Assembly (NCBI RefSeq): GCF_036002945.1
Contig: NZ_CP108529.1
Span: 682,001-746,000 of the forward strand
Direction: 5' to 3'
From: Streptomyces sp. NBC_01224
Lineage (GTDB): Bacteria; Actinomycetota; Actinomycetes; Streptomycetales; Streptomycetaceae
Length of the DNA stretch: 64,000 bases
Both the position numbers and the translations under genes were made by a program. Under the pieces are notes generated by a model. The model was not told where the DNA came from and did not search any database. It was given only the letters and a program-made list of their open reading frames with translations. The first letter of the stretch is position 1. Each line of letters begins with the position of its first letter. This document shows, piece after piece, positions 1 through 64,000 of the stretch.

Positions 1-586
1 TGGTGAGGCCCTCGCCGATGAGGTCCAGGATCTGACGTTCCCTGGTTGTGAGCTGTTCCAGTTCCGATGCCTCCGACTCCTCGGCGGGGGTCCGCTGGTG
101 GCCCCGCAACCGTGCCATCACACGAGCGGTCGTCCTGGGATCGAGCATCGAGGTGCCGGACGCGACCGTGCGTACGGCGGCGATCAGATCGGCTCCGTTG
201 ATCTGCTTCAGTACGTAGCCGGCCGCGCCCGCCATGATGGCGTCGAACAGTGCCTCGTCGTCATCGAACGACGTCAGCATCAGACATGCCAGTTCGGGCA
301 TGAGGGCGCGCAGTTCCCGGCATACCTCGATACCGGCGTGGTCACCGCGGGGGTCGTCGCCGAGCCTTACGTCCAGTACAGCGACCTGTGGCCTGCTGGC
401 CGGTACGCGGGCCAGCGCCTCCCGGGCGTTGGACGCCTCGCCGACGACGTCGATGCCGTCTTCGGCCTCCAGCAGATCGCGTACGCCGCGCCGGACGACC
501 TCGTGGTCGTCGAGGATGAAGACGCGTACGGGGGCCGCGGACTGCGGCGGCGGCGTGCTCAGCGGGGACTTCGCGAGGTCATTCAC
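1..586 (-). CDS. DosR/DevR (OsdR)-type NarL-family response regulator, C-terminus cut by window edge
   Basis: Translating the minus strand from GTG at 586 gives a receiver domain starting VRVFILDDHEVVRRGVRDLL, with the phospho-acceptor Asp in AVLDVRLGDD. A TSFDDDEALFDAIMAGAAGYVLK stretch closely resembles the equivalent part of mycobacterial DosR. After a linker it enters a LuxR-type helix-turn-helix (LTTRERQILDLIGEGLT), where the window begins, so roughly the last 15-20 residues and the stop are missing. Family knowledge: DosR/OsdR regulators are phosphorylated by oxygen/NO-sensing histidine kinases and switch on dormancy or hypoxia genes. The neighbours fit this: a globin-reductase fusion is transcribed divergently and palindromic boxes lie in the shared promoter. 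No kinase gene is visible; it may lie off the left edge. The family is clear; the regulon assignment is inferred. Confidence 0.9.
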   Translation of the reverse strand, partial: MNDLAKSPLSTPPPQSAAPVRVFILDDHEVVRRGVRDLLEAEDGIDVVGEASNAREALARVPASRPQVAVLDVRLGDDPRGDHAGIEVCRELRALMPELACLMLTSFDDDEALFDAIMAGAAGYVLKQINGADLIAAVRTVASGTSMLDPRTTARVMARLRGHQRTPAEESEASELEQLTTRERQILDLIGEGLT

Positions 587-688
587 ACCATGCTCGATCG
601 GTTCGGGGAAGGGGGATCTCGGACCAGTATGTGCGTCGGTCCGCAGGCCGGTTCGCCGGGGTGTCACAGCATGTCGTAGAGGCTCTGA

Positions 689-708
689 ACAGGGCCGAAA
701 GGCCCTGT
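689..708. promoter_or_regulatory. DosR/OsdR-box-like palindrome between regulator and flavohaemoprotein genes
   Basis: Two perfect 8-base arms (ACAGGGCC and GGCCCTGT) flank GAAA. The core GGGCC-GAAA-GGCCC has the layout of the DosR box (GGGAC-T-WW-A-GTCCC). It lies 102 bases upstream of the response-regulator GTG and 122 bases upstream of the flavohaemoprotein ATG, so it could serve both. The same core recurs twice at 3431-3459. Binding is inferred, not shown. Confidence 0.65.
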
Positions 709-830
709 GGCCAGGGCCGGTCGGCAGGCTGGACGCGGTGCCATACTGACGCCGCCGAGATCGTCCGGGCGCTACGGACGTCTCTCCGTCCCGGCCACCC
801 CACCGTGCTGTCCCAAGGAGTCACCGGTCC

Positions 831-2156
831 ATGAACACCCCGAGCGAGGACTACCACGCACTGCTCGCGCGGCATGACGCGATGCGGCTGCGACGACGCA
901 TCCTGTCCCCGGCCGGAGCTGGCGCCGAACCGTGGTGCGCCGAGGCACCGCAGCCGTACGACGGAACGTCCGACCAGCAGCTGATCAGCGAATTCCTGCC
1001 GCTGGTGAGCCCGCTGGAGGAGCTGATCGCCGAGCTGTACCGGGTCCTGTTCGAGCGGCATCCGTATCTGCGGTCGTTGTTCCCCGAGTCGATGGCGTTC
1101 CAGCAGGCCCATCTCGTCGGGATCTTCCGCTATCTGATCGGCAATCTGCACCGTACGGACGAAATGATCGCCATCTTCGCGCAGTTGGGCCGCGACCATC
1201 GCAAGCTCGGTGTGCGCCCCGCGCACTTCGAGGCGTTCGAGGCAGCGCTGATCGAGACGCTGCGCATGCGTGCGGGCGCCCGGTGGACCGGTGCCCTGGA
1301 GGATGCCTGGCTGCGGATGCTGCGGCTCGCCGTTTCGGCGATGGTCAGGGGCGCGGACGAGGCGATCGCCGAACCGCCGAGCTGGGAGGCGACGGTGGCC
1401 TCGCACGAGTTCCGTACGCCGGATCTCGCGGTGCTGAGGGTGCGCCCCCATCAGCCCTACCCCTTCAGAGCCGGGCAGTTCGCGTCCTTGGAGTCGCCGC
1501 TGCTGGAGCAGGCATGGCGTCCTTACTATCTGGCCCGCGCGCCGCATCCGGACGGGGAGTTGGAGTTCCATGTACGGGCCCGGGGTGCCGACGGGGTGAG
1601 TGATGCGCTGGTGCACGGCACGCAAAAGGGCAACACCGTCCGCCTCAGCGCACCGCGCGGCTCGCTTGCCCTGCCCGATCACACCCCGTCCGCCGACGTG
1701 GTGTTGATCGCCTCCGGTACCGGATGGGCCGCGATGAAGGCGCTGCTCCAGCAGATCGACGCCGAACGGTTCCGTGCGCACCGGGTGCGTCTGCTGCTGG
1801 ACGGAGGGGTGGGTGAGGGCGTGTACGACTCGGCGTTCCTGGAAGCGTTCCGGCGCGGACGCCCCTGGCTGACCGTCCTCACGGCCGGTCAGGCCGATCC
1901 GGCCGGTTCCTCCGCAGATCCCGGTCTGCGGGCCATAGCCGGAGTACTGGCGCAGCGTCCCGGGGCCGTCGCCCGGCAACACGTCTATCTGGCCCTGGCA
2001 CCCGAGGCGTCCACGACAGACTCGGCGCGGGCCGTCGCCGCCCGGCTGGCCGCCGCCGGAGTCCCGGCCACGCACGTCCATCACGACATCACCGGCATGG
2101 TGCGGGTCACAGAAACGTCTGCCAGTACGACCAGAACCGGATTGCTATCAGCATGA
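831..2156 (+). CDS. Flavohaemoprotein-like globin/oxidoreductase fusion (probable NO detoxification or redox sensing)
   Basis: The 441-residue protein has an N-terminal globin domain (about residues 45-175). The likely proximal haem ligand is His123 in GRDHRKLG. A ferredoxin-NADP-reductase-type module follows (about 185-440), with an FAD-binding segment (RPYYLARAP, replacing the usual RxYS) and a nucleotide-binding IASGTGWAAMKALL. The length exceeds typical Hmp (about 400) because of an N-terminal extension of about 45 residues. AAGGAG sits about 10 bases before the ATG. Family knowledge: flavohaemoglobins convert NO to nitrate using NAD(P)H, in the cytoplasm. Its 3' end overlaps the convergent VKOR gene by 50 bases. 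A DosR-like box upstream suggests induction under hypoxia or NO. The diverged FAD motif leaves open a role other than classical NO dioxygenase. Confidence 0.88.
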   Translation: MNTPSEDYHALLARHDAMRLRRRILSPAGAGAEPWCAEAPQPYDGTSDQQLISEFLPLVSPLEELIAELYRVLFERHPYLRSLFPESMAFQQAHLVGIFRYLIGNLHRTDEMIAIFAQLGRDHRKLGVRPAHFEAFEAALIETLRMRAGARWTGALEDAWLRMLRLAVSAMVRGADEAIAEPPSWEATVASHEFRTPDLAVLRVRPHQPYPFRAGQFASLESPLLEQAWRPYYLARAPHPDGELEFHVRARGADGVSDALVHGTQKGNTVRLSAPRGSLALPDHTPSADVVLIASGTGWAAMKALLQQIDAERFRAHRVRLLLDGGVGEGVYDSAFLEAFRRGRPWLTVLTAGQADPAGSSADPGLRAIAGVLAQRPGAVARQHVYLALAPEASTTDSARAVAARLAAAGVPATHVHHDITGMVRVTETSASTTRTGLLSA

Positions 2157-2811
2157 CGATGGCCAGGCACCAAGTCACCGGCACCGCAAGGGGGAACTCC
2201 AGTACCGCCGCGACGAGGACGCGTGGGGCGGGCAGGACGCCATGGCGCAGATTGTGCACGGTGGTGTGCCAGAACACGAAGATCGTGGCCACCCACACGA
2301 GTACGCACCACAGGCAGAGCGCGCCGATGTCGTACAGCGCCTGCGTCATCAGCCACATGCAGAAGCCGACGCCGAACAGGGTGCCCAGGTTCAGCCCCAG
2401 CCAGTACCACCGTCGGTAGCGCGCGCCTGCGAGCAGGCCCGCGCCGGTCCCCATCACCACCCCGAAGGCGATCAGTCCGATGAGCGGATTGGGGAAGCCG
2501 AACACCGACGCCTGTTCGCTGCGCATCACATCGGCGCAGGACACCACGGGGCTCAGCGAGCAGGCGGGAACGAACCCTGGGTCGGCGAGCAGTTCGAACT
2601 TGTCGATGGTGATCACGAAAGAGCCGAGCAGCCCGAGGGCGGCGGTGATCAGCAGCAGCCATGCGAATCCCTGGCGCGCCCCGGTCCGCTCCCGTTCGTC
2701 GAGCGTCCCCGAAGCACCGTCGTTCGCCCGGTCCTCCGAGGCGTGAACCTCCCGGTCATCGGCCTCGAAGGCTTCCGCCACCAGCTCGGACTCACGTGCC
2801 GACGCGCTCAT
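2107..2811 (-). CDS. Vitamin K epoxide reductase (VKOR) family membrane protein
   Basis: The protein is 234 residues from ATG 2811. An acidic cytoplasmic tail of about 65 residues precedes four to five hydrophobic segments. Key features are a periplasmic-side pair in SLSPVVSCADVM, the quinone-site CxxC in ALCLWCVLVW, and a final membrane helix before FWSYWQTFL. Family knowledge: bacterial VKORs reoxidise a DsbA-like thioredoxin and pass electrons to menaquinone, supporting disulfide formation outside the membrane. No DsbA partner is fused or adjacent. The start codon overlaps the stop of the upstream SLOG-like gene (ATGA), implying translational coupling, so the preceding ORF in this frame is not the real start. 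It overlaps the flavohaemoprotein 3' end tail to tail. Its place in a DosR-like cluster hints at redox homeostasis under low oxygen. Confidence 0.9.
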   Translation of the reverse strand: MSASARESELVAEAFEADDREVHASEDRANDGASGTLDERERTGARQGFAWLLLITAALGLLGSFVITIDKFELLADPGFVPACSLSPVVSCADVMRSEQASVFGFPNPLIGLIAFGVVMGTGAGLLAGARYRRWYWLGLNLGTLFGVGFCMWLMTQALYDIGALCLWCVLVWVATIFVFWHTTVHNLRHGVLPAPRVLVAAVLEFPLAVPVTWCLAIVMLIAIRFWSYWQTFL

Positions 2812-3287
2812 GACCGCCCCCGCACGGAGCCGTCCGGCCAGACGACCTCCACCCGGATTCCACGCGCCCGGGCAAAGGCAACCAGATGTGCGGTGGCGTC
2901 CCGGCCGTCCGACGGCGAACCGTCCCACACGGCAAGCACGGTCCGGCACGTCTCCACCAGACGTTCATCGGCGCTGACGCAAGCGTTGCGGTCGGCCGGA
3001 TCAAATGCCAGCAGCCGTACGCTCTCGGCCAGGACCAGCAGTTCCCCTGCGGCCCGCCGGTCCCGCTCGGGCAGCACTGCGGGTACCGCGCCCTGGGCCG
3101 GCAGCAGTACCGTCAGCTTCCGTCCGGCCTCCCGGGCGGCGCGCCCGAACACGAGCGGCAGCCCCGCCCCGACCCGTACAAGAGCGGCCACGCCCTCTGC
3201 CAGGCAGTCCAGCCGCGCTCTCAGTTCGGCCTCCACCAGCGCCAGAGTTCTGTTGTTGAGGTCTCTGTGTCCAACGACCGCGATCAC
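2808..3287 (-). CDS. SLOG-like (Rossmannoid nucleotide-binding) protein of unknown function
   Basis: GTG 3287 follows a strong GGAGGGG and gives 159 residues opening VIAVVGHRDLNNRT. The GHRDL signature and later LAVWDGSPSDG with ATAHLVAFARARG resemble SLOG-type nucleotide-binding proteins, which bind ligands such as ADP-ribose-like molecules or nucleotides. No catalytic residues can be assigned with confidence. It is translationally coupled to the VKOR gene by an ATGA overlap. It is divergent from the pyridoxamine-oxidase-fold gene, with twin DosR-like boxes between them. A longer upstream ORF to 3530 in the same frame runs through those boxes and has low-complexity composition, so it is rejected. 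Function unknown; a cytoplasmic sensor partner of the membrane VKOR protein is only a guess. Confidence 0.75.
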   Translation of the reverse strand: MIAVVGHRDLNNRTLALVEAELRARLDCLAEGVAALVRVGAGLPLVFGRAAREAGRKLTVLLPAQGAVPAVLPERDRRAAGELLVLAESVRLLAFDPADRNACVSADERLVETCRTVLAVWDGSPSDGRDATAHLVAFARARGIRVEVVWPDGSVRGRS

Positions 3288-3430
3288 CGTGTTCCCCTCC
3301 TGTGCAGATCCGCACTGCCCGATCCGACCGAACGCTCCACAAGCCACGGCCCGGCCCCCGGAGCCGCCGTTGGGCCGGCCCGCGGCATGCGGTCCACCGC
3401 AGTGAATCCATCGGGGGTCCGACGCCGCTA

Positions 3431-3459
3431 GGGCCGTTCGGCCCTGGGCCGTTCGGCCC
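3431..3459. promoter_or_regulatory. Twin DosR/OsdR-box-like palindromes in direct repeat
   Basis: The perfect palindrome GGGCCGTTCGGCCC occurs at 3431-3444 and again at 3446-3459, a 15-base period that puts both on nearly the same helix face after about one and a half turns. The boxes lie about 70-100 bases upstream of the ATG at 3529 and about 145-170 bases upstream of the divergent GTG at 3287. The half-sites match the box at 689-708. Two adjacent sites are typical of strongly induced DosR promoters. Function is inferred from sequence and context. Confidence 0.68.
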
Positions 3460-3528
3460 TGGCGTGGGGACGGCAGCACGCGATGTACTCGTGCGGCAGT
3501 CGAGCAGATCAGGAGACGAGGCCGCCCC

Positions 3529-4029
3529 ATGAGCCACGCAGATCATCAATCGCCGCGGTCGTCCGTGCCCGCGGCCGCGCCCACGTCGTCGGCCCCGGCT
3601 CACGGCCCGGCGGCCACCGGACCACGCCGCACGGTCGAGTTGACGGGCGCTCAGGCGCTGAGCCTGCTCGGCGGGGCGCCGCTCGGGCGGATCGTATTCA
3701 CCCAGCGCGCGCTGCCCGCGATCCGGCCGGTGAACCATCTGCTGGACCTCGGCCAGATCGTCATCCGGACCCATCAGGACTCGGACCTGTTCGCCCAGGC
3801 CCGGCACCATGGCGGCCAGGGAGTCGTGGTCGCCTACCAGGCTGATGACATCGATCCGCTGACCCATCTGGGCTGGAGCGTCGTCGCGACGGGTTACTGC
3901 CGCCCCGTGACCGATCCCGATGCCCTGAGGCGCTACCAACGACTGATCAGGCCCTGGTCTGACCGGGTGATGGACTGTGCGGTCCGCATCCGTCCGCATC
4001 TGGTCACCGGGATCCGGCTGACGGTCTGA
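3529..4029 (+). CDS. Pyridoxamine 5'-phosphate oxidase-fold protein
   Basis: The 166-residue protein has a disordered Ala/Pro-rich N-terminus (about 35 residues), then a split-barrel flavin-binding fold. It shows the usual GRIVFTQRALPAIRPVNHLLD opening, an IVIRTHQDSDL strand and a GWSVVATGYCRPV segment. Family knowledge: these single-domain proteins bind FMN or F420 and act on small redox substrates; several actinobacterial members belong to dormancy regulons. AGGAG lies 13 bases before the ATG. Twin DosR-like boxes are upstream and a strong terminator follows at 4187-4220. The substrate cannot be assigned. Confidence 0.85.
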   Translation: MSHADHQSPRSSVPAAAPTSSAPAHGPAATGPRRTVELTGAQALSLLGGAPLGRIVFTQRALPAIRPVNHLLDLGQIVIRTHQDSDLFAQARHHGGQGVVVAYQADDIDPLTHLGWSVVATGYCRPVTDPDALRRYQRLIRPWSDRVMDCAVRIRPHLVTGIRLTV

Positions 4030-4186
4030 TGCAGCGTCTTTGTGCTGAAGGACTTCTCCGTAGCTCGCTCCGTGGGCGAAGTGCCCGGGTCGCACCAGGG
4101 CCCACTCGAGTCGCCTTTGGCTGGAAAACACGGCTGAGACCATCGGCCCACCTGGTCCGACCAGCCACTGTTCCCCGGGGCCGGGC

Positions 4187-4220
4187 GCGGACGGTGCCCG
4201 CCGGGGCGGGCACCGTCCGC
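4187..4220. terminator. Bidirectional terminator hairpin
   Basis: Perfect 16-base inverted arms (4187-4202 and 4205-4220, GCGGACGGTGCCCGCC and its complement) are separated by two bases. It separates the convergent pyridoxamine-oxidase-fold and MFS genes. A short TTT follows on the plus strand. Confidence 0.85.
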
Positions 4221-4225
4221 GTTTC

Positions 4226-5818
4226 TCAGTGCTGTGCAGCCGGGGAGGTGCCGCGGAGCCCGGCTGCCGCGAATGCCGCTCCCAGCAGGCAGAGAACGCC
4301 GGTCACGGTCACGGCGGTGTGCACACCGTTCATGAACGCCTGGCCGCTGCCCTCCACGACGGCCGCCCGGAGCTGCTCGGTCATGTTGCCGGATACCGGG
4401 GCGACGCCCATGGCGACCGCGTCACGGGCCTCCCTCAGGCCGCCCGCGACAGACGCCGGGACCCCCGCGTCGGTCAGCTCGTCGACGAGCGTGGAGTCGA
4501 CCCGGCTGCTGATCAACGAGACCAGCACCGACGTGCCCAGCGCGCCGCCGATCTGAAGGGCGGTGGCCTGGAGGCCGCCCGCCACTCCGCCGTCCTTGAC
4601 GGGGGCCTGGCCGACGATGGCGTCGGAGGAGGCCGACAGCACCATGCCGACCCCCAGGCCGAGCGCGATGAACGGCGGCCACATCGTGGCGTAGGACGAG
4701 CCGGTGTCCCAGCTGAGCAGGCCGAAGGTCGCGGCGGCTTGGAGCAGCATGCCCAGCGGCATCGAGAGCCGGGGCCCGAAGCGGCCGGTCAGCGCCGCCC
4801 CCAGCGGGGAGGCCACCAGCGAAGCGAGACTGAGCGGCAGTGTGCGTACGCCGGCCTCGACCGGCGAGAAGCCGCGCACGTTCTGAAGGTAGAGCATCAC
4901 GAAGAAGATCACGCCGAGCATCACGAAGAAGTTGAGGGCGGTGATGATCGTGCCGACGGTCAGCGCCCGGATGCGGAACAGCCGCATCGGCAGCAACGGG
5001 TGCGCGATCCGGTTCTCGTACCAGCCGAAGCCCACCAGGATGAGCACGCCGGCGGCGACGACGCCCAGGGTGCCGGCCGAGGCCCAGCCCCAGGTCTCGC
5101 CCTTGACGACGCCGAAGACCACGCACAGCAGGCCGAGAGCCAGCAGCACGACGCCGGGGACGTCGAAGCGGTGGTGGCCGGTCGAGTTTCTGCTCTGCGG
5201 CAGGACGGCGGCGCTGACCAGGAGCGCGATCACACCGATCGGGGCGTTGAGGTAGAAGACGGACTCCCAGTTGACGTTCTCGATGAGCAGGCCGCCGACG
5301 ATGGGGCCGAGCGCTGTGGAGACGGCGGAGACCATGGCCCAGATACCCACGGCGATGCCGAACTTCCGTGGTGGGAAGACGGCGCGCAGCAGGCCCAGGG
5401 TGTTGGGCATCAGAAGCCCGCCGAAGAAGCCCTGCACCGCCCGGAAGACGATGACACCCTCGATCGAGCCCGACAGGCCGATGGCGACCGAGGCGAGGGT
5501 GAACCCGACGACGCCGACCATGTAGTAGGTGCGCCGTCCGAAGCGGTCGCCGAGCTTGCCGCCCAGGATCAGCGATGCCGCCAGGGCGAGCAGATAGGCG
5601 TTGGTGACCCACTGCAGATCCGCGGTGGACGCTTCGAGGGAGCGGCCGATCTCGGGGTTGGCGATCGCCACGACGGATGCGTCGAGCTGAACCATGAAGA
5701 GGCCGAAGGCGACCGCAAGGAGAGTCAGCCACGGGTTGAAGCGCCTGCCCTGGGGCGGCTCCACTTGCGGTAGGGAGGCAACGGGCAGCGAGGAGTGATC
5801 CACGGTGGTGGATGGCAT
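4226..5818 (-). CDS. MFS drug-efflux transporter, DHA2 (14-TM, EmrB/QacA) family
   Basis: The protein is 530 residues with about 14 hydrophobic segments. Family marks are LDASVVAIANPEIGRSL in the first helix (motif D1 region), a GGKLGDRFGRRTYY loop (motif A), and AVQGFFGGLLMPN in helix 4. These proton-driven exporters remove lipophilic drugs or export antibiotics from the cytoplasm. A MarR regulator gene lies 166 bases upstream on the same strand, the usual pairing for substrate-induced efflux. The gene ends at a strong bidirectional terminator. The substrate cannot be read from sequence. Confidence 0.93.
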   Translation of the reverse strand: MPSTTVDHSSLPVASLPQVEPPQGRRFNPWLTLLAVAFGLFMVQLDASVVAIANPEIGRSLEASTADLQWVTNAYLLALAASLILGGKLGDRFGRRTYYMVGVVGFTLASVAIGLSGSIEGVIVFRAVQGFFGGLLMPNTLGLLRAVFPPRKFGIAVGIWAMVSAVSTALGPIVGGLLIENVNWESVFYLNAPIGVIALLVSAAVLPQSRNSTGHHRFDVPGVVLLALGLLCVVFGVVKGETWGWASAGTLGVVAAGVLILVGFGWYENRIAHPLLPMRLFRIRALTVGTIITALNFFVMLGVIFFVMLYLQNVRGFSPVEAGVRTLPLSLASLVASPLGAALTGRFGPRLSMPLGMLLQAAATFGLLSWDTGSSYATMWPPFIALGLGVGMVLSASSDAIVGQAPVKDGGVAGGLQATALQIGGALGTSVLVSLISSRVDSTLVDELTDAGVPASVAGGLREARDAVAMGVAPVSGNMTEQLRAAVVEGSGQAFMNGVHTAVTVTGVLCLLGAAFAAAGLRGTSPAAQH

Positions 5819-5983
5819 GGAAGTGCCTTGTCTGTCGGAAGCGCTGCGGGAAACAGGGACGAAGCAGAATGCGCCGCGCCGACGGGCGTCGGGGCGGGCT
5901 GCCTCCGCGCAGGGGAAGGCCCCACGGGCACGGAGACGGCAGTGCTCGCGGTCGGTCGGGTCCCTCGGCGGGGACCGCTGGGT

Positions 5984-6463
5984 CTACTCGGCTGCGGGCA
6001 CGGGGTGCAGATGCCGCGTCAGCGACGTCAGCGCGCCCACGACCGAACCGAGTGCGTCCAGCTCACCGTCGGTGAGGGACTGCAGGGCCTGCGCGATGTG
6101 CGCGCCTTCGAGACGCCGGACCTCGGCCAGTTCACGCCGAGCCCTTGAGGTCGGATGCAGATGGGCGATCCGCTTGTCGTCGGTGTCCTGCCGGCGCTCC
6201 AGCAGTCCCTGCTCGGTGAGCTGGGAGACGAGCGCGCTGACGTTGTTCGGCCGCATCAGCAGGGCGTCGGCGGCCTCACGCACGGTGGCGCCCTCCTGCT
6301 GCGAAACGAAACGCAGCAGCGCGAGCTGCCCCTCGGGCGGCTTGGGCCGCCCGAAGTCCTGGGCGACCCGGCGGTCCAGGGCCCGGTTCAGCGCGGGCAG
6401 GCACGCCGCGAGCGCAGAGGCCACACGGTCGAGGTCCTGGACGGACGCGCGGGAAACGGGCAT
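5984..6463 (-). CDS. MarR-family transcriptional regulator
   Basis: The protein is 159 residues with a winged helix-turn-helix: LALLRFVSQQEGATVREAADALLMRPNNVSALVSQLTEQGLLERRQ, then the wing DTDDKRIAHLHPT, flanked by helical dimerisation ends. It sits directly upstream of the DHA2 efflux gene on the same strand and likely represses it, releasing on ligand binding. A near-consensus promoter at 6471-6500 puts the -10 only about 8 bases before the ATG, so the transcript may be leaderless or nearly so. Confidence 0.9.
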   Translation of the reverse strand: MPVSRASVQDLDRVASALAACLPALNRALDRRVAQDFGRPKPPEGQLALLRFVSQQEGATVREAADALLMRPNNVSALVSQLTEQGLLERRQDTDDKRIAHLHPTSRARRELAEVRRLEGAHIAQALQSLTDGELDALGSVVGALTSLTRHLHPVPAAE

Positions 6464-6470
6464 GAGCGAG

Positions 6471-6500
6471 AGAATAGGTCTGATGCCATAGGTATGTCAA
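6471..6500 (-). promoter_or_regulatory. Near-consensus vegetative promoter for the MarR gene
   Basis: On the minus strand TTGACA (6500-6495) and TATTCT (6476-6471) are separated by 18 bases. The MarR ATG begins at 6463, implying a very short 5' leader. The rest of 6501-6751 shows no gene I can support. Confidence 0.6.
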
Positions 6501-6751
6501 AAGATGTTCCTGCGTCGGATCCACCCCGGCAGCCAGTCGGAACCGTCCCGTGGAACGCAGGAGTTCTGCGAGGCTTCTATCGACGACGACCTGGGGGGAA
6601 CGTGACCTGGCTGTTGGTGAAACGGGCCCTCGTCCTGCCCTTCGGCGGGCCGACGGAGCGCCTCGACAGCTCCGCCGGGCCCTGATCACAGGCCAGTGGC
6701 TCGGATGTCGGGCTGCGCTTGACGCCGTGGTCGCGGACGTTCCGACGGGTT

Positions 6752-6967
6752 TCACCAGGCGGGGCCCAGGCGGAGCAGTCGGCCGCGTACCAGGGTGACG
6801 TCGGGGTTGTCCGGCGTCCCCGGTCGCTGAACGAGGTGGCCGGTATCGATGGGCGGATCGTCGGTCTCTTGGACGGCAACCAGCGCATCGGAGGCGAGTT
6901 CGGTGAGGCAGAGGCAGCGGGGCAGAACGGTGAAGCCGGCCCCGGCGGTGACCGCGGCGACGCTCAG
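6752..6967 (-). pseudogene. C-terminal remnant of a LysR-family regulator
   Basis: About 70 codons read like the end of a LysR effector-binding domain: VAAVTAGAGFTVLPRCLCLTEL, then PPIDTGHLVQRPGTPDNPDV. There is no HTH and no start. The frame continues upstream only as antisense of the GlxA-type gene, whose last codons overlap it. It is a 3' fragment of a lost regulator, abutting or recombined against the AraC-type gene. Confidence 0.6.
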
Positions 6968-7923
6968 TGGATTTCTCCGGGAATCCCTCGGAACGTGCGC
7001 CGGTAGGCGAGCGGCGACACACCGATGACTGCGTGCAGGTGCTGGCGGAGCGACGTGCCCGTCGCGAAGCCGACCTGGGCGGCGACATCGTCCACCGGCA
7101 GGTCGGTGGATTCGAGCAGATGCCGTGCGCGGGCGACCCGCTGCTGAATGAGCCATCGCCCCGGACTCGTTCCCACCTCCTCACGGAAGCGGCGGGCAAA
7201 GGTACGCAGACTCATCCGCGCATGGTCGGCGAGCTCGGCCAGGCTCAGGGGCTCGTGAAGGTTCTCCAGCGCCCACTGGCGGGTGGCGGCCGTGCCGTTC
7301 GAGGAGGCGTCGGGCACCGGCTGGTCGATGTACTGCGCCTGCCCGCCGTCCCGCCAGGGCGGTACGACACAGATACGAGCGACCCGGTTGGCCACTTCGC
7401 TGCCGTGGTCCTTGCGTACGACGTGCAGGCAGACGTCGACACCGGACGCGGCACCCGCGGATGTCAGCACATCGCCGTCGTCGATGAACAGCACATCCGG
7501 ATCGAGCGCGATGTGCGGAAACCACTCCCGGAAGACGCCGGCAAGCGCCCAGTGCGTAGTGGCAGGACGTCCGTCGAGCAGACCGGCTGCAGCGAGGACG
7601 AAGGCGCCCGTGCAGATGGACACGATGCGCGTGCCCGGTGCCACGCACGCGAGAGCCTCCGTGACGGCCGCAGGCGCCTCCCGCGCGATGAGCGAGGTGG
7701 CGAACGGTGGGATGACCACGGTGTCGGCCATGCGCAGAGCGTCCGGGCCGTGCTCGACAGTGATGGAGAAATCGGAGTTGGTATGCACCGGACGACCGTC
7801 GACGGTGCAGGTCACGACCTCGTACAAGCCCTCCGCGGCCCCGAAGACCCGGCTCGGAATGCCCAGCTCGAACGGGTACACCCCATCCAGGGCCAGAACG
7901 GCTACACGGTGAACGCTTCCCAT
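6964..7923 (-). CDS. GlxA-type transcriptional regulator (DJ-1/PfpI-like domain plus AraC HTH)
   Basis: The protein is 319 residues from ATG 7923. An N-terminal amidotransferase-like (DJ-1/PfpI) domain occupies about residues 5-180, with the nucleophile-elbow-like IVSICTGAFVLAAAGLLDG and the TTHWAL loop. A C-terminal AraC double helix-turn-helix (about 215-315) follows: LADHARMSLRTFARRFREEVG and VAAQVGFATGTSLRQHLHAV. Members usually activate neighbouring catabolic or detoxification genes. It is divergent from the oxidoreductase at 7993 with only 69 bases between, which contain an inverted repeat, so that gene is the probable target. Confidence 0.92.
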   Translation of the reverse strand: MGSVHRVAVLALDGVYPFELGIPSRVFGAAEGLYEVVTCTVDGRPVHTNSDFSITVEHGPDALRMADTVVIPPFATSLIAREAPAAVTEALACVAPGTRIVSICTGAFVLAAAGLLDGRPATTHWALAGVFREWFPHIALDPDVLFIDDGDVLTSAGAASGVDVCLHVVRKDHGSEVANRVARICVVPPWRDGGQAQYIDQPVPDASSNGTAATRQWALENLHEPLSLAELADHARMSLRTFARRFREEVGTSPGRWLIQQRVARARHLLESTDLPVDDVAAQVGFATGTSLRQHLHAVIGVSPLAYRRTFRGIPGEIH

Positions 7924-7942
7924 GGCAGGATCCTGTCGAAAG

Positions 7943-7958
7943 ATGGCAATCATGCCAT
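7943..7958. promoter_or_regulatory. Inverted repeat, candidate GlxA-type regulator operator
   Basis: ATGGCA-ATCA-TGCCAT is a perfect 6-base inverted repeat in the 69-base divergent intergenic region. It is suited to a dimeric regulator controlling both genes. Inferred from position and symmetry only. Confidence 0.45.
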
Positions 7959-7992
7959 GGTACGGAACGGCGGGGCCCGCGACGCTGGACGC

Positions 7993-8994
7993 ATGAGTCA
8001 GAACGCAGCGGAAAGCACGGCTACCACCGGCCCCGCCACCATGCGCGCCATGAGCCAGGACATCCACGGAACCCCGGACGTACTCAAGGAAGTACGACTG
8101 CCGAAGCCGGTCCCGGGACCGAGCCAGATCCTGGTCGCCGTCCGCGCGGCCGGGGTCAACCCCACCGACTGGAAGCACCGCGCCAACGGGCTTTTCCTGG
8201 ACCGGCTTCCGCTGGTCCTGGGCTGGGACGTCTCAGGAGTCGTCGAGGCCGTCGGCTTCGGCGTCACTCTGTTCAAGCCGGGCGACGAGGTCTTCGGCAT
8301 GCTGCCCTACCCGTACGGGGTCGGCTCCCACGCGGAGTATGTGACCGCCCCGGCCCGTGCCTTCGCCCGCAAGCCGGCCGGCATCGACCATGTCCAGGCC
8401 GGGGCCCTCCCGCTTGCCGCCCTCACCGCATACCAGGCCCTCGTCGACACCGCCGACGTGCGCCCCGGGCAGCGGGTCCTCGTCCACGCGGCCGCAGGCG
8501 GCGTCGGCCACCTCGCAGTCCAGATCGCCAAGTCCCGTGGGGCGTACGTGATCGGTACCGCGAGCGCTCCCAAGCACGATTTCGTCCGGGCACTTGGCGC
8601 GGACGAGATGATCGACTACCACAGCGTCGACTTCGCCGAGGCCGTCAAGGACATCGATGTCGTCCTCGATCCCCTGGCGGGCGAGACCCGCGCCCGCTCG
8701 CTGAACGTCCTGCGTCCTGGCGGTGTTCTCGTCTCGCTCCTGTACGGCGGGTCCCCGAACGAGCGGCAGCGGGCCGCCGAGTTGGGCGTCCGTGTCGAGA
8801 CCCTCCTTGTCGAGGCCGACCACGCCGGCATGAACGCCATCGCCGACCTCGTCGAGGCCGGCTCCCTCCATGCCCACGTCGAGACCACGTTTCCCCTCGC
8901 CGAGGCACCCAAGGCCCACGCCCTCGGTGAGACCGACCGGACCTCGGGAAAGATCGTGCTCGTCGTGACGGAGCCCGCATCAGCGGAGTTGTGA
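7993..8994 (+). CDS. NADP-dependent zinc-free alcohol dehydrogenase / quinone-oxidoreductase-like protein
   Basis: From ATG 7993 the protein is 333 residues; the longer upstream ORF is antisense to the regulator gene. It has a GroES-like N-terminal half (ILVAVRAAGVNPTDWKHRANG) and a Rossmann half with VLVHAAAGGVGHLAVQIAK, the signature of the quinone oxidoreductase/zeta-crystallin group, with no zinc ligands. Such enzymes reduce quinones or enals using NADPH in the cytoplasm. It is transcribed divergently from the GlxA-type regulator. No good Shine-Dalgarno sequence is seen, so the exact start is less certain than the family. Confidence 0.9.
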   Translation: MSQNAAESTATTGPATMRAMSQDIHGTPDVLKEVRLPKPVPGPSQILVAVRAAGVNPTDWKHRANGLFLDRLPLVLGWDVSGVVEAVGFGVTLFKPGDEVFGMLPYPYGVGSHAEYVTAPARAFARKPAGIDHVQAGALPLAALTAYQALVDTADVRPGQRVLVHAAAGGVGHLAVQIAKSRGAYVIGTASAPKHDFVRALGADEMIDYHSVDFAEAVKDIDVVLDPLAGETRARSLNVLRPGGVLVSLLYGGSPNERQRAAELGVRVETLLVEADHAGMNAIADLVEAGSLHAHVETTFPLAEAPKAHALGETDRTSGKIVLVVTEPASAEL

Positions 8995-8998
8995 TCCC

Positions 8999-9065
8999 TC
9001 CGGCAGGGTCTGCGATGCGGATTCCCGGACGGACAGCCGGAGTCGTGGTGCCAGACCCTGCCGGA
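8999..9065. terminator. Long-arm inverted repeat, probable terminator
   Basis: Perfect 14-base arms (TCCGGCAGGGTCTG at 8999-9012 and its complement at 9052-9065) enclose 39 bases, just past the stop of the oxidoreductase gene and before the convergent CBS gene. It could terminate both transcripts. The long loop is unusual for an intrinsic terminator. Confidence 0.5.
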
Positions 9066-9197
9066 GCGGTCCACCTGTTCCGCAATGACAACAAGGAAGT
9101 GGGTGCCCGCCGGGTCGGCCACGCCGGAAACAGGTTCTCCTCGTTCCTTGGCCGGTGCCGAAAGATCCCCGCTCTGCGTCAGGCTGCCGCTCTCGGA

Positions 9198-9602
9198 TCA
9201 GGGCCGGTCGGTGTCCTCCGGAAGGGTGCCGAGAAGTGCCTGCAGCCGTGCGGTGGTGAGGATGCCCACCGCGAAGCCGTCCTCGTCGACGACGGGCAGG
9301 ATTGTCAGGGACCGCTCGCGCATGGCGGCCGCGGCCTCCGACGCCGGCATGCCGGGGTGCGCGAACGGGCCGCTGTCGTGTGCGATGTCACGGACCCGGG
9401 TGTCCTCGGCGTACCAGGGCTGCGCTGCGTGGGCGGTGAGCTGGTCGAGAGTGATGATTCCGGCGCACCGGCCGGCGTCGTCGCGGATGAGTACGTACTG
9501 GGTGCGGGATCCGCGCAGGACATCGAGTGCCCTGTCGATGCTGACGTGGTCGCTGATTTGCAGGTCCGGCGCGATCATGGCGTCGGCGGCTGTAGGACTC
9601 AT
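9198..9602 (-). CDS. CBS-domain-pair protein
   Basis: From ATG 9602 the protein is 134 residues consisting of two tandem CBS motifs. The first contains VSIDRALDVLRGSRTQYVLIRDD with AGIITLDQL; the second has GMPASEAAAAMRERSLTILPVVDEDGFAVGILT. CBS pairs bind adenine nucleotides and act as cytoplasmic energy or stress sensors; stand-alone ones are common in actinobacterial dormancy gene sets. I chose 9602 because the upstream in-frame extension to 9773 is low-complexity; a weak ribosome site makes the start uncertain. No DosR-like box was seen close upstream. Confidence 0.82.
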   Translation of the reverse strand: MSPTAADAMIAPDLQISDHVSIDRALDVLRGSRTQYVLIRDDAGRCAGIITLDQLTAHAAQPWYAEDTRVRDIAHDSGPFAHPGMPASEAAAAMRERSLTILPVVDEDGFAVGILTTARLQALLGTLPEDTDRP

Positions 9603-10040
9603 TCGAGAGGTGATCGTCGGCTCCAGGGGCTTGGCGGTGCGCGGCGTCACGCCCGGCGGGCACGAGAGGGCGCACCTGCTGAGGGCGCGGCGGCGTCGGC
9701 CTTGAGCTGGTGCAGAGGTGTGCTCATGACCGCCGCCTCCAGGGGTTCGAGACCGGGCGCCGGTACACGGCACCCGGCAAGTACGGTCGTCCGCGGGAGC
9801 GCCGCCGTCCCGGTTGCCGGGTCCGGCCGAGACCGATGGGAGGTACGGTCCGGCTGGGCCGACAGTGCCTCGCCGTCGGTTTCAGCACGTCGAGGCAGAT
9901 GCGCGCGTCGATCGGGCGTGGGTCGGATGAGGGCGTGGGCCTCTGGAACCGGTGCGTCCCGATCGGGGTGCCCGGACAAGGACACCGCGGCCCGATTCCG
10001 GCGGGCCGGGGTTCTTCGTCACGTCACGCAGGCGGATCCG
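9603..10040. other. Intergenic region, no supported gene
   Basis: A 112-codon ORF on the minus strand (9647-9985) ends in MSTPLHQLKAD but has no recognisable fold and ordinary antisense-like composition. I see no RNA gene or clear hairpin here. Confidence 0.4.
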
Positions 10041-10667
10041 TCACTCGCCTTCGAAGTCGTATCCGATCACTCGGAAGCTCGCTCCCACGCCGTCGTTGAC
10101 GAACACGCCTCCTTCGACGCGCTGCGGGAACACGCCCGATGTGGCGCCGTAGGGTCCGACGACGGCGACGGGGCCGCCGTTGTCGCAGGTCGCCCCGCTG
10201 AAGACCTCGACGGTCCTCCGGCTGTCGTTGAAGATGTTGAAGCTCGTGGCGCCGAGGCCGCTGGCCGCGGTGATGCAGCCGCCGGGGTAGGCGGAGTACG
10301 TCCGCTCGTTGAAGTGGATCCTGCCCTCGTCGTAGCCCCGACCCCCGCCGTGGCCCCTGCCCTCGTTGCCTCTGCCCTCGTCGTTACCTCTGCCCTCGTC
10401 GTTGCCCCTGCCTTCGCCGTTGCCCCTGCCCTCGTCGTTACCTCTGCCCTGGTCACCCTTTCCGGCGTCGCCCTCGCCGTTGGGGGCCGAAGCCGGGGCT
10501 GCGGCCTGTCGCACGACCGGGACTGCCGGGACTGCCGGGGCCGGCTGGGCCGGCCGGGCCGGCCGGGCCGACTCGATGGTGGCGGCCGAGGTGAAGGTGC
10601 TGCCGGTGGCTGTCAGGGCCATGGCGCCCGCGAGGGCGGCGGTCACGACGGTGGAACGTGTAACCAT
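10041..10667 (-). CDS. Secreted protein with Gly-Arg-Asn-Asp-Glu tandem repeats, unknown function
   Basis: The 208-residue protein has a signal peptide (residues 1 to about 29, ending near TFTSAA), a Pro/Ala linker, then a repetitive segment (about 74-116) of RGNDEG/RGNGEG/RGYDEG units. A C-terminal domain of about 90 residues contains YSAYPGGCITAASGLG and VEVFSGATCDNGGPV, with two cysteines that could form a disulfide. The C-terminal part looks like a small beta-rich exported domain of the peptidase-inhibitor or lectin-like size class, but I do not recognise it. The repeats are hydrophilic and probably disordered. Confidence 0.7.
   Translation of the reverse strand: MVTRSTVVTAALAGAMALTATGSTFTSAATIESARPARPAQPAPAVPAVPVVRQAAAPASAPNGEGDAGKGDQGRGNDEGRGNGEGRGNDEGRGNDEGRGNEGRGHGGGRGYDEGRIHFNERTYSAYPGGCITAASGLGATSFNIFNDSRRTVEVFSGATCDNGGPVAVVGPYGATSGVFPQRVEGGVFVNDGVGASFRVIGYDFEGE
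10320..10448 (-). repeat. Coding tandem repeats (RGNDEG units)
   Basis: Imperfect 18-base units encode RGNDEG-like hexapeptides, seven in all, with the last two degenerate. They encode residues 74-116 of the secreted protein. Copy number is likely to vary between strains. Confidence 0.7.
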
Positions 10668-10839
10668 GTCACTTCTCCTGTCTCAGAGAGGCCAGCTGCG
10701 TAGCCGACCCGTGACTGAACGTACTTACGCTCCACAAGACTGTCATTTCGGGCATATCGAACGGCTGACACCGAGCACCGATCGGGATACCACCCGAGCC
10801 GGACAGCCCGGAAAGGCTCATCACCGGTTGACACGCCGA

Positions 10840-10881
10840 AGGACCGGCGCGGGCAGCGGTGCTGCTGCCTGTGCCGGTCCT
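10840..10881 (-). terminator. Terminator hairpin after the transglycosylase gene
   Basis: AGGACCGGC plus GGGCAGC pair with GCTGCC plus GCCGGTCCT across a short loop, giving a stem of about 16 pairs with small mismatches. It lies 31 bases past the stop of the SLT gene and before the secreted-protein gene. The rest of 10668-10911 holds only the promoter region of the secreted-protein gene. Confidence 0.65.
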
Positions 10882-10911
10882 GGCTTGCGGTGCGGGGGCT
10901 GAGTCTGTGGC

Positions 10912-11430
10912 TCAGTAGGCGGAGTTGACGTTGTCGATCGACCCGTAGCGGTGGGCGGCGTAGTTGGCGGCCGCGGTGATGTTGGCGACGGGGTTGGTGA
11001 GGTCGTGGGCGGTGCCGGCGACGTGGTAGGCGTTGAAGGTCGGCTGGATGACCTGGAGCAGGCCCTTGGAGGGTATGCCGTTGCGCGCGTTGACGTCCCA
11101 GTTGTTCTGGGCGTTGGGGTTGCCGCTCGACTCACGCATGATGTTGCGGTGCAGGCCCTCGTAGGTGCCGGGGATGCCCTTGGCCTTCATGATGGCCAGC
11201 GATTCCTTGATCCAGCCGTCGAGGTTGTTGGCGTAGCCCCTGCCGCCCTGGGCGCCGTCCACGGAAGCCCTGACCACGGAGGCGCTCGCCGGTGCCTTCT
11301 CGGCTGCCTGCGCGGATGTCGACGTCAGCGTGAGGGCGGCGGCCGCGGCACCGAGGGTGGCGATGCCGGCGACGGACATGGTGCGGAAGCGGGCGATGCG
11401 GCTGGTACGGGTCTGCGTGTTCGTGGTCAT
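10912..11430 (-). CDS. Secreted transglycosylase SLT-domain protein
   Basis: From ATG 11430 (GGAG about 12 bases upstream) the protein is 172 residues. A signal peptide of about 42 residues ends TSTSAQA. The mature part is one SLT-type lytic transglycosylase domain. The probable catalytic Glu is in IMRESSGNPNAQN, with the GLLQVIQPTFNAYHV substrate-groove motif and the C-terminal AAANYAAHRYGSIDNVNSAY. It would cleave peptidoglycan glycan strands outside the membrane. The track start at GTG 11460 adds 10 residues and lacks a better ribosome site. The leader upstream may be structured (see 11452-11594). Confidence 0.88.
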   Translation of the reverse strand: MTTNTQTRTSRIARFRTMSVAGIATLGAAAAALTLTSTSAQAAEKAPASASVVRASVDGAQGGRGYANNLDGWIKESLAIMKAKGIPGTYEGLHRNIMRESSGNPNAQNNWDVNARNGIPSKGLLQVIQPTFNAYHVAGTAHDLTNPVANITAAANYAAHRYGSIDNVNSAY

Positions 11431-11451
11431 ACGGAAGGAACTCTCCAATGG

Positions 11452-11594
11452 GGACGTCACGGTGCTGCCTACCGGTCATGGTTGCGGTGGCTTGCGGGGC
11501 GGTGCCCCGCGCTGCGGGCCGGAACGAACGGATCCGAAGGAATCCACCCGGCCCTGTCGCGGCTTCCCGCAACGACAGCCATGGTTAGCGACGT
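11452..11594 (-). ncRNA. Possible ydaO/yuaA-like (c-di-AMP) riboswitch or structured leader
   Basis: Read on the minus strand, the leader of the SLT gene contains GTCGCTAACC near its 5' end, a GGGCCGGGTGGATTCC block, and ACCGGTAGGC near its 3' end. These resemble, in order, conserved ydaO elements (TCGCT-AA, GGGGTGAATC, and AACC-CGTAGGC). In actinobacteria ydaO elements usually precede cell-wall hydrolase genes, which fits. The canonical CCGACAGCTAACC string is absent, so this is a weak candidate. Confidence 0.3.
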
Positions 11595-11711
11595 GCGGGG
11601 CGGGGCGCAATGATGTGACGTACTACCCAACATCGGAGAAATGTCCAAAATGACATATTCTGTGGTGCTTGTGTACTGTTCGGGCGACCCGCCGCCCTAC
11701 TACCCGCCTTA

Positions 11712-11747
11712 GGATGTGACACAGCTCCTATGGGTGGCATCACATCC
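11712..11747. promoter_or_regulatory. Inverted repeat upstream of the SLT gene
   Basis: GGATGTGA (11712-11719) and TCACATCC (11740-11747) are perfect inverted arms about 280 bases upstream of the SLT start. An AT-rich stretch (11640-11665) between them and the gene includes TGTCCAAAATGACA, itself a TGTC/GACA inverted repeat. These look like operator and promoter elements for a developmentally regulated wall hydrolase; the factor is unknown. Confidence 0.4.
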
Positions 11748-11759
11748 ACGGCGTCACAT

Positions 11760-12234
11760 CGGCGGTCCTGGCAGGGCGGTTCCCGCACCGGATCCGCGCC
11801 TTCCCCGGCCGGCAGCACCGCCGGTTGTCGGACGGCTGGGGCCGCCCCGTCTCATGGCGGCCCCAACCTGCTCTTGATGTGTCCGGGCGACGGATCCCCT
11901 GGCGCTCGACGGTGATCCCCGGTAATCCGGCCAGGAGAACACTGTGCCGCCGACTCCGAGCAACTGAGATACGAGGCTTCCCGGTTCGGGATCACGAGCG
12001 GCTGAGTCATCCGTCCGGAGCGGTCGAGCGCGGCCGTTGCCCGACGGGAGGACTGGGCGGGTGCCGGCGATCAACATGGCAGTACCGCGCGCTGTGATCG
12101 TTGTCCTACGGCTACGGCGTCGGACAGGGGCCAGAAGCCGGTCGGACGAGAAACCGACTGTGGTGATCGTGCCGGCCCCGGGCGTGCCGCGCCGAGGCGT
12201 TGCACGAGGCCGGATCGATGCGTCCTTCGCCGGG
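11760..12234. other. Intergenic region, no supported gene
   Basis: Several short ORFs exist in all frames, but none has coding character or a recognisable domain. I see no tRNA, hairpin terminator or repeat. Confidence 0.4.
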
Positions 12235-14095
12235 TCAGCGGCTCTCGTTCACCACCATGGCCGAGCCGCCGCCTCGCCGCTTGGGTTCGGCGACCGCCGT
12301 GACCTTCCCGTCGCGCCGGAACTCCAGTGCGGCCACCGCTCCGATCTCAGGGGATGGGGTGAAGGTCTGTGGGGCCAGGACGAAGTGCTGGCCGAGGACT
12401 TCGAGCGCGGTGCGCTCGGGTGCGTCGAGGAAGGCGGGTTCGGTTTCGGTCGTGGTCCGGTTCCGCTGCGAGATCCGCGGAGCGGCGACCGCATCGGGCA
12501 GCGACATGCCCAGGTCGAGGCGGTTGACGAGGGTCTGGAGCACCGTGGTGATGATGGTCGCACCACCCGGCGAACCGACCGCGATCAACGGCTTGCCGTC
12601 CCGCAGCACGATCGTCGGCGACATGCTGCTGCGCGGGCGCTTGCCCGGCGCCGGCAGATTCGGGTCGGGTACCCCGGGGGTGAGCGGGGTGAAGTCGAAG
12701 TCGGTGAGCTCATTGTTGAGCAGGAAGCCACGTCCCGGCACGGTGATGGCCGAGCCTCCGGTCTGCTCGATCGTCAGGGTGTACGAGACCACATTGCCCC
12801 AACGGTCGGCGGTCACCAGATGGGTCGTCGAGGGCCCCTCGTAAGGCTCCTGACTGCCCTTCCCCCGGGCACAGCCGGTTGTCGCGCTGCGCGGGTCCGC
12901 CGGGGCCAGCGGACTGGTCAGGGTCGCGTCGGGCCGGATCAGGCAGGCCCGGTCCTTCGCGAACCTCTTGGACAGCAGCGCCCCCGTGGGCACGTGCGAG
13001 AAGGCGGGGTCACCCACCCAGCGGTTGCGGTCGGCGAAGGCGATCCGGCTGGCCTCCAGGTAGTGGTGCAGCGCCTGGACCCGGCCGGCGGACGACAGAG
13101 GGAAGTTCTCCAGGATGTTGAGCGCTTCGCCGACTGTCGTGCCGCCGGAGGAGGACGGCGCCATGGAGTAGACGTCCAGCCCGTGGTAGGTGGTGAGGGT
13201 CGGGTCCCGGCGCACCACCCCGTAGTTCGCGAGGTCGCTCCGCTCCATGAGTCCGGGCCGGAACGTACGGTCGGAGCCGGCGGCCACCGGCGGGTTCTGC
13301 GCGGTGCGCACCACATCACGCCCGATGTCGCCGTGGTAGAGCGCGTCTATGCCCTTGTGGGACAGCTCCCGGTACGTACGGGCGAGGTCGGGGTTGCGGA
13401 AGCGGGAGCCGACCACGGGGAGTTCACCGTGCGGCAGGAACAGCTCGGAGGTCGAGGTGATGTCCCGGAAGCGGGCTTCGTTCATCGCGGTCTGGGCGCG
13501 GAATTCGTCGTTGACCACGAAGCCGTCGCCGGCGATCCGGGTGGCCGGGCGCAGTGCGCGCCCGAGCGAGACCGTGCCCCCAGTCGTCCAGAGCCTTCTG
13601 CCAGGTCGCCGGGGTGCCCGGAACGCCCACGGACAGGCCGGAGTTGACCGCTTCCTGGAACGGGATGGCATTGCCCGTGGACGGGTCGACGAAGGAGTCG
13701 GAGCGCATCCGGGCCGGGGCCGTCTCGCGGCCGTCGATGGTGTGCACCCTCTTCTGGGCGGCGTCGTAGTACACGAAGTAACCGCCGCCTCCTACGCCTG
13801 CCGAGTACGGCTCGACCACACCGAGCGCCGCCGCGGTCGCCACCGCCGCGTCCACCGCGTTGCCGCCGTGCCGCAGCACCTCGATGCCGGCCTGCGAGGC
13901 GTACGGGTTCACACTGGAGACCGCACCCCCGCTGCCGGTGGCGACGGCCTGTTTGGGCGGCGGCTGGAGCCGGGAGCCGGAGGGTACCGCGGCGCCGTCT
14001 GCCGGGGATGAGCCGACGGCTGCAGTGGGAACGAGCAGGGGGAGAGCGAGGGCTGCCGCTGACACGGCAGACACCAGGGCACGGCGGGCGATCAT
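12235..14095 (-). pseudogene. ggt: Gamma-glutamyltransferase, interrupted by a single-base frameshift
   Basis: The two halves of one gene lie in different frames. The first, from ATG 14095 (GGAGG just upstream), has a signal peptide and the large-subunit start (SQAGIEVLRHGGNAVDAAVA, AGVGGGGYFVYYDA), ending correctly at QKALDDWG. The second frame continues SLGRALRPATRIA through the small subunit. It contains the autoprocessing/catalytic Thr in GPSTTHLVTADRWGNVVSY and the oxyanion-region GSPGGATIITTVLQ. The break is at a run of five C (13577-13581; G on the coding strand); removing one base restores the frame. The family hydrolyses or transfers gamma-glutamyl groups of glutathione-like peptides outside the cell. 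It is either a recent inactivation or a sequencing error, since every other motif is intact. Confidence 0.88.
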
Positions 14096-14725
14096 CAAGC
14101 CTCCGAGGGCCTCGGGCGAGGGTAATTGCTGGCACTCTGGCAACAGCCGGCCTCATCAGCAATGGATCTTGGAGATCTTTGCGGAACATCTGAGGTTCCT
14201 CGGTAGTAACCAGCACGGTTCAACGACCCACCGGTACCAGGAGTCGGCGATCCACCGGCGCACGATGCCACGAGGGCGGGGAAGCATGCGTGTGCGACAG
14301 GTCGGCGGCGACTTCGGCCCAAGCCGGCCTGCTCGTGCCTGACCCGGACGCCACCCTCGTCGTCGAGGCAGGCACCCAGCGGAATCTGATTACTCGTCAG
14401 CAGAGTCGACAAGGGGTCAGCAAGTGTCTGAACAGACCTGGTCACAGGTGCCAACACCTGCAAGTCCGGGCCACCCAGGGAGCGGGCTCACACCATGCCC
14501 TGCTCAGCTGCCCCCGTTATGTTCTTCGCGGTCCTGCAAGAGGACCGCCGGCCTGTCGGCGTCCCCTGGGCTCCGTGCCGCTACGCCCAGCCCACCATGG
14601 AACACGCCAGCGCAGAACGCTCGCCGAGCGATTTCCGCTGATCGGCAGTGAGGGGCGGATCACGGCGGTACCGTGGCCGAACCTGAGTCCGACCTGGCCG
14701 TTTCGGCCGCACGAGGTGACGAACG
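14096..14725. other. Gene-free region carrying one copy of a 78-bp repeated element
   Basis: Apart from the element at 14386-14463, no ORF here shows coding character. Short minus-strand ORFs across it (for example 14095-14463) share a conserved translated string only because they read through the repeat. The region begins with the promoter of the broken gamma-glutamyltransferase gene. Confidence 0.4.
14386..14463 (+). repeat. 78-bp element, copy A
   Basis: It aligns without gaps to 54107-54184, 65 of 78 bases identical by my count, including an unbroken 22-base identical core. It can fold into a two-tier hairpin: an inner ACCTG-GTCA-CAGGT stem and an outer GTGT/ACAC stem. No gene explains the conservation. 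Confidence 0.75.
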
Positions 14726-15526
14726 ATGAACGATTACGCACTGTCCGCACCGCATCCCACGAACGCACACCCCGCCCGCGTTTACAACGTCTGGCTGGGC
14801 GGCAAGGATCACTATCCGGTGGATCAGGAGGCAGCCGAACTCGCTGCCCGGGCGAACCCGACAATTGTGCCGTCGGTCCGGGCCAACCGGGCCTTCCTGG
14901 GCCGCGCCGTACGTCACCTCGCGGCGACCGGAGTCCGCCAGTTCCTCGACATCGGTACGGGCATTCCCGCCGCAGAGAACACCCACGAGGTGGCCCAGCG
15001 GGCCGCTCCCGAATCGCGTGTCGTCTATGTCGACAACGACCCGATCGTCCTCTCCCACGCGCGGGCGCTGCTGGTCAGCGGCCCCGAGGGGCAGACCGAC
15101 TACGTGCAGGCCGATGCGCGGGACGTGGACACGATTCTCGACGCCGCCTCCCGCACCCTGGATCTGGAGCAGCCGGTCGGCCTCATGCTGGTGGCGATAC
15201 TGCAGTACATCAAGGACGCCGAGGACCCGTGGGACGTCACCCACCGGCTGCTGGACCGCCTTGCCCCGGGCAGTCACCTCGTCCTGTCCCATCCGGCCGT
15301 CGACGTCACCGCCCCCGAGGTCGCCGAATCCATGCGGATCTACAACGAGCGCGCAGCCAGCCACGCCTCCGCCACCCCCCGCACCCACGAAGAGGTTCAA
15401 CGATTCTGCGATGGCCTGGAAATCCTGGAACCGGGCGTTGTCACCCTGACCCGCTGGCGTCCCGGACCGTCCGACACTCCGGATGACACCCTGCCCATGT
15501 GGTGTGCCGTCGCCCGCAAGGCTTAA
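14726..15526 (+). CDS. SAM-dependent methyltransferase, DUF574/Methyltransf_19 family
   Basis: The 266-residue protein has the family opening HPARVYNVWLGGKDHYPVDQEAA, the SAM-binding loop RQFLDIGTGIPAAENTHEVAQ, the acidic end of strand 2 in VVYVDNDPIVL, and the later LVAILQYIKD. It covers the full family length. This actinobacteria-specific group is abundant in Streptomyces; several members are regulated by Scr1-type HTH/DUF397 pairs, but none is adjacent here. The substrate is unknown. It stands alone, followed by an insertion-sequence fragment. Confidence 0.9.
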   Translation: MNDYALSAPHPTNAHPARVYNVWLGGKDHYPVDQEAAELAARANPTIVPSVRANRAFLGRAVRHLAATGVRQFLDIGTGIPAAENTHEVAQRAAPESRVVYVDNDPIVLSHARALLVSGPEGQTDYVQADARDVDTILDAASRTLDLEQPVGLMLVAILQYIKDAEDPWDVTHRLLDRLAPGSHLVLSHPAVDVTAPEVAESMRIYNERAASHASATPRTHEEVQRFCDGLEILEPGVVTLTRWRPGPSDTPDDTLPMWCAVARKA

Positions 15527-15527
15527 G

Positions 15528-15612
15528 AGGTCATCTCAACTGGTGAGTCGGCTGTGGCAGATGAGGGCGCAGGCGATGGCGGCGAAGGCGCGGAAGCGTT
15601 CGGTCATGTCGC
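15528..15612 (-). mobile_element. IS5-type transposase C-terminal remnant
   Basis: The minus strand reads MTERFRAFAAIACALICHSR, ending LTS-stop, the usual end of IS5-group DDE transposases. It is followed by GAGATGACCTC, which looks like an element end. Only about 25 codons remain. Confidence 0.5.
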
Positions 15613-15635
15613 ATGATCAGATATCGTGCGCAGCC

Positions 15636-16223
15636 ATGGGTGAACTGATATTGATCAGGCATGGCCAGACCGAATGGAGCCTGTCGGGCCAGCACGCCGG
15701 CCGCACCGACGTTCCGCTGACTGACGCGGGCAAGGCTGCAGCCAAGTCGCTCGCCCCGCGGCTTTCCCGACGCCATCTGGTCGCTGTGTTCAGCAGCCCG
15801 CTCAGCCGCGCCCTGCGGACGGCAGAGTTGGCGGGCCTGACCGGCGTCAGGCCCGATCAGGACCTGGTGGAGTGGGACTACGGTGGCTATGAGGGCCTGA
15901 CCGCGGCGCAGATCCAGGAGACAAGGCCGGGATGGGACCTGTGGCAGGACGGTGTCATTCCCGGCGACGCCGCCCATCCTGGCGAACAGCTCCAGCAGGT
16001 GGCCGTGCGCGCGGACGCGGTGCTGGACCGGATCCGGCCGCTGTTGGGCGATGGCGACGTCGCCGTCGTCGCTCACGGACATCTGGCACGCGTGCTCGCC
16101 GTGCGCTGGCTCGGCCTTGACGCGTCCGCCAGCCGACTACTTGGTCACCCACATCCAGGCACTCTCAGTTTCCTGGCCACCGAGGACGAGCGGCCTTTCA
16201 TTGCTGCCTGGAACGTGCCGTAA
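15636..16223 (+). CDS. Histidine phosphatase (phosphoglycerate-mutase-like) family protein
   Basis: From ATG 15636 the protein is 195 residues. The catalytic RHG is in LILIRHGQTEWSLSGQHAGRTDVPLT, the second catalytic Arg region in FSSPLSRALRTAELAG, the acid residue in DLVEWDYGGYEGLT, and the second catalytic His in VAVVAHGHLARVLAVRWLG. All catalytic residues are present. Close relatives include broad-specificity phosphatases and CobC-like enzymes; the substrate is unknown. In-frame codons upstream to 15483 read through the insertion-sequence remnant and are not used. Confidence 0.9.
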   Translation: MGELILIRHGQTEWSLSGQHAGRTDVPLTDAGKAAAKSLAPRLSRRHLVAVFSSPLSRALRTAELAGLTGVRPDQDLVEWDYGGYEGLTAAQIQETRPGWDLWQDGVIPGDAAHPGEQLQQVAVRADAVLDRIRPLLGDGDVAVVAHGHLARVLAVRWLGLDASASRLLGHPHPGTLSFLATEDERPFIAAWNVP

Positions 16224-16249
16224 CGGGAGCCCGCTGTCTCACGCCTGCC

Positions 16250-16478
16250 GCGAGAGGCGCCGGCGTCGATCGCGCACCGCGACCAGTCGAGGTTCGCGCG
16301 CGCCGAGCTCGTCCAGGACCAGGCGGTGGAGCCTGCCCCAGACCCGGGCCCGGCTCCACTCGGTGAACCGCCGGTGTGCGGTCGGCCCGGACGGGCCGAA
16401 GCCCGGCGGCAGTTGGCGGCACGTACAGCCCGTCGTGGCCACGAACACAATGGCCGCCAGCACCTGCCGGTCGGTGAC
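16250..16478 (-). mobile_element. IS5-family transposase N-terminal remnant
   Basis: The minus strand reads TDRQVLAAIVFVATTGCTCR, then PSGPTAHRRFTEW and VWGRLHRLVLDELG, then DWSRCAIDAGASR in a shifted frame. This is the DUF4096-type N-terminal part of an IS5 transposase through the first catalytic Asp. There is no start and no C-terminal half. It abuts the IS110 remnant head to head at about 16475. Confidence 0.7.
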
Positions 16479-16735
16479 GGCCGCTCAGATCGTAATAGCG
16501 GAGATCGGCGTCGACATGCAGCGGTTCCCCACAGCAAGCCATCTCGCCTCGTGGGCGGGAGTCTGCCCGGGCAACCACGAGTCCGCCGGCAAGGTCACCA
16601 GCGGCCGCACCCGCCACGGCGATGCGCGGCTCGAAGGAGTCCTTGGCATCGCCACCGCGGCAGCCGCCCGCTCGAAGAGCACCTACCTCTCCGCGCAATT
16701 CCGGTGGCTCGTCGGAATACGCAAAGCGGGAACTG
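16474..16735 (+). mobile_element. IS110-family transposase C-terminal remnant
   Basis: The plus strand reads AQIVIAEIGVDMQRFPTASH, then LASWAGVCPGNHESAGK, and later STYLSAQFRWLVG. This is the conserved Transposase_20 (PF02371) half of IS110/IS1111 enzymes, including the Ser-region SWAGVCPG. The N-terminal DEDD half is missing and the 3' part decays after about 16735. The interval 16736-16914 shows nothing else recognisable. Confidence 0.72.
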
Positions 16736-16914
16736 CACGGCGACTGACGCCCGCCACCGGGCGCACCACTCCGAAGCCGTGCGCGGCGAAAATGCCACCG
16801 AGGCGCTCGCCGACCAGTGGCCGACTGGCTCGACGAGCACGCGACGAAGCAGATCTGCCGGATCAGCCTTCGGTACGGCCTCGCCCTGGGTGCGCCGCAG
16901 CATGTTCCGTGGGC

Positions 16915-17370
16915 TCAGTCCTGCTGCTCCAACGCGTCGGCGAAGGCGCGGAGGGCATCGGCCAGCTCTTTCTTGGTGGGCAGCTCATCCACCTTCTTCT
17001 CCAGACCGTCGATGCGTTCCGCCAGGTCGTCCAGGCTTGCCGGAGCCGTGGGATGCGATGTGGGTCCGTCCGTAGGAGCCGGGGACTCGGAACCACCCGA
17101 GCCTCCCGTATCCGTACTCCCGGAGCTGCCGCCGTCGGTGCCACCTGAACCGCTGACGGAGCCACCGCCCCCAGCGCCGGTGTCCCCGCCGCCCGCGAGA
17201 CCGCCGCTTCCCGTATCGGACGTCTCCGCGGGCACAGGAGTCGGGCCGGACGCCCTGCCGTCCTGGGCGGCCACGGCGATCGCCCCGCCCACACCCAGCA
17301 CCATCGCGGCGGCCGCGCCGACCAGCGCCACCGTCATCCGTCGCGCCTGGATCTTCCTCATATGTGTCAT
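16915..17370 (-). CDS. Small membrane-anchored or exported protein with Gly/Ser linker and helical tail
   Basis: From ATG 17370 (or 17361) the protein is about 151 residues. A basic N-terminus precedes one hydrophobic segment (MTVALVGAAAAMVLGVGGAIAV), then an extracytoplasmic linker of about 65 residues rich in Gly, Ser, Thr and Asp. A predicted coiled coil follows: LDDLAERIDGLEKKVDELPT, then ELADALRAFADALEQ. I do not recognise the family. The layout (anchor, flexible spacer, short coiled coil) suggests a surface tether or oligomerising lipoprotein-like factor. The upstream 17371-17586 holds only promoter-length sequence. Confidence 0.65.
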   Translation of the reverse strand: MTHMRKIQARRMTVALVGAAAAMVLGVGGAIAVAAQDGRASGPTPVPAETSDTGSGGLAGGGDTGAGGGGSVSGSGGTDGGSSGSTDTGGSGGSESPAPTDGPTSHPTAPASLDDLAERIDGLEKKVDELPTKKELADALRAFADALEQQD

Positions 17371-17586
17371 GCGACGGACACTAACCACTGATCGCCGCGG
17401 AGGGATTCCTTCCGATGATTCGGTGCCGCATGGGCTCCTCGCGCAGGGTGGCCCGAGTCGCTGCGTTGGGCGGTCTACGCTGTCACCGTTGCCCATTACG
17501 TTCAACGGCCCAGCGTCCCGGGACGAAGCCTCGAAGCGTTCCCAGGTCCCCGGATCGCTCCGGCCGCCTGCAGAAGGGACAATACG

Positions 17587-17991
17587 ATGGATCCTGATAT
17601 CCGGACCAGGGCCGCACTCGAGGAACACTGGCAGGCATCGGAACGTGGGGATACCGAAGCCGAGCACGCCATCTACGCTGCGGACGCGATCCTCGACTAC
17701 CCCCAGTCAGGTGAACGATTCCGGGGCCGCGCGACGATTTCCTCGCAACGTGGCGGGCACCCCGCCAGTCGGCACTTCACCGTCCACCGGATCGTTGGCA
17801 GCGGGGATCTGTGGGTGAGCGAGTGTGTCATCACGTACGACGGGGTGCCCACCTACTCAGTGAGCATTATGGAATTTGCCCATGGGCATGTGGTGCACGA
17901 GACGCAGTACTTCGCGGACGCCTTCGGTTCGCCTGAATGGCGGACAGCACTCGCGGAGCCGATGCCGGGCAGGAATATCGCCAGGGCCTGA
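17587..17991 (+). CDS. SnoaL-like / NTF2-fold protein
   Basis: The 134-residue protein has the alpha+beta-barrel layout of SnoaL-like proteins. An N-terminal helix EHWQASERGDTEAEHAIYAADAILDYPQSGERFRGR precedes the strand-rich FTVHRIVGSGDLWVSECVITYDGV and FAHGHVVHETQYFADAF. Members are small cyclases, isomerases or binding proteins; stand-alone copies are often of unknown function. GAAGGGA lies 8 bases before the ATG. It is monocistronic, with a transposase fragment downstream. Confidence 0.82.
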   Translation: MDPDIRTRAALEEHWQASERGDTEAEHAIYAADAILDYPQSGERFRGRATISSQRGGHPASRHFTVHRIVGSGDLWVSECVITYDGVPTYSVSIMEFAHGHVVHETQYFADAFGSPEWRTALAEPMPGRNIARA

Positions 17992-18052
17992 CCCAGGGCT
18001 GACAGGCGGGAGTGAGCCGGTCGGGCGGGCTGGGCTTCTCCCACGGCCGGCG

Positions 18053-18290
18053 CAGATCAGCCGCCATTGGTCGGGACAGCCGTAACTCGCCGCCGTGACG
18101 GGGCGGGCGGCCCCGGGTGCCGCGCTCCCGTGGAGGAACCCGGCGGCGAAGGACACGCTCCAAGCGCATGCGACCCAGCACCTGTACCGGCAGATCCCGT
18201 AGCAGGAAGGTCAGGCGGGGCACGTCGTAGCCAGCGTCGACAGCCGGCCGCGTTCGGGCCGTGGCGTCGACGATGCCGGCGGAGCGAGAC
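18053..18290 (-). mobile_element. IS701-type transposase internal fragment
   Basis: The minus strand reads VDAGYDVPRLTFLLRDLPVQ, then VLGRMR, ERVLRR and GRPPRHGGE. These correspond to the DDE region of IS701/IS4-like transposases common in Streptomyces. There is no start or end. It fills most of the gap between the SnoaL-like and ArsR genes; the remaining bases up to 18390 carry a plausible promoter (TAGACT at about 18341). Confidence 0.62.
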
Positions 18291-18390
18291 GGGTCCTCGG
18301 TGGCGGCGGACGGCGTCGCTCGGGAGCTTCGCAGGGCGGCCTAGACTGGGGAGGTTCGCAAGCGACCCCGCGGAAATGGGAGGGACGACG

Positions 18391-18753
18391 GTGGCGACAG
18401 GCGTCGACAGCTTCGAGGACCCGCCTGCCGAGGTACTCGCGGAGGCGGCCGCGGCCTTCGGGCTGCTGGCGTCCTCGGCACGGCTGCACATCATGTGGAC
18501 ATTGGCCCAGGGCGAGAGTGATGTGACCGGACTCGCGGAGCGGGTGGGAGGCGCGCTGCCCGCTGTCAGTCAGCACCTGACGAAGCTGAAGCTCGCGGGT
18601 CTTGTGCGTTCCCGCCGCGAGGGCCGGCGGATGGTCTACTTCGTGGACGACCCCGATATTGTGACCGTGGTTCGGCTCATGGTCGGCCAGTTGACCGCGC
18701 GCGCCGATGCCGCATCCGCGTCGGTACGAACGCTCCGCAGGACCGGTGCCTGA
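18391..18753 (+). CDS. ArsR/SmtB-family metal-type regulator
   Basis: GTG 18391 follows GGGAGGG by 6-7 bases and gives 120 residues. The winged HTH reads LLASSARLHIMWTLAQGESDVTGLAERVGGALPAVSQHLTKLKLAGLV, then the wing RSRREGRRMVYFVDD. There is no obvious ELCVCDL metal-site motif in helix 3; candidate ligands would be His or Asp elsewhere. It overlaps the P-type ATPase start by 8 bases, so the two are co-transcribed and translationally coupled, and it likely represses the operon until a metal or Mg signal appears. Confidence 0.88.
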   Translation: MATGVDSFEDPPAEVLAEAAAAFGLLASSARLHIMWTLAQGESDVTGLAERVGGALPAVSQHLTKLKLAGLVRSRREGRRMVYFVDDPDIVTVVRLMVGQLTARADAASASVRTLRRTGA

Positions 18754-21391
18754 CACTTCCGCGGTTGAGGGGCCGGCCTTTGTGGTGCCCGGCCAGCCAA
18801 CCGCTCCACCGTCGCGCAGAGCCCCTGCAGTCGGCGGGGCGTCGCAAGAACTGACCTCGCTTCAGGTGCTGCGCGCGCTGGACAGCGGCCCTCGCGGGCT
18901 GACGGACGTGGAAGCTGACGCGCGCCTGGTCAGGTTCGGCGAGAACACGCTGCCTGCCCGGCGGACCGTGTCATGGGGCGGGCGTTTTCTACGCAGCCTG
19001 CGCGACCCGTTCACCGCAGTGTTGCTCTGCCTCGGCCTGGTGTCCGCGGTCGTCGCGGCCTGGGGCACCGCCTGTGTGATCACCGTGCTTGTGGTGGTCA
19101 GCTGTGTGCTGCGGTCGGCCGGGGAACATCGAGCCGACCGGTCGATGGCCGGGCTGCGGGAGCTGGTGACGACCACCGCGACGGTGCTGCGCCGCACGGA
19201 TGAGGACGCGGCGCCGGTGCCTCGGGAGACTCCGGTCGATCAGCTGGTGCCGGGGGATGTGGTCCGCCTCGGCCCCGGAGACCTGGTCCCCGCCGACGTG
19301 CGACTTCTGCGCTCGAATGGCCTGAGTGTGGATCAGGCAGTGCTCACCGGGGAGTCGGCTCCGGTCTCCAAGCATCCTGTTGATGCGCCGGGCCCGCTGG
19401 ACAACGGTCCGTTCGATGAGCCGCAGCTGTGTTTTCAGGGCAGCAGCGTCATGTCGGGCAGCGGCACCGCGGTGGTTGTCGCGACCGGGGCGTGTACCTG
19501 GTTCGCCGCCGCACACCACTCCGTACACCCACGTGGCCCGAGCGCCTTCGACCGCTCGGTGCACGGGATTTCCTGGATCCTGATCCGGTTCATGCTGCTG
19601 ACGCCGCCGCTGGTGCTGATGGCGAATGCCGCTCTGCGCGGCCGGGGTCTGGAGACGCTGCCGTTCGCGGTGGCGGTGGCGGTGGGGCTCACCCCGGAAA
19701 TGCTGCCGGTGATCGTCACCACGTGTCTGGCACGCGGCGCATCGCTCCTCGCGCGCGTCCACGGCGTGATCGTCAGACGACTGCCCGCGTTGCACGACCT
19801 GGGCGCGGTCGATGTGCTGTGCCTGGACAAGACGGGCACGCTCACCCAAGACCGTCCAGTCGTGGTCCGCGCGCTGAGTGCCGACGGCCGGGCTGATCCC
19901 GAAGTGCTGCGCTGGGCCGCCGTGAACGCTTGGTGGACGCTGCAGCTCGCCGATCTGCCCGTTCCCGACACCCTGGACGAGGCGGTTCTCGACGCCGCCG
20001 ACGAGGACGGTGCACTGCGCCACGACGGGGTCGCGGCCGTGCCTTTCGATCCGGCACGCCGCCTCTCCACTGCCGTCGTACGCGACCCCGGCCGCCTCGG
20101 TGTCCACACACTCGTCGTCAAGGGCGCAGTCGAGAACGTATTGGAACGATGCCTGCTCGACGACGTCGAGCGGCACCGGCTGCTCGAACTCGCAGCGAGC
20201 CGAGCGGACGACGGGCTGCGGCTCCTCGCGGTCGCCACCGCCGAACGTCCTGCGCGACGCCGCGCATACACACCTGCCGACGAACGCGGCCTGACCTTCA
20301 TCGGCTTCATCGCTCTGCGCGAGGAACTCGCCCCTTCCGCCGCCGCTGCCCTGCGCGCCCTCGCCGACCGCAGCGTCACGGTCAAGGTCCTCACCGGCGA
20401 CCACCCGGGCACCGCGGCCCGCGCCTGCCGCGATCTGGGCCTCGACCCCGGTGACGTATGCACAGCAGACCGCATCGACGAGCTCACGGACCCGGAGCTG
20501 GCCGACCTCGCCCACCGGACCACCGTGTTCGCGCGCTGCACCCCCGAGCACAAGGCCCGCATCGTCACCGCCCTGCGTGCCGCGGGCCACACCACCGGTT
20601 TCCTCGGGGACGGCGTCAACGACCTGCCCGCACTGCACGCGGCCGATGTCGGGATCTGCCCGCGCGACGCCGTCGACATGGCCCGCGAGAATGCCGACGT
20701 GGTCCTTGCCGACCACGGCAAGGACCTGTCCACGATCGAGCACGCGATCACGGCAGGCCGGCACAGCAGCGTCACCATCGCGACGTATCTGCGCATCACG
20801 CTCTCCTCGAACCTCGGCAACGTCATCGCCATGCTCTCCGCCGGCCTCCTGCTGCCCTTCCTGCCGATGCTCCCGGCCCAGGCCCTCGTCCAGAACCTGT
20901 GCTTCGACGCCGCCCAGCTCACCTTCTCCTACGACCGGCCCGCGCCCGCCGCACTCGAGCACCCGACCATGCTGCGACCGCGCGACCTCCTCCGCTTCAT
21001 CACCGCCTTCGGAGCCCTCAACGCCGTCGCCGACCTGGCCACCTTCGCGGTGCTCGCCGTCGCCCTGCACGGTCCCGGGGGTACGGACGACGAGGCGGTG
21101 TTCCACTCCGGCTGGTTCACCGAGAACCTGCTCACGCAGGCCCTGGTGATGCTGCTCCTGCGGACCGGCCGCCGCACCGCCGAGACGCGCGGAATCAGCC
21201 CGGTCGGCTGGGCCGCAGCTGCGCTCGCCGCCACCGGACTGCTGCTGCCGCTCTCCCCGCTCGGCCCGCGGCTGGGCTTGATGGCCCTGCCCAGCCTCTA
21301 CTACCTGCTGCTCGTGGTAGTGCTCGGGTTGTACGCGGCGGGACTTGCGACCGCCAGACATCGCTACGAGCGTCGTGGTACACATCCGTAG
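18746..21391 (+). CDS. mgtA: Mg2+-importing P-type ATPase (MgtA/MgtB-like, P3B)
   Basis: GTG 18746 inside the ArsR 3' end gives 881 residues. The cation-ATPase N-terminal domain lies at about 30-95. The actuator contains VLTGESAPVSKHPVD. The phosphorylated Asp361 is in CLDKTGTLTQDRP, the nucleotide domain follows, and the hinge FLGDGVNDLPALHAADVGI lies near residue 620. C-terminal helices include LSSNLGNVIAMLSAGLLLPFLPMLPAQAL. The transmembrane VAVGLTPEMLPVIVTTCLARGA segment is typical of MgtA-type pumps, which carry Mg2+ inward from the outside. The pairing with ArsR is less usual than PhoP or riboswitch control. An upstream ATG at 18707 would overlap ArsR by 47 bases and is less likely. Confidence 0.92.
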   Translation: MPDTSAVEGPAFVVPGQPTAPPSRRAPAVGGASQELTSLQVLRALDSGPRGLTDVEADARLVRFGENTLPARRTVSWGGRFLRSLRDPFTAVLLCLGLVSAVVAAWGTACVITVLVVVSCVLRSAGEHRADRSMAGLRELVTTTATVLRRTDEDAAPVPRETPVDQLVPGDVVRLGPGDLVPADVRLLRSNGLSVDQAVLTGESAPVSKHPVDAPGPLDNGPFDEPQLCFQGSSVMSGSGTAVVVATGACTWFAAAHHSVHPRGPSAFDRSVHGISWILIRFMLLTPPLVLMANAALRGRGLETLPFAVAVAVGLTPEMLPVIVTTCLARGASLLARVHGVIVRRLPALHDLGAVDVLCLDKTGTLTQDRPVVVRALSADGRADPEVLRWAAVNAWWTLQLADLPVPDTLDEAVLDAADEDGALRHDGVAAVPFDPARRLSTAVVRDPGRLGVHTLVVKGAVENVLERCLLDDVERHRLLELAASRADDGLRLLAVATAERPARRRAYTPADERGLTFIGFIALREELAPSAAAALRALADRSVTVKVLTGDHPGTAARACRDLGLDPGDVCTADRIDELTDPELADLAHRTTVFARCTPEHKARIVTALRAAGHTTGFLGDGVNDLPALHAADVGICPRDAVDMARENADVVLADHGKDLSTIEHAITAGRHSSVTIATYLRITLSSNLGNVIAMLSAGLLLPFLPMLPAQALVQNLCFDAAQLTFSYDRPAPAALEHPTMLRPRDLLRFITAFGALNAVADLATFAVLAVALHGPGGTDDEAVFHSGWFTENLLTQALVMLLLRTGRRTAETRGISPVGWAAAALAATGLLLPLSPLGPRLGLMALPSLYYLLLVVVLGLYAAGLATARHRYERRGTHP

Positions 21392-21627
21392 TGGCGCCGT
21401 CCGGCGAGTGCGCTCCCCGCACAGCTGTCGTCGTGCAGGCCGTGCTGTTCGGGTCCGCAAACGATGCGGGATTCCCTTCCGGGCCGATCGGCATGGTGAT
21501 GGCCGGGGGCTGGGCGCTCGTCCTCGGCATCATGCGCCTGCGCAGCGGCGGAATCCTGATTCCGTACATCGTGCGTGTCGCGGCGAACGCGGTCATCGGG
21601 ACCATGGCGGTGGCGGTACTGCACTGA
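21391..21627 (+). pseudogene. CPBP (CAAX-protease/Abi) family C-terminal fragment
   Basis: About 66 codons from 21427 read VVVQAVLFGSANDAGFPSGP, then the membrane segment GMVMAGGWALVLGIMRLRSG and ILIPYIVRVAANAV, as in the last two helices of CPBP glutamic proteases. The first motif (EExxxR) domain is absent, and the usual FGxxH His is changed to FGSAN, so it should be inactive. A GTG overlapping the ATPase TAG would give a 78-residue membrane peptide; translation is possible but protease function is not. Confidence 0.6.
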
Positions 21628-21717
21628 ATCTCGGATGTGGCGTTGCCGCGCGCCGACATCGACTGAACTCCGTAGGCTGTGGGTACTCAGGCGGTGCGCG
21701 GGAGGAGGCAGCAGACG

Positions 21718-22416
21718 GTGGCAGACTCCGGGGCGCGCCGGCGGTGGATCGGGGTGCTGGTACTCGTACTGGCAGCATGGGCCCTGGTGCGCGGCGGCCA
21801 AACGCCCGAGTCCGCAGATGCTTCACGAACCACGCCGCCCAGCGCTTCACCGGCCGCCACTGCCCATGCCGCGCCGAGTGCTCCGGCATCCGATGAGAGC
21901 AGCCCGCACGCGTCGACGACCGGGGCCTACGACCCCGCCGCCTACGCGCCGCAGGTTCGTACCCACGCAGCCCACGCCGACGTCGATCCGAAGTTGTTGA
22001 TGGCGGTCCTCTACAACGAGTCTTACAAGCCACACGACCCGGAGCTGGAGCGGGCCTGGCAGCGTTACAAACCGGATGCCGCCTTCGGCATCGCGAACAT
22101 GCACCGTGCCGCCTTCGACGAGACCAAGCGGCGGCATGATTTCACGAACCGCCGGTGGGAGGAACTGCCCGACGACCGGGACCTGGCGATTGAGGCGGCC
22201 GCCTGGCATCTGCACGACCTGGCCGCGCAGTTGCCCACCCGCCGGCCGGGGATGTACACGAAGAGCGAACTGCTGGCGCTGGGCTACAACACCGGGTCGG
22301 GCAACATGCTGGCATTCGCCCGCGGCGCGCACCCAGGCAGTCAGGCGCAGTCCTACCTGGACCGGCTGCATGCCAACTGGGCCAAGGCCGGGAAGGCGAT
22401 GTCCGCTCAGCCGTAG
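21718..22416 (+). CDS. Membrane-anchored lytic transglycosylase-like protein
   Basis: GTG 21718 follows GGGAGGAGG by 8 bases and gives 232 residues. There is one N-terminal hydrophobic anchor (WIGVLVLVLAAWALVRGG), a Ser/Ala/Pro linker of about 55 residues, then an SLT-like domain. The likely catalytic Glu is in LLMAVLYNESYKP, followed by AFGIANMHRAAFDE and LALGYNTGSGNMLAFARG. It would act on peptidoglycan outside the membrane. Its end overlaps the convergent LCP gene by 10 bases. Confidence 0.83.
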   Translation: MADSGARRRWIGVLVLVLAAWALVRGGQTPESADASRTTPPSASPAATAHAAPSAPASDESSPHASTTGAYDPAAYAPQVRTHAAHADVDPKLLMAVLYNESYKPHDPELERAWQRYKPDAAFGIANMHRAAFDETKRRHDFTNRRWEELPDDRDLAIEAAAWHLHDLAAQLPTRRPGMYTKSELLALGYNTGSGNMLAFARGAHPGSQAQSYLDRLHANWAKAGKAMSAQP

Positions 22417-23930
22417 GAGAGGTTGGTGCACAGGTCGTCGTCGGCGGAGCGGGCACCGTCGGCCACTTCGGAGGGTACGGAGGCCGGCCCGCCGGAGCCG
22501 GTGTCCGCGAGGCTGTCCGCGTAGTCCTTGCCGAGGATCACGTTGATGCCCGCCGTGGTCGTCGCCCGGAGATCCGCGTCGGGGAAGAGGCGGGCGACGG
22601 TCTCTGCCCGGTCCTTCTGGCCGGGACCGTACTCGATCAGCGTGGTGCTGTGGTCCTGGTTGGCGGCGGTGGTGGTACTCGTGACGGTGAAGTCGTGGCC
22701 CTTGAGGGTCCGCGCCGCGTCGGCGGCAAGTCCGGTGACCGTGGTGCCGTTGTAGACGGCGACGTCGATACCGTCCCCGGAGACCGCTTCGTCGGCACTC
22801 GCCGAGGGGGAGGCCGAGGCCGTCTCGTCACCGTTCTTGCCGCTGGCGTCCTTGCCGTCGATGGTCCGGTCGGACTTCAGCGCGGCCCACAGGGCGTCGG
22901 CGTCCGGCTCGACGATCGCGACCCGCGATCCCCGGTACTGCCAAGGAATGGTCACGAACTTGGTGTTGTGCAGGTCGATGTCCTTCATCGACATCACGAA
23001 GGACAGCAGCTTGTCGGCGGACCCGAGACCGGGGTCGACGGTCATGGACTTGGTCGCGGCGTCCGCGAGCGGCAGCAGCTTGGTGGGGGTGAGCCCGTCG
23101 CTCTTCACCTTCTTGATCAGGCTTGCGACGAAGGCTTGTTGGCGTTTGATGCGGCCTATGTCGGAGCCGTCGCCGATGCCGTGCCGGATGCGCACGTAGT
23201 CCAGTGCCTGCTGCCCGGAGACCTTCTGCTCGCCCTTGGCGAACAGGAGCTTGCCGCGCGTGGTGCGGTTGGGATTGAGGTCCCTTTGGTAGATGTTCTG
23301 TGGCAGACACACCTCGACGCCGCCGACGACCTCGGTCAGTTCCGAGAAGCCCTTGAAGTCGACGACGACGGTGTGGTCGACGCGTAGTCCGGTGAGCTTC
23401 TCGATGGTGTTCTGGGTGCAGGCCGGGTTGCCCTTGGCGGTCTGACCCACGGAGTACGCCGCGTTGAGCATGGTGTTGGTCTGCGTCTTGGACCAACTCC
23501 CGTCCGGGAGCTTGCACGGCGGGATGTCGACAAGGGTGTCGCGCGGAACGGACACGGCGACGGCGTGCTTGTGGTCGGCGTATATGTGAAGCAGGAAGGC
23601 GGTGTCGGAGCGGCCGACGTCAGTCTTGTCACCGCCACCCAGATCGCTGTTCCCGCCGGTGCGCGCGTCCGAGCCGATGACCAGGACGTTCGCGCCCTTC
23701 GAAGCGGAGGCATCCGGTCTGTCGCCGGAGATACCGTCCGAGCTGAAGGTTTCGATGTTGCCGCTCAGCCGGAGGTAGACCCACCCCGCTCCCGCCGTCA
23801 CCAGTAGGAGAAACGACACAGCTATCACGAGCACCCTCCGCACCCGGCTGCGCTTGCGCCGCCGGGTGCGGACGGCGGCTCGAGCGCCGCTGCGACGCGG
23901 GGGTGCCATCTCCTGGCGGGTGCCTGCCAT
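22407..23930 (-). CDS. LytR-CpsA-Psr (LCP) family cell-wall glycopolymer ligase
   Basis: From ATG 23930 the protein is 507 residues. A basic cytoplasmic tail precedes one membrane helix (VRRVLVIAVSFLLLVTAGAG), and an LCP catalytic domain follows (about 85-240). It has VLVIGSDARTGG, the Arg/Asp cluster in SVPRDTLVDIP, and DYVRIRHGIGDGSDIGRIKRQQ. A C-terminal LytR_C domain (about 375-470) contains IDVAVYNGTTVTGLAADAARTL. These enzymes move teichoic-acid-like or arabinogalactan-type polymers from polyprenyl phosphate to peptidoglycan outside the membrane. Of two possible starts I chose ATG 23930 because the upstream 28 codons are uncharacteristic. It is monocistronic. Confidence 0.93.
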   Translation of the reverse strand: MAGTRQEMAPPRRSGARAAVRTRRRKRSRVRRVLVIAVSFLLLVTAGAGWVYLRLSGNIETFSSDGISGDRPDASASKGANVLVIGSDARTGGNSDLGGGDKTDVGRSDTAFLLHIYADHKHAVAVSVPRDTLVDIPPCKLPDGSWSKTQTNTMLNAAYSVGQTAKGNPACTQNTIEKLTGLRVDHTVVVDFKGFSELTEVVGGVEVCLPQNIYQRDLNPNRTTRGKLLFAKGEQKVSGQQALDYVRIRHGIGDGSDIGRIKRQQAFVASLIKKVKSDGLTPTKLLPLADAATKSMTVDPGLGSADKLLSFVMSMKDIDLHNTKFVTIPWQYRGSRVAIVEPDADALWAALKSDRTIDGKDASGKNGDETASASPSASADEAVSGDGIDVAVYNGTTVTGLAADAARTLKGHDFTVTSTTTAANQDHSTTLIEYGPGQKDRAETVARLFPDADLRATTTAGINVILGKDYADSLADTGSGGPASVPSEVADGARSADDDLCTNLSYG

Positions 23931-24079
23931 GTGTTGTGCGCCCTCATCCGTCCGACCGATACAGAGGGGACGACTCGCCCCACCCCGAGGTTGTACAGTT
24001 GCGCAATGTAGCAAGCTTTCCAGTGGGAGCCACCCCGAGGTGCGCGCCCCGTTTGATGAGACGAAAGGCGGAGCTGGAA

Positions 24080-24355
24080 ATGTTGCGTAACGGTCTGGAG
24101 CCTTGGCATCTGCTGATTGTGGCGATCGTCGTCATCGTGCTGTTCGGCTCGAAGAAACTGCCGGACACCGCCCGGGCGGTGGGCAAGTCGCTGCGCATCC
24201 TCAAGAGCGAGACCAAGGCCATGAAGGAGGACGGAGCGACGAGCACCGCCTCCGATCCCGACCCGTCCGCGCAGGTCGCACCTTCGGCGATCCGGACCAC
24301 AGGCGAGCCGACTCCGGCCCGGTCGGCCACGGAAAGCACCAACACCACCCACTGA
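24080..24355 (+). CDS. tatA: Twin-arginine translocase subunit TatA/E-type
   Basis: From ATG 24080 the protein is 91 residues. A short N-terminus precedes the membrane helix WHLLIVAIVVIVLFGSKKLP, with the FG-x-KKLP hinge, an amphipathic helix (RAVGKSLRILKSETKAMKED), and a disordered Ser/Thr/Pro tail. This matches TatA, which forms the pore for folded Tat substrates. There is no tatB or tatC nearby, so it is an accessory paralogue. A short hairpin (24367-24390) follows the stop. An octamer TTGCGCAA lies at 23999-24006 in the promoter region. Confidence 0.9.
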   Translation: MLRNGLEPWHLLIVAIVVIVLFGSKKLPDTARAVGKSLRILKSETKAMKEDGATSTASDPDPSAQVAPSAIRTTGEPTPARSATESTNTTH

Positions 24356-24374
24356 ACCGCACGCGGCGGCGCCG

Positions 24375-24605
24375 TCAGGGGCTGGCGCCGTCGAAGCCGT
24401 ACCTCAGCGGCTCACTCCGCACCCCGGGATCCCGGCGGTAGACATAAAGCGCCTCCACCCGCACGCCGCCCGGCGGGGCCTCCAGCCGGCAGGGGTACGT
24501 CACCTGCAGCACCGAGGGCCGGCCGGTGACCCGCATCCACAGCCCGTCCGCGGGGCCGCCGTCAAGCACCGCGCTCTCCGAGCCCGTCAAGTCGTTCGCA
24601 TCCAT
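24375..24605 (-). CDS. Small hypothetical protein
   Basis: From ATG 24605 (or 24611) the protein is 76-78 residues with strand-like segments LWMRVTGRPSVLQVTYPCRL and RVEALYVYRR. No family recognised. The ATG lies directly next to an AT-rich palindrome (24611-24640), so the transcript is probably leaderless and controlled at that site. Confidence 0.6.
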   Translation of the reverse strand: MDANDLTGSESAVLDGGPADGLWMRVTGRPSVLQVTYPCRLEAPPGGVRVEALYVYRRDPGVRSEPLRYGFDGASP

Positions 24606-24610
24606 GCGCA

Positions 24611-24640
24611 TAGTTTAATTATTGCGCAAGTTTTGAACTA
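24611..24640. promoter_or_regulatory. 30-bp imperfect palindrome, AT-rich operator/promoter
   Basis: The sequence begins TAGTTTAATT and ends TTTTGAACTA around a central TTGCGCAA; about 22 of 30 positions are symmetric. It separates the small minus-strand gene from the TerD remnant. In this GC-rich genome such an AT-rich palindrome is conspicuous and looks like a MarR- or TetR-type operator overlapping a promoter. Confidence 0.5.
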
Positions 24641-24714
24641 TTGTGAAACTCGTCACTCCGGGGCTCCACCAAGCGGCCCCGAACGCAGCTCGACTTCGCC
24701 GAGAAGCAGCACAC

Positions 24715-25250
24715 ATGGGCGTCAGCCCCGCCAAGGGTCACAACGTCGTCCTCAACCGGGACAACACCCCACTCGGGGACGTCACCGTCGAACTGGGCCG
24801 AGACGTCCGGCCGGCCGGTCGGCGCCACGGACTTCGACCTCGACACCTCCACGATCATCTACGGCCCCGAGACAAAGGCCATCTCCGACAAGCACTTCGC
24901 CTTCCACTACAACCTCACCAGCCCCGACGACGCCGTTCGGCACACGGGCGACAACACAACCTACGAAGCCGACGAGGACCACGAACAGATCCTCATCGAC
25001 CTCCACAGGCCGGACAAGAAGATGGAGCAGGTCGCCTTCACGGTCTCCATCCACGACACGGAACGGCGCGGCCAAAACTTCGGGCAGGTCAGCGAAGCCT
25101 TCATCCCCGTTGTGGACAACCTCACCGGCCCCGAGATGTGCCGCTACGAACTCTCCTACGACGCCACCGGCGAGACCGCAACGGTCTTCGGCGCCCTCTA
25201 CCGCAAAGGCGAGGAGTGGAAGTTCCGCGCCATCGGCCAAGGCGGACCGC
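24715..25250 (+). pseudogene. TerD-family (tellurium/stress) protein, frameshifted
   Basis: ATG 24715 opens MGVSPAKGHNVVLNRDNTPL, the standard TerD start. Near 24815 the coding signal moves to another frame and continues TDFDLDTSTIIYGPETKAIS, SDKHFAFHYNLTSPDDAVRHTGDN and FGQVSEAFIPVVDN, ending at EEWKFRAIGQGG. One extra base in a GGCCGGCCGG-rich stretch explains the shift. The normal C-terminus (GYASGLRGIA-type) is replaced by unrelated codons, so it is probably truly decayed. TerD proteins bind Ca2+ through the acidic loops still visible (TDFDLD, DNTTYEADEDHE). Confidence 0.8.
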
Positions 25251-25398
25251 GTCTGTCACCCGCACGGAACGCGCGGAACTCTCACAGCCCTGAAGCGCGT
25301 CAAGGGCCGAGAAGGGGTGCGGGGAAGCACCCACCTCTCGACCCTTCCCGCAGGGGATTCCGTACTCACCTACCCCTGCACCATGGCGGGTTCGCTCG

Positions 25399-25920
25399 CT
25401 ACCAGCCGGTCTTCACCCCGTTGTAGGACTGGCGGCAGGTGGCGTTGGACGCCTCGACGGAGAGCTTCTGCATGGCGTTCTTCCAGACCTTCTTGGCCAC
25501 GCTCTCCAGACCCCGGGTCTCGGCGGGGACGTTCGGCGCGTACTTCTTGATCGTCCCGATGGCCGCCGTTGTGAACTTGCTGCACTCCGGTCCGGTGGCG
25601 TTCTGGTACCGGGTGTCCAGGTCCTTGGCTACGGCTTTGCCGTTCGTGGTGGCCCAGCCGTTCCACGCCGCGCACGCGGTCTGCGTAAACGCAGCCTGGT
25701 CGGCCTCGGTCAGCGTCACGATCTCGTTCAGCAGGGCTTCCTGGACTTTGTCGGGCACCGTGAAGTACACGACGGGGAACTTGTCGAGGGTCTTGAGAAG
25801 AGACTCCTGGCACGCAGGGGGCAGCGGGGCCGCGTGCGCGAACGAGGGTGCGGCCAGGGCGGAGGCGGACAGGACAGCCGCGGTGAGAACGGTGCGCTGG
25901 ACGGCACGGCAGAGAGTCAT
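25399..25920 (-). CDS. Secreted four-cysteine protein, unknown function
   Basis: The 173-residue protein has a clear signal peptide ending APSFAHA at about residue 30. The helical mature part has Cys in PPACQESL, TACAAWNG, PECSKFTT and ATCRQSYN, probably two disulfides. Repeated W/K motifs such as VAKKVWKNAMQKL suggest an all-alpha fold. I do not recognise the family. The gene is isolated, with the ABC permease gene downstream of its promoter on the same strand. Confidence 0.72.
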   Translation of the reverse strand: MTLCRAVQRTVLTAAVLSASALAAPSFAHAAPLPPACQESLLKTLDKFPVVYFTVPDKVQEALLNEIVTLTEADQAAFTQTACAAWNGWATTNGKAVAKDLDTRYQNATGPECSKFTTAAIGTIKKYAPNVPAETRGLESVAKKVWKNAMQKLSVEASNATCRQSYNGVKTGW

Positions 25921-26069
25921 GACGGCTGATACTCCTTGAAAGAGAGGGTGTTCCGATCAGGGCGCGAACAGCGGCCCGGCTACAGAACGATCACCGGGCT
26001 GTGCAGGACACGGTCGAAACCGAGCCCTGCGGAAGCGGCGGTGATCCCAGCACGCGACGGTCGGGCAAG

Positions 26070-26918
26070 TCATGTGGGTCGTACGGGCTGCGAGGGTGTG
26101 CCGGGCTCCCCCGCGTCCATGTCCGGCTCGGACCGGTCCGGGCGTCGTTCTCGTTCGGACGGGAGCGCGTTGCGGGTGCGTCTGCGGAAGACGAGGAAGC
26201 CGGCGAACGCTGCCACGGTGAGCCAGAGAAGCTGGATGGCGAGGCCCTGGGACACCGATGTGGTTGAGAATGCCGCGGACATACTGGCCTGCACGGCCCC
26301 GTACGACGGCAGGAAGCGCATGACCGCGCTGTCCGATCCCGAGTTGGAGAGGGGGTTCTGCAGGGCGACGTCGATGATGCTGATCATCAGGATGGCGAAC
26401 ATGCCCTCCACCTCGCGGCCCAGCACTGACCCGAAGACCACTCCGAGCGCGCCGTAGGTCATGGCTGCGCAGAACAGCGCGGCGGCGAGCATGAGGGGTT
26501 GTCGGGGGGACCAGGCAACGCCGGTGACGGCCGTGGCGTATGCGGAGATGGCGGCACAGACCAGGGTGAGCGCGGAAAGCTTGGCGAGTACCAGGTGGAA
26601 GCGTGGGTAGCCCGCCATTGCCAGGCGGCGGTCGAAGGCACCGCCCGTGAACGTGGCGGCGAACATCATGAATCCGGCGATCAGCGTGACGGCGTTCAAC
26701 GCACCGGTGATCTGAGTGAGGTGGTTGCCGGCCGGGGACAGGACCTGACCCGTGGCCCGCAGCCGGAACGGCGCCGGACGGTCGGGAATGGTCACGTAGG
26801 CCAGGGCGATCCAGATCGGGATGTACAGGACCACCAGCAGCATGGCGAACCGGTTGCGGGCGTGCCCGATCAGTGCGTACCGGGAGGCGGTGACGAACAG
26901 GGACCAGTGCCTTCTCAT
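26070..26918 (-). CDS. ABC transporter permease
   Basis: From ATG 26918 the protein is 282 residues with about six hydrophobic segments: MLLVVLYIPIWIALAYVTI, TLIAGFMMFAATFTG, CAAISAYATAVTGVAW, AALFCAAMTYGALGVVFG, ILMISIIDVALQNPL, and a final QLLWLTVAAFAGFLVF. The C-terminus is charged. This is the ABC-2-type layout of drug or lipid exporters. The start overlaps the ATPase stop by four bases. It probably forms a dimeric exporter with that ATPase. It lies next to the lipid cluster but in the opposite orientation, so a role in exporting its product is only a possibility. Confidence 0.85.
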   Translation of the reverse strand: MRRHWSLFVTASRYALIGHARNRFAMLLVVLYIPIWIALAYVTIPDRPAPFRLRATGQVLSPAGNHLTQITGALNAVTLIAGFMMFAATFTGGAFDRRLAMAGYPRFHLVLAKLSALTLVCAAISAYATAVTGVAWSPRQPLMLAAALFCAAMTYGALGVVFGSVLGREVEGMFAILMISIIDVALQNPLSNSGSDSAVMRFLPSYGAVQASMSAAFSTTSVSQGLAIQLLWLTVAAFAGFLVFRRRTRNALPSERERRPDRSEPDMDAGEPGTPSQPVRPT

Positions 26919-27529
26919 GTCGTCGCCTCCGTCCGGGAGTCCTGGCGGTGGAGGCGGCCGCAGTCCAGGCGCCACAGTTCGTCCAGCCGCCCGATGTCGT
27001 ACGCCAGGTGCGAGACCACCAGCACCGAGCGCCCGGCGTCGCGCAGCCTCATCGCCAGCTCCCAGAAGCGCAGGTAGGTCTCCCAGTCGAAGCCTTGGTA
27101 CGGCTCGTCCAGCAGGAGAACCTCCGGATCGTGCATGAGCGCCAACGTCAGGTTCAGCTTCTGCCGGGAGCCGCCGCTCAGCAGGCCCGCGCGTTGGTCG
27201 AGGTACTCGGTGAAGGCCAGCGTCTCCATCACCTCCTCGGCTCGCCGCAGGTCCGCGAGCCCGAAGGCGCTCTTGAAGAAGTCCAGGTGCTGGCGGACGG
27301 TGAAGGAGTCGTCGAGAACCACGGCCTGCGGGCAGTAGCCGAACCTGCCGCTGTGGCGGACCGATCCGCGGTCGGGCCGGAGCTCGCCGGAGAAGGTCTT
27401 CAGCAACGTCGTCTTGCCGGCACCGTTCTCCCCCACGATCCCGGCCAGGACACCCGGACGCAGAGTGAGGTCGACGCCTCGCAGGACGGCGTGGTGCCGA
27501 TAGGAATGGTGCACATCTCTGACTTCCAT
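26915..27529 (-). CDS. ABC transporter ATP-binding protein
   Basis: ATG 27529 follows GGAG by 7 bases and gives 204 residues. It has Walker A GENGAGKTTLL, a Q-loop near GYCPQAVVLDDS, the signature LSGGSRQKLN, Walker B VLLLDEP, and the switch His in VVSHLAYD. It is short for the class but complete. It is translationally coupled to the permease gene. ATP hydrolysis drives export through the partner permease. Confidence 0.9.
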   Translation of the reverse strand: MEVRDVHHSYRHHAVLRGVDLTLRPGVLAGIVGENGAGKTTLLKTFSGELRPDRGSVRHSGRFGYCPQAVVLDDSFTVRQHLDFFKSAFGLADLRRAEEVMETLAFTEYLDQRAGLLSGGSRQKLNLTLALMHDPEVLLLDEPYQGFDWETYLRFWELAMRLRDAGRSVLVVSHLAYDIGRLDELWRLDCGRLHRQDSRTEATT

Positions 27530-27872
27530 CGTGCTGCTCCGTCGTGCCAGGTCTTCCGGATAGCGGCGAACCCGATCCGCCCGTGCCCAACGATCCGACC
27601 GCTCAACAGAAACGGTGCCGGGACCAGTACTGATCCTCGGCGTCAACCTGGTCACGCAGTGTCATACGTAGGGCGGAATTCGCGCGGAAGGACCGGTCCC
27701 AGGGGCGGCAGGGGCCGCTAGGGTGGCGCGTGCCGGCGAGCTCCTCAGCGCCTCCGAGCGCCGGCGGCTTCTCGGTGCTTCGTGTCCGGGCATCCCGGAC
27801 GGGGCGGGAGTCATGGCGTCGGCGGAAGCCCTCGCCCCTTCGATCCCGATCACGTACGAGTGAAGGTCAATC
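27530..27872. other. Divergent intergenic region between ABC exporter and lipid cluster
   Basis: No gene supported. It should hold the promoters of both directions. I see no strong palindrome; TAGGGT at about 27719 is a possible -10 for the monooxygenase operon. Confidence 0.35.
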
Positions 27873-29249
27873 ATGCGGAGAACGTGCGTGATCGGAGCTG
27901 GCCCGTCAGGGCTGGCCGCGTCCAAGGTCCTTGCGTCGCGGAACATTCCGTTCGACTGCTACGAAGCCGGATCGGGCATCGGCGGGCTGTGGCGATTCGC
28001 CAACGACAACGGCTTGTCCGGGATCTACGCGTCGCTGCACGCGAACATCTCGAAGGAGAGCATGTCCTTCGCGTCCATGGCCATGCCGGAGAACTACCCG
28101 GTCTTTCCGCATCACAGCCAGGTCCTGTCCTACCTGGAGGACTACGCCACGTCGTTCGATCTCCACCGTCACATCGACGTCGGCGCGGAAGTGACGGCGG
28201 CTCGGCCGCAGCGTGACGGCAGCTGGGAGGTCGCGTATCGGCGCCGTGGCGATCCGGCCGAGAAGTCGCGGCGCTACTCGGAGGTACTGGTTGCCAACGG
28301 ACACCACTGGGACCCGCACTTCCCGGACCCCGCCGTTCCGGGGGCCGAACACTTCGAGGGAACCACGATCCACTCGCACGAGTACCGCGCTCCCCACGCG
28401 TACGCCGGTCAGCGTGTACTGGTGATCGGCATGGGCAACTCCGCGTGCGAGATCGCCGCTGAAATCTCCCGCACGGCGGCGCGGACCCTTCTCTCCGCGC
28501 GCAGCGGTGCGCATGTGTTCCCCAAGATGCTCCTCGGCCGCCCGGCCGACCATCTGGTGTCGAGCCCGCTGTCCGATTTCCCGCTGTTCCTGAAACGTCC
28601 CGCCCTGCGGCTCCTCCTGTGGCTCGCCCGCGGCGGTCCGGCTCGCTACGGGCTTCCCGAACCGGACCGTGAACTCCTCACCACCCACCCCTCCACTTCG
28701 GACGAACTCCTTGTGCAGCTGGCCCGGGGGGCGGTTACCGCGAGGCCCGGCGTCAGCGGCTTCGGCCCCGACACCGCGGTCTTCACGGACGGGACCTGTG
28801 AGCGGGTGGATGCCGTGGTGTACGCAACGGGCTACAAGATCTCCTTCCCCTTTCTGGAACCCGCCGTGTTCGCCGCCCAGGACGGCCGCACCGAGCTCTA
28901 CCTGCGCACCGTTCCTCCTGGAATTTCCGGGCTCTACTTCATGGGTCTCGCGCAACCGTCCGGTGCGGCCTTCCCTCTGCTCGAGTCACAAGCGGAATGG
29001 ATCGCCGACCTGATCGACGGCTCGGCCGCTCTGCCGTCGGCGTCGCACATGACGCGAGCGATCCGGCGCGAATGGCGTCGGCACCGGAAGACCTACGCCC
29101 CCACCTACCGCCACGGGATCGAAATTGACTTCCGCTCCTACCGAAGGGCCCTCAGCCGTGAACGTCGAGCAGGCCGGCGTCGCACACGGAGCACAGCCCC
29201 GGACCTCCCCACCATGGTTGACCTCGCTCCAAGAGCCGACGCGCTGTGA
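27873..29249 (+). CDS. Flavin-containing monooxygenase (FMO-like)
   Basis: The 458-residue protein begins with the FAD-binding GAGPSGLAASKVL. It has the FMO fingerprint FEGTTIHSHEY (FxGxxxHxxxY), the NADPH-binding Rossmann motif VLVIGMGNSACEIA, and the YATGY motif. It uses FAD and NADPH to insert oxygen, classically at soft heteroatoms, in the cytoplasm; Baeyer-Villiger activity is also known in relatives. GAAGGT precedes the ATG. Its 3' end overlaps the WS/DGAT-like gene, so the two are one operon. In the lipid cluster it could oxidise the acyl chain or an attached amine; the substrate is unknown. Confidence 0.9.
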   Translation: MRRTCVIGAGPSGLAASKVLASRNIPFDCYEAGSGIGGLWRFANDNGLSGIYASLHANISKESMSFASMAMPENYPVFPHHSQVLSYLEDYATSFDLHRHIDVGAEVTAARPQRDGSWEVAYRRRGDPAEKSRRYSEVLVANGHHWDPHFPDPAVPGAEHFEGTTIHSHEYRAPHAYAGQRVLVIGMGNSACEIAAEISRTAARTLLSARSGAHVFPKMLLGRPADHLVSSPLSDFPLFLKRPALRLLLWLARGGPARYGLPEPDRELLTTHPSTSDELLVQLARGAVTARPGVSGFGPDTAVFTDGTCERVDAVVYATGYKISFPFLEPAVFAAQDGRTELYLRTVPPGISGLYFMGLAQPSGAAFPLLESQAEWIADLIDGSAALPSASHMTRAIRREWRRHRKTYAPTYRHGIEIDFRSYRRALSRERRAGRRRTRSTAPDLPTMVDLAPRADAL

Positions 29250-30468
29250 CCCGCTCAGTCAGGTTTTCCACCGGATGACCGGCAAGCACCAACTGGCCGT
29301 GGGATGGGCCGTACGGTTCCGCGGAGAGCCCCCCACACCGGACGAACTGCGCCGGCACCTATGGGAGAGGCTGGCCGAACTACCGACGCTGACCCACTGC
29401 ATCCAGGACTTCCCGGCGCCGCGGTTCGTGCCCGCGTCGGACCTCGACCCCCGAAGGCATGTGCGAGGTCTGACCGCGACAGCTCCCCTGAAGCGGTGGC
29501 AGGACTGTGTCCAGGAGGTGCTCGGACGGCCTCTGCCGACCGCTCCCCATCCCCCCTGGGACCTCTGGCTGATCCACGGATACACCGAAACGCCCGAGTA
29601 CGTTCTCGTGTTCCGCATTCACCACGCCATGGAGGACGGCGCGGGGCACCACTACGTATTGCAGACGTTGTTCACCCCGCGAAGGTCGGCCGGATCCGGG
29701 GACGGACATCCGCCGCGTCATGCAGCGGGACGCGTCTCCCTTCGGGGCGTGCTCGGCGTCGTGAACGACATCGCGCACAGTTTCCGGGGCGCCGGCACCT
29801 GGCGCGTGCTGCGCCGGCCCCCGACGGGGAAGCTCTCCGCGGCCTTCTGCACGGTCGGGACACGACGGCTGCTCACCGTTTCCAGAGCTCTCGGCACAGA
29901 CGTCAGCGCGGTCTTCCTGACCGCCCTGACCGGAGCCATGCGCGCCGTCGCTCTGGCCGAGGGGGAGCCTTTGGCACCGCTCCCGCTCTCCTGGCCCCTC
30001 TCGACCCGAACGGGCAGCGAGAGGGGAGCCGTGGGCAACTTCCTCACCATGCTGCGCGTCGAGTTGCCGTGTGACGAACCCTGCCCCCTTCGCCGCCTCT
30101 CCCGTATCACCCGCCAGCTGTCACCCGGGAACACCGAGCGGAGAATCCGGACCTCCCTCGCCCTCATGCGGCTCGCACCGCGTCCCGTGACCCATTGGAC
30201 GCTTCGGCGGCTCATGAGCCCACGCCACGTCCCTGTCGTCGGAACCTATTTCCCCACGGCCATGCCGCAGCCGTCCTTCGGGGACGCTCGGCTGGACGGT
30301 GCGCTCGGGCTGGGTGCCCCTCTGCCGGGTCAGCTCTGCCACCTGACGCTGCTCAGACGCCGAACCGAGTGTGAGCTGTCCGTCGTCCACGACGGAGCTC
30401 TCCCCCAGGGCCGCGACATCCCGCAGCTGTGGCTGGCCGCTCTCCAGGAGCTCGAAGCACGGATCTGA
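29158..30468 (+). CDS. WS/DGAT-like O-acyltransferase (first of two)
   Basis: From GTG 29158 the protein is 436 residues. The catalytic motif HHxxxDG is present as HHAMEDG (His155-His156). A C-terminal PVVGTYFPTAMPQPS and an ECELSVVHDGAL strand follow, as in wax-ester synthase/diacylglycerol acyltransferases of actinobacteria. These enzymes join acyl-CoA to fatty alcohol or diacylglycerol. A TTG at 29125 is a longer alternative; I prefer the GTG preceded by GAAGGGCC. It overlaps the monooxygenase gene by 92 bases, an unusually long overlap that ties the two activities together. It is shorter and more diverged than classic AtfA-like proteins, so the acceptor may differ. Confidence 0.85.
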   Translation: MNVEQAGVAHGAQPRTSPPWLTSLQEPTRCDPLSQVFHRMTGKHQLAVGWAVRFRGEPPTPDELRRHLWERLAELPTLTHCIQDFPAPRFVPASDLDPRRHVRGLTATAPLKRWQDCVQEVLGRPLPTAPHPPWDLWLIHGYTETPEYVLVFRIHHAMEDGAGHHYVLQTLFTPRRSAGSGDGHPPRHAAGRVSLRGVLGVVNDIAHSFRGAGTWRVLRRPPTGKLSAAFCTVGTRRLLTVSRALGTDVSAVFLTALTGAMRAVALAEGEPLAPLPLSWPLSTRTGSERGAVGNFLTMLRVELPCDEPCPLRRLSRITRQLSPGNTERRIRTSLALMRLAPRPVTHWTLRRLMSPRHVPVVGTYFPTAMPQPSFGDARLDGALGLGAPLPGQLCHLTLLRRRTECELSVVHDGALPQGRDIPQLWLAALQELEARI

Positions 30469-30470
30469 CC

Positions 30471-30487
30471 GAGCGGCCGGCCCGCTC
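30471..30487. terminator. Short hairpin between convergent acyltransferase genes
   Basis: GAGCGG and CCGCTC (6-base arms, 5-base loop) lie in the 25-base gap between the two convergent WS/DGAT-like genes. A weak but well-placed bidirectional terminator. Confidence 0.4.
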
Positions 30488-30493
30488 ATGCCG

Positions 30494-31810
30494 TCAATTG
30501 GTTGGCACCGGCGCCGAGGCCTCCTCCAACTCGCCCACGGCCTGCTCCCACAGGCTCGGCAGCAGTTCCGCCAGCGGAAGGCCGCGGTCGGTCACGAAGG
30601 ACACCTCGGCCCAGGTGCCGAAGAACGACAGACCCACCCCGAAGAGGTGGCCGGGGAGGAGCAGGGGGAGCAGGACGGTACCGGTCACCTGGGTGGCGCC
30701 CAGGCTGCCCTCGTTGGCCAGCGGCATGGACGTGGCCAAGATGTCGGTCACACGGGGCGAGAACACGCCCCGCATATACCACTCGGTTGGACGGTCTGGC
30801 ATAAATCTGACCAAATCCTGGATGGCCTGCCGCCACGGCTCGCTCCTCAGCCTCGCGGTCGTCGCCATGACGCGCCCCAGCCGCCGCACGGGCAAGTCGT
30901 CGTCCGAAGAACCCCCAGGGCGCCCAGGAGCGGGGTTCACGGGCAGTTCCATCGGCAGGGCGAAGCAGCGGTTGCCCCACGTCTGTTCCTCGTCCCGGCG
31001 CCGGGCGTCGACTGGCACCAGCGCGGAGATCCGCGGCAGCGATACGCCGGACTGTGCCGACCAGGCGGACAACGCCCCGGCAAGAGCGGCGAGATGGGCG
31101 TCGTGAGCCGATCCGCCCTGCACTGTGCCGATCCGCCGGAGACTGTCCAGCGGTACGCGGCCCCGCCACAGCCGCCTGTCGCCCGTCGGCACGAAGGACG
31201 CAGCCGGTCCGCGACTGCGGGTGGCGAGGGCGGCGAGGGCCGCGAACCCGAACTTCGCGGCCAGGCCGAGCGCCAGTCCCGCCCTCCGCGGCAGGTCGGC
31301 GCGGCGGCCTGCCCGGAGCACGGGGCGGGCGGAAGGCTCTCCTTCGCCCAGAAGGACACGAAAGGTCTGTGCTGCGGCCGAGCCGTCCTGGCAGGCGTGG
31401 TGGAACCGGTAGCACACGGCGTACTCGTCGGGCGCGTGGCCGTGGACGAGCCAGATCCCCCAGCGTGCGCCGGGCGGGAACGGCGCGTTGAGCGCCATGT
31501 CTATGGCGGACTCCCACTCCGCCGGACCGTCCGCGACCGCCTCGTGGACATGCCGCTCAACGGTGAAGTCCGCGTCCGGTCGCCACCTGGAGCGTCGGGT
31601 CTCGCCGTCCACGCGGGTCGTGAACATGGGAAGCCGGGCCACGCACATGCCCACGTACGTGCGAAAGTCGGCCAGGCTCGGAGGCGGACCGCTCAGATAC
31701 GCGACACCGCCGGCATCCCAACGGACGTCGGGATGAGTCCGTTCCAGGTTGAGGAACGCGCGGTCTACGGAGTGAGTGCGGTGGTGGGCGGACTGAACGG
31801 ACACGGTCAT
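30494..31810 (-). CDS. WS/DGAT-like O-acyltransferase (second of two)
   Basis: From ATG 31810 (GGAG upstream) the protein is 438 residues. The active-site motif HHACQDG is intact (His137-His138). Other family marks are VPVDARRRDEEQTWGNRCFALPMELPV and an ILATSMPLANEGSLGA segment near the C-terminus. It is transcribed convergently with the first copy, and the two are clearly different in sequence rather than a recent duplication. It may have a different acceptor. A promoter with TATAAA-like sequence lies about 110 bases upstream. Confidence 0.85.
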   Translation of the reverse strand: MTVSVQSAHHRTHSVDRAFLNLERTHPDVRWDAGGVAYLSGPPPSLADFRTYVGMCVARLPMFTTRVDGETRRSRWRPDADFTVERHVHEAVADGPAEWESAIDMALNAPFPPGARWGIWLVHGHAPDEYAVCYRFHHACQDGSAAAQTFRVLLGEGEPSARPVLRAGRRADLPRRAGLALGLAAKFGFAALAALATRSRGPAASFVPTGDRRLWRGRVPLDSLRRIGTVQGGSAHDAHLAALAGALSAWSAQSGVSLPRISALVPVDARRRDEEQTWGNRCFALPMELPVNPAPGRPGGSSDDDLPVRRLGRVMATTARLRSEPWRQAIQDLVRFMPDRPTEWYMRGVFSPRVTDILATSMPLANEGSLGATQVTGTVLLPLLLPGHLFGVGLSFFGTWAEVSFVTDRGLPLAELLPSLWEQAVGELEEASAPVPTN

Positions 31811-32411
31811 GAGGGCTCCAGTCTCGTCGGCCGACGGGCGCGCAGACGGACGGGCGGACAGCCGATCGGGCGGACCCGCGCGGCACCGATTCGTCGCCCC
31901 GCTCGTATGACCACGGTTTATATCGCGCAGTCGCACGCCCGGAACCCGGTTTCGCGCGCTGCCCGCGCGGATTTTCGGTCGCGTCGCGCAGAGCTACGTG
32001 CCGTGCGCCGCCTGCCGGCCGCGCCACCGGGCCGCCTGGACCGGCTCGCGGAAACCGGCCGCGAAGTCACCCGAAATGATGACAAGGTCGCGGACGGCCC
32101 GGACGGGTGACAGCGTGTCCCATCGAGCCTGCGCAACGGGGCTGTTGGCGTACCGCAGGGGGCACAGGGCGTCCCCCGTTCCCTCGCCCTGATACTCCGT
32201 TCGGGTGAGCCGGCAGACCGGGGGCCCCGCCGCCGTTCACCATCTGTCACTGTTCCTCTTGCATCGGTGGTCGCCGAGTCGGAGGAGGCCCGGGGACCGA
32301 GGGTCGGCGAGCTCGCGCCGCACGGGCGGGACGAGCCGGGACGGACCCCGTCAGCCACCGGTCGTCCGCACCACTGCGTGCGTTCCTGTCCCTTTCGAAG
32401 CTCTTGGAGTC
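31811..32411. other. Divergent 600-bp intergenic region inside the lipid cluster
   Basis: I support no gene here; ORFs in all frames are Arg/Pro/Ser-rich noise. An AT-rich island near 31915-31925 (GGTTTATATCGCG) is the best promoter candidate for the minus-strand acyltransferase. The plus-strand reductase and synthase operon must start somewhere between here and 32411. Confidence 0.4.
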
Positions 32412-33524
32412 ATGGTCGTGCACGTCGCCCTCACCGGCGCCACCGGATTCCTCGGGCTCCGTCTCTTACGCCGACTGCTCACCACGCACGCGTCGTTGAC
32501 GGTATTGACCCATGCGAGGTCGGGCGACGCGCTGCACCGCATCACCCGGTTCTTCGAGCTGTCCGGCGATCCGGACACGCTGATCGCGGCACTCCCCAGC
32601 CGGCTGCGAGTGGTGGAGACCGAGCTGGAGCGGCCACGGCTGGGGCTGTCCGGAAACGACTTCCAGAAGCTGGCCGACGGACTCGACGCGATCTGGCACA
32701 GCGCGGGAAGCATCAACCTCGAGGACGACCTCGCACGGCTGCGCCGCATCAACGTCGAAGGCACGCGGCACGTACTTGAGTTGGCCGCCGCCGGACACAG
32801 GAACCCCGCGGTCCACCACGTGAGCACCGCCTTCGTGGCCGGGGCACGGCGCGAAGGTGTGGCATACGAGGACGAGCTGGACGACACGTACGGCTTCGAG
32901 AACGCCTACGAGCGCTCCAAGTACGAGGCGGAGGTCCTGGTCCGTGCGTGGTCTCGGGCACACGACCGCCCAGTCCTGGTCCTGCGGCCGAGCATCCTGG
33001 TCACGGATCTGCCGCCGCACCCGGACCTGCCCTCGCACCCCCTTCAGGTCATCGAACGGATCCTGCAGGACTCGCTGCGCACCGCCGGTCTCGCCGGCCC
33101 CGGAATCCCCGGGTCCAGCCGTCCGGAGATACGGCTGGTGGGCCACCCGCACGGTCATCTGAACCTGATGCCGGTGGAGGACGCGGCCGAGGTCATGGTG
33201 CGGTTGGCCGGCCGGCCGCCCTCGGGGGGAGTCGACACGTACAACGTCGTCCACGGTCACGACGTCCCCGTTTCAACCATCGTCGCGCTCCTGGAACGGC
33301 TTGTGCACCTGAACCTCGACGTTGTCGCCAGGAAGCCCGACGACGCGTCCGTGCTGGAATCCCTGCTGGACTTCTACCCAGGCTTCACGGCCTATCTCAG
33401 TCACCGTCGCCGCTTCGACGACACCCGCGTCCGGACCCTGTTCGGGCCGTCGACAACCGGGTTCCGGGTGGACCTGGACTACCTGTGGTCCGGTCTGGGT
33501 CCGAGGCCGGCGACGGCGGGCTGA
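32412..33524 (+). CDS. Stand-alone SDR-type thioester / fatty-acyl reductase
   Basis: The protein is 370 residues (ATG 32412; GTG 32418 has the better spacing from GGAG). The Rossmann motif VALTGATGFLGLRLLRRLL lies at residues 5-23, and a catalytic Tyr166-Lys170 in YERSK. IWHSAGSINLEDDLARLRRINVEGTRHVLELA and HLNLMPVEDAAEVMVRLAG follow, as in the NAD_binding_4/thioester-reductase group. Such domains release ACP- or CoA-bound chains as aldehydes or alcohols with NADPH. It has no carrier or adenylation domain, so it must take its substrate from elsewhere, most simply the adjacent synthase. Residue 19 is encoded by TTA, implying bldA dependence. It lies 111 bases upstream of the enoyl-reductase gene. 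Confidence 0.85.
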   Translation: MVVHVALTGATGFLGLRLLRRLLTTHASLTVLTHARSGDALHRITRFFELSGDPDTLIAALPSRLRVVETELERPRLGLSGNDFQKLADGLDAIWHSAGSINLEDDLARLRRINVEGTRHVLELAAAGHRNPAVHHVSTAFVAGARREGVAYEDELDDTYGFENAYERSKYEAEVLVRAWSRAHDRPVLVLRPSILVTDLPPHPDLPSHPLQVIERILQDSLRTAGLAGPGIPGSSRPEIRLVGHPHGHLNLMPVEDAAEVMVRLAGRPPSGGVDTYNVVHGHDVPVSTIVALLERLVHLNLDVVARKPDDASVLESLLDFYPGFTAYLSHRRRFDDTRVRTLFGPSTTGFRVDLDYLWSGLGPRPATAG

Positions 33525-33635
33525 CCGTCGCCCGCACCCAACCACGCGCCCTCTCCACCGATCGCGACCACGACTGCGTTCCCGACCCCCGGGTACGCCT
33601 GACCCGCACACGCCCATCCCCGCTGGAGCCCGCCC

Positions 33636-35219
33636 TTGTCCGTCCTCGCTGGTCCCGACCTCGCCGCCGCGCCCCCGCCGGTCCTCTCCGCCGAAGGGAT
33701 CGCCGCCCGTGCCCGGCGGATCCGGGAACACGTGCACATCGTCACCGACCCGACCGGCCGTGAGCTGGGCCTTGCCACCGGCCCCCGGCCCAGCGGCCCG
33801 GTGCTCGGTACGCTGCCCCCGCTGTATCCCGAGTGGCTCGGCGGGCGCACCTTCTGCGAGGCGCACGGCGTCCGTTTCCCCTACGTGGCGGGCGAGATGG
33901 CGAACGGCATCGCCACCACCCGGATGGTGACCGCGATGGCCCGGGCGGAGATGCTCGGGTTCTTCGGCGCGGGTGGCCTCGGATACGCCGACGTCGAGCG
34001 GGCCGTGCGCACGTTGGCCGACGAGCTGCCGGACAGTCCGAACTGGGGCGTGAACCTCATCCATTCACCGGCCGAGCCCGCGCTGGAGTTCCGCGTCGCC
34101 AAGCTGTTGCTGCGACACGGCGTACCCCGGATCTCGGCCTCGGCGTTCATGGAACTGACCCCTGCCGTCGTGCTGTGCTCGGCCCTGGGACTGCGCCGGG
34201 GTGCCGACGGCCGGATCACCCGGCGTTCCCGGATGCTCGCCAAGGTCTCCCGCCCCGAGGTGGCCCGGCAGTTCCTTTCGCCCGCACCGTCCGAGCTGCT
34301 GCGCCGGCTCGTCGCCCAGGGAGAACTGACCTCCGAGGAAGCCGACCTGGCCGCACGGGTGCCGGTGGCCGAGGACATCACCGTGGAGGCCGACAGCGGC
34401 GGGCACACCGACAACCGCCCACTGGCGGCACTGCTGCCGCGAATCGTCCTCCTGCGCGACGAACTCACCCGCCGGTTCGGCTACCACCAACCGGTAAGGA
34501 TCGGCGCGGCCGGCGGGCTGGGCACGCCGAGCGCGGTGGCCGCCGCGTTCGCGCTCGGCGCCTCCTACGTGGTCATCGGATCGGTGAACCAGACCGCCAC
34601 GGAGGCGGGTCTGTCCGACGAGGCCAAGACGATGCTCTCCGAGGCCGACATCGCGGACGTGACCATGGCACCGGCGGCCGACATGTTCGAGTTGGGCGTC
34701 AAGCTGCAAGTACTCGCCCGCGGGACCATGTTCGCCCAGCGAGCCGCCCGGCTCCACGCGGCGTACCAGGAGCACGGCTCGCTGGAGGAACTCCCGCAGC
34801 CGTTGCGCGCCACCATCGAACGCGACGTGCTGCGCGCCCCGATCGACGAGGTCTGGCAGCGCACACGCGAGTTCTGGCACCAGCGCGACCCGTCGGAGGT
34901 CATTCGCGCGGAGGCCGACCCCAAGCACCGTATGGCGTTGGTCTTCCGCTGGTACCTCGGGAACTCCAGCCGATGGGCGATCACCGGGGAACCGGCACGG
35001 CGTACCGACTACCAGATCTGGTGCGGGCCCGCGATGGGCGCGTTCAACCGGTGGGCCGCGGGCACCTTCCTGGCCGAACCGGCGAACCGGTCCGTGGTGC
35101 AGATCGCGCTCAACCTCCTCGAAGGCGCGGCCGTGCTCACCCGCGCTCACCAACTGCGCACCTACGGCGTCCCGCTGCCGGCTTCGGCGTTCGCCTACAC
35201 ACCGTGCAGGCTCGCATGA
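33636..35219 (+). CDS. pfaD: PfaD-type trans-acting enoyl reductase (PUFA-synthase ER)
   Basis: TTG 33636, with GGAG 9 bases before, gives 527 residues. It has the FMN-dependent 2-nitropropane-dioxygenase-like barrel of PfaD proteins: PYVAGEMANGIATTRMVTAMARAEMLGFFGAGGL, then VEADSGGHTDNRPL, and the phosphate-binding region VRIGAAGGLGTPSAVAAAFALGASYVVIGSVNQTATEAGLS. The C-terminal PfaD extension is also present (YLGNSSRWAITGEPARRTDYQIWCGPAMGAFNRW). It reduces enoyl-ACP intermediates chosen by the partner synthases. The stop overlaps the next ATG (ATGA), so it is translated together with the PfaA-type synthase. The gene order ER first, then two megasynthases, matches the myxobacterial arrangement. 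Confidence 0.92.
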   Translation: MSVLAGPDLAAAPPPVLSAEGIAARARRIREHVHIVTDPTGRELGLATGPRPSGPVLGTLPPLYPEWLGGRTFCEAHGVRFPYVAGEMANGIATTRMVTAMARAEMLGFFGAGGLGYADVERAVRTLADELPDSPNWGVNLIHSPAEPALEFRVAKLLLRHGVPRISASAFMELTPAVVLCSALGLRRGADGRITRRSRMLAKVSRPEVARQFLSPAPSELLRRLVAQGELTSEEADLAARVPVAEDITVEADSGGHTDNRPLAALLPRIVLLRDELTRRFGYHQPVRIGAAGGLGTPSAVAAAFALGASYVVIGSVNQTATEAGLSDEAKTMLSEADIADVTMAPAADMFELGVKLQVLARGTMFAQRAARLHAAYQEHGSLEELPQPLRATIERDVLRAPIDEVWQRTREFWHQRDPSEVIRAEADPKHRMALVFRWYLGNSSRWAITGEPARRTDYQIWCGPAMGAFNRWAAGTFLAEPANRSVVQIALNLLEGAAVLTRAHQLRTYGVPLPASAFAYTPCRLA

Positions 35220-38200
35220 CGGGCCCCGGTGCCCCGGAGACATCAGCAGCATTCGTTCGACACCAGGGAGAGCCAGTGTTCGCCACCCACCGCCAGGTAC
35301 CCGTCGCCGTGGTCGGCATCGGCGCGCTGGTTCCCGGCGCGACGGACGCGGCAGGCTATTGGCGGATCGTGGTCGGCGGTCAGGACCTGATCACCGAAGT
35401 CCCCGCCTCACGCTGGCTCGTGGAGGACCACTACGATCCCGATCCGGCCGCCCCCGACAAGACCTACGCCCGCAGGGGCGCGTTCCTGCCGGAGGTGGAC
35501 TTCGATCCGCTGGCCTACGGCGTGCCACCCGCCAACCTGCCGGCGACGGACACCGCCCAGTTGCTCGCCCTGATGGTCGCCGACCAGGTGCTCGCCGACG
35601 CCGGCGGTCTGGCGCGCATGGACCGGGACCGGGTCGGCGTCGTCCTCGGCGCGGCCGCCCTGCAGTTGCTTCCGCACATGTACGGGCGCGCCCACCGCCC
35701 GCTATGGCTCAAGGCGTTGCGGGAGAGCGGCCTTGCGGAGGCCGAAGCGCAGGCCGCGTGCGACCGCATCACGGAGCACTTCACACCCTGGCAGGAATCG
35801 ACCTTCCCCGGACTGCTCGGCAATGTCGTCGCGGGCCGGATCGCCAACCGGTTCGACCTGCACGGCACCAACCACACCACCGACGCGGCCTGCGCCAGCT
35901 CCTTGGCGGCACTGTCCACGGCGGTCGGTGAGCTGGCGCTCGGCCGGTCCGACCTGGTGATCAGCGGCGGCGTCGACACCGGGAACGACATCGGCATGTT
36001 CCTGTGCTTCTCCAAGACACCCGCGCTGTCCCCCACCGGTGACTGCCGGCCGTTCTCCGAAGCGGCGGACGGCACGATGCTCGGCGAGGCCGTCGTCATG
36101 TACGCCCTCAAGCGGCTGTCCGACGCGGAACGGGACGGCGACCGGATCCATGCGGTGATCCGCGGAATCGGCACCTCGTCCGACGGCAGGAGCACCGCGA
36201 TCTACGCGCCCCTGCCCGACGGACAGGCGCGGGCCCTGCGGCGCGCCTACGAGGAGGCAGGCTACGGCCCGGACACCGTCGAGCTGGTCGAGGCGCACGG
36301 CACCGGAACCAAGGCCGGAGACGCTGCCGAACTGACCTCGCTGCGCACTGTGTTCGGGGCATCGAGGCGCACGGACCAGCAGTGGTGCGCGATCGGCTCG
36401 GTCAAGTCGCAGATCGGCCACACCAAATGCGCGGCGGGCGCGGCAGGGCTGCTCAAGGCGGTCATGTCCCTGCACCACAAGGTGCTGCCTCCGACCATCA
36501 AGGTCGACCGGCCCAGCCCTGCGACCACTGCCTCGGACAGCCCGTTCTACGTCAACACCCAGGCGCGCCCGTGGGTGCGCTCACCCGACCACCCCCGCCG
36601 GGCGTCGGTGTCGAGCTTCGGCTTCGGGGGCAGCAATTTCCATGTCACGCTGGAGGAGTACGTGCCGTCGGATGCATCGGGCGGTACGGCGTGGCGCCAC
36701 CGCTCCGCTCCGACCGAACTCGTCCTGTTCAGCGCCTCTTCGCCGTCCGCTCTGCAGGCATCGGCTTTCGACGGCGACCGTTCGCTGGCCGCGATCGCAC
36801 GGGAGAGCCACAGCACGTTCTCGCCCACCGACCCGGTGCGGCTGGCCGTCGTCGCCACCGACACCGAGGACCTGGCCGAGAAGTTCGCCGCTGCGACCGC
36901 GCTGATCCGGCAGCGGCCGGACACCGCGTTCTCCACGCCGACCGGTATCCAGTACGCCACCGGGACCCCCGCGCCCGGCCGGATCGGTTTCCTCTTCCCC
37001 GGACAGGGCGCCCAGTACGTGGGCATGGGCGCCGATCTGGCCATGCTTTCACCGGATGCCCAGGCGGTCTGGGACCGGCTGGGCAGTGCCGGGTTTGACG
37101 GCTGCCCCCTGCACCGGGTGGTGTTCCCCCCGCCGGCCTTCACCGACGAGGAACGTGCGGCCCGGCGTTCGCGGCTGGCCGCCACCGAGTGGGCGCAGCC
37201 CGCGCTGGCGGTGCACAGTCTCGCCCTGCTCGAAGTGGCGCGTGGGCTCGGTCTGCGGCCGGACTGCGCGGCGGGCCACAGCTTCGGCGAACTGGTGGCC
37301 CTGCACTGCGCCGGCGTCCTGGACGCCGAGTCCCTGGTCGCTCTGGCCCGCAAGCGCGGCACATTGATGCGGGACGCGGCCGTCGCTCCGGGCGCGATGC
37401 TCGCCGTCGGTGCGGACCGCGAGCGGGTGGCGGCGGTCCTTGCCGGCATCGGGCTCGACGACGTCTGGCCGGCGAACCACAACGCCCCCCGGCAGGTGGT
37501 GCTCTCCGGCACGACCGAGGCGATCGCGGTCGTGGAGAAGGCCTTCGCAGCCGAGGACGTCGACACCCGGCGGTTGAACACATCGACCGCCTTCCACAGC
37601 CCGCTGGTCGCCCCGGCGGGTGAACGGCTCTCCGCCTTCCTGAGCGGGATCCCGCTCACGGAGCCCCGGATCGAGGTCTACGGCAACGCGGACGCGGCAC
37701 CGTACCCCGCACCGCCCGACGAGGTGCGCCGCAGGCTCGCCCGCCAACTTGCCTCACCGGTGCTCTTCCACGACCAGATCGAGGCGATGTACGCCGCGGG
37801 GGTCCGGACCTTCGTCGAGGTCGGCGCGGGCACCACGCTGACCGGTCTGGTCGGGCAGATCCTCGGCGACCGCGAGCACGCGGCAATCCCCCTGGACCGG
37901 CCGGGCCGGTCCGGAGTCAGCAGCCTGCACACCGCGCTCGGCCGACTCGCCGTACGCGGCATCCCACTCGATTACGACCACCTCTGGGCGCCTTACGGGC
38001 CGCCCGGAGCACCAGCGAAGGAGCGCAAGCCCCGAATGACCGTGAAGATCAGCGGAGCCAACTACGGTCAGCCCTACCCGCCCGCCGGTGGGGCCGCCGT
38101 ACTGCCCGCGCCGAGTGAGCCGGCCCGGCCCGACTCGCCCAACCCGCCCGGGCAGCAGGCGGAATCCGTACCCGTACCGGAGGCCCCGGTAGCCCCGACG

Positions 38201-41200
38201 CCCGCAGACGAGCCGGTGTCCGCGTACGAACCGGTGCTCGCGTCTGCACCCCTGTCCGTGCCCGCGTCCTCTGCGGGCTCCGACTGGTACGCCATGGTCG
38301 AGAGTGTCCAGCGGCAGACGGCGGAAGCCCACGCGGCCTGTCAGCGCATGCTGATCGACAGTCATATGACGTTCCTGAGGATGACCGAGACGACCCTTTG
38401 CGCGATGCTGGGAGCGCAGGGCGTCAACGGCGTGCTCGATGACACAGCTTCCTCGTCACCACCGCTGCTCCCCCAGCGGTCACCGTCACTGCTCCCGGAG
38501 CAGTCGTCGGCCGCGCGGACACAGGCCGTGCCGCAGCCCCCGGCGCCCGTGCTGTTCGAGGCCCCCACGCCTGCGGTGCTCGCCGGGCCGCCCGCCCGAC
38601 TGCCTTCCCCCGGACCGTCGACCGCCGAGGACCGGGCCCCGGACACCCATCCGGACATCACGCCGGCGGTGGCCCTGTCGGCGCAGGCACTCGAAGAACT
38701 GCTGCTCTCGGTGGTGGCCCGGCTCACCGGCTATCCGACGGACATGCTCAACGTGGACATGGATCTGGAAGCGGATCTGGGAGTCGACTCGATCAAGCGC
38801 GTCGAGATCCTGTCCGCCGTACGTCAGCGGACGGGCGACGCGCCGGCGGAGAGCATCGCCCAGCTCGGCAGACTCCGCACCCTGCGCGAAATCGTCGACG
38901 CACTCACCGCGGGCACCGGCCCGGTGTCTCCCGGGGCTGCAGCACCGGACTCCCTGGCCGCGGCTGCCGCCCCGGGCACCACGGAGGTTGCCGCAGTCCC
39001 GGAGATCCCGGCCATGCGCACCGAGCCGCCGCAGCGCGCGGCATTGACCAGGCTGGTCCCGCGTACGGCGGAATCACCCGCGTCCGGCCTGGCCGTGGCT
39101 GCCCTCGGGGACGGGCCGCTCGTGGTGACCGGAGGGGACAGTGACGGCATCGACGACGCCGGAATCGCCGGTCTCGTGGCGCGGAAGCTGACCGCACACG
39201 GCATCGACGCCACCGCTGTGACGGACGTGCCGGAGAACGCGCACGGTGTTGTCCACCTCGGCGGGCTGACCGGGACCGGCTCGCCGGACGAGGCACGGGA
39301 AGTCCACCGTTCGGCGTTCCACGCGGCTCGTTCGGTCGCGGCGCGGATGGCCTCACGGGGCGGGCTGTTCGTGACCGTGCAGGACACCGGTGGTGACTTC
39401 GGGCTCGACGGCCGCCGGCCCGATCGCGCGTGGCTCGGCGGGATCGCCGGTCTGGCCAGGACCGCGGCGAAGGAGTGGCCGGGAGCTTCGGTCAAGGCGA
39501 TCGACTGCGAGGCCGGCGGGCGCGACCTCGACACGGTCGCCGAGGCGATCGTGCGTGAACTCCTCGAAGGCGGCCCCGAGACGGAGGTCGGCCTTCGCGC
39601 GGACGGTACCCGCACCATCCCACGGGCGGTCCCCGCACCTCTGACACCCGGCGGCGCGACGAGGATCACTTCGGAGTCGGTGATCGTGGCCACCGGAGGG
39701 GCACGCGGGGTGACCGCCGCCGCGCTGCTGGACCTGGCCAGGACACACCGGCCCCGGATCGTGCTGCTCGGCCGGACCGAACCGGCCACCGAGACGCCCG
39801 GGCTGGAGTCGGCCGCCGACGAACCCGCGCTCACCCGTCTGCTCGCCGCGCGCTCCGCCGGGGACGCGGATGGATCCTCCCCGGCCGAGATCGCCGTCCG
39901 GGCCCGGGAGATCCTGGCGGCTCGCGAGGTACGGGCGACGCTGGCGGCGCTGACGGCGGCGGGCTCCGCCGCCCGCTACGTCCCGGTCGACACAAGGGAT
40001 GGCGAGTCGCTCGCCGCCGCGCTGCGCGACGTACGCGAATCGTGGGGTCCGATCACCGGCATCGTGCACGGCGCCGGGGTACTGGCCGACAAGCGGATCG
40101 CCGACAAGACCGACGAGCAGTTCGACCGGGTGATGTCCACCAAGGTGGACGGCCTGCGCGCGCTGCTGGCCGCGACGGCGGACGATCCACTCGACGTGAT
40201 CTGCCTGTTCTCCTCGGTGGCCGCCGTGTTCGGCAACGAGGGACAGAGCGACTACGCCATGGCCAATGAGGTGCTCAATCACGTGGCGTCCGCCGAGCGG
40301 TCCCGCCGCCCCGACTGCCTGGTGCGTTCCGTGGCCTGGGGCCCGTGGCACGGCGGAATGGTCACCCCCGCCCTGGCCGGGCACTTCGGCCGCGCCGGCG
40401 TCGCGCTCATCCCCCTGGAGCAGGGCGCCGCCGCCTTCTCGGCCGAGTTGGACGGTACGGTCGGCGAACCGCGCGTCGTCATCGCGGCCGGCGACGATCC
40501 GGCAGCCATGACGCCTGTCGGCGATCCTCGCCCGGCGCAGGTGCTGATCCGGGAGAGCAGCCATCCGCAGCTGTCCGACCACCAGATCGCCGGAGTTCCC
40601 GTACTGCCCGTGGCGATGGTCCTGAACTGGTTCACCGGCGCGGCCGCCGCCTGGCGGCCTGCCACCGACCGGATCGTCCTGCGCGACGTCCGGGTGTACA
40701 AGAAGCTCGTCCTGCCGCGACTCGCCGGCGACGGCCACCGGATCACCGTGCACGGCCGCCGCGGCACGGTCGGTGCGCCCTCGGACCTGGAGGTGGAACT
40801 GCGCGGCAAGGACGGCGTTGCGCACTTCCGGGCCGTGCTGGAGTTCGAGGCCGTGGAACCCGATCCGGCCGTGTGGATCACCCCGGACGGGCTGGAGCCG
40901 CCGACCCGCCCTGAGGTCTACGACGGACGGACCCTGTTCCACGGCCCCCGGTTCCAGTCCATCCGCACCCTGCACGGTGTCTCCGGCCGCGGAGCCGAGG
41001 CGACCGTTGTGGGCCTGCACGCGCTGGACTGGGCGGGTGACCACTGGCCGCTCGACCCGGCCGCCGTGGACGGCGCGCTCCAACTCGCCCTGATCTGGGC
41101 GGAGAACGTACTCGGTGAGGCGACGCTGCCCATGGCAGTCGCGGAGTGCAGGGTGCACCGGCGCGGCCCGGCACCCGAGACCATGCGGTGCGTGGTTCGG

Positions 41201-41311
41201 GCGCGGAAGACGCACGAGACGGGAGCACGGTGCGACGTCGCGCTGATCGACCCCGACGCGTCCGTGCGCATCGAACTGCTCGGCGTGGAACTCGTCCGCC
41301 GTCCCTCCTGA
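35216..41311 (+). CDS. pfaA: PfaA-like iterative polyketide/PUFA synthase, KS-MAT-ACP-KR-DH with a single ACP
   Basis: ATG 35216 (overlapping the pfaD stop) gives 2031 residues. KS (28-460) has Cys226 in DAACASS, His361 in EAHGTGT and His402 in IGHTKCA. MAT (about 588-880) has FPGQGAQYVGMG and Ser689 in GHSFGE. A helical linker lies at about 1023-1065. One ACP (about 1155-1235) carries Ser1192 in LGVDSIKRVE. KR (about 1485-1740) has ATGGARGVT and Tyr1680 in SDYAMANE. A PKS-type DH (about 1780-2025) has His1789 in SDHQIAGVPVLP and Asp1952 in DGALQ. All catalytic residues are intact. PUFA synthases usually carry several tandem ACPs; one is unusual and should lower throughput or change chain control. 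The C-terminal DH matches myxobacterial Pfa2. It needs phosphopantetheinylation by an enzyme outside the window. Confidence 0.92.
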   Translation: MTGPGAPETSAAFVRHQGEPVFATHRQVPVAVVGIGALVPGATDAAGYWRIVVGGQDLITEVPASRWLVEDHYDPDPAAPDKTYARRGAFLPEVDFDPLAYGVPPANLPATDTAQLLALMVADQVLADAGGLARMDRDRVGVVLGAAALQLLPHMYGRAHRPLWLKALRESGLAEAEAQAACDRITEHFTPWQESTFPGLLGNVVAGRIANRFDLHGTNHTTDAACASSLAALSTAVGELALGRSDLVISGGVDTGNDIGMFLCFSKTPALSPTGDCRPFSEAADGTMLGEAVVMYALKRLSDAERDGDRIHAVIRGIGTSSDGRSTAIYAPLPDGQARALRRAYEEAGYGPDTVELVEAHGTGTKAGDAAELTSLRTVFGASRRTDQQWCAIGSVKSQIGHTKCAAGAAGLLKAVMSLHHKVLPPTIKVDRPSPATTASDSPFYVNTQARPWVRSPDHPRRASVSSFGFGGSNFHVTLEEYVPSDASGGTAWRHRSAPTELVLFSASSPSALQASAFDGDRSLAAIARESHSTFSPTDPVRLAVVATDTEDLAEKFAAATALIRQRPDTAFSTPTGIQYATGTPAPGRIGFLFPGQGAQYVGMGADLAMLSPDAQAVWDRLGSAGFDGCPLHRVVFPPPAFTDEERAARRSRLAATEWAQPALAVHSLALLEVARGLGLRPDCAAGHSFGELVALHCAGVLDAESLVALARKRGTLMRDAAVAPGAMLAVGADRERVAAVLAGIGLDDVWPANHNAPRQVVLSGTTEAIAVVEKAFAAEDVDTRRLNTSTAFHSPLVAPAGERLSAFLSGIPLTEPRIEVYGNADAAPYPAPPDEVRRRLARQLASPVLFHDQIEAMYAAGVRTFVEVGAGTTLTGLVGQILGDREHAAIPLDRPGRSGVSSLHTALGRLAVRGIPLDYDHLWAPYGPPGAPAKERKPRMTVKISGANYGQPYPPAGGAAVLPAPSEPARPDSPNPPGQQAESVPVPEAPVAPTPADEPVSAYEPVLASAPLSVPASSAGSDWYAMVESVQRQTAEAHAACQRMLIDSHMTFLRMTETTLCAMLGAQGVNGVLDDTASSSPPLLPQRSPSLLPEQSSAARTQAVPQPPAPVLFEAPTPAVLAGPPARLPSPGPSTAEDRAPDTHPDITPAVALSAQALEELLLSVVARLTGYPTDMLNVDMDLEADLGVDSIKRVEILSAVRQRTGDAPAESIAQLGRLRTLREIVDALTAGTGPVSPGAAAPDSLAAAAAPGTTEVAAVPEIPAMRTEPPQRAALTRLVPRTAESPASGLAVAALGDGPLVVTGGDSDGIDDAGIAGLVARKLTAHGIDATAVTDVPENAHGVVHLGGLTGTGSPDEAREVHRSAFHAARSVAARMASRGGLFVTVQDTGGDFGLDGRRPDRAWLGGIAGLARTAAKEWPGASVKAIDCEAGGRDLDTVAEAIVRELLEGGPETEVGLRADGTRTIPRAVPAPLTPGGATRITSESVIVATGGARGVTAAALLDLARTHRPRIVLLGRTEPATETPGLESAADEPALTRLLAARSAGDADGSSPAEIAVRAREILAAREVRATLAALTAAGSAARYVPVDTRDGESLAAALRDVRESWGPITGIVHGAGVLADKRIADKTDEQFDRVMSTKVDGLRALLAATADDPLDVICLFSSVAAVFGNEGQSDYAMANEVLNHVASAERSRRPDCLVRSVAWGPWHGGMVTPALAGHFGRAGVALIPLEQGAAAFSAELDGTVGEPRVVIAAGDDPAAMTPVGDPRPAQVLIRESSHPQLSDHQIAGVPVLPVAMVLNWFTGAAAAWRPATDRIVLRDVRVYKKLVLPRLAGDGHRITVHGRRGTVGAPSDLEVELRGKDGVAHFRAVLEFEAVEPDPAVWITPDGLEPPTRPEVYDGRTLFHGPRFQSIRTLHGVSGRGAEATVVGLHALDWAGDHWPLDPAAVDGALQLALIWAENVLGEATLPMAVAECRVHRRGPAPETMRCVVRARKTHETGARCDVALIDPDASVRIELLGVELVRRPS

Positions 41312-41399
41312 GCCCTGCCGGCAACTGCCGTCGCCCCGGCGCACAGCCGTCCGTACCGCACGCGGCCGCACCGCGTCCGTGTCATGAAGTGAGACCTGT

Positions 41400-44300
41400 A
41401 TGGGATTCGAACCGATCGCCATCGTCGGCCGGGGCTGTGTGCTGCCCGACGCACTCGATCCGGACACGTTCTGGAACAACATCGCCGCGGGCCGGAACAG
41501 CCTGTCGGCCGTTCCGGACGGCCGATGGCGGTTGCCGCACCACTGGGCCATGGGCTCGGTGGACGAGCACCTGGACCGCACCTGGACCGATGTCGGCGGG
41601 TACGTACGGGGGTTCGAGTCCGCCTTCGACCCGAGCGGCTTCCGCATCGCCCCGGAGCGGATCCTGGCACTGGACCCGCTCTTCCAGTGGGTCATGTACG
41701 GTGCCCGGCAAGCACTCACGGAGGCCGGACGTGAGGGTCCGCTGCCGCGCGCGGGCCTGGTGCTGGGCAACCTGTCCTTTCCCACGGCCGCGGGATCGGC
41801 CTTCGCCGAACACGTATGGCTGTCCGCCCAGCCCCCCTCCCTGCGCGACGCCCTGCTGACGGGCGTACGCCGGAGGCGGCCCGACGCGCGCAACCGCTTC
41901 TCGTCCGGGCTCCCGGCCCATCTCGCGGCCCAGGCGCTCGGGCTCGGCGCGGGCGCCTGGGCGCTCGACGCCGCCTGTGCCTCGTCGCTGTACGCGATCA
42001 AGCTGGCGTGTGACCGCCTGCACGATGGCACGGCGGACCTGATGGTGGCCGGCGCGGTCAACCGGGTCGACAACCTCTATCTGCACGTGGGGTTCTGCGG
42101 TCTGTCCGCGGTGAGCCGGACCGGCCGCAGCCGCCCCTTCCACCAGGACGCCGACGGGCTGATGCACGGCGAAGGCGCCGGATTCGTCGCTCTGGTGCGA
42201 CTGTCGGAGGCGCTCACCGCCGACCTGCCCGTTCTCGGGGTGATCCGCGGTATCGGGCTGTCCAACGACGGGCGCGGCGGCGGGCTGCTCAGCCCGGCGG
42301 AGGAGGGCCAGGTACGTGCCATGCGCCTGGCCTACGCCACGGCGGACATCGCGCCGGAGACCGTCTCGCTCGTCGAGTGCCACGCGACGGGAACTCCGCT
42401 CGGGGATGCCGTGGAAGCGCGCAGCATGGCCCGGATCTATGCTGCCGGAGACGATGTGCCCATCGGTTCGGCGAAGTCCAACGTCGGGCACCTGCTGGCT
42501 TCGGCGGGCGTGGCCGGGCTGCTGAAGGTGCTTGGCGCCATGCGCACGGGAATCCGTCCGGCGACGCTCGGCGCGGAGCGTCCGATCACCGGACTGCGCG
42601 GCACACCGCTACGGGTGCTGACCGCACCGGAGCCATGGCCGGGGCCGCGCAGGGCAGCCGTCAGCGCCTTCGGTTTCGGTGGCACCAACGCCCATCTGAT
42701 CGTGGACTTCCCGGACGGCGACCCGGTCTTCGCCGTGCCCGCGTCGGCCCGCGCGGTACCGGACGCCCTGGTTCCGGACTCCGCGACGCTCACGTACTCC
42801 GGCTCCCTCGCCCCGGAATCCTCCGACCGCCCGACGCCCGGCGTCCCGGTGCCGGAATCGCAGGGGGGCCGCACGCCGGTGGCCATCGTCGCCCTCGGCG
42901 CCCGGGTCGGCGACGGAACCAGCGCCGAGGACTTCCGCCGCGCGGTGCTCGGCGGCGAACGGCGGGGTCCCGCCACGGAGATCGCCGTGGAACTGACGGA
43001 CCTGTCCTTCCCGCCGCTGGCGCTGGAGCAGACCTTGCCCCAGCAGCTCCTGGTGTTCGAGGCTGCCCGCGAGGCCGTACGGGCTGTCTCGCTGCCCCGC
43101 GAGCGGACCATGGTGGTCATCGGGATGGGCGTCGACCCCGGGGTGGCACGCTCCGGTGCCCGCTGGCGGCTTCCCCACTGGCTGGAGCACGCCGGACCGA
43201 CCGCTGTCGCAGAGTCGCCGGCCCACGCCCAGGACGCCTTCGCACCGCCCATGACCGCGGATCGGGTGGTCGGCAGCCTGCCCAACCTCATGGCGAACCG
43301 GATCAGCACCCAGCTCGATCTGGCGGGGCCGGGTTTCGCAGTGTCGGCGGAAGAGGCATCCGGCCTGGTGGCGCTGGACCTTGCGGCACGGGCCGTCCGG
43401 GCGGGCGAGGCGGACGCCGCGCTCGTCGGTGCCGCCGACCTGTCCTGCGAGCCGGTCCATCGGGCCGCCCTGCGTGAACTCGGCCATGAGGCCGATCCGG
43501 GTGACGCCGCCGTGGTCCTGGTCCTCAAGCCTCTGGACGCCGCCCGCAGGGACGGCGACACCGTGATCGCCTTGCTCGACGAGGAGTCCACCGGCGAACC
43601 CGACATGGTCATCGGTGACGGTTCCGACGCCGCGTTCGACCCTGCGTCGACCTTCGGCCGTGCCCACGCCGCCCAGGGGTTGGTCTCCGTCGCGGTCGCG
43701 GCGACCGCCCTTCAGCACCGCGCGGTGCCGCGCCCGGACGAGCCCGCGGACACCGGCGCGTCTCCGCGGACCGCGGCTGCCGTCGTGTCACCGCTGGAGG
43801 GGCCCCCCGCCCGGGCACGGCTGCGCGCGGGTGACGCCCGGCCCTGGCTGCGGGGGCCGGCTCCGCGTCTGCACCTCTTCTCCGGGGGCGACCGCCGAGA
43901 AGTGCTGGCCGCGCTGGAGTCCGGTGTGGAGTCCTCCGACGGCCCGGCCCGGCTGGCACTCGTGATTCAGGACGACGTCGAGCTGCCGGGCCGTAAGGAG
44001 GCCGCCCGACGCTGGCTGACGGAGGGCGGGATCCGACCGGCCGACGTGCTGTACCGGGACGAGCCGGTGAAGGGGCAGACCGCCTTCGTGTACACCAACG
44101 GCTCGGCCTCCTACCCGGGCATGGGCCACGCGCTGATGCTCGCGCTGCCCTCGCTCGGCGAGACCGTCAGGGCAGAGCATGGGCCCGTCGGCGCCCGGGT
44201 GCGGTCCCGATCGGCAGCGGGGGTGCTCGACCAGATCTGGGGCGCCGCCAAGCTCGCGACCGTCCACACCGTACTCACCCGGCAGCTGCTCGGTCTGCGG

Positions 44301-47300
44301 CCGGACGCCGCCATCGGATACTCCTCCGGCGAGTCGGCTGCCCTGATGGCTCTGGGTGCCTGGCAGGACGCCGCGGGGCTGTACGAAGCCACCAGGGACA
44401 GCGGTCTGTTCACGACGGAACTCACCGGTGAACTCCGGGCGGTCCGGCGTGCATGGGAACGTGTGGGCGTCCAGGGCTCCCGCTGGTCGAGCTACCTGGT
44501 CAGCGCGCCCCTCAACACGGTTCGTACCGAACTCGCGGCCGAACCCGCAGTCCACCTGATGGCGGTGAACGCACCCGGCGTATGCGTCATCGGCGGCGAG
44601 TCGCGGGCGTGCGCGGCCGTCGTGGCCCGGCTCGGCGCCGGCCGCGCGATCGCGATCGACTACGACATGGCCGCCCACGCACCGGAGTTGGCCGACGTTC
44701 GCGACAAGTGGCGCCAGGTCCACCACCGTCCCACCACCGAAGTGCCCGGAGTACGGTTCTACAGCGGAGCCACCGGGCAGTCGTACTCCCCGACGCCCGA
44801 GCGAGTCGCCGAAGCACTGACCGCGCAGGGCCTCGACACCATCGACTTCGCGGGTACCGTCGAACAGGCGTGGACCGATGGGGTCCGGATCTTCGTCGAG
44901 CACGGGCCGCGCAGCCTGTGCACCGGCTGGATCAAGCGCGTGCTCGGCGACCGGGACCACGTGGCCGTCGCTCTGGACGCCCCGCACGACCAGGGGCTGC
45001 GGCAGCTGTGTCTCGCGGTGGCCGAACTCGTCGTCGCCGGGGTGCCGGTGCGTGCCCACGAACTCTTCGCACAGCTCGGGAGGGCTGCCGTGGACCTCAC
45101 CACCCCCGGTCCCACCGTCACGGTGACCGTGCCCGGGACTCCGCGTCTGACGTCCCCGGAGGCGTCCGCGGTGACCATGCCCAGGGCCCCCGAGCTGGCA
45201 CCGGTGCCGGACCTGGAGGCCGACCGGCCCGGCACACCGGCAGTCACCGCGTCCTCCCCCGGTGCCGTGCGGCGACCGCTGCCGGAGGGACAGCCGACCG
45301 GTCGGCCCTCGGAGCCACAACCGGCGAGCGTCCGTGCCCTGGTCGCCCGGCAGAGCCGCCGGGCGATCGCGCTCCACCAGGAGATCACGGCCAGGCACAC
45401 CGAGGCCCATCAGCGATTCCTGCGGATGTCGGCCCAGGCGGTCACCTTGCTGACACGCGCCGGGGCAGGGGGCAGGACGCCCGCGTTCCCCGTACAGATG
45501 CCCGGTCCCACGACGCCGCGCCCGGTCGCTCCCACCGTTGCCGGGCCGCTGCCGTCCCCACGACCCGAGTACGTTCCCGCCACTCGGCCGAAGCCTGTAC
45601 CGAGGTCTCCACACGGACCGCTGCCAGGACCGAAGTTCGACCGCGCCCAGCTCGAACATCTCGCCTCCCGGCAGATCTCCGCGCTCTTCGGCGCACGGTT
45701 CGCCGCACAGGACGCGTACGCGGTGCAGACCCGGATGCCCGCACCGCCCATGCTGCTCGCCGACCGCGTCACCGGCATCGACGCGGTACCGGCGGCGCTC
45801 GTCGAGCCCGGACCAGTACACGCCGACGGAACGATCTGGACCGAGACCGACGTCCGCCCCGACAGCTGGTATCTCGATGCCACGGGCCGCATGCCGACCG
45901 GTCTGATGGTCGAGGCCGGCCAGGCGGACCTGCTTCTGCTCAGTTGGCTCGGCGTCGACCTCCTCAATCGGGGCGAGCGCGTCTACCGGCTGCTCGGCTG
46001 CGAGTTGACGTTCCACGGCAGCCCGCCCGAAGCGGGGGACACGCTGCGCTACGAGATCCACATCGACGGCCACGCCGAACACGACGGCGTCCGGCTTTTC
46101 TTCTTCCGCTACGACTGCCACGTGGACGGCGAACTCCGGCTCAGCGTCCGCAAGGGCCGGGCCGGGTTCTTCACCCCGGCCGAACTCGGCGGCAGCGGTG
46201 GTGTGCGGTGGGACCCTGCCGACTGCCGGCCCGGCGACGCACTGCCGCTCGACCCGCCCGCGGTGCGCTGCGAGCTGACCGGCTTCACCGCGGAGCGGGT
46301 ACGGGCCCTGGCGGAGGGGCGGCCCGCGGACTGTTTCGGTCCCGGCTGGGAGACGACCGCGGCCCACGTCCGCTCCCCCGGGATCGGCGGCGGTCGGCTG
46401 CGTCTGCTGCACGAGGTCACCGTGTTCGACCCGTCCGGAGGACCGTGGGGCCGCGGCTACCTGCGCGCCGAGACGCCCGTCTCGCCGGACGACTGGTTCT
46501 TCGCGGGGCACTTCAAGAACGATCCCTGCATGCCTGGCACCCTGATGCTCCAGGGCGGCCTCCAGGCGATGGCGTTCTACCTGGCGGCCATGGGCTTCAC
46601 CGTGGACAGGGACGGATGGCGCTTCGAGCCCGTCGACAACGCCCCCTGCTCGGCCAGTTGCCGTGGCCAGGTGACCCCGGACAGCCACCGGATCGTGTAC
46701 GAGGTGTTCGTGCGCGGTGTCTCGTCCGGGCCGCTGCCGACGCTGCACGCCGATGTCCTGGGAACCGTGGACGGGGTCAAGGCGTTCCATGGCAGTGACG
46801 TGACGTTGCGGCTGGTGCCCGACTGGCCGCTGTCGCACTGGCGGCGGTCGGGCCCGTCCACCGTACAGACCGGAGGTGCTCCGGTGCCGCTCGCCACGCT
46901 CGGCGGGCTGGCCGGACACCGCGAGAACGGACCGGTGGCCGCGGTGGACGGATTCTCCTTCGGCTACGCCTCCTTACTGGCGTGCGCGTGGGGCCGGCCG
47001 AGTGAGGCGTTCGGCGCCGCGTACGAGCCCTTCGACGGCACCCGCAAGGTCGCACGCCTGCCCGGCCCCCCGTACCACTTCATGAGCCGTATCGCCGGGG
47101 TGGACGGCCCGCAGGGCGGCATGCGGGAGGGCAGCAGCGTCGTCGCCGAATACGACGTGCCCGCCCTGGCCTGGTATTTCGAGCAGAGCGGCGGTCATAC
47201 GATGCCGTTCGCCGTCCTCCTGGAGACCGCGCTGCAACCGTGCGGGTGGCTGGCCTCGTACGTAGGCAGCGCGCTGACCACCGGCACGGACCTGTTGTTC

Positions 47301-48113
47301 CGCAACCTCGACGGCTCGGGAACCGTCACCGGCGAGGTCACCCCCGCGACCCGGACGGTACGCACCCACGCCGAACTGACCCGTATCTCCCGCAGCGGTG
47401 ACATGATCATCGAGTCGTTCGAGGTCCGGTGCACGGCCGACGGTAAACCGCTCTTCGAGCTGTCCACGGTGTTCGGATACTTCCCGCCCTCGTCCTTCGA
47501 CAACCAGGCCGGCCTCGCGGTGTCGGCGCAGGACCGGGCCCGTCTCGACGAACCCTGCAGTCACACCGTCGACCTCACCGCCCGGCCCGCCCGCTACTGC
47601 GCAGGCCCGGTGCGCCTGCCCGGCCCCATGCTTCTGATGCTCGACCGCATCACCGGTTACTGGCCGGACGCGGGCAGCGCGGGGCTCGGCCGACTGCGGT
47701 CGGAGAAGGACGTGGATGCGGGCGAGTGGTTCTTCAGGGCTCATTTCTTCCAGGACCCGGTGCAGCCGGGCTCATTGGGTATCGAGGCCATGTGCCAGCT
47801 GCTCCAGTACTACCTGCTCGAACGCGGCATGACCGCGGGTGTCCCGCATCCCCGGTTCGAGCCGGTGCTACCCGACCGCGAGATTACCTGGACGTACCGC
47901 GGTCAGATCACCCCGGCCAACCGGCTGATCAGGGTGGAGATGGAGATCCTGGAGGCCGGCAGGGACGCACGAGGCCCCTATGCGACCGCGGAGGCGTCGT
48001 TGTGGGGCGACGACACGTGCATCTATCTCGTACGCGGGCTGGGCATGCGCGTGGTGCCCGGAGACGGTCCAGCGGCATTCCGGGCGGGGGACCTACCAGT
48101 ACTCCAGATGTAG
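41400..48113 (+). CDS. pfaC: PfaC-like synthase, KS-CLF-AT-DH-DH
   Basis: The protein is 2237 residues, starting 88 bases after the previous gene. KS (about 5-445) has Cys193, His328 and His364. A chain-length-factor-like domain (about 490-790) has Glu652 where KS has Cys. AT (about 880-1220) has Ser975 in GYSSGESAAL. A linker with helices (about 1313-1350) follows, then two FabA-like double-hotdog DH regions (about 1425-1810 and 1830-2225). Their active His residues are His1704 (AGHFKNDPCMPG) and His2115 (RAHFFQDPVQPG). FabA-like DHs create and isomerise double bonds, giving skipped unsaturation in PUFAs. Order and content match myxobacterial Pfa3 except that the terminal AGPAT domain is absent. 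Residue 1859 is encoded by TTA, so full-length product should depend on bldA. The chain length and unsaturation pattern cannot be predicted from sequence. Confidence 0.92.
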   Translation: MGFEPIAIVGRGCVLPDALDPDTFWNNIAAGRNSLSAVPDGRWRLPHHWAMGSVDEHLDRTWTDVGGYVRGFESAFDPSGFRIAPERILALDPLFQWVMYGARQALTEAGREGPLPRAGLVLGNLSFPTAAGSAFAEHVWLSAQPPSLRDALLTGVRRRRPDARNRFSSGLPAHLAAQALGLGAGAWALDAACASSLYAIKLACDRLHDGTADLMVAGAVNRVDNLYLHVGFCGLSAVSRTGRSRPFHQDADGLMHGEGAGFVALVRLSEALTADLPVLGVIRGIGLSNDGRGGGLLSPAEEGQVRAMRLAYATADIAPETVSLVECHATGTPLGDAVEARSMARIYAAGDDVPIGSAKSNVGHLLASAGVAGLLKVLGAMRTGIRPATLGAERPITGLRGTPLRVLTAPEPWPGPRRAAVSAFGFGGTNAHLIVDFPDGDPVFAVPASARAVPDALVPDSATLTYSGSLAPESSDRPTPGVPVPESQGGRTPVAIVALGARVGDGTSAEDFRRAVLGGERRGPATEIAVELTDLSFPPLALEQTLPQQLLVFEAAREAVRAVSLPRERTMVVIGMGVDPGVARSGARWRLPHWLEHAGPTAVAESPAHAQDAFAPPMTADRVVGSLPNLMANRISTQLDLAGPGFAVSAEEASGLVALDLAARAVRAGEADAALVGAADLSCEPVHRAALRELGHEADPGDAAVVLVLKPLDAARRDGDTVIALLDEESTGEPDMVIGDGSDAAFDPASTFGRAHAAQGLVSVAVAATALQHRAVPRPDEPADTGASPRTAAAVVSPLEGPPARARLRAGDARPWLRGPAPRLHLFSGGDRREVLAALESGVESSDGPARLALVIQDDVELPGRKEAARRWLTEGGIRPADVLYRDEPVKGQTAFVYTNGSASYPGMGHALMLALPSLGETVRAEHGPVGARVRSRSAAGVLDQIWGAAKLATVHTVLTRQLLGLRPDAAIGYSSGESAALMALGAWQDAAGLYEATRDSGLFTTELTGELRAVRRAWERVGVQGSRWSSYLVSAPLNTVRTELAAEPAVHLMAVNAPGVCVIGGESRACAAVVARLGAGRAIAIDYDMAAHAPELADVRDKWRQVHHRPTTEVPGVRFYSGATGQSYSPTPERVAEALTAQGLDTIDFAGTVEQAWTDGVRIFVEHGPRSLCTGWIKRVLGDRDHVAVALDAPHDQGLRQLCLAVAELVVAGVPVRAHELFAQLGRAAVDLTTPGPTVTVTVPGTPRLTSPEASAVTMPRAPELAPVPDLEADRPGTPAVTASSPGAVRRPLPEGQPTGRPSEPQPASVRALVARQSRRAIALHQEITARHTEAHQRFLRMSAQAVTLLTRAGAGGRTPAFPVQMPGPTTPRPVAPTVAGPLPSPRPEYVPATRPKPVPRSPHGPLPGPKFDRAQLEHLASRQISALFGARFAAQDAYAVQTRMPAPPMLLADRVTGIDAVPAALVEPGPVHADGTIWTETDVRPDSWYLDATGRMPTGLMVEAGQADLLLLSWLGVDLLNRGERVYRLLGCELTFHGSPPEAGDTLRYEIHIDGHAEHDGVRLFFFRYDCHVDGELRLSVRKGRAGFFTPAELGGSGGVRWDPADCRPGDALPLDPPAVRCELTGFTAERVRALAEGRPADCFGPGWETTAAHVRSPGIGGGRLRLLHEVTVFDPSGGPWGRGYLRAETPVSPDDWFFAGHFKNDPCMPGTLMLQGGLQAMAFYLAAMGFTVDRDGWRFEPVDNAPCSASCRGQVTPDSHRIVYEVFVRGVSSGPLPTLHADVLGTVDGVKAFHGSDVTLRLVPDWPLSHWRRSGPSTVQTGGAPVPLATLGGLAGHRENGPVAAVDGFSFGYASLLACAWGRPSEAFGAAYEPFDGTRKVARLPGPPYHFMSRIAGVDGPQGGMREGSSVVAEYDVPALAWYFEQSGGHTMPFAVLLETALQPCGWLASYVGSALTTGTDLLFRNLDGSGTVTGEVTPATRTVRTHAELTRISRSGDMIIESFEVRCTADGKPLFELSTVFGYFPPSSFDNQAGLAVSAQDRARLDEPCSHTVDLTARPARYCAGPVRLPGPMLLMLDRITGYWPDAGSAGLGRLRSEKDVDAGEWFFRAHFFQDPVQPGSLGIEAMCQLLQYYLLERGMTAGVPHPRFEPVLPDREITWTYRGQITPANRLIRVEMEILEAGRDARGPYATAEASLWGDDTCIYLVRGLGMRVVPGDGPAAFRAGDLPVLQM

Positions 48114-48376
48114 ATCGTGATCCCGATGGCTGGGCGGTGCCCCGTCGGCAGAAGTCACCCGTCTGCAAGGAGTTCGGATCGTGCATCAGATGCAGTACCG
48201 CGCAGTTCCTGCACGAGATGGTGCTGGAGGCGGTACGGCATCTACGTCGTGGTGTTCGATGCCGACCGCGACCATGTCCCGGTCTTCACCGCGTCCGGGA
48301 CGTGGGTCGGTGAGGCGGCCGGCCCCGACGCGATCGGCGGCCTGATCGACGCCTGCGAGAACGGTGCTGCGTCCCG

Positions 48377-48557
48377 ATGACGACCGCCGGCTCGCCGCGC
48401 ACCGTCCTGGAGCGGTTCCTCGCCGGCCAGCCGCGCGGGATCGTAACCCACCGACGAAAACGCCGCCGCCCGGCGCGCCCAGGGCACCGACGCCCAGGTC
48501 GGTATGGACCTCAGCAGCGACCAGTTCCTCGTGGTCACCAACACCACCACCGAGTAG
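48377..48557 (+). pseudogene. Small conserved gene, broken copy 1
   Basis: ATG 48377 overlaps (ATGA) the stop of an upstream gene remnant that ends LIDACENGAASR. It begins with the pattern TPRT-like, LERFLAGQP, then shifts frame, and ends MDLSSDQFLVVTNTTTE-stop. Start-to-stop length is 181 bases, not a multiple of three, so one frameshift separates the ends. A second copy is at 50363. The upstream remnant (about 48240-48380, YVVVFDADRDHVPVFTASGTW) is a partial gene of unknown family. The two-part layout of hydrophobic leader-like start and short Thr-rich end resembles a peptide precursor, but no modification gene is seen. Confidence 0.4.
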
Positions 48558-48767
48558 CACCGCATCCCCGAGCGCCGCGCCCGACCTTCCCGGCCGGGCG
48601 CGGCGCTCCAGTGTTCGGCGTCCATCACCAGCGACCAGGAGGCCACCCTCGTGCGCCCGATCTGCCTGATCCCGTTCGGCGACCTCCGCTTCCCCCACCT
48701 CAACGGCTTCCACCCACGCGCATCCGCGAAGCCCGCGCGAACGGCTGGCTCGGCGAGCGTTGCCGGG

Positions 48768-49211
48768 TCAGTGCCAGTCGCTGATCTTCACGTCGCGCGG
48801 CTCGGGGGCTCCTTCCCCGGTCTCAAGGAGCCGCTTGAGGCTCATCAGGAAGACGGCCCATTTGGTGCTGCAGTGGTGCATGAACTCGACCGGCTCACGC
48901 CAGCCCTCGTGCTTGAACAACACGATCGTGTAGTCGCCGTCCTGTCGGAGGTCCCACTGCACGCTGGTGCCGATCCACTCCTGCGGTCCGTCCACGACGT
49001 CCCAGCGGACGAGCCGGCCCGGATCGAGCCCGGTGACCTTCATGTCGAACCCGCCCGGCCCGAACCGGAACTCGATCACGCCGCCGAGGTCGGTCTCCCC
49101 CGACGTCTTCTCGGTCCACCAGCCGGACAGGCCGTCCAGGGTGGTGAGCGCGTCGTACACCTGCTCCGGCGAGGACTGCTCGACTCCGATGCGGTGAAGG
49201 ATGTCTGCCAT
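48768..49211 (-). CDS. SRPBCC/AHSA1-domain protein
   Basis: The 147-residue protein has the START-like fold: an opening strand ILHRIGVEQSSPEQVYDALTTLDGLSGWWTE, middle strands GGVIEFRFGPGGFDMKVTGLDPGRLVRW, and a C-terminal helix WAVFLMSLKRLLETG. AHSA1-like proteins bind hydrophobic ligands or act as stress co-factors; none has a fixed reaction. It is the last gene of a three-gene operon, 14 bases after the ArsR gene. Confidence 0.85.
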   Translation of the reverse strand: MADILHRIGVEQSSPEQVYDALTTLDGLSGWWTEKTSGETDLGGVIEFRFGPGGFDMKVTGLDPGRLVRWDVVDGPQEWIGTSVQWDLRQDGDYTIVLFKHEGWREPVEFMHHCSTKWAVFLMSLKRLLETGEGAPEPRDVKISDWH

Positions 49212-49225
49212 CTCCGTGTTCCTCT

Positions 49226-49579
49226 CTACTGCTTCTTCTCGGTCTCGTTGTTTGTGTCCTTGCCGCGCTGGATCGTCTCGGCGATGCGCTTGATGCGCTG
49301 GAGACGGGAGCCCCAGGCAGCTCCGACGTCGGCGAGTTGGGCGACGGCGCGGGCGAGCTGGGCCTGATCGACGCGGAACTGCTTCTCGCGGCCGGCGGTG
49401 GTGGCGTGCACCAGGCCGACCCGGTCGAGGACGACGAGGTGCTTCGCCACCGCCTGACGGGTCACCGGCAGGTGCTCGCTCAGGCTGGTCGCCGTCCCGC
49501 TGCCTTCGCTCAGCAACAGGTCGAGCATCCGGCGCCGGGTCGGGTCACCGACCGCCGACCAGAGGTCGTCGTCCACCAT
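49226..49579 (-). CDS. ArsR-family regulator (AHSA1-associated type)
   Basis: The 117-residue protein has a winged HTH: LWSAVGDPTRRRMLDLLLSEGSGTATSLSEHLPVTRQAVAKHLVVLDRVGLV, then the wing TTAGREKQFRVD. There are no metal-binding cysteines. ArsR regulators of this non-metal group are commonly encoded with AHSA1-domain partners, as here on both sides. It likely represses its own operon through the twin sites at 50060-50124. Confidence 0.9.
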   Translation of the reverse strand: MVDDDLWSAVGDPTRRRMLDLLLSEGSGTATSLSEHLPVTRQAVAKHLVVLDRVGLVHATTAGREKQFRVDQAQLARAVAQLADVGAAWGSRLQRIKRIAETIQRGKDTNNETEKKQ

Positions 49580-49584
49580 CACGC

Positions 49585-50046
49585 TTATGCACCCGCTCCG
49601 ACCTTCGCGGCGTACGCCGGCAGCCGCGGCAGGTAGAAGTCCCAGCCGGTGACGTGCTCGGCGTACTTGGCGGCGGCCTTCGCCTCGTCCCAGCCGCGCT
49701 CCCGGAAGCCGCTCTCGGTCATCCGCAGGAGCGTCCCTGTCCCGGCGGGCTCGAGTTCGAAGACGACCAGGTTCGAGTTGCCCGGGGCGGCCGACTCCCC
49801 CTCGTCGTGGGTCCACCGGAAGGAGAAGCGCCGCGGCGGCACGGCGTCGACGACCGCGAACTGCACCCAGGTGCCTCCCTGCGAGAAGTCCCCGAAACCG
49901 ATCCGCCCCGCTCCCCCGGGCACGGCCGGGAACTCCGCCTCGTCCGGCCACCACTCGCGTAGGTGCTCGGGACTGCTCACCACGTCGAAGACGACCTCGG
50001 GTGAGGCGTCGATGTGGATCTCCCGCTCGATCGTTCCGAGTTCCAT
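49585..50046 (-). CDS. SRPBCC/AHSA1-domain protein
   Basis: The 153-residue protein is the first gene of the operon. It has the family opening ELGTIEREIHIDASPEVVFDVVSSPEHLREWWPDEA, middle GDFSQGGTWVQFAVVDAVPPRRFSFRW, and C-terminal AEHVTGWDFYLPRLPAYA. It is clearly a different paralogue from the one at 48768. Ligand unknown. ATG 50046 follows GAAGGTGG. Confidence 0.85.
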   Translation of the reverse strand: MELGTIEREIHIDASPEVVFDVVSSPEHLREWWPDEAEFPAVPGGAGRIGFGDFSQGGTWVQFAVVDAVPPRRFSFRWTHDEGESAAPGNSNLVVFELEPAGTGTLLRMTESGFRERGWDEAKAAAKYAEHVTGWDFYLPRLPAYAAKVGAGA

Positions 50047-50059
50047 GCCTGCCACCTTC

Positions 50060-50124
50060 TGCAACGTTTGGTTGCGCATCAATCTAGCCGACCTCCTCAG
50101 GCATGTGCAACCGTTAGTTGCGCA
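50060..50124. promoter_or_regulatory. Twin ArsR-type operators upstream of the AHSA1-ArsR-AHSA1 operon
   Basis: Two related 19-base sites, at 50060-50078 and 50106-50124, share the pattern TGCAAC-n5-GTTGCGCA (spacers GTTTG and CGTTA). They are 46 bases apart, about four and a half helical turns. The first overlaps the ribosome-site end of the leader. This is suited to autorepression by the operon's own ArsR protein. Confidence 0.7.
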
Positions 50125-50362
50125 ATGACGCCCCTCTTCCTGCCCATGATTTCCGAGCGAGTCCGCGCCGAGCTGAACCGGATCGCCGCTCGCAAGAAGC
50201 GCCCGCCCAGCAGGGCGCCCGGCCGCCGGGCGGGCCCGACGTATGGCCCGGTTGACGGTCGCGAGTGACAAAGGAGCGGAGCTGATGGCGAGCAAGCGCA
50301 GGACCAGCCCGGCGGGGTCGACGAATGATCTGCGACGCCTTCGAGAACGGCGGTCACCCCCG

Positions 50363-50535
50363 ATGACAACCACCGCCACCCCGCGCACCGCCCTGGAGCG
50401 GTTCCCCGCCGGCCACCCCTGCGGCAGCCGGCCCGCCGACGAATACGCCGCGGTCCAGCACGCCCAGGGCACGGACGCCGCATGGACCTGAGCAGCGACC
50501 AGTTTTTCGTGGCCACCAACGCCACCACCGAGTAA
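50363..50535 (+). pseudogene. Small conserved gene, broken copy 2
   Basis: It matches copy 1 in layout. The upstream remnant ends DAFENGGHPR and overlaps the ATG as ATGA. It starts MTTTATPRTALERFPAGHP, carries HAQGTDA, and ends MDLSSDQFFVATNATTE-stop in a shifted frame. Start-to-stop length is 173 bases, again not a multiple of three. Flanking DNA is also similar to copy 1 (about 48350-48620 versus 50334-50598). Confidence 0.4.
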
Positions 50536-50604
50536 CACCCCTGACGCCGCGGAGCGCCGTCCCGACCTTGCCGACCGGGGGCGGCGCTCCGGACGTCTCC
50601 ACCC

Positions 50605-50889
50605 CTATGTGCCTGGAGGCTCCGTGACACCCGACGTGTTCATCGACTCCTTCGGCGCCCGCCGGCAGGACGCTCCCCACCCCGCTACCGCGCCGCCGCC
50701 CTCGGCATCAACCTCACGAACGAGCTGCTGAACCCGCCGGACGCCCCGGGAAAGCCAGTTACTCATAGGCACGGGACGATGCACACCGACTCCGGTCCCA
50801 CCGCCCATCTGCAAGGCAGGGATGTGGGCGAAGGCGCGCTCCACCTGCTCCGAGACGAGCGGCGTACGGGAGGGAATCAGGTACGGCAT
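50605..50889 (-). CDS. Small hypothetical protein
   Basis: The protein is 94 residues from ATG 50889, preceded by GGAGATCC. The start MPYLIPSRTPLVSEQVERAF looks coding, but the second half is Arg/Gly/Ala-rich and may be out-of-frame decay, since it runs antisense to sequence downstream of copy 2. It may be a truncated gene. No family recognised. Confidence 0.35.
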   Translation of the reverse strand: MPYLIPSRTPLVSEQVERAFAHIPALQMGGGTGVGVHRPVPMSNWLSRGVRRVQQLVREVDAEGGGAVAGWGASCRRAPKESMNTSGVTEPPGT

Positions 50890-51018
50890 ACGGATCTCCT
50901 CACAGAGCGGTCACCGCGTGGATCACTGCGACTCCCCCGCAGGGTGCGGCCACGAGCCTGTGGACAGAGCCAGGAGACTTCTCCCCTCCTGGAAACGGAC
51001 GAACTGTCCGACCAAGGG

Positions 51019-51288
51019 CTATACCGGTACCCTCCGGGCCCCGTGCCGCGTGAGGGCCTGCCTCACTCGTTCATGGGCTCTGCGCGGTACTAGGACCGGC
51101 CGCTCCTGCACCTTGACCAGCAGACCGCTGCTCGCGAGATCGCGGAGGATCTGTCGCGTGTGCTTTTCCTCTGCCTCATGACCGGCGTCGCGCAGTGCGG
51201 TAAGCGCGCGCTGGGTGTCCCATAGGCCGCGAAGCGCGCGGATCGCCTTCTCCAGACTGACGCGCTGGCTCGGTCGGTGATCGCTCAC
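51019..51288 (-). CDS. Small helical protein, possible winged-helix DNA-binding
   Basis: GTG 51288 follows GAGGGG by 7 bases and gives 89 residues. The helices VSLEKAIRALRGLWDTQRALTALRDAGHEAEEKHTRQILRDLASSGLLVKV followed by a basic tail resemble a small winged-helix protein where a recognition helix (HTRQILRDLASSGLL) precedes a wing. Family unknown. It sits just downstream of the hypothetical gene at 51375 on the same strand. Confidence 0.55.
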   Translation of the reverse strand: MSDHRPSQRVSLEKAIRALRGLWDTQRALTALRDAGHEAEEKHTRQILRDLASSGLLVKVQERPVLVPRRAHERVRQALTRHGARRVPV

Positions 51289-51374
51289 GGGTAACCCCTC
51301 AATGTCAGGCGCTGTGCGTCTCATGGTCGCTACGCAGGCAGGCGACGTACGCGCCTGACGTCCAACGCCGTGTG

Positions 51375-52064
51375 TTACACGGCGACCGTGCAAAGCCAGC
51401 CGACGTGGCGGAGAACGGGCACCACGCGTAGGTGGGTGAAGGCGATCACGGGTGTCTCATCGTCCTCGACCGGGAAGGACAAGGCGTGCTGGATACGTAT
51501 ATCGTCCTGCGGATCATCCACGTCGTACCCAGGAACGTCGACACGGCCGCCGGCCGAGTGCAGAGCAACGCCCGGACGCGCGGTCAGGTCACGCAGCTGC
51601 TGGAGACCGTACTTGGCCGCCAGCTGAGCCGTGGTGAGGGACTTCTTGATCCTGGGGCGTTCCCCGTCCACCCAGGCAGGGAAGGCCATGATGCGCAGGG
51701 TGGTTGTGTTTCCCGGCGCGCGAGCGATGCCGACACGCAGCCGGTTGTGCAGGTTGGATAGCGCCGCGGGGATTTCGGGGACGACCGTGGGCTGGTAGAG
51801 CACGAGGTCTCGTTCGCCGTTGTCCCAGCGGGTGTCGTGCACTGTCAACAACGGGCGGTCGGGAAGGCGTAGTTCCCACTCAACGGCCGGGCCCTTCGCT
51901 GAGACCCCAGTGCAAGTTGTACCCGGCTTCTCATGCAGGGAGGTGCCGCGCTCCAGGGTGAGATCGCCCACGAGCCTCATGATCTGTGCTCCACCTCCGC
52001 GTATGGCGACATATGCCCGGTGATGTGCGTCGGGCGCATAGAACGTACCGCTTGCGGCGTTCAC
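51375..52064 (-). CDS. Hypothetical protein
   Basis: The 229-residue protein has a regular mixed alpha/beta character (MRLVGDLTLERGTSLHEKPG, LRVGIARAPGNTTTLRIMAFPAWVDGE) and no membrane segment. The GTG start at 52064 lacks a clear ribosome site, so the N-terminus may be shorter. I do not recognise it. It and the small gene downstream may form an operon of an accessory or phage-derived segment. Confidence 0.55.
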   Translation of the reverse strand: MNAASGTFYAPDAHHRAYVAIRGGGAQIMRLVGDLTLERGTSLHEKPGTTCTGVSAKGPAVEWELRLPDRPLLTVHDTRWDNGERDLVLYQPTVVPEIPAALSNLHNRLRVGIARAPGNTTTLRIMAFPAWVDGERPRIKKSLTTAQLAAKYGLQQLRDLTARPGVALHSAGGRVDVPGYDVDDPQDDIRIQHALSFPVEDDETPVIAFTHLRVVPVLRHVGWLCTVAV

Positions 52065-52438
52065 GTGGTAGGAGAACGATCAAAGTACACGTGCCGCGGA
52101 TCTCTCGCTGTTGCAGCTGATTTGGCACTGCAGGTGACCTTGGACAGGTTTGTCGCGTGGAACTTCAGCACCCAGCGAAACCGGGGGCCCATGTGAGGAG
52201 GATCCCACTGGCCTCCGCGAGTGAGGTCCACCTGGGATCTCGCGGACACGCACACGCGGCATCTCCCCGAGACCGCCTTGACGCCGCACTTCCTCACGCC
52301 ACCCGAGCCCAGCGCCGCAAAGCTCAAGCCGCACCTCGGCCACTGGAGCCAGTACGCGCCCCACTCCTACTGACCCCAGCACCGCCCACAGCCCCCGGAT
52401 TTTCACCAAGCGGCGGCAAATGACCGCCTACCAGACGC

Positions 52439-52475
52439 GCGCCACCGGCCGGGAGAAGCTCCTGGCCGGTGGCGC
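52439..52475. terminator. Strong hairpin just upstream of the WEDPS-repeat gene
   Basis: GCGCCACCGGCC plus GGAG pair with CTCC plus GGCCGGTGGCGC around AAG: 16 pairs with one mismatch. AT-rich AGTATTATTC follows. It ends 34 bases before the next ATG, so it could be an attenuator or insulate the gene from read-through. The rest of 52065-52438 holds no supported gene. Confidence 0.65.
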
Positions 52476-52509
52476 AGTATTATTCAGCACAATACGAAGG
52501 AGTATGAAC

Positions 52510-53040
52510 ATGCAAGGAATCTCCTCCGATGAATTGGTCACGCATCTCATGCGGCTGCTCCCGGAAGTTGAGCCCTATTTCGACAAGGCAGCTGAGCGCC
52601 ACGGCCTGCGTGTGTCGCAGGTGACTCACTGGGACCAGGTCAACTCCCACCCGGGAACGCTCCTGTCCGAAGTGCTCACTTACCCTCTGTTTCAACCCCT
52701 GATGGAATCTCCGGAGATCGATGCGGAAGCAGAGGACTTCCTGGCGCGTTGTTTCGAGTTCATCGAGGGGCTTGAGGAGGACCCCAGTGGCTGGCTGGTG
52801 GATACGGCCTACTTCACTTTCGTGGAATTCTTTTTGAAGAGCAGGGAAGTACTCGACCGCGCCTTCCGGTTCGCCCGGCCGAAGACCCGGGCGGAGATTT
52901 TGGCCATGCTGAGAGGCTGGAACGTCCCCGTGGACCCGTCCTGGGAGGACCCGTCCTGGGAGGACCCGTCATGGGAGGGGGGAACAGCAGGAATAGCGCG
53001 GCCCCGGAGTCTTTCTCAACTTCAGCTTGAGGCGTGGTGA
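52510..53040 (+). CDS. Acidic hypothetical protein with C-terminal WEDPS tandem repeat
   Basis: GGAG is 7 bases before ATG 52510; an ATG at 52504 is too close. The protein is 176 residues, strongly acidic and helical (ELVTHLMRLLPEVEPYFDKAAERHG, FLARCFEFIEGLEEDPSGWLVDTAYFTFVEFF). A three-fold DPSWE repeat lies near residues 142-156. Size, charge and the LPEVEPYFD opening resemble small immunity or DUF7674-like proteins, but no toxin is adjacent. It lies in a more AT-rich stretch than its neighbours, suggesting transfer. Confidence 0.65.
   Translation: MQGISSDELVTHLMRLLPEVEPYFDKAAERHGLRVSQVTHWDQVNSHPGTLLSEVLTYPLFQPLMESPEIDAEAEDFLARCFEFIEGLEEDPSGWLVDTAYFTFVEFFLKSREVLDRAFRFARPKTRAEILAMLRGWNVPVDPSWEDPSWEDPSWEGGTAGIARPRSLSQLQLEAW
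52933..52977 (+). repeat. Three tandem 15-bp units encoding DPSWE
   Basis: GACCCGTCCTGGGAG occurs three times head to tail (third copy with one change, CATGGG). The near-perfect DNA identity suggests recent slippage expansion. Confidence 0.85.
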
Positions 53041-53226
53041 GGGCGAGGACGGCCTACGACCCCTCAGTGAGCGCGTCAAGCTCGGAGATCTCCTCATCGA
53101 GGGCCATCACGCCCTTCGCCAGGCGAGCCACCACCGCGGCCGCCGGCCTCTCGCCGGGCAGCGCGGTGAGCCGGGACCGAGCCGCTCCGACTACGGTCTC
53201 GGCGAGTTTGCCCAATCAGGAGCTGC

Positions 53227-53750
53227 TCAAGCCGCCTTCCAGATTGCCGCACTGTCACCTCGTTGAAGAGTGGCTAATCTCCGACCGAGTTCGTGGGCTG
53301 CTGCTGCGTTCCCCATGCCGGCGCGGCGGATGTCCGAGCCGCGTGTGTGCATGTCGCGGATGCGGATGAGCATGGGTAGACCGGGCCGGCTTGAGATTTC
53401 TTACCCATACGCTTTCCGAATCGCCGGCCTTGGTAGTTGGCAAGGTCAACCTCCCGTGGCCCGATGGCAGCCTCATCCCGGTCGCCAAGGAGCGCATGGT
53501 CGCCGTCCCAGAGGCAGTTGCCGAGGTATGCGTCACCGTGGACGAGGCCGGGGGCCAAGGCGTAGTCAAGTTCCTCGAAGGCGGCAATGAGCTCGTGCGC
53601 GTGTGGCGACCCAGTCCTTCTGGGGGTCGGGCACTGAGTTCGCGTGCGCAAGTGTCTGGGTGAAGGAAGTGAGTGGCGTCCACTTCGGCAGTGTGATGGG
53701 TGGTTGGGGAATCTGACGTAGTTGCCGAAGAAGGCGGCCGAGATACTCAG
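53227..53750 (-). pseudogene. Aminoglycoside/choline-kinase-like phosphotransferase (APH) remnant
   Basis: Pieces in three frames reconstruct one protein end: LGRLLRQLRQIPQPPITLPKW, then AHELIAAFEELDYALAPGLV, HGDAYLGNCLWDGDHALLGD, EAAIGPREVDLAN, and finally MHTRGSDIRRAGMGNAAAAH with ATLQRGDSAAIWKAA-stop. The catalytic HGDxxxxN is still readable. The N-terminal half is missing and at least two frameshifts are present. It starts where an IS630 fragment begins, so insertion or rearrangement probably removed the front. Confidence 0.7.
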
Positions 53751-53769
53751 CGCTGGGGATGCGCCCCGT

Positions 53770-53960
53770 GTCACTTCCCCGCGTACGCACCCGACCTCAA
53801 CCCACAGGAAGGCATCTGGTCGCTGGTGAAACGCACCATCGGCAACCTCGCCGCCGCAATCCTCGACCAGCTGGCCACCGCCGTGAAACGCAGCCTCAAG
53901 AAGATCCAGTACCGCCCACACCTGGGTGATTTCCGCGAGCAATCCGGAATGCAAAGGGTG
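53770..53960 (+). mobile_element. IS630-family transposase C-terminal remnant
   Basis: The plus strand reads PAYAPDLNPQEGIWSLVKRT, then IGNLAAAILDQLATAVKRSL and KKIQYRPHL. This is the last part of an IS630-type DDE transposase, including the final catalytic Glu in NPQEGIW. Only about 60 codons remain. Confidence 0.78.
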
Positions 53961-54106
53961 CGTCACGCCGCAGCGAGGCCGTCAAAGGCAAAGCGACTGT
54001 AGCGAGGCAGCCAGTGCGCTCACTACCCGGATTCGCACCGCGCGAGCACCCACTGGGAGCACTAGCCGGGCAGGGCCGGCACCGGCGGTTCGTTGACCCC
54101 ACCAAC

Positions 54107-54184
54107 CTGATTACGAATCAGTAAGGTCAGCAAAGGGTCAGCACGTGTTTGATCAGACCTGGTCACAGGTGCCAACACGTGCAA
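54107..54184 (+). repeat. 78-bp element, copy B
   Basis: Gap-free match to 14386-14463 (65 of 78). In this copy the outer stem is perfect: CACGTGTT (54142-54149) with AACACGTG (54174-54181), enclosing ACCTG (54157-54161) and CAGGT (54166-54170). The first 17 bases resemble a tRNA anticodon arm (loop reading CGT on the minus strand). It follows the IS630 fragment and precedes the pirin gene. No gene explains it. Confidence 0.75.
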
Positions 54185-54302
54185 CTGCCGACCGCCCGCG
54201 GAACCGACCCACGGCAGGCACAACTGCGTTCCCCCGCCGTACCGGCGAAGGGACGCAGAGAGCGCACGCAACGGGGAGCGTCGGAGGGCGCATCACCCCA
54301 GG

Positions 54303-55268
54303 TCAGCGCACCCGTCCCCGTGGTTTCAGCGCCACCGGCGGCAGCGCGGGAGCAGGCAGCCGGCCGCCGTCGTAGCCGTGCACCTCACCAAAGCGGGAGC
54401 CCTCCGCCCACGCTTGCCGGGCCTCCTCGATTTCCTCCTGGGACCGCCCGATGAAGTTCCACCACATGACGATCTCCTCCTCGAAGGGCTCGCCCCCGAG
54501 GAGCATGAGGCCCGCGTCGGTGTCCGCGCGCAGAGGGAGTTCGGTGCGGCCGCAGCCGAGGTAGAGCATGGAACCGGGCAGCACGGGTACGCCGTCGACC
54601 TCGGCCTGGCCGGACATCGAGAGCACCGCGTACTCGAAGTCCGGGTCGAGCGGCAGACGAGCCTCGGCGCCGGCGGACAGGGCCAGGTCGGCACCGACGA
54701 TCGGGGTGTACGCGGTGCCGGGCGAAGTGGCGCCGTCGAGTTCGCCCAGGATCAGGGTGGCGGCGAGGCCGGGGGCGGTGACGGTCGGCAGTTCGGTGTG
54801 GTGCTGGAAGTGCGGCTCGACATGGCGGTGGGCGTCCGGCAGGGCGACCCAGAGCTGGGCGCCGTGCAGAAACCTCGCATGCGACTTCGGGCTCTCCTCG
54901 GAGTGACTGATGGCCCGGCCGGAGGTCATCAGCCCCAGCTCGCGCGGGCGGATCGTGCGGAGACTGCCGAGGCTGTCCCGGTGCAGGACCTCGCCGTCGT
55001 GCAGCCAGCTGACCGTCTGCAGGCCCATGTGGGGGTGGGGCGGTACTTGCATCCCTGGTTCGCCGGCGATGTCGTCGGGGCCGTAATGATCGACAAAGGC
55101 CCATGCGCCGACCATCCGGCGACCCAGATTGGGCAGCAGTCTGCGGACCTCGGTGGACTCACCCAGCCGGACATGGCGCGGGGTGAGGAGTTCACGTACA
55201 GGCTCGGCGACGACGAAGCCCCGTCCTCCACAGACGGAGACTGCGGCCTGGCGATCGAGATTGCTCAT
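54303..55268 (-). CDS. Pirin-family protein
   Basis: From ATG 55268 the protein is 321 residues. The N-terminal cupin has the metal-binding GMQVPPHPHMGLQTVSWLHDGEVLHRDSLG and the conserved LGLMTSGRAISHSEESP; a C-terminal pirin domain contains LPGSMLYLGCGRTELPL. Bacterial pirins bind Fe or Ni; some have quercetin 2,3-dioxygenase activity or modulate pyruvate dehydrogenase. It stands alone, divergent from the TPR gene. Confidence 0.92.
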   Translation of the reverse strand: MSNLDRQAAVSVCGGRGFVVAEPVRELLTPRHVRLGESTEVRRLLPNLGRRMVGAWAFVDHYGPDDIAGEPGMQVPPHPHMGLQTVSWLHDGEVLHRDSLGSLRTIRPRELGLMTSGRAISHSEESPKSHARFLHGAQLWVALPDAHRHVEPHFQHHTELPTVTAPGLAATLILGELDGATSPGTAYTPIVGADLALSAGAEARLPLDPDFEYAVLSMSGQAEVDGVPVLPGSMLYLGCGRTELPLRADTDAGLMLLGGEPFEEEIVMWWNFIGRSQEEIEEARQAWAEGSRFGEVHGYDGGRLPAPALPPVALKPRGRVR

Positions 55269-55446
55269 GGCGCTCAACCTATTCCCGTGCGGGCCCGGGG
55301 TGCCGGTACCCACGCCGATAATTTAGTGGAATATTCAACCAGTGTGCCATGTTCGGGTGAGTGGTGCACGGCTGAGCGTATGGCCGGGCCAGTGGCTGGA
55401 CAGGGCCGGGAGCGATCCCGGGACGGTCCGTGAACGAGGAGGTCAA

Positions 55447-55812
55447 GTGAGCGACACCTATTTCGAGTTCGGTACTTCCGCCGACCGCTGGGACCGTGCG
55501 CAGATGTTCTTCGAAGCGAAGGAGTACATGACTGCGGCCCGGATTCTGGAAGGTCTGGTCGAGGAGGCGCCGGAGCAGGTCTCCCCGCGTCTGCTGCTGG
55601 CCCGGGCCTACTACCACTCGGCTCGGCTCGGCAGGGCCGAGACGGAGCTGCGGGCGGTTCTGGAGCGCGACCCGGTGGAGCACTACGCGCGGCTGATGCT
55701 CGGCCGCACGCTTGAGCGCCAGGGGCGGAGCGCGGAGGCGACCGGTCATCTGCGGATGGCGGCGGCGTTCTCCGGGGACTTGGACTTCGACGCGGACCGG
55801 ACAGGGCTCTAG
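55447..55812 (+). CDS. Tetratricopeptide-repeat protein
   Basis: GTG 55447 follows GAGGAGG and gives 121 residues. Three TPR-like helix pairs are seen: AQMFFEAKEYMTAARILEGLVEEAP, PRLLLARAYYHSARLGRAETELRAVLERDP, and HYARLMLGRTLERQGRSAEATGHLRMAA. It is a protein-protein interaction scaffold, cytoplasmic. Its stop overlaps the decayed TetR gene tail by four bases. Confidence 0.88.
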   Translation: MSDTYFEFGTSADRWDRAQMFFEAKEYMTAARILEGLVEEAPEQVSPRLLLARAYYHSARLGRAETELRAVLERDPVEHYARLMLGRTLERQGRSAEATGHLRMAAAFSGDLDFDADRTGL

Positions 55813-56510
55813 CGGTCGCATGGGGCGTTCGACAGGCGGTTCAGCCATCCCGTCAGGAGGACGCCCTCGGCCGCGCTGAGTTCTGGATCCGGCGCCGCAG
55901 CAGCGCGTTCAGCCGGGCCGCGCTGGACGGCACGTGGGCCTCGGACACGGCGGCCCCCGTGTCGTCGGCGTAGGCGCCGGACACATCCGGGGTGAAGGCC
56001 GCGGCGTGCACGGCGTCCCGTCCCCGCCGTGACACGCTCGCGTCGCCGAAGGTCGCGGAGCGGGCGACGAGCATCAGCGCCATGCCCACATTGGCCGACA
56101 TCACCATCTGTGCGGCCGGATCGGGGGTCAGGCGCAGCCGGCCCACAGCCGCGGCCCGTTTCCAGGTCCCGGGTGAGGATCCGGTAGGACTCAAGGGCCG
56201 CGGCCGGTGGTGTACGCATGGCCGGAGAATTCATCAGCCGGTACGGACTGGGGTTCCGCAGAGCGAACTCGACGTGGCTGTCCCAGCCGTTGCGCAGATC
56301 CTCGATGGGGTCCGTGCTCTCGCCACGCTGTCGCTTGGTCGCCAAGTATTTGTCGAAGCCGTGGTCCACCACCACGGACAACAAGCCTTCCTTGTCGCCG
56401 AAGTGGCGGTAGCGCGCCGGGGCGCCCACCTGCGCGGCCTCGCACACGGCCCGGGTGGAGATGTCCCCGTTCGGGGATTCCGCGACCAGGCGCCTGCTCC
56501 AGCGCTACCC
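55809..56510 (-). pseudogene. TetR-family regulator with frameshifts and truncated N-terminus
   Basis: The HTH part RLVAESPNGDISTRAVCEAAQV, APARYRHFGDKEGLLSVVVDHGF is followed in frame to ESYRILTRDLETG. The signal then moves to a second frame (RLTPDPAAQMVMSANVGMAL, FTPDVSGAYADDTGAAVSEA, RLNALLRRRIQ) and back to the first (LSAAEGVLLTGWLNRLSNAP). Upstream a TAG interrupts the frame before helix 1, so the start is gone too. Two frameshifts plus a lost start make this a real pseudogene rather than a base-calling error. Confidence 0.75.
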
Positions 56511-56622
56511 CGCGCCCTGCAAGGTCTCTGCAGGACCTCGCCGGGGTGCCCGCCCGTTTCGGACGCTCCCGTCGGACAATCCGGATGCCTTCCGCCCGTC
56601 CCGCGTGATACTTCACTCGGTC

Positions 56623-57123
56623 ATGACCGACCTCGAGACTCCCCGCCTCTTCCTGCGGCTGATGAGCGCCTCCGATGCCTTGCAGGTGATGGCGGGCAAG
56701 CCGGGAGACGGTGCCCGCTGGGCGCCCGGATACCCGTCCCCCGGTGAGATGGCCGCGGCCGAGCGCTTCCTCCACACATGCGCGACGTCGGGTGATCCCA
56801 GCCCCTTCGGTTCGTACGAGATACGTCGCCGCGACGACGGAGAGGTGATCGGCGGGCTGGGATTCCATGGCGCTCCGGACGAGAACGGACACGTCACGAT
56901 CGGCTACGGCCTCGTCCCCTCGGCTCAAGGCACGGGTTACGCCTCCGAGGCGCTGCGCGCACTGCTCCTGTTCGCCCGCGACCAGGGTGTGAGCTGCGTG
57001 CACGGCGACACCGATCTGGACAACCTCGCGTCGCAGCACGTCATGACAGCCGTCGGTATGCGCCTGGTGAAGGAGGACGCGCAGCTGAAGCACTACCGGA
57101 TCGACTGGGATCAGCGGGCGTAG
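56623..57123 (+). CDS. GNAT-family N-acetyltransferase (RimJ/RimL type)
   Basis: From ATG 56623 the protein is 166 residues. It has the family opening LETPRLFLRLMSASDALQVMAG, the acetyl-CoA-binding GYGLVPSAQGTGYASEALRALLLFARD (motif A, Q/R-x-x-G-x-G/A-like), and VHGDTDLDNLASQHVMTAVGMRLVKED near the end. It acetylates an amine of an unknown small molecule or protein N-terminus. There is no clear ribosome site, so the transcript may be leaderless or the start uncertain by a few codons. Confidence 0.85.
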   Translation: MTDLETPRLFLRLMSASDALQVMAGKPGDGARWAPGYPSPGEMAAAERFLHTCATSGDPSPFGSYEIRRRDDGEVIGGLGFHGAPDENGHVTIGYGLVPSAQGTGYASEALRALLLFARDQGVSCVHGDTDLDNLASQHVMTAVGMRLVKEDAQLKHYRIDWDQRA

Positions 57124-57194
57124 GAGTGAGTCCCCGGTCGCCCGGCCCCTTGCGGGTACGTAGGCACCGGCTCGGCCGCGCATTACGGGACGAC

Positions 57195-57225
57195 GGAACC
57201 CGCCGGGAAACTCCCGGCGGGTTCC
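57195..57225. terminator. Bidirectional terminator hairpin
   Basis: A perfect 14-base stem (GGAACCCGCCGGGA and its complement) with loop AAC lies between the convergent acetyltransferase and CbtA genes. Confidence 0.88.
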
Positions 57226-57255
57226 GATGTCTTCCGGTTGTCAGTGGTGCGTCGG

Positions 57256-58029
57256 TCAGCCGGCCGCGGTGGCAGCCCGGTTCGCCGCACCGTTCCCGGT
57301 CCTGACGGAGTCGGTACTCGGCACGAGAAGCCGTTCCGTCAGCCAGCCGAAGACGAGGCCGAAGGTGATCCAGAGAGTGGCCTGCACGGCGAGCGTGGCC
57401 AGGCGGAACTCCCACAGCAGGCCGGCCGGGAAGTCCTTTCCGACCTCGTTGAACGAGGGCAGGAACGCGTAGGCGACCCCGATCACGACGACGTAGGCGG
57501 CGGATGCGGTGATCGTCGCGTTCCAGTTGCCCAGGCGTGGAGCCAGCCGCTTGCCGCAGATGACGGCAGCGACGGCCAGCAGCACACTGAGGGCGACCAT
57601 CAGGAAGAACAGGGCGGTGCGTCGGCCGATCGTGTCGGGGTTGCCGACGGCCGGCGGGTTGGCCGGGTACTTCAGGAACGGCACGATGTACACCGTCAGC
57701 AGTGCCGTACCCGCGATCAGGGCGGCCGTGGCCCGCGGGCCGAATCTGCCGATCCGGCCGAGTGCGTAACAGAAGACGAGGGCGGCGATGCCGCCGATCG
57801 CCACACCGAAGACGAGCACACCGGTGGCAAGGCCGGCGGTGGACTGCATGGTGCGGCTGACGAGTTCCCCGCCGCCGCCGTGGTCATGGCTGTGCGCCTC
57901 TTCGAGGGCGATGGCCGCGTCCACCCGGGACTCGCCGAGGAAGTAGGCGACGACCAGAGCGAGCGCGCCCGCGGCGAGGCCGGCCAGCATGCCGCGGACG
58001 AGCAGGGCTCTGACAGATATGGAGTTCAT
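57256..58029 (-). CDS. cbtA: CbtA-type cobalt transporter subunit
   Basis: From ATG 58029 the protein is 257 residues with five to six membrane helices and a His-rich loop (EEAHSHDHGGGGE) near the first helix. Segments such as FGVAIGGIAALVFCYALGRIG and TVYIVPFLKYPANPPAVGNPDTIGRR are typical of CbtA. With CbtB it forms a cobalt importer for cobalamin synthesis. It is 28 bases after cbtB in the same operon, under a cobalamin riboswitch. Confidence 0.93.
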   Translation of the reverse strand: MNSISVRALLVRGMLAGLAAGALALVVAYFLGESRVDAAIALEEAHSHDHGGGGELVSRTMQSTAGLATGVLVFGVAIGGIAALVFCYALGRIGRFGPRATAALIAGTALLTVYIVPFLKYPANPPAVGNPDTIGRRTALFFLMVALSVLLAVAAVICGKRLAPRLGNWNATITASAAYVVVIGVAYAFLPSFNEVGKDFPAGLLWEFRLATLAVQATLWITFGLVFGWLTERLLVPSTDSVRTGNGAANRAATAAG

Positions 58030-58057
58030 GAGGATTTCCCCTGGATCGGACGGTACG

Positions 58058-58273
58058 TCAGTGACAGGGGAAACCGAGGAGGTGGCGGCCGTCGTGGACC
58101 CACTCGTGGACACCTTCGCCGGAGATGACCGCGGTGGCGCCCTGCTCGGCGCCGACGAAGTACAGCAGTACGAGCATGAGGATGCCGAAGAAGACCGCCC
58201 AAGGGGCAATGGCCTTCAGGGAGATGGGGGTGATTGCCGGTACGGCGGTGGCGGGGGCAGCAGTCTGTGCCAT
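58058..58273 (-). CDS. cbtB: CbtB-type cobalt transporter subunit
   Basis: The 71-residue protein has one membrane helix (WAVFFGILMLVLLYFVGAEQ) and the diagnostic C-terminal His motif VHEWVHDGRHLLGFPCH. AGGAGG lies 8 bases before the ATG. It is the first gene after the cobalamin riboswitch and works with CbtA. Confidence 0.95.
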   Translation of the reverse strand: MAQTAAPATAVPAITPISLKAIAPWAVFFGILMLVLLYFVGAEQGATAVISGEGVHEWVHDGRHLLGFPCH

Positions 58274-58284
58274 GGCAGAACCTC

Positions 58285-58432
58285 CTGAGGGAACACGCGT
58301 CCCGTTCGTGGTGCCTGAGACGAAGGTGCTGGGTCTGACTTCCCGTACGGGTACGGGTTCACAGTGGCGCGACCGTGCCGGATTCTCACCGGACTTCCGT
58401 CACACTTCGTCATGCTCATCGGACGATACCGC
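58285..58432 (-). ncRNA. Cobalamin (AdoCbl) riboswitch
   Basis: The minus strand contains the B12-box core GGAAGTCCGGTGAGAATCC (58398-58380), then GGCACGGTCGCGCCACTGT, the most conserved part of this class, ending shortly before the cbtB ribosome site. When cobalamin is plentiful it should shut off the cobalt importer, most likely by hiding the AGGAGG at about 58285. Confidence 0.93.
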
Positions 58433-58533
58433 CTGGGAGCAGGCACGGCCATGGTGCCGTCGGCGGGGCCGGAACGGCCGGATGCCATGGTGGGTGCACT
58501 TGAGGGGCCAGACTTCAGGGAGTTGACCCGGTC

Positions 58534-59127
58534 ATGACGATAAAGGTGATGTTGATCTCACCGGCGCTCAACGCCGCGCTGCGCGAGGCCCGCTTCGACG
58601 GCGATGCGCCGCTCGACGCGGTCGGGGTCCGGCGGGCCAGGACCGCTGCGGCAGCGGTGCCTGCGGCCGACCGGTATGTCTGCGGGCCGTCCGAACGGTG
58701 CACCCGGACCGCCGACGCACTGGGGTTGCACGCCGAGCACGAACTCGCGCTCGGCGGCTGGGACATGGGCCGGTGGAACGGACAGCGGCTGGAGGAGGTG
58801 AGCGGGAGCGAGCCGGAGGCGGTGTCGGCCTGGATGACCGATCCTTCGGCGGCTCCGCACGGCGGCGAACCGTTGCTGGAGTTCTGCGCCAGGGTCGGCC
58901 GCTGGCTGGATGCCCTCCAGCCCCTGTACGGCGACGAGGGCGGCCGTGTGCTGGGGGTCGTCGAGCCTGCGGTGGTGCGGGCGGTGATCGTAGGGGCGCT
59001 CGCTCTCCCGACGGAGGCGTTCTGGCGGCTGGACGTCGCCCCGCTGACGCTGACCGGGCTCAGCGGCCGCTCCGGACGGTGGAACCTGCACTGTGGGCAG
59101 CCGCTGTCCCCCGCTCCGGGGGACTGA
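58534..59127 (+). CDS. Histidine-phosphatase-fold protein lacking the RHG catalytic motif
   Basis: The 197-residue protein has the phosphoglycerate-mutase-like layout (RYVCGPSERCTRTADALGL, LALGGWDMGRWNGQRLEEV, GGEPLLEFCARVGRWLDAL, VVEPAVVRAVIVGALAL). At the position of the catalytic LxxxRHGE it reads MLISPALNA, and the second catalytic His region GHG is VEPAV. Both active histidines appear lost, so it is probably not a phosphatase. It is divergent from the cobalamin-controlled operon, suggesting a link to cobalt or cobalamin (CobC-like descent), but this is only context. Confidence 0.78.
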   Translation: MTIKVMLISPALNAALREARFDGDAPLDAVGVRRARTAAAAVPAADRYVCGPSERCTRTADALGLHAEHELALGGWDMGRWNGQRLEEVSGSEPEAVSAWMTDPSAAPHGGEPLLEFCARVGRWLDALQPLYGDEGGRVLGVVEPAVVRAVIVGALALPTEAFWRLDVAPLTLTGLSGRSGRWNLHCGQPLSPAPGD

Positions 59128-59207
59128 CGCCCTCCCGTGGCCCACGGTATGAACAACTGACGTGCCGCCTGTGGTCCGTTTCACGCGATCTACCGGGGGT
59201 CTGGCGG

Positions 59208-59370
59208 ATCAGTGACCGGATACCGGTGATGAAGGACGCTCAGGTGGTGCAGGAGGGGGCGGCCGAGGAGGTGTTCGACGCGCCGCGGCATCCGCACACG
59301 AAGGCGCTGCTCGCGGCCGTCGTCACGATCGGTACGGATGCCGCCCCGCCCGGGGGAGCTGCTGGAGACG
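59208..59370 (+). pseudogene. Oligopeptide-type ABC ATPase C-terminal fragment
   Basis: About 40 codons read ISDRIPVMKDAQVVQEGAAE, then EVFDAPRHPHTKALLAAV. These match the end of OppD/DppF-like ATPases (the HPYTxxLL region). No Walker motifs are present upstream. It is a relic between two unrelated genes. Confidence 0.65.
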
Positions 59371-59383
59371 GGCGGGCCGGGCC

Positions 59384-60826
59384 CTACGCGTCCCGGTAGG
59401 CCTCCAGCAGGCGCAGCCAGACCTCGCTGATCGTCGGATACGCGGGCACCGCGTGCCACAGCCGGTCGATGGGGACCTCGCCCGCGACCGCGATCGTCGC
59501 CGAGTGCAGCAGTTCGCCGATGCCCGGCCCGACGAACGTGACACCGAGCAGGATCTCCCGGTCGAGGTCGACAATCATGCGGGCGCGGCCTCGGTAGCCG
59601 TCCGCGTACAGGCCGGAGCCCGCCACCGCGGCGAGGTCGTGGTCGACGGCGCGTACGCGGTGGCCGGCCTCCTCGGCCTCGGCGAGGGTGAGGCCGACCG
59701 ATGCGGCCTCGGGGTCGGTGAAGACGACCTGGGGGACGGCCGCGTGGTCGGCGGTGGCTGCGTGGGCACCCCAGCGGTCGGTCTCCAGCAGCGGCACACC
59801 TGCGGCGCGGGCGGCGATCGCGGCGCCCGCGATGCGTGCCTGGTACTTGCCCTGGTGCGTGAGGAGCGCCCGGTGGTTGACGTCGCCGACCGCATAGAGC
59901 CAGGTGGTGCCGTCGACGCGGCAGCTGTCGTCGACGGTGAGCCAGGAGCCGGGCTTCAGTCCCACCGTTTCCAGGCCGAGGTCATCGGTGCGCGGGGCGC
60001 GGCCGGTGGCGAAAAGGATCTCGTCGGCCTCGACGCGCTCTCCGTTGTTCAGATCCACGGTGACCGGGCCGTCCGGGACCGCGCGCCGTACGGAAGTCGC
60101 CGAGACTCCGGTACGGATGTCGGCGCCCGCCTCCGTCAGTGCCCGGGCGACCAGCTCGCCCGCGAAAGGTTCCATCTTCGGCAGGAGTCCCTTGCCGCGG
60201 ATCAGCATCGTCACCCGGGCGCCGAGGGCCTGCCAGACGGTGGCCATCTCCGTACCGACCACGCCTCCACCGACGATCACGAGGCGGCCGGGTACCTTTT
60301 TGGCGCTCGTCGCCTCCCGGCTGGTCCAGGGGCGGGCCCCGTCGATGCCGGGCAGGGCGGGGACGACGGCGCGGCTGCCGGTGCAGACGGCGACGGCCTG
60401 CCGGGCGGTGAGCCGGTGTTCCGTGCCGTCGGGGGCGGTGACGGAGACCGTTTTCTTACCGGTGAGCCGACCCTGGCCACGGTAGATGTCCGCTCCGACG
60501 CCCTCCAGCCAGGCGGCCTGTCCGTCGTCCTTCCAGTGCGAGGCGTATTCGTCACGGTGGGCGAGGACCGCTGCCGTGTCCAGCGGTCCCTGCACGGCGT
60601 CGCTGAGGCCGGGGACTCGGCGGGCATCGGCACGGGCGACGACCGGGCGCAGCAGGGCCTTGCTGGGCATGCAGGCCCAGTACGAGCATTCGCCGCCGAT
60701 GAGTTCCGCCTCGACGACCGCCGTGCTCAGCCCGGCGGCACGGGCCCGGTCGGCGACGTTCTCACCCACCGGACCTGCTCCGATCACCACGACGTCGTAC
60801 TCGGTGTTCAGGGAAGCATCTGTCAT
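59384..60826 (-). CDS. FAD-dependent disulfide oxidoreductase (mercuric/lipoamide dehydrogenase-like)
   Basis: From ATG 60826 the protein is 480 residues. The FAD-binding GAGPVGENVADRARAAGL leads to the redox-active CxxxxC in GGECSYWACMPSKALLRP. An NAD(P)H-binding VIVGGGVVGTEMATVW, an ATGRAPRTDDLGLE motif, and a dimerisation domain (VVFTDPEAASVGLT) follow. The usual C-terminal HxxxxE of lipoamide dehydrogenases is modified (HAVPAYPTISEVW keeps His and Glu). It reduces a disulfide substrate with NAD(P)H. It is divergent from a thioredoxin gene with a SigR promoter, suggesting thiol-stress function. The track start at 60964 is antisense to the thioredoxin leader and rejected. Confidence 0.92.
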   Translation of the reverse strand: MTDASLNTEYDVVVIGAGPVGENVADRARAAGLSTAVVEAELIGGECSYWACMPSKALLRPVVARADARRVPGLSDAVQGPLDTAAVLAHRDEYASHWKDDGQAAWLEGVGADIYRGQGRLTGKKTVSVTAPDGTEHRLTARQAVAVCTGSRAVVPALPGIDGARPWTSREATSAKKVPGRLVIVGGGVVGTEMATVWQALGARVTMLIRGKGLLPKMEPFAGELVARALTEAGADIRTGVSATSVRRAVPDGPVTVDLNNGERVEADEILFATGRAPRTDDLGLETVGLKPGSWLTVDDSCRVDGTTWLYAVGDVNHRALLTHQGKYQARIAGAAIAARAAGVPLLETDRWGAHAATADHAAVPQVVFTDPEAASVGLTLAEAEEAGHRVRAVDHDLAAVAGSGLYADGYRGRARMIVDLDREILLGVTFVGPGIGELLHSATIAVAGEVPIDRLWHAVPAYPTISEVWLRLLEAYRDA

Positions 60827-60872
60827 GGGGACAGTCTGGTCGTGGGTGTGCGCGGCGGCCACATGGGCAGGC

Positions 60873-60898
60873 GGAATAGCGCAAGTACAGGCACGGTT
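60873..60898 (+). promoter_or_regulatory. SigR-type (thiol oxidative stress) promoter for the thioredoxin gene
   Basis: GGAAT (60873-60877) and GTT (60896-60898) are separated by exactly 18 bases, the Streptomyces SigR consensus. The thioredoxin ATG is 44 bases downstream of the GTT. It would place the gene in the SigR-RsrA disulfide-stress regulon. Confidence 0.82.
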
Positions 60899-60941
60899 GT
60901 GTCGGACAGGTCCGAACGGGCACAGGAAGAGGTAGCAGAGC

Positions 60942-61313
60942 ATGAGCACCGTTGAGCTCACCAAGGAAAACTTCGATCAGGTCGTCAGTGACAACGACTT
61001 CGTCCTGATCGACTTCTGGGCTTCCTGGTGCGGCCCGTGCCGGCAGTTCGCGCCGGTCTACAACGCGGCGTCCGAGCGCCACGGCGACCTGGTCTTCGCC
61101 AAGGTCGACACGGAGGCGCAGCAGGAGCTGGCAGCGGCCTTCGAGATCCGTTCCATTCCCACGCTGATGATCGTCCGGGACAATGTGGCGGTGTTCGCCC
61201 AGCCCGGGGCGCTGCCGGAGGCGGCGCTGGAGGACATCATCGGGCAGGCCAGGAAGCTGGACATGGACGAGGTCCGCAAGTCCATCGAGGATCAGCAGAA
61301 GGAACAGAAGTAG
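60942..61313 (+). CDS. Thioredoxin (TrxC-like)
   Basis: The 123-residue protein has the active site FWASWCGPCRQFAP, the cis-Pro loop RSIPTLMIV, and the usual fold length, plus a charged helical tail of about 15 residues. It reduces protein disulfides in the cytoplasm. Expression from a SigR promoter and the divergent flavoprotein suggest a joint role in thiol repair, similar to trxC loci of Streptomyces. A strong terminator follows. Confidence 0.95.
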   Translation: MSTVELTKENFDQVVSDNDFVLIDFWASWCGPCRQFAPVYNAASERHGDLVFAKVDTEAQQELAAAFEIRSIPTLMIVRDNVAVFAQPGALPEAALEDIIGQARKLDMDEVRKSIEDQQKEQK

Positions 61314-61336
61314 GCTCCGCGCGCACATGAGCAGGC

Positions 61337-61369
61337 AGAGAGACCCGACCACACCGGTCGGGTCTCTCT
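61337..61369. terminator. Terminator after the thioredoxin gene
   Basis: A perfect 14-base stem (AGAGAGACCCGACC and its complement) with loop ACACC lies 24 bases past the thioredoxin stop and before the convergent small gene. Confidence 0.88.
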
Positions 61370-61416
61370 CCGTGGCGTTCCGCGGCCTTCCACAGCCGGA
61401 AACGGGCGGCCCGGCC

Positions 61417-61698
61417 TCAGCTGTCGGCCTTGTCCTCGGCGTTCTTCTCCTTGATCCGGACCGAGAGGCCGTAGTCCAGCTCGGCCCCGTCGACCAGCAG
61501 GGCCTCTACCGTGCGCGTCGCCGGGTCGATGTCCGCCACGATGCCTTCGCCCGAATACCGGGGGTAGCCCGATGCCCCCGTCTCACCGGTCGCCGCCACG
61601 ACCGCCGAACGGATGGCGCCGCCGGGCTCGGCGGCGTCAGTGGTGTCCTCGGCGAATCCGGGGACCAGCAGGATCTCGTAACTCTGCGGATGACTCAT
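61417..61698 (-). CDS. Small hypothetical protein (DUF6296-like size and layout)
   Basis: From ATG 61698 the protein is 93 residues, beta-rich (YEILLVPGFAEDT, AIRSAVVAATGETGASGYPRY, EGIVADIDPATRTVEALLVDG). It is acidic, with a charged C-terminal tail. No family with a known function. It precedes the LacI gene on the opposite side of a 70-base gap, same strand. Confidence 0.65.
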   Translation of the reverse strand: MSHPQSYEILLVPGFAEDTTDAAEPGGAIRSAVVAATGETGASGYPRYSGEGIVADIDPATRTVEALLVDGAELDYGLSVRIKEKNAEDKADS

Positions 61699-61769
61699 GG
61701 TCATGACGCTAGGCAAGCAGCGCGCGGTGCGCACGTTGCCGCGCTGCTGCACCGTGCGGAGTCGGCGGC

Positions 61770-62792
61770 TCAGCTGGACTCGCGGTGGACCGTCCGAGCC
61801 CGCAGCAGGTCGTGGCGCTCGGGGGCACCGCCGGGGTGCTGCACCAGCCGGTCGACGAGGTCCGCCAGCGGCTGTGGCGTGGCCAGCTCCATCCGCACGC
61901 TGCTGAGCCGGGGCCGCAGCAGTCTGCCGAGCATCAGGTCGTCGGCGCCGACCACGGCCGTCTCGCGGGGTACCTCGATGCCCGCGTCCTGAAGGGCCCG
62001 CATCAGGAGCATCGCGTATTCGTCGTTGTATGCGAACACTGCATCGAGGCCCATGGTGCGCCAGCGGGCGGCCAGCCGGGCGGCCGATTCCTCCTCGTAC
62101 CGCAACGGCAGCGGTTCGATACGGGCTCCGTGGCTCAGTGCGGCCTGCCGGGCTCCGGCCAGCCGGGGTTCGGCGAACAGGCCGAGGCCGCTTTCCTCGG
62201 GCATGACCACGCCGATGCGGCGCCGGCCGCGCTCCAGCAGATGTCCGGTCGCACAGCTGCCGACCTCCCGCTGGTCCATGACCAGCGCATGGGCACCAGC
62301 CACCGGACGGGGCCCGAGGGTGATCACGGCCTTGGCTCCGGATCGCCTGAGTACGGATATGCCCTGCGGGGTGAGGGCGATCGTGCCGGGTGCGATGACG
62401 GCGACGGGACGGAGTTCGGCCCAGGCGCGTGGCGCGTCCTCGGCATCCAGGCCGGTGCTGCCGTACTGGACCACGGTGTAGTCGAGGCGGCGCAGCCCGG
62501 ATTCCAGTTGGTGGAAGAAGCGGTGGTGGAGCGGGCCGGCCGGGAAGTTCATGGTGGGGAGCAGCACCATGCGGGTGTGTCCGGCACGCAGGCTGCGGGC
62601 CGCCGCGTGCGGTACGTAGCCGAGTTCGGTGGCCGCTTCCCTGACCCGGCGGCGGGTGGGTTCGCTGATCCGCACGGACACGTTGTTGTTCAGTACGTAC
62701 GACACGGTGGCCCGGGAGACGCCGGCGAGCCGTGCTACATCGGCACTGGTCGGGACGGGGCCTTCGGTGGGCTGGTTCGGTAACTGGCTCAT
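61770..62792 (-). CDS. LacI-family transcriptional regulator
   Basis: From ATG 62792 the protein is 340 residues. The HTH reads TSADVARLAGVSRATVSYVLNNNVSVRISEPTRRRVREAATELGYVPHAAARSLRAG. A periplasmic-binding-protein-like sensor domain follows, with VVMPEESGLGLFAEPRLAGARQAA and VFAYNDEYAMLLMRALQDAGIEVPRETAVVGADD. No sugar-use genes are adjacent, so its target is unknown. The 77 upstream in-frame codons are antisense to the NfeD-like gene and are rejected. Confidence 0.93.
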   Translation of the reverse strand: MSQLPNQPTEGPVPTSADVARLAGVSRATVSYVLNNNVSVRISEPTRRRVREAATELGYVPHAAARSLRAGHTRMVLLPTMNFPAGPLHHRFFHQLESGLRRLDYTVVQYGSTGLDAEDAPRAWAELRPVAVIAPGTIALTPQGISVLRRSGAKAVITLGPRPVAGAHALVMDQREVGSCATGHLLERGRRRIGVVMPEESGLGLFAEPRLAGARQAALSHGARIEPLPLRYEEESAARLAARWRTMGLDAVFAYNDEYAMLLMRALQDAGIEVPRETAVVGADDLMLGRLLRPRLSSVRMELATPQPLADLVDRLVQHPGGAPERHDLLRARTVHRESS

Positions 62793-62841
62793 GGCGTCGG
62801 GCAGTCTTCCAGACCTGTGCGGCGTGGGTACGCTCCGGGGC

Positions 62842-63060
62842 ATGGATGACTCCTCGATGGTGGGACTGATCGGCCGGGTGACCGGGACGGTGGGGCCGGG
62901 ACTGGTGGGCGAGGTGATCGTACGGATCCGGGGCGGCGCCGAGCACTTCCTCGCGCATCCGGCCTCCGCGAAGGAACGCATCGAGCCCGGCACGGTGGTG
63001 ACGGTGATCGAGTATCTGCCGCCGCGGACGGTGTATGTGGCTCGCGCATACGGTAGTTGA
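62842..63060 (+). CDS. NfeD-like small OB-fold protein
   Basis: The 72-residue protein has GLIGRVTGTVGPGLVGEVIVRIRGGAEHFLAHP and GTVVTVIEYLPPRTVYVA, the beta-barrel of NfeD C-terminal domains, with no membrane segment. NfeD proteins associate with flotillin partners in membrane microdomains; the flotillin gene follows 138 bases downstream on the same strand. Confidence 0.75.
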   Translation: MDDSSMVGLIGRVTGTVGPGLVGEVIVRIRGGAEHFLAHPASAKERIEPGTVVTVIEYLPPRTVYVARAYGS

Positions 63061-63198
63061 GGCCCCGGCGGGAGGGTCTTCACACCTTTCGTCGTCAAGA
63101 ATTCGGCAAGGTTGCGCACGCGTCTTCTCCACCGCCGCGAGCAGGAGAAGACTCCCCCTGTTCAGCGGTGCCGACGGGGCACTGCGATAAGGGGGCGC

Positions 63199-64000
63199 AT
63201 GCCGATGGTCATCGGCGTCACGGCGGGTCTCGTACTCGCCGCCATCATTGTGTTGATCGGCCTGTTCAAGCTGATGTGGCGAGTGGCCGAGCCGAACGAA
63301 GCCCTCGTCATCTCCGGTTCCAAGCACAAGACCGAGGGTCTCGGGCAGGGCATGGGATTTAGGATCGTCACTGGTCATGGCACGCTCGTCCTGCCCGGGG
63401 TCCAGGCGGTGCGGAAGATGTCCCTGGATCTCAACGAGACCGAGCTGTCGGTCGATTGCGTCACGCATCAGGGGATTCCGCTGCGGGTGCGGGGCGTCGT
63501 CATCTTCAAGGTGGGCGACGACTTCGTGTCGATCGCCAATGCGGCCCGCCGCTTCCTCGACCAGCAGAAAATGATGTCGGAGCGGGTGCACAACGTGTTC
63601 GCCGGTCATCTGCGTTCCATTGTGGGCGGGTTGACGGTCGAGGACATGATCCGGGACCGGGAGAAGCTCACCGGGCAGACCCGGGCGGCGTGCGGGACCG
63701 AGATGGAGAAGCTCGGGCTGATCGTCGACTCGCTCCAGATCCATGAGATCGAGGACCCGACGGGCTACATCAAGAACCTGGCGATGCCGCATGCGGCGGC
63801 GGTGCAGCGGGATGCCCGGATAGCGCAGGCCGAGGCCAACCGGCGGGCCACCGAGGCGGAGCAGCAGGCCGCCGCCCGGATGTCGGAGGCGACCCGCGAC
63901 AGCGAGATCCTGCAGGCCGGGTATCAGGCCGAGCGCGACAAGGCCGCGGCCAGCTCCCGGCAGGCGGGTCCGCTGGCCGACGCGGCGGCGCGGCAGGAGG
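63199..64000 (+). CDS. Flotillin/SPFH-domain protein, C-terminus beyond window
   Basis: ATG 63199 follows AAGGGGGCGC. An N-terminal membrane helix (MVIGVTAGLVLAAIIVLIGL) precedes the SPFH/band-7 domain. It reads MWRVAEPNEALVISGSKHKTEGLGQGMGFRIVTGHG, then ELSVDCVTHQGIPLRVRGVVIFKVG and IVGGLTVEDMIRDREKLTGQTRAA. An Ala/Glu-rich helix (RDARIAQAEANRRATEAEQQAAARMSEAT) is the start of the flotillin coiled coil; the window ends at about residue 267. It forms oligomeric membrane scaffolds, probably with the NfeD-like protein. Confidence 0.9.
   Translation, partial: MPMVIGVTAGLVLAAIIVLIGLFKLMWRVAEPNEALVISGSKHKTEGLGQGMGFRIVTGHGTLVLPGVQAVRKMSLDLNETELSVDCVTHQGIPLRVRGVVIFKVGDDFVSIANAARRFLDQQKMMSERVHNVFAGHLRSIVGGLTVEDMIRDREKLTGQTRAACGTEMEKLGLIVDSLQIHEIEDPTGYIKNLAMPHAAAVQRDARIAQAEANRRATEAEQQAAARMSEATRDSEILQAGYQAERDKAAASSRQAGPLADAAARQE

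Follow-up and report, generated by a model that had tools for sequence, protein, structure and literature searches.

In the myxobacteria Aetherobacter and Minicystis, PUFA synthases are encoded by pfa1-pfa3, which follow the pfaD-pfaA-pfaC order, and an AGPAT has been proposed as the acyltransferase that ends the chain (PMC8436480, in excerpt). Type L secondary lipid synthases, S. coelicolor included, have pfaD at the 5′ side and, in Streptomyces, a fused pfaBC (PMC3098273, in excerpt). The pfa-type cluster of S. coelicolor (SCO0124-0129) is called an eicosapentaenoic acid cluster in print (PMC5932044, PMC7324645, PMC6414726 and PMC2374992, in excerpt); according to section 7 of PMC3098273, PUFA had yet to be demonstrated in that species by 2011. 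In the heterocyst glycolipid system, HglB carries ACP and thioester-reductase domains, and export is by DevBCA (PMC8064123, in excerpt). Among the papers listed in searches of an open-access library, none was recognisable as a description of a family with the gene order TR-PfaD-PfaA-PfaC, in which TR is a stand-alone thioester-reductase-family protein. Such a cluster is described here from a Streptomyces window, i.e. the whole 64,000-nucleotide stretch of DNA analysed.

Gene content of the cluster

The original prediction for this DNA listed an FMO, two WS/DGAT-like acyltransferases (AT1 and AT2), TR, PfaD, PfaA and PfaC at positions 27873-48113, and profile matches recovered the entire set. 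The cluster is, in fact, wider: two ABC-transporter genes at 26070-27529, an upstream pair overlooked in that prediction, also belong to it. Gene calls were made with a home-made codon-usage finder, and start positions may be off. The features are:

26070..26918, minus strand: ABC-transporter membrane protein, beside the ABC ATPase and linked to the PfaD/TR cluster
26915..27529, minus strand: ABC-transporter ATPase (PF00005, E 5e-28), adjoining the permease in related loci
27873..29249, plus strand: FMO, flavin-containing monooxygenase, accessory (PF00743, E 2e-84)
29275..30468, plus strand: AT1, WS/DGAT-like acyltransferase, accessory (PF03007, E 1e-10, over the cut-off)
30494..31810, minus strand: AT2, WS/DGAT-like acyltransferase, conserved (PF03007, E 5e-8, over the cut-off)
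32412..33524, plus strand: TR, stand-alone thioester-reductase-family protein (PF07993, E 4e-47)
33636..35219, plus strand: PfaD-type enoyl reductase (TIGR02814, 666 bits against a cut-off of 449)
35216..41311, plus strand: PfaA, KS-MAT-ACP(one)-KR-PKS-type DH (TIGR02813, 1220 against 1010; Pfam domains)
41400..48113, plus strand: PfaC, fused PfaB-PfaC type, KS-CLF-AT-DH1-DH2 (Pfam KS-type, AT and FabA domains)
46506..46553, plus strand: DH1 active site in PfaC, residues 1703-1718, with His1704 kept and the acid (His+14) replaced by Gln1718

A PUFA-synthase-like cluster is carried by ∼5% of 392 sampled genomes of the Streptomyces-like genus, and in every cluster-bearing genome a reductase-family gene adjoins the synthase; WS-like and transporter genes are usual. 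Strains of S. griseus, S. tendae and S. halstedii are among the carriers. Matches in plasmid records were all below 60% identity. The genome has five PF01648 matches, none inside the window, and a PPTase would therefore have to act in trans.

Of the gene families found downstream of PfaC in 18 loci, none was shared by more than 4, so a conserved gene at that position was rejected, and no further gene of more than 900 aa was called within the 64-kb window. Both results speak against a larger hybrid pathway with its remaining genes elsewhere, to which the local cluster would supply only a lipid donor. Certain Streptomyces pfa-type genes do act with PKS-NRPS genes (PMC13291983, in excerpt), but for the present locus such an arrangement is very unlikely.

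Linkage of TR to the synthase

TR has an NAD(P)-binding motif (TGATGFLG, residues 8-15), the YxxSK motif (YERSK, 166-170) and the fold of a thioester reductase R domain. Its nearest solved structure, both by sequence and by fold, is the terminal reductase R domain of MxaA (4u7w); the fold search also showed a resemblance to sugar epimerases of the same superfamily. Against TIGR01746 it scored E 6e-41 and 141 bits, below the curated cut-off of 213. Judged by fold and motifs, TR would work like a thioester reductase, without being filed as a full TIGR01746 member.

For counts in the 392 genomes, the best 5, 3 and 6 candidates per genome were scored for TR, PfaD and the ABC permease, respectively, and gene adjacency was judged by eye from coordinates. 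TR at ≥54% identity was found in 24 genomes, directly upstream of PfaD in all of them; PfaD at ≥74% identity was found in 20, every one with TR. A set of 80 related loci was also analysed, and a PfaD tree was built from 79 of 81 rows (outside it were L108, with too short a gene call, and L112, with no PfaD gene called). The clade containing the window has 39 rows (support 100/99), 35 of them with TR; the other four are contigs that start at PfaD. When the incomplete contigs L059, L064, L069 and L070 were set aside, TR was present in 34/34 testable relatives. TR-like neighbours below 45% identity were scored as TR-less (L098, 29%; L123, 39%). The divergence of TR was correlated with that of PfaD (Spearman 0.92, over 903 non-independent pairs from 43 rows), and over the whole PfaD tree TR requires 8 changes, some only since incomplete contigs score as TR-less. 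The TR-PfaD linkage is far beyond chance, and on these counts TR as a chance neighbour was rejected.

Both TR and AGPAT are missing from several wider relatives, among them many clusters of actinobacteria. TR is thus not a simple AGPAT stand-in, and a clean one-for-one replacement was also rejected.

Synthase architecture and the lost DH1 acid

Comparison of the Pfam domains with the order given in PMC8436480 (in excerpt) bore out the prediction that the domain order is that of myxobacterial Pfa1-3 minus the AGPAT. In both systems PfaA ends with a PKS-type DH, PfaC is of the KS-CLF-AT-DH type, and the PPTase is encoded elsewhere. In contrast to Pfa1-Pfa3, the locus described here has no AGPAT, one ACP rather than a tandem, a Gln in DH1, and TR, AT2 and ABC genes attached. 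PfaC ends after DH2, 26 residues past the FabA match. Of the 20 relatives read, three carry an AGPAT at the end of PfaC, all of them myxobacterial or betaproteobacterial: L109, recognised by PF01553, and L108 and L115, recognised by 52% identity. It was absent from the remaining 17. In L081, the PfaC tail is separated by a stop. For Type L synthases the order is written KS-CLF-DH2-AT, whereas here it is KS-CLF-AT-DH1-DH2; the excerpt of PMC3098273 makes no mention of TR, AT2 or ABC genes for that type.

The single ACP motif of PfaA had been overlooked. All 31 window-clade PfaA sequences read through the ACP region have one each; the AGPAT-bearing L108, L109 and L115 have 5, 3 and 4, respectively. 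The CLF of PfaC has Glu at the Cys position. The PfaB signature is a Tyr before the catalytic Ser, GYSxGE (PMC12895367), and the PfaC AT has it as GYSSGE (973-978). With PfaB (9ry8, E 2e-24) as its best PDB match, this AT is of the PfaB type, although it missed the TIGR02816 cut-off (78 against 144 bits). It could itself unload the chain, which would count against release by TR.

All catalytic residues had been predicted to be intact. The motifs of the KS, MAT, ACP, KR and PKS-type DH of PfaA are indeed complete, as are those of the PfaC KS, the PfaC AT and DH2, which keeps its His and Asp/Glu. In DH1, however, the acid is Gln, so not every catalytic residue is intact. The same Gln was found in 20/20 clade members read (reads are missing for L149, L094, L098 and L128, and in one set of 17 loci DH1 was readable in 5 only), while AGPAT-bearing relatives have Asp or Glu. 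As an exclusive mark of TR clusters the Gln was rejected, since it occurs in the multi-ACP loci L104 and L129, and some TR-bearing loci have His (L119, as in L101) or Glu (L122, L124 and L125). Elsewhere, a D/E-to-Ala change in a DH abolished complementation, and a Thraustochytrium synthase with a mutated DH1 made no DHA, although the DH1 of thraustochytrids is possibly not equivalent to that of bacteria (PMC9667614, in excerpt). With the acid missing from DH1 of the present cluster, a double-bond pattern unlike that made by known omega-3 PUFA synthases is expected.

These features bear on whether the product might be an ordinary PUFA or a PUFA-rich triacylglycerol, the PfaB-type AT releasing the chain, AT1 and AT2 acting as DGATs and TR being a side enzyme. 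PfaA and PfaD do score above the curated PUFA-family cut-offs, and SCO0124-0129, a possible member of the same family, bears its eicosapentaenoic acid name; nevertheless, the presence of TR in every testable clade member, the loss of the DH1 acid (set beside the DH mutants cited above), the single ACP and the status of PUFA in S. coelicolor as of 2011 make such a product unlikely.

Acyltransferases, monooxygenase and transporter

The HHxxxDG motif is present in both AT1 (HHAMEDG, 116-122) and AT2 (HHACQDG, 137-143); both score ∼115 bits against TIGR02946, far below its curated cut-off of 310. In AT2 the second His, the Asp and the Gly are invariant in 23 sequences, and the first His varies among relatives. 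The first fold matches of the AT2 model, which is of middling quality (pLDDT 70), were the bacterial WS/DGAT structures 6chj and 7nxg (TM 0.61). The PF03007 and fold matches suggest that AT2 works like a WS/DGAT, without being filed as TIGR02946.

Testable loci for AT2, the ABC genes and FMO exclude L063, L068, L084 and L091 as well as the four incomplete contigs. On this basis AT2 was present in 22/23 clade-A loci. In clade B, TR was present in all 7 loci and an AT2 orthologue was found upstream in none; the clade-B PfaC has an additional PS-DH-like stretch, and an MMPL-like gene occurs in 2/7 loci. The original prediction was to be given up if TR and the acyltransferases were missing from homologous clusters; with the TR and AT2 counts given above, it survived.

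No AT1 orthologue was found in the 80 related loci, and AT1 was rejected as a core gene. It was also rejected as a window-only gene, since 15 protein clusters of 64-70% identity exist elsewhere, the named ones all from Streptomyces; 5 of the 16 clusters (own included) lie on a contig equal in length to one with a TR cluster. AT1 is, by these matches, confined to a narrower sub-lineage.

The best solved relative of FMO is 8z12 (E 7e-104), for which a paper search found none, followed by the ancestral FMO5 6sek. FMO was present in 10/23 testable clade-A loci (in L066 by tblastn only) and missing in 13/23. It contains FxGxxxHxxxY, a motif linked to heteroatom oxidation. That motif and the FMO-family relatives would suit a nitrogen-bearing lipid, in which an enzyme encoded elsewhere aminates the aldehyde, FMO oxidises the nitrogen and AT2 acylates the amine or hydroxylamine. 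Zeamines offer a precedent: their PUFA-synthase-like machinery is a secondary lipid synthase whose domains include an aminotransferase, a KR and a TR (PMC13291983, in excerpt). Here, in contrast, no aminotransferase was found among the scanned cluster genes (the scan covering some of the outer genes of related loci), no PKS-NRPS partner lies in the window, and FMO is missing from more than half of the testable loci; a zeamine-like product is thus improbable.

The ABC membrane protein had no Pfam match over the cut-off (ABC2_membrane_3, E 0.04). A permease of ≥79% identity was found in 15/392 genomes (own included), all 15 carrying the PfaD/TR cluster, and within 6 kb of TR in 14 of them. Of the 20 genomes in which PfaD reaches ≥74% identity, 5 had no close permease.

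Proposed pathway

To judge from gene content, the chances are about even that PfaD, PfaA and PfaC, together with TR, a WS/DGAT-like acyltransferase and the ABC genes, make a long, partly unsaturated chain that is reductively released, esterified and exported. From the observed gene content, motifs, conserved neighbourhood and lost DH1 acid, the chemical steps can be proposed on the strength of family knowledge. The MAT of PfaA would load malonyl, and the chain would grow on the single ACP of PfaA, with condensation by KS and KS-CLF and beta-processing by the KR, the PKS-type DH, DH2 and PfaD. The PfaB-type AT of PfaC would be responsible for late acyl handling. TR would then free the chain as an aldehyde or alcohol, by a two- or four-electron reduction, the AT2-type acyltransferase would esterify the released alcohol, and the ABC transporter would export the ester; any tailoring by FMO and AT1 would be optional. 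The predicted product is a fatty alcohol or a wax-like lipid that leaves the cell, not an ordinary omega-3 fatty acid.

The earlier interpretation thus stands in part. Reductive release is well supported by the conservation of TR across relatives, esterification less so; the fold matches of TR and AT2 also agree with the interpretation. The loss of the DH1 acid and the absence of AT1 from the 80 loci went the other way. The patchy occurrence of FMO, the clade-B loci without AT2 and the wider relatives without TR and AGPAT were also counted against it.

The organisation is best read as a likely parallel to the heterocyst-glycolipid system. The Hgl system adds a sugar, and the acyltransferases here stand at the position of that step. 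Like Hgl of Anabaena (Type F), an envelope-lipid system, the cluster combines a secondary lipid synthase with a thioester reductase and an ABC exporter; here, however, TR stands alone, with no HglB-type ACP-TER fusion, and the synthase is of the PfaD-PfaA-PfaC type (PMC3098273 and PMC8064123, in excerpt). A tentative extension, possible but doubtful, is that the cluster is a dedicated Streptomyces envelope-lipid pathway built on a remodelled PUFA synthase, in which TR is a fixed component, AGPAT has disappeared, PfaA has a single ACP and one of the FabA-type DHs is inactivated, its exported unsaturated fatty alcohol ester being a Gram-positive counterpart of the heterocyst/akinete glycolipid layer, perhaps in sporulation.

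With TR fixed, an exporter linked and the DH1 acid lost, there are concrete grounds for expecting the family described here to make a product other than eicosapentaenoic acid. No S. coelicolor name appeared among the 120 listed of 189 homologues of the L092 TR, in which 90%-identity clusters hide member names. Transcription of the S. coelicolor cluster occurs around sporulation (PMC2374992, in excerpt); if that cluster belongs to the TR-PfaD-PfaA-PfaC family, the lipid made may be one of spores or aerial hyphae.

Gene content and setting of the cluster

The window (69.7% GC) belongs to a genome of 10.0 Mb in two contigs, and the nearest named relatives, judged by PfaD, are Streptomyces. Gene calling from codon usage, with families assigned by profile scans, reproduced the seven-gene set of the original prediction.

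Genes of the cluster (window coordinates; one strand except for AT2)
27873-29249, FMO, monooxygenase
29275-30468, AT1, WS/DGAT-like acyltransferase
30494-31810, AT2, WS/DGAT-like acyltransferase, opposite strand to the rest
32412-33524, TR, thioester-reductase-family protein
33636-35219, PfaD
35216-41311, PfaA
41400-48113, PfaC

Beyond PfaC, on the other strand, an ArsR-type regulator is flanked by two AHSA1/SRPBCC genes (48768-50046); homologues were sought at the same place in 18 related loci and none was found. No gene family 3′ of PfaC was common to more than four of 18 loci.

TR is linked to PfaD

A genome scan with PfaD rendered 275 candidates, the best 80 of which were taken as related loci (L numbers; some carry two). 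In a PfaD tree of 79 rows, the window fell inside a clade of 39 (100/99). In the window, and in all 34 clade relatives whose contig extends far enough, TR is the gene immediately upstream of PfaD; eight of the rows outside this clade had a TR of 47-56% identity and the others none, the whole tree requiring eight changes for TR. A genus survey was also made using an even sample of 392 genomes, gene positions being compared by eye. Counting the window's own genome, 24 carried a TR of at least 54% identity, and in each the gene immediately preceded PfaD. All 20 genomes with a PfaD of at least 74% identity contained TR, as did 4 of the 12 PfaD places at 61-69% and 0 of the 71 at 54% or less. In the 29 other genomes, TR-like proteins (35-45%) were on other contigs, megabases from PfaD, or in a genome with no PfaD match. 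TR and PfaD distances were correlated. Genomes G045 and G047 (L036-L038) have a PfaD 61-63% identical with different neighbours and gene order, and come from another taxonomic family of the same order.

The TR model (pLDDT 88) had as its top fold match the MxaA terminal reductase (4u7w). Next came rice DPW and further R domains, interspersed with sugar epimerases from the same superfamily.

Domains and active sites of PfaA and PfaC

Profile scans gave the order KS-MAT-ACP-KR-PKS-type DH for PfaA and KS-CLF-AT-FabA-FabA for PfaC.

Motifs (residue positions)
PfaA KS: DAACASS 223-229; EAHGTGT 359-365; KSQIGH 397-402
PfaA MAT: GHSFGE 687-692
PfaA ACP: GVDSIKR 1189-1195
PfaA KR: YAMAN 1680-1684
PfaA DH: HQIAGVPVLP 1789-1798; DGALQ 1952-1956
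PfaC KS: DAACASS 190-196; ECHATGT 326-332; KSNVGH 359-364
PfaC CLF: Glu at the position of the KS Cys
PfaC AT: GYSSGE 973-978; His at 1093
PfaC DH1: 1703-1718
PfaC DH2: 2114-2129

All catalytic residues had been predicted to be intact; this failed at one position. FabA requires a His plus an Asp 14 residues further on. PMC9667614 terms the FabA-type D/E essential. In DH1, the first FabA-like dehydratase of PfaC, the acid position is Gln in the window and in every one of the 20 DH1s read from its clade, 17 of them from the 18 loci L136-L153 and three from L164-L166. Outside the clade it is Asp in L108 and L115, Glu in L102, L107, L109, L111, L122, L124, L125 and L127, Gln in L104 and L129, and His in L101 and L119. 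Asp or Glu was found in the five proteobacterial loci read, of which L184 duplicates L108 (another 12 loci from this search yielded no DH1 read). In DH2 the acid is Glu, retained by the window and by all 21 clade members read, and Gln in L102.

A single ACP motif was present in the window PfaA and in 31 of 31 window-clade PfaA proteins read across the ACP region. L097 has two, and L104, L108, L109, L115, L118 and L129 have three to six. The Lentzea and Amycolatopsis clusters L104 and L129 (L180, L174), with 5-6 ACPs and the DH1 Gln, are without TR.

Among solved structures, the best match to the PfaC AT was Shewanella baltica PfaB (9ry8, E 2e-24). PMC12895367 describes PfaB as a long-chain acyltransferase in which the Tyr preceding the Ser is essential; GYSSGE is present in the AT of the window and of 29 of 29 clade loci read. 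AGPAT, the proposed offloading acyltransferase domain at the PfaC end of myxobacterial Pfa1-3, was absent from PfaC in all 17 actinobacterial relatives read. Of the 20 relatives examined at the end of PfaC, three have it: L109, through PF01553, and L108 and L115, both recognised from 52% identity (one myxobacterial record, one betaproteobacterial and one myxobacterial from a metagenome assembly).

Acyltransferases and exporters

An ABC pair (26070-27529), omitted from the predicted cluster, is assigned to it since permease homologues of at least 79% identity track cluster genomes: the permease (26070-26918) had such homologues in 15 of the 392 genomes, all 15 containing the cluster. The gene was no more than 6 kb from TR in 14; in G158 it was on a different contig, TR being at a contig end. 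The next-best homologues in the sample reached at most 69%, and a close permease was missing from 5 of the 20 genomes with PfaD of at least 74%. A 173-residue protein of no Pfam family (25399-25920; best E 0.12) is conserved beside the ABC genes in 15 related loci, of which L058 and L089 lack the pair.

The window clade divides in two: clade A (window plus 31 loci; 95/79) and clade B (7 loci; 99/89). Among the 23 testable loci of clade A, 22 have AT2 (L088 being the exception), 16 the ABC permease and 10 FMO. An AT2 orthologue was sought upstream in the seven clade-B loci and none was found; L080 has a 297-residue gene weakly matching AT1 (26%). All seven clade-B PfaC proteins have 382-398 additional residues behind, a portion split off by a stop in L081; the one extension scanned matched PS-DH just above the cut-off. 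In two of the seven (L079 and L081; L151, L150), the next gene encodes 752-755 aa and looks MMPL-transporter-like by eye; perhaps this protein and the clade-A ABC pair are different exporters for related synthases. L073 has an AT2-like gene (34%) downstream of PfaC.

The top fold matches of the AT2 model (pLDDT 70) were the WS/DGATs 6chj and 7nxg, with condensation domains after them; a sequence search of the PDB returned no significant match (7nxg at E 0.05). AT1 was sought in the 80 related loci, and nothing was found except a weak match to AT2 (26-32%). Searching 5.8 billion proteins gave 16 close AT1 clusters, counting the window's own; those with a name are all from Streptomyces, and five of the 16 matched a TR-cluster contig in length. 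A Streptomyces niveus FMO entry (P0177, 485 aa) also matches AT1 (55% over 43%), and is a fused or misread FMO-AT1 pair.

Relation to known lipid synthases

In zeamine biosynthesis, TR domains are part of a secondary lipid synthase (PMC13291983). For heterocyst glycolipids, two sources (PMC8064123, PMC11804610) describe HglB with ACP and thioester-reductase domains, call the enzyme activity unexplored, and report that export requires DevBCA. The cluster described here combines the three roles of that system (secondary lipid synthase, thioester reductase and ABC exporter) with WS/DGAT-like acyltransferases. Gene content, conservation and residues are established here; from these shared roles and the added acyltransferases we infer a product that would be released as a lipid by TR, esterified by an acyltransferase and exported by the ABC pair. 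Since it shares the Hgl roles, the cluster is seen as a variant of an existing lipid-synthase type rather than as a new one.
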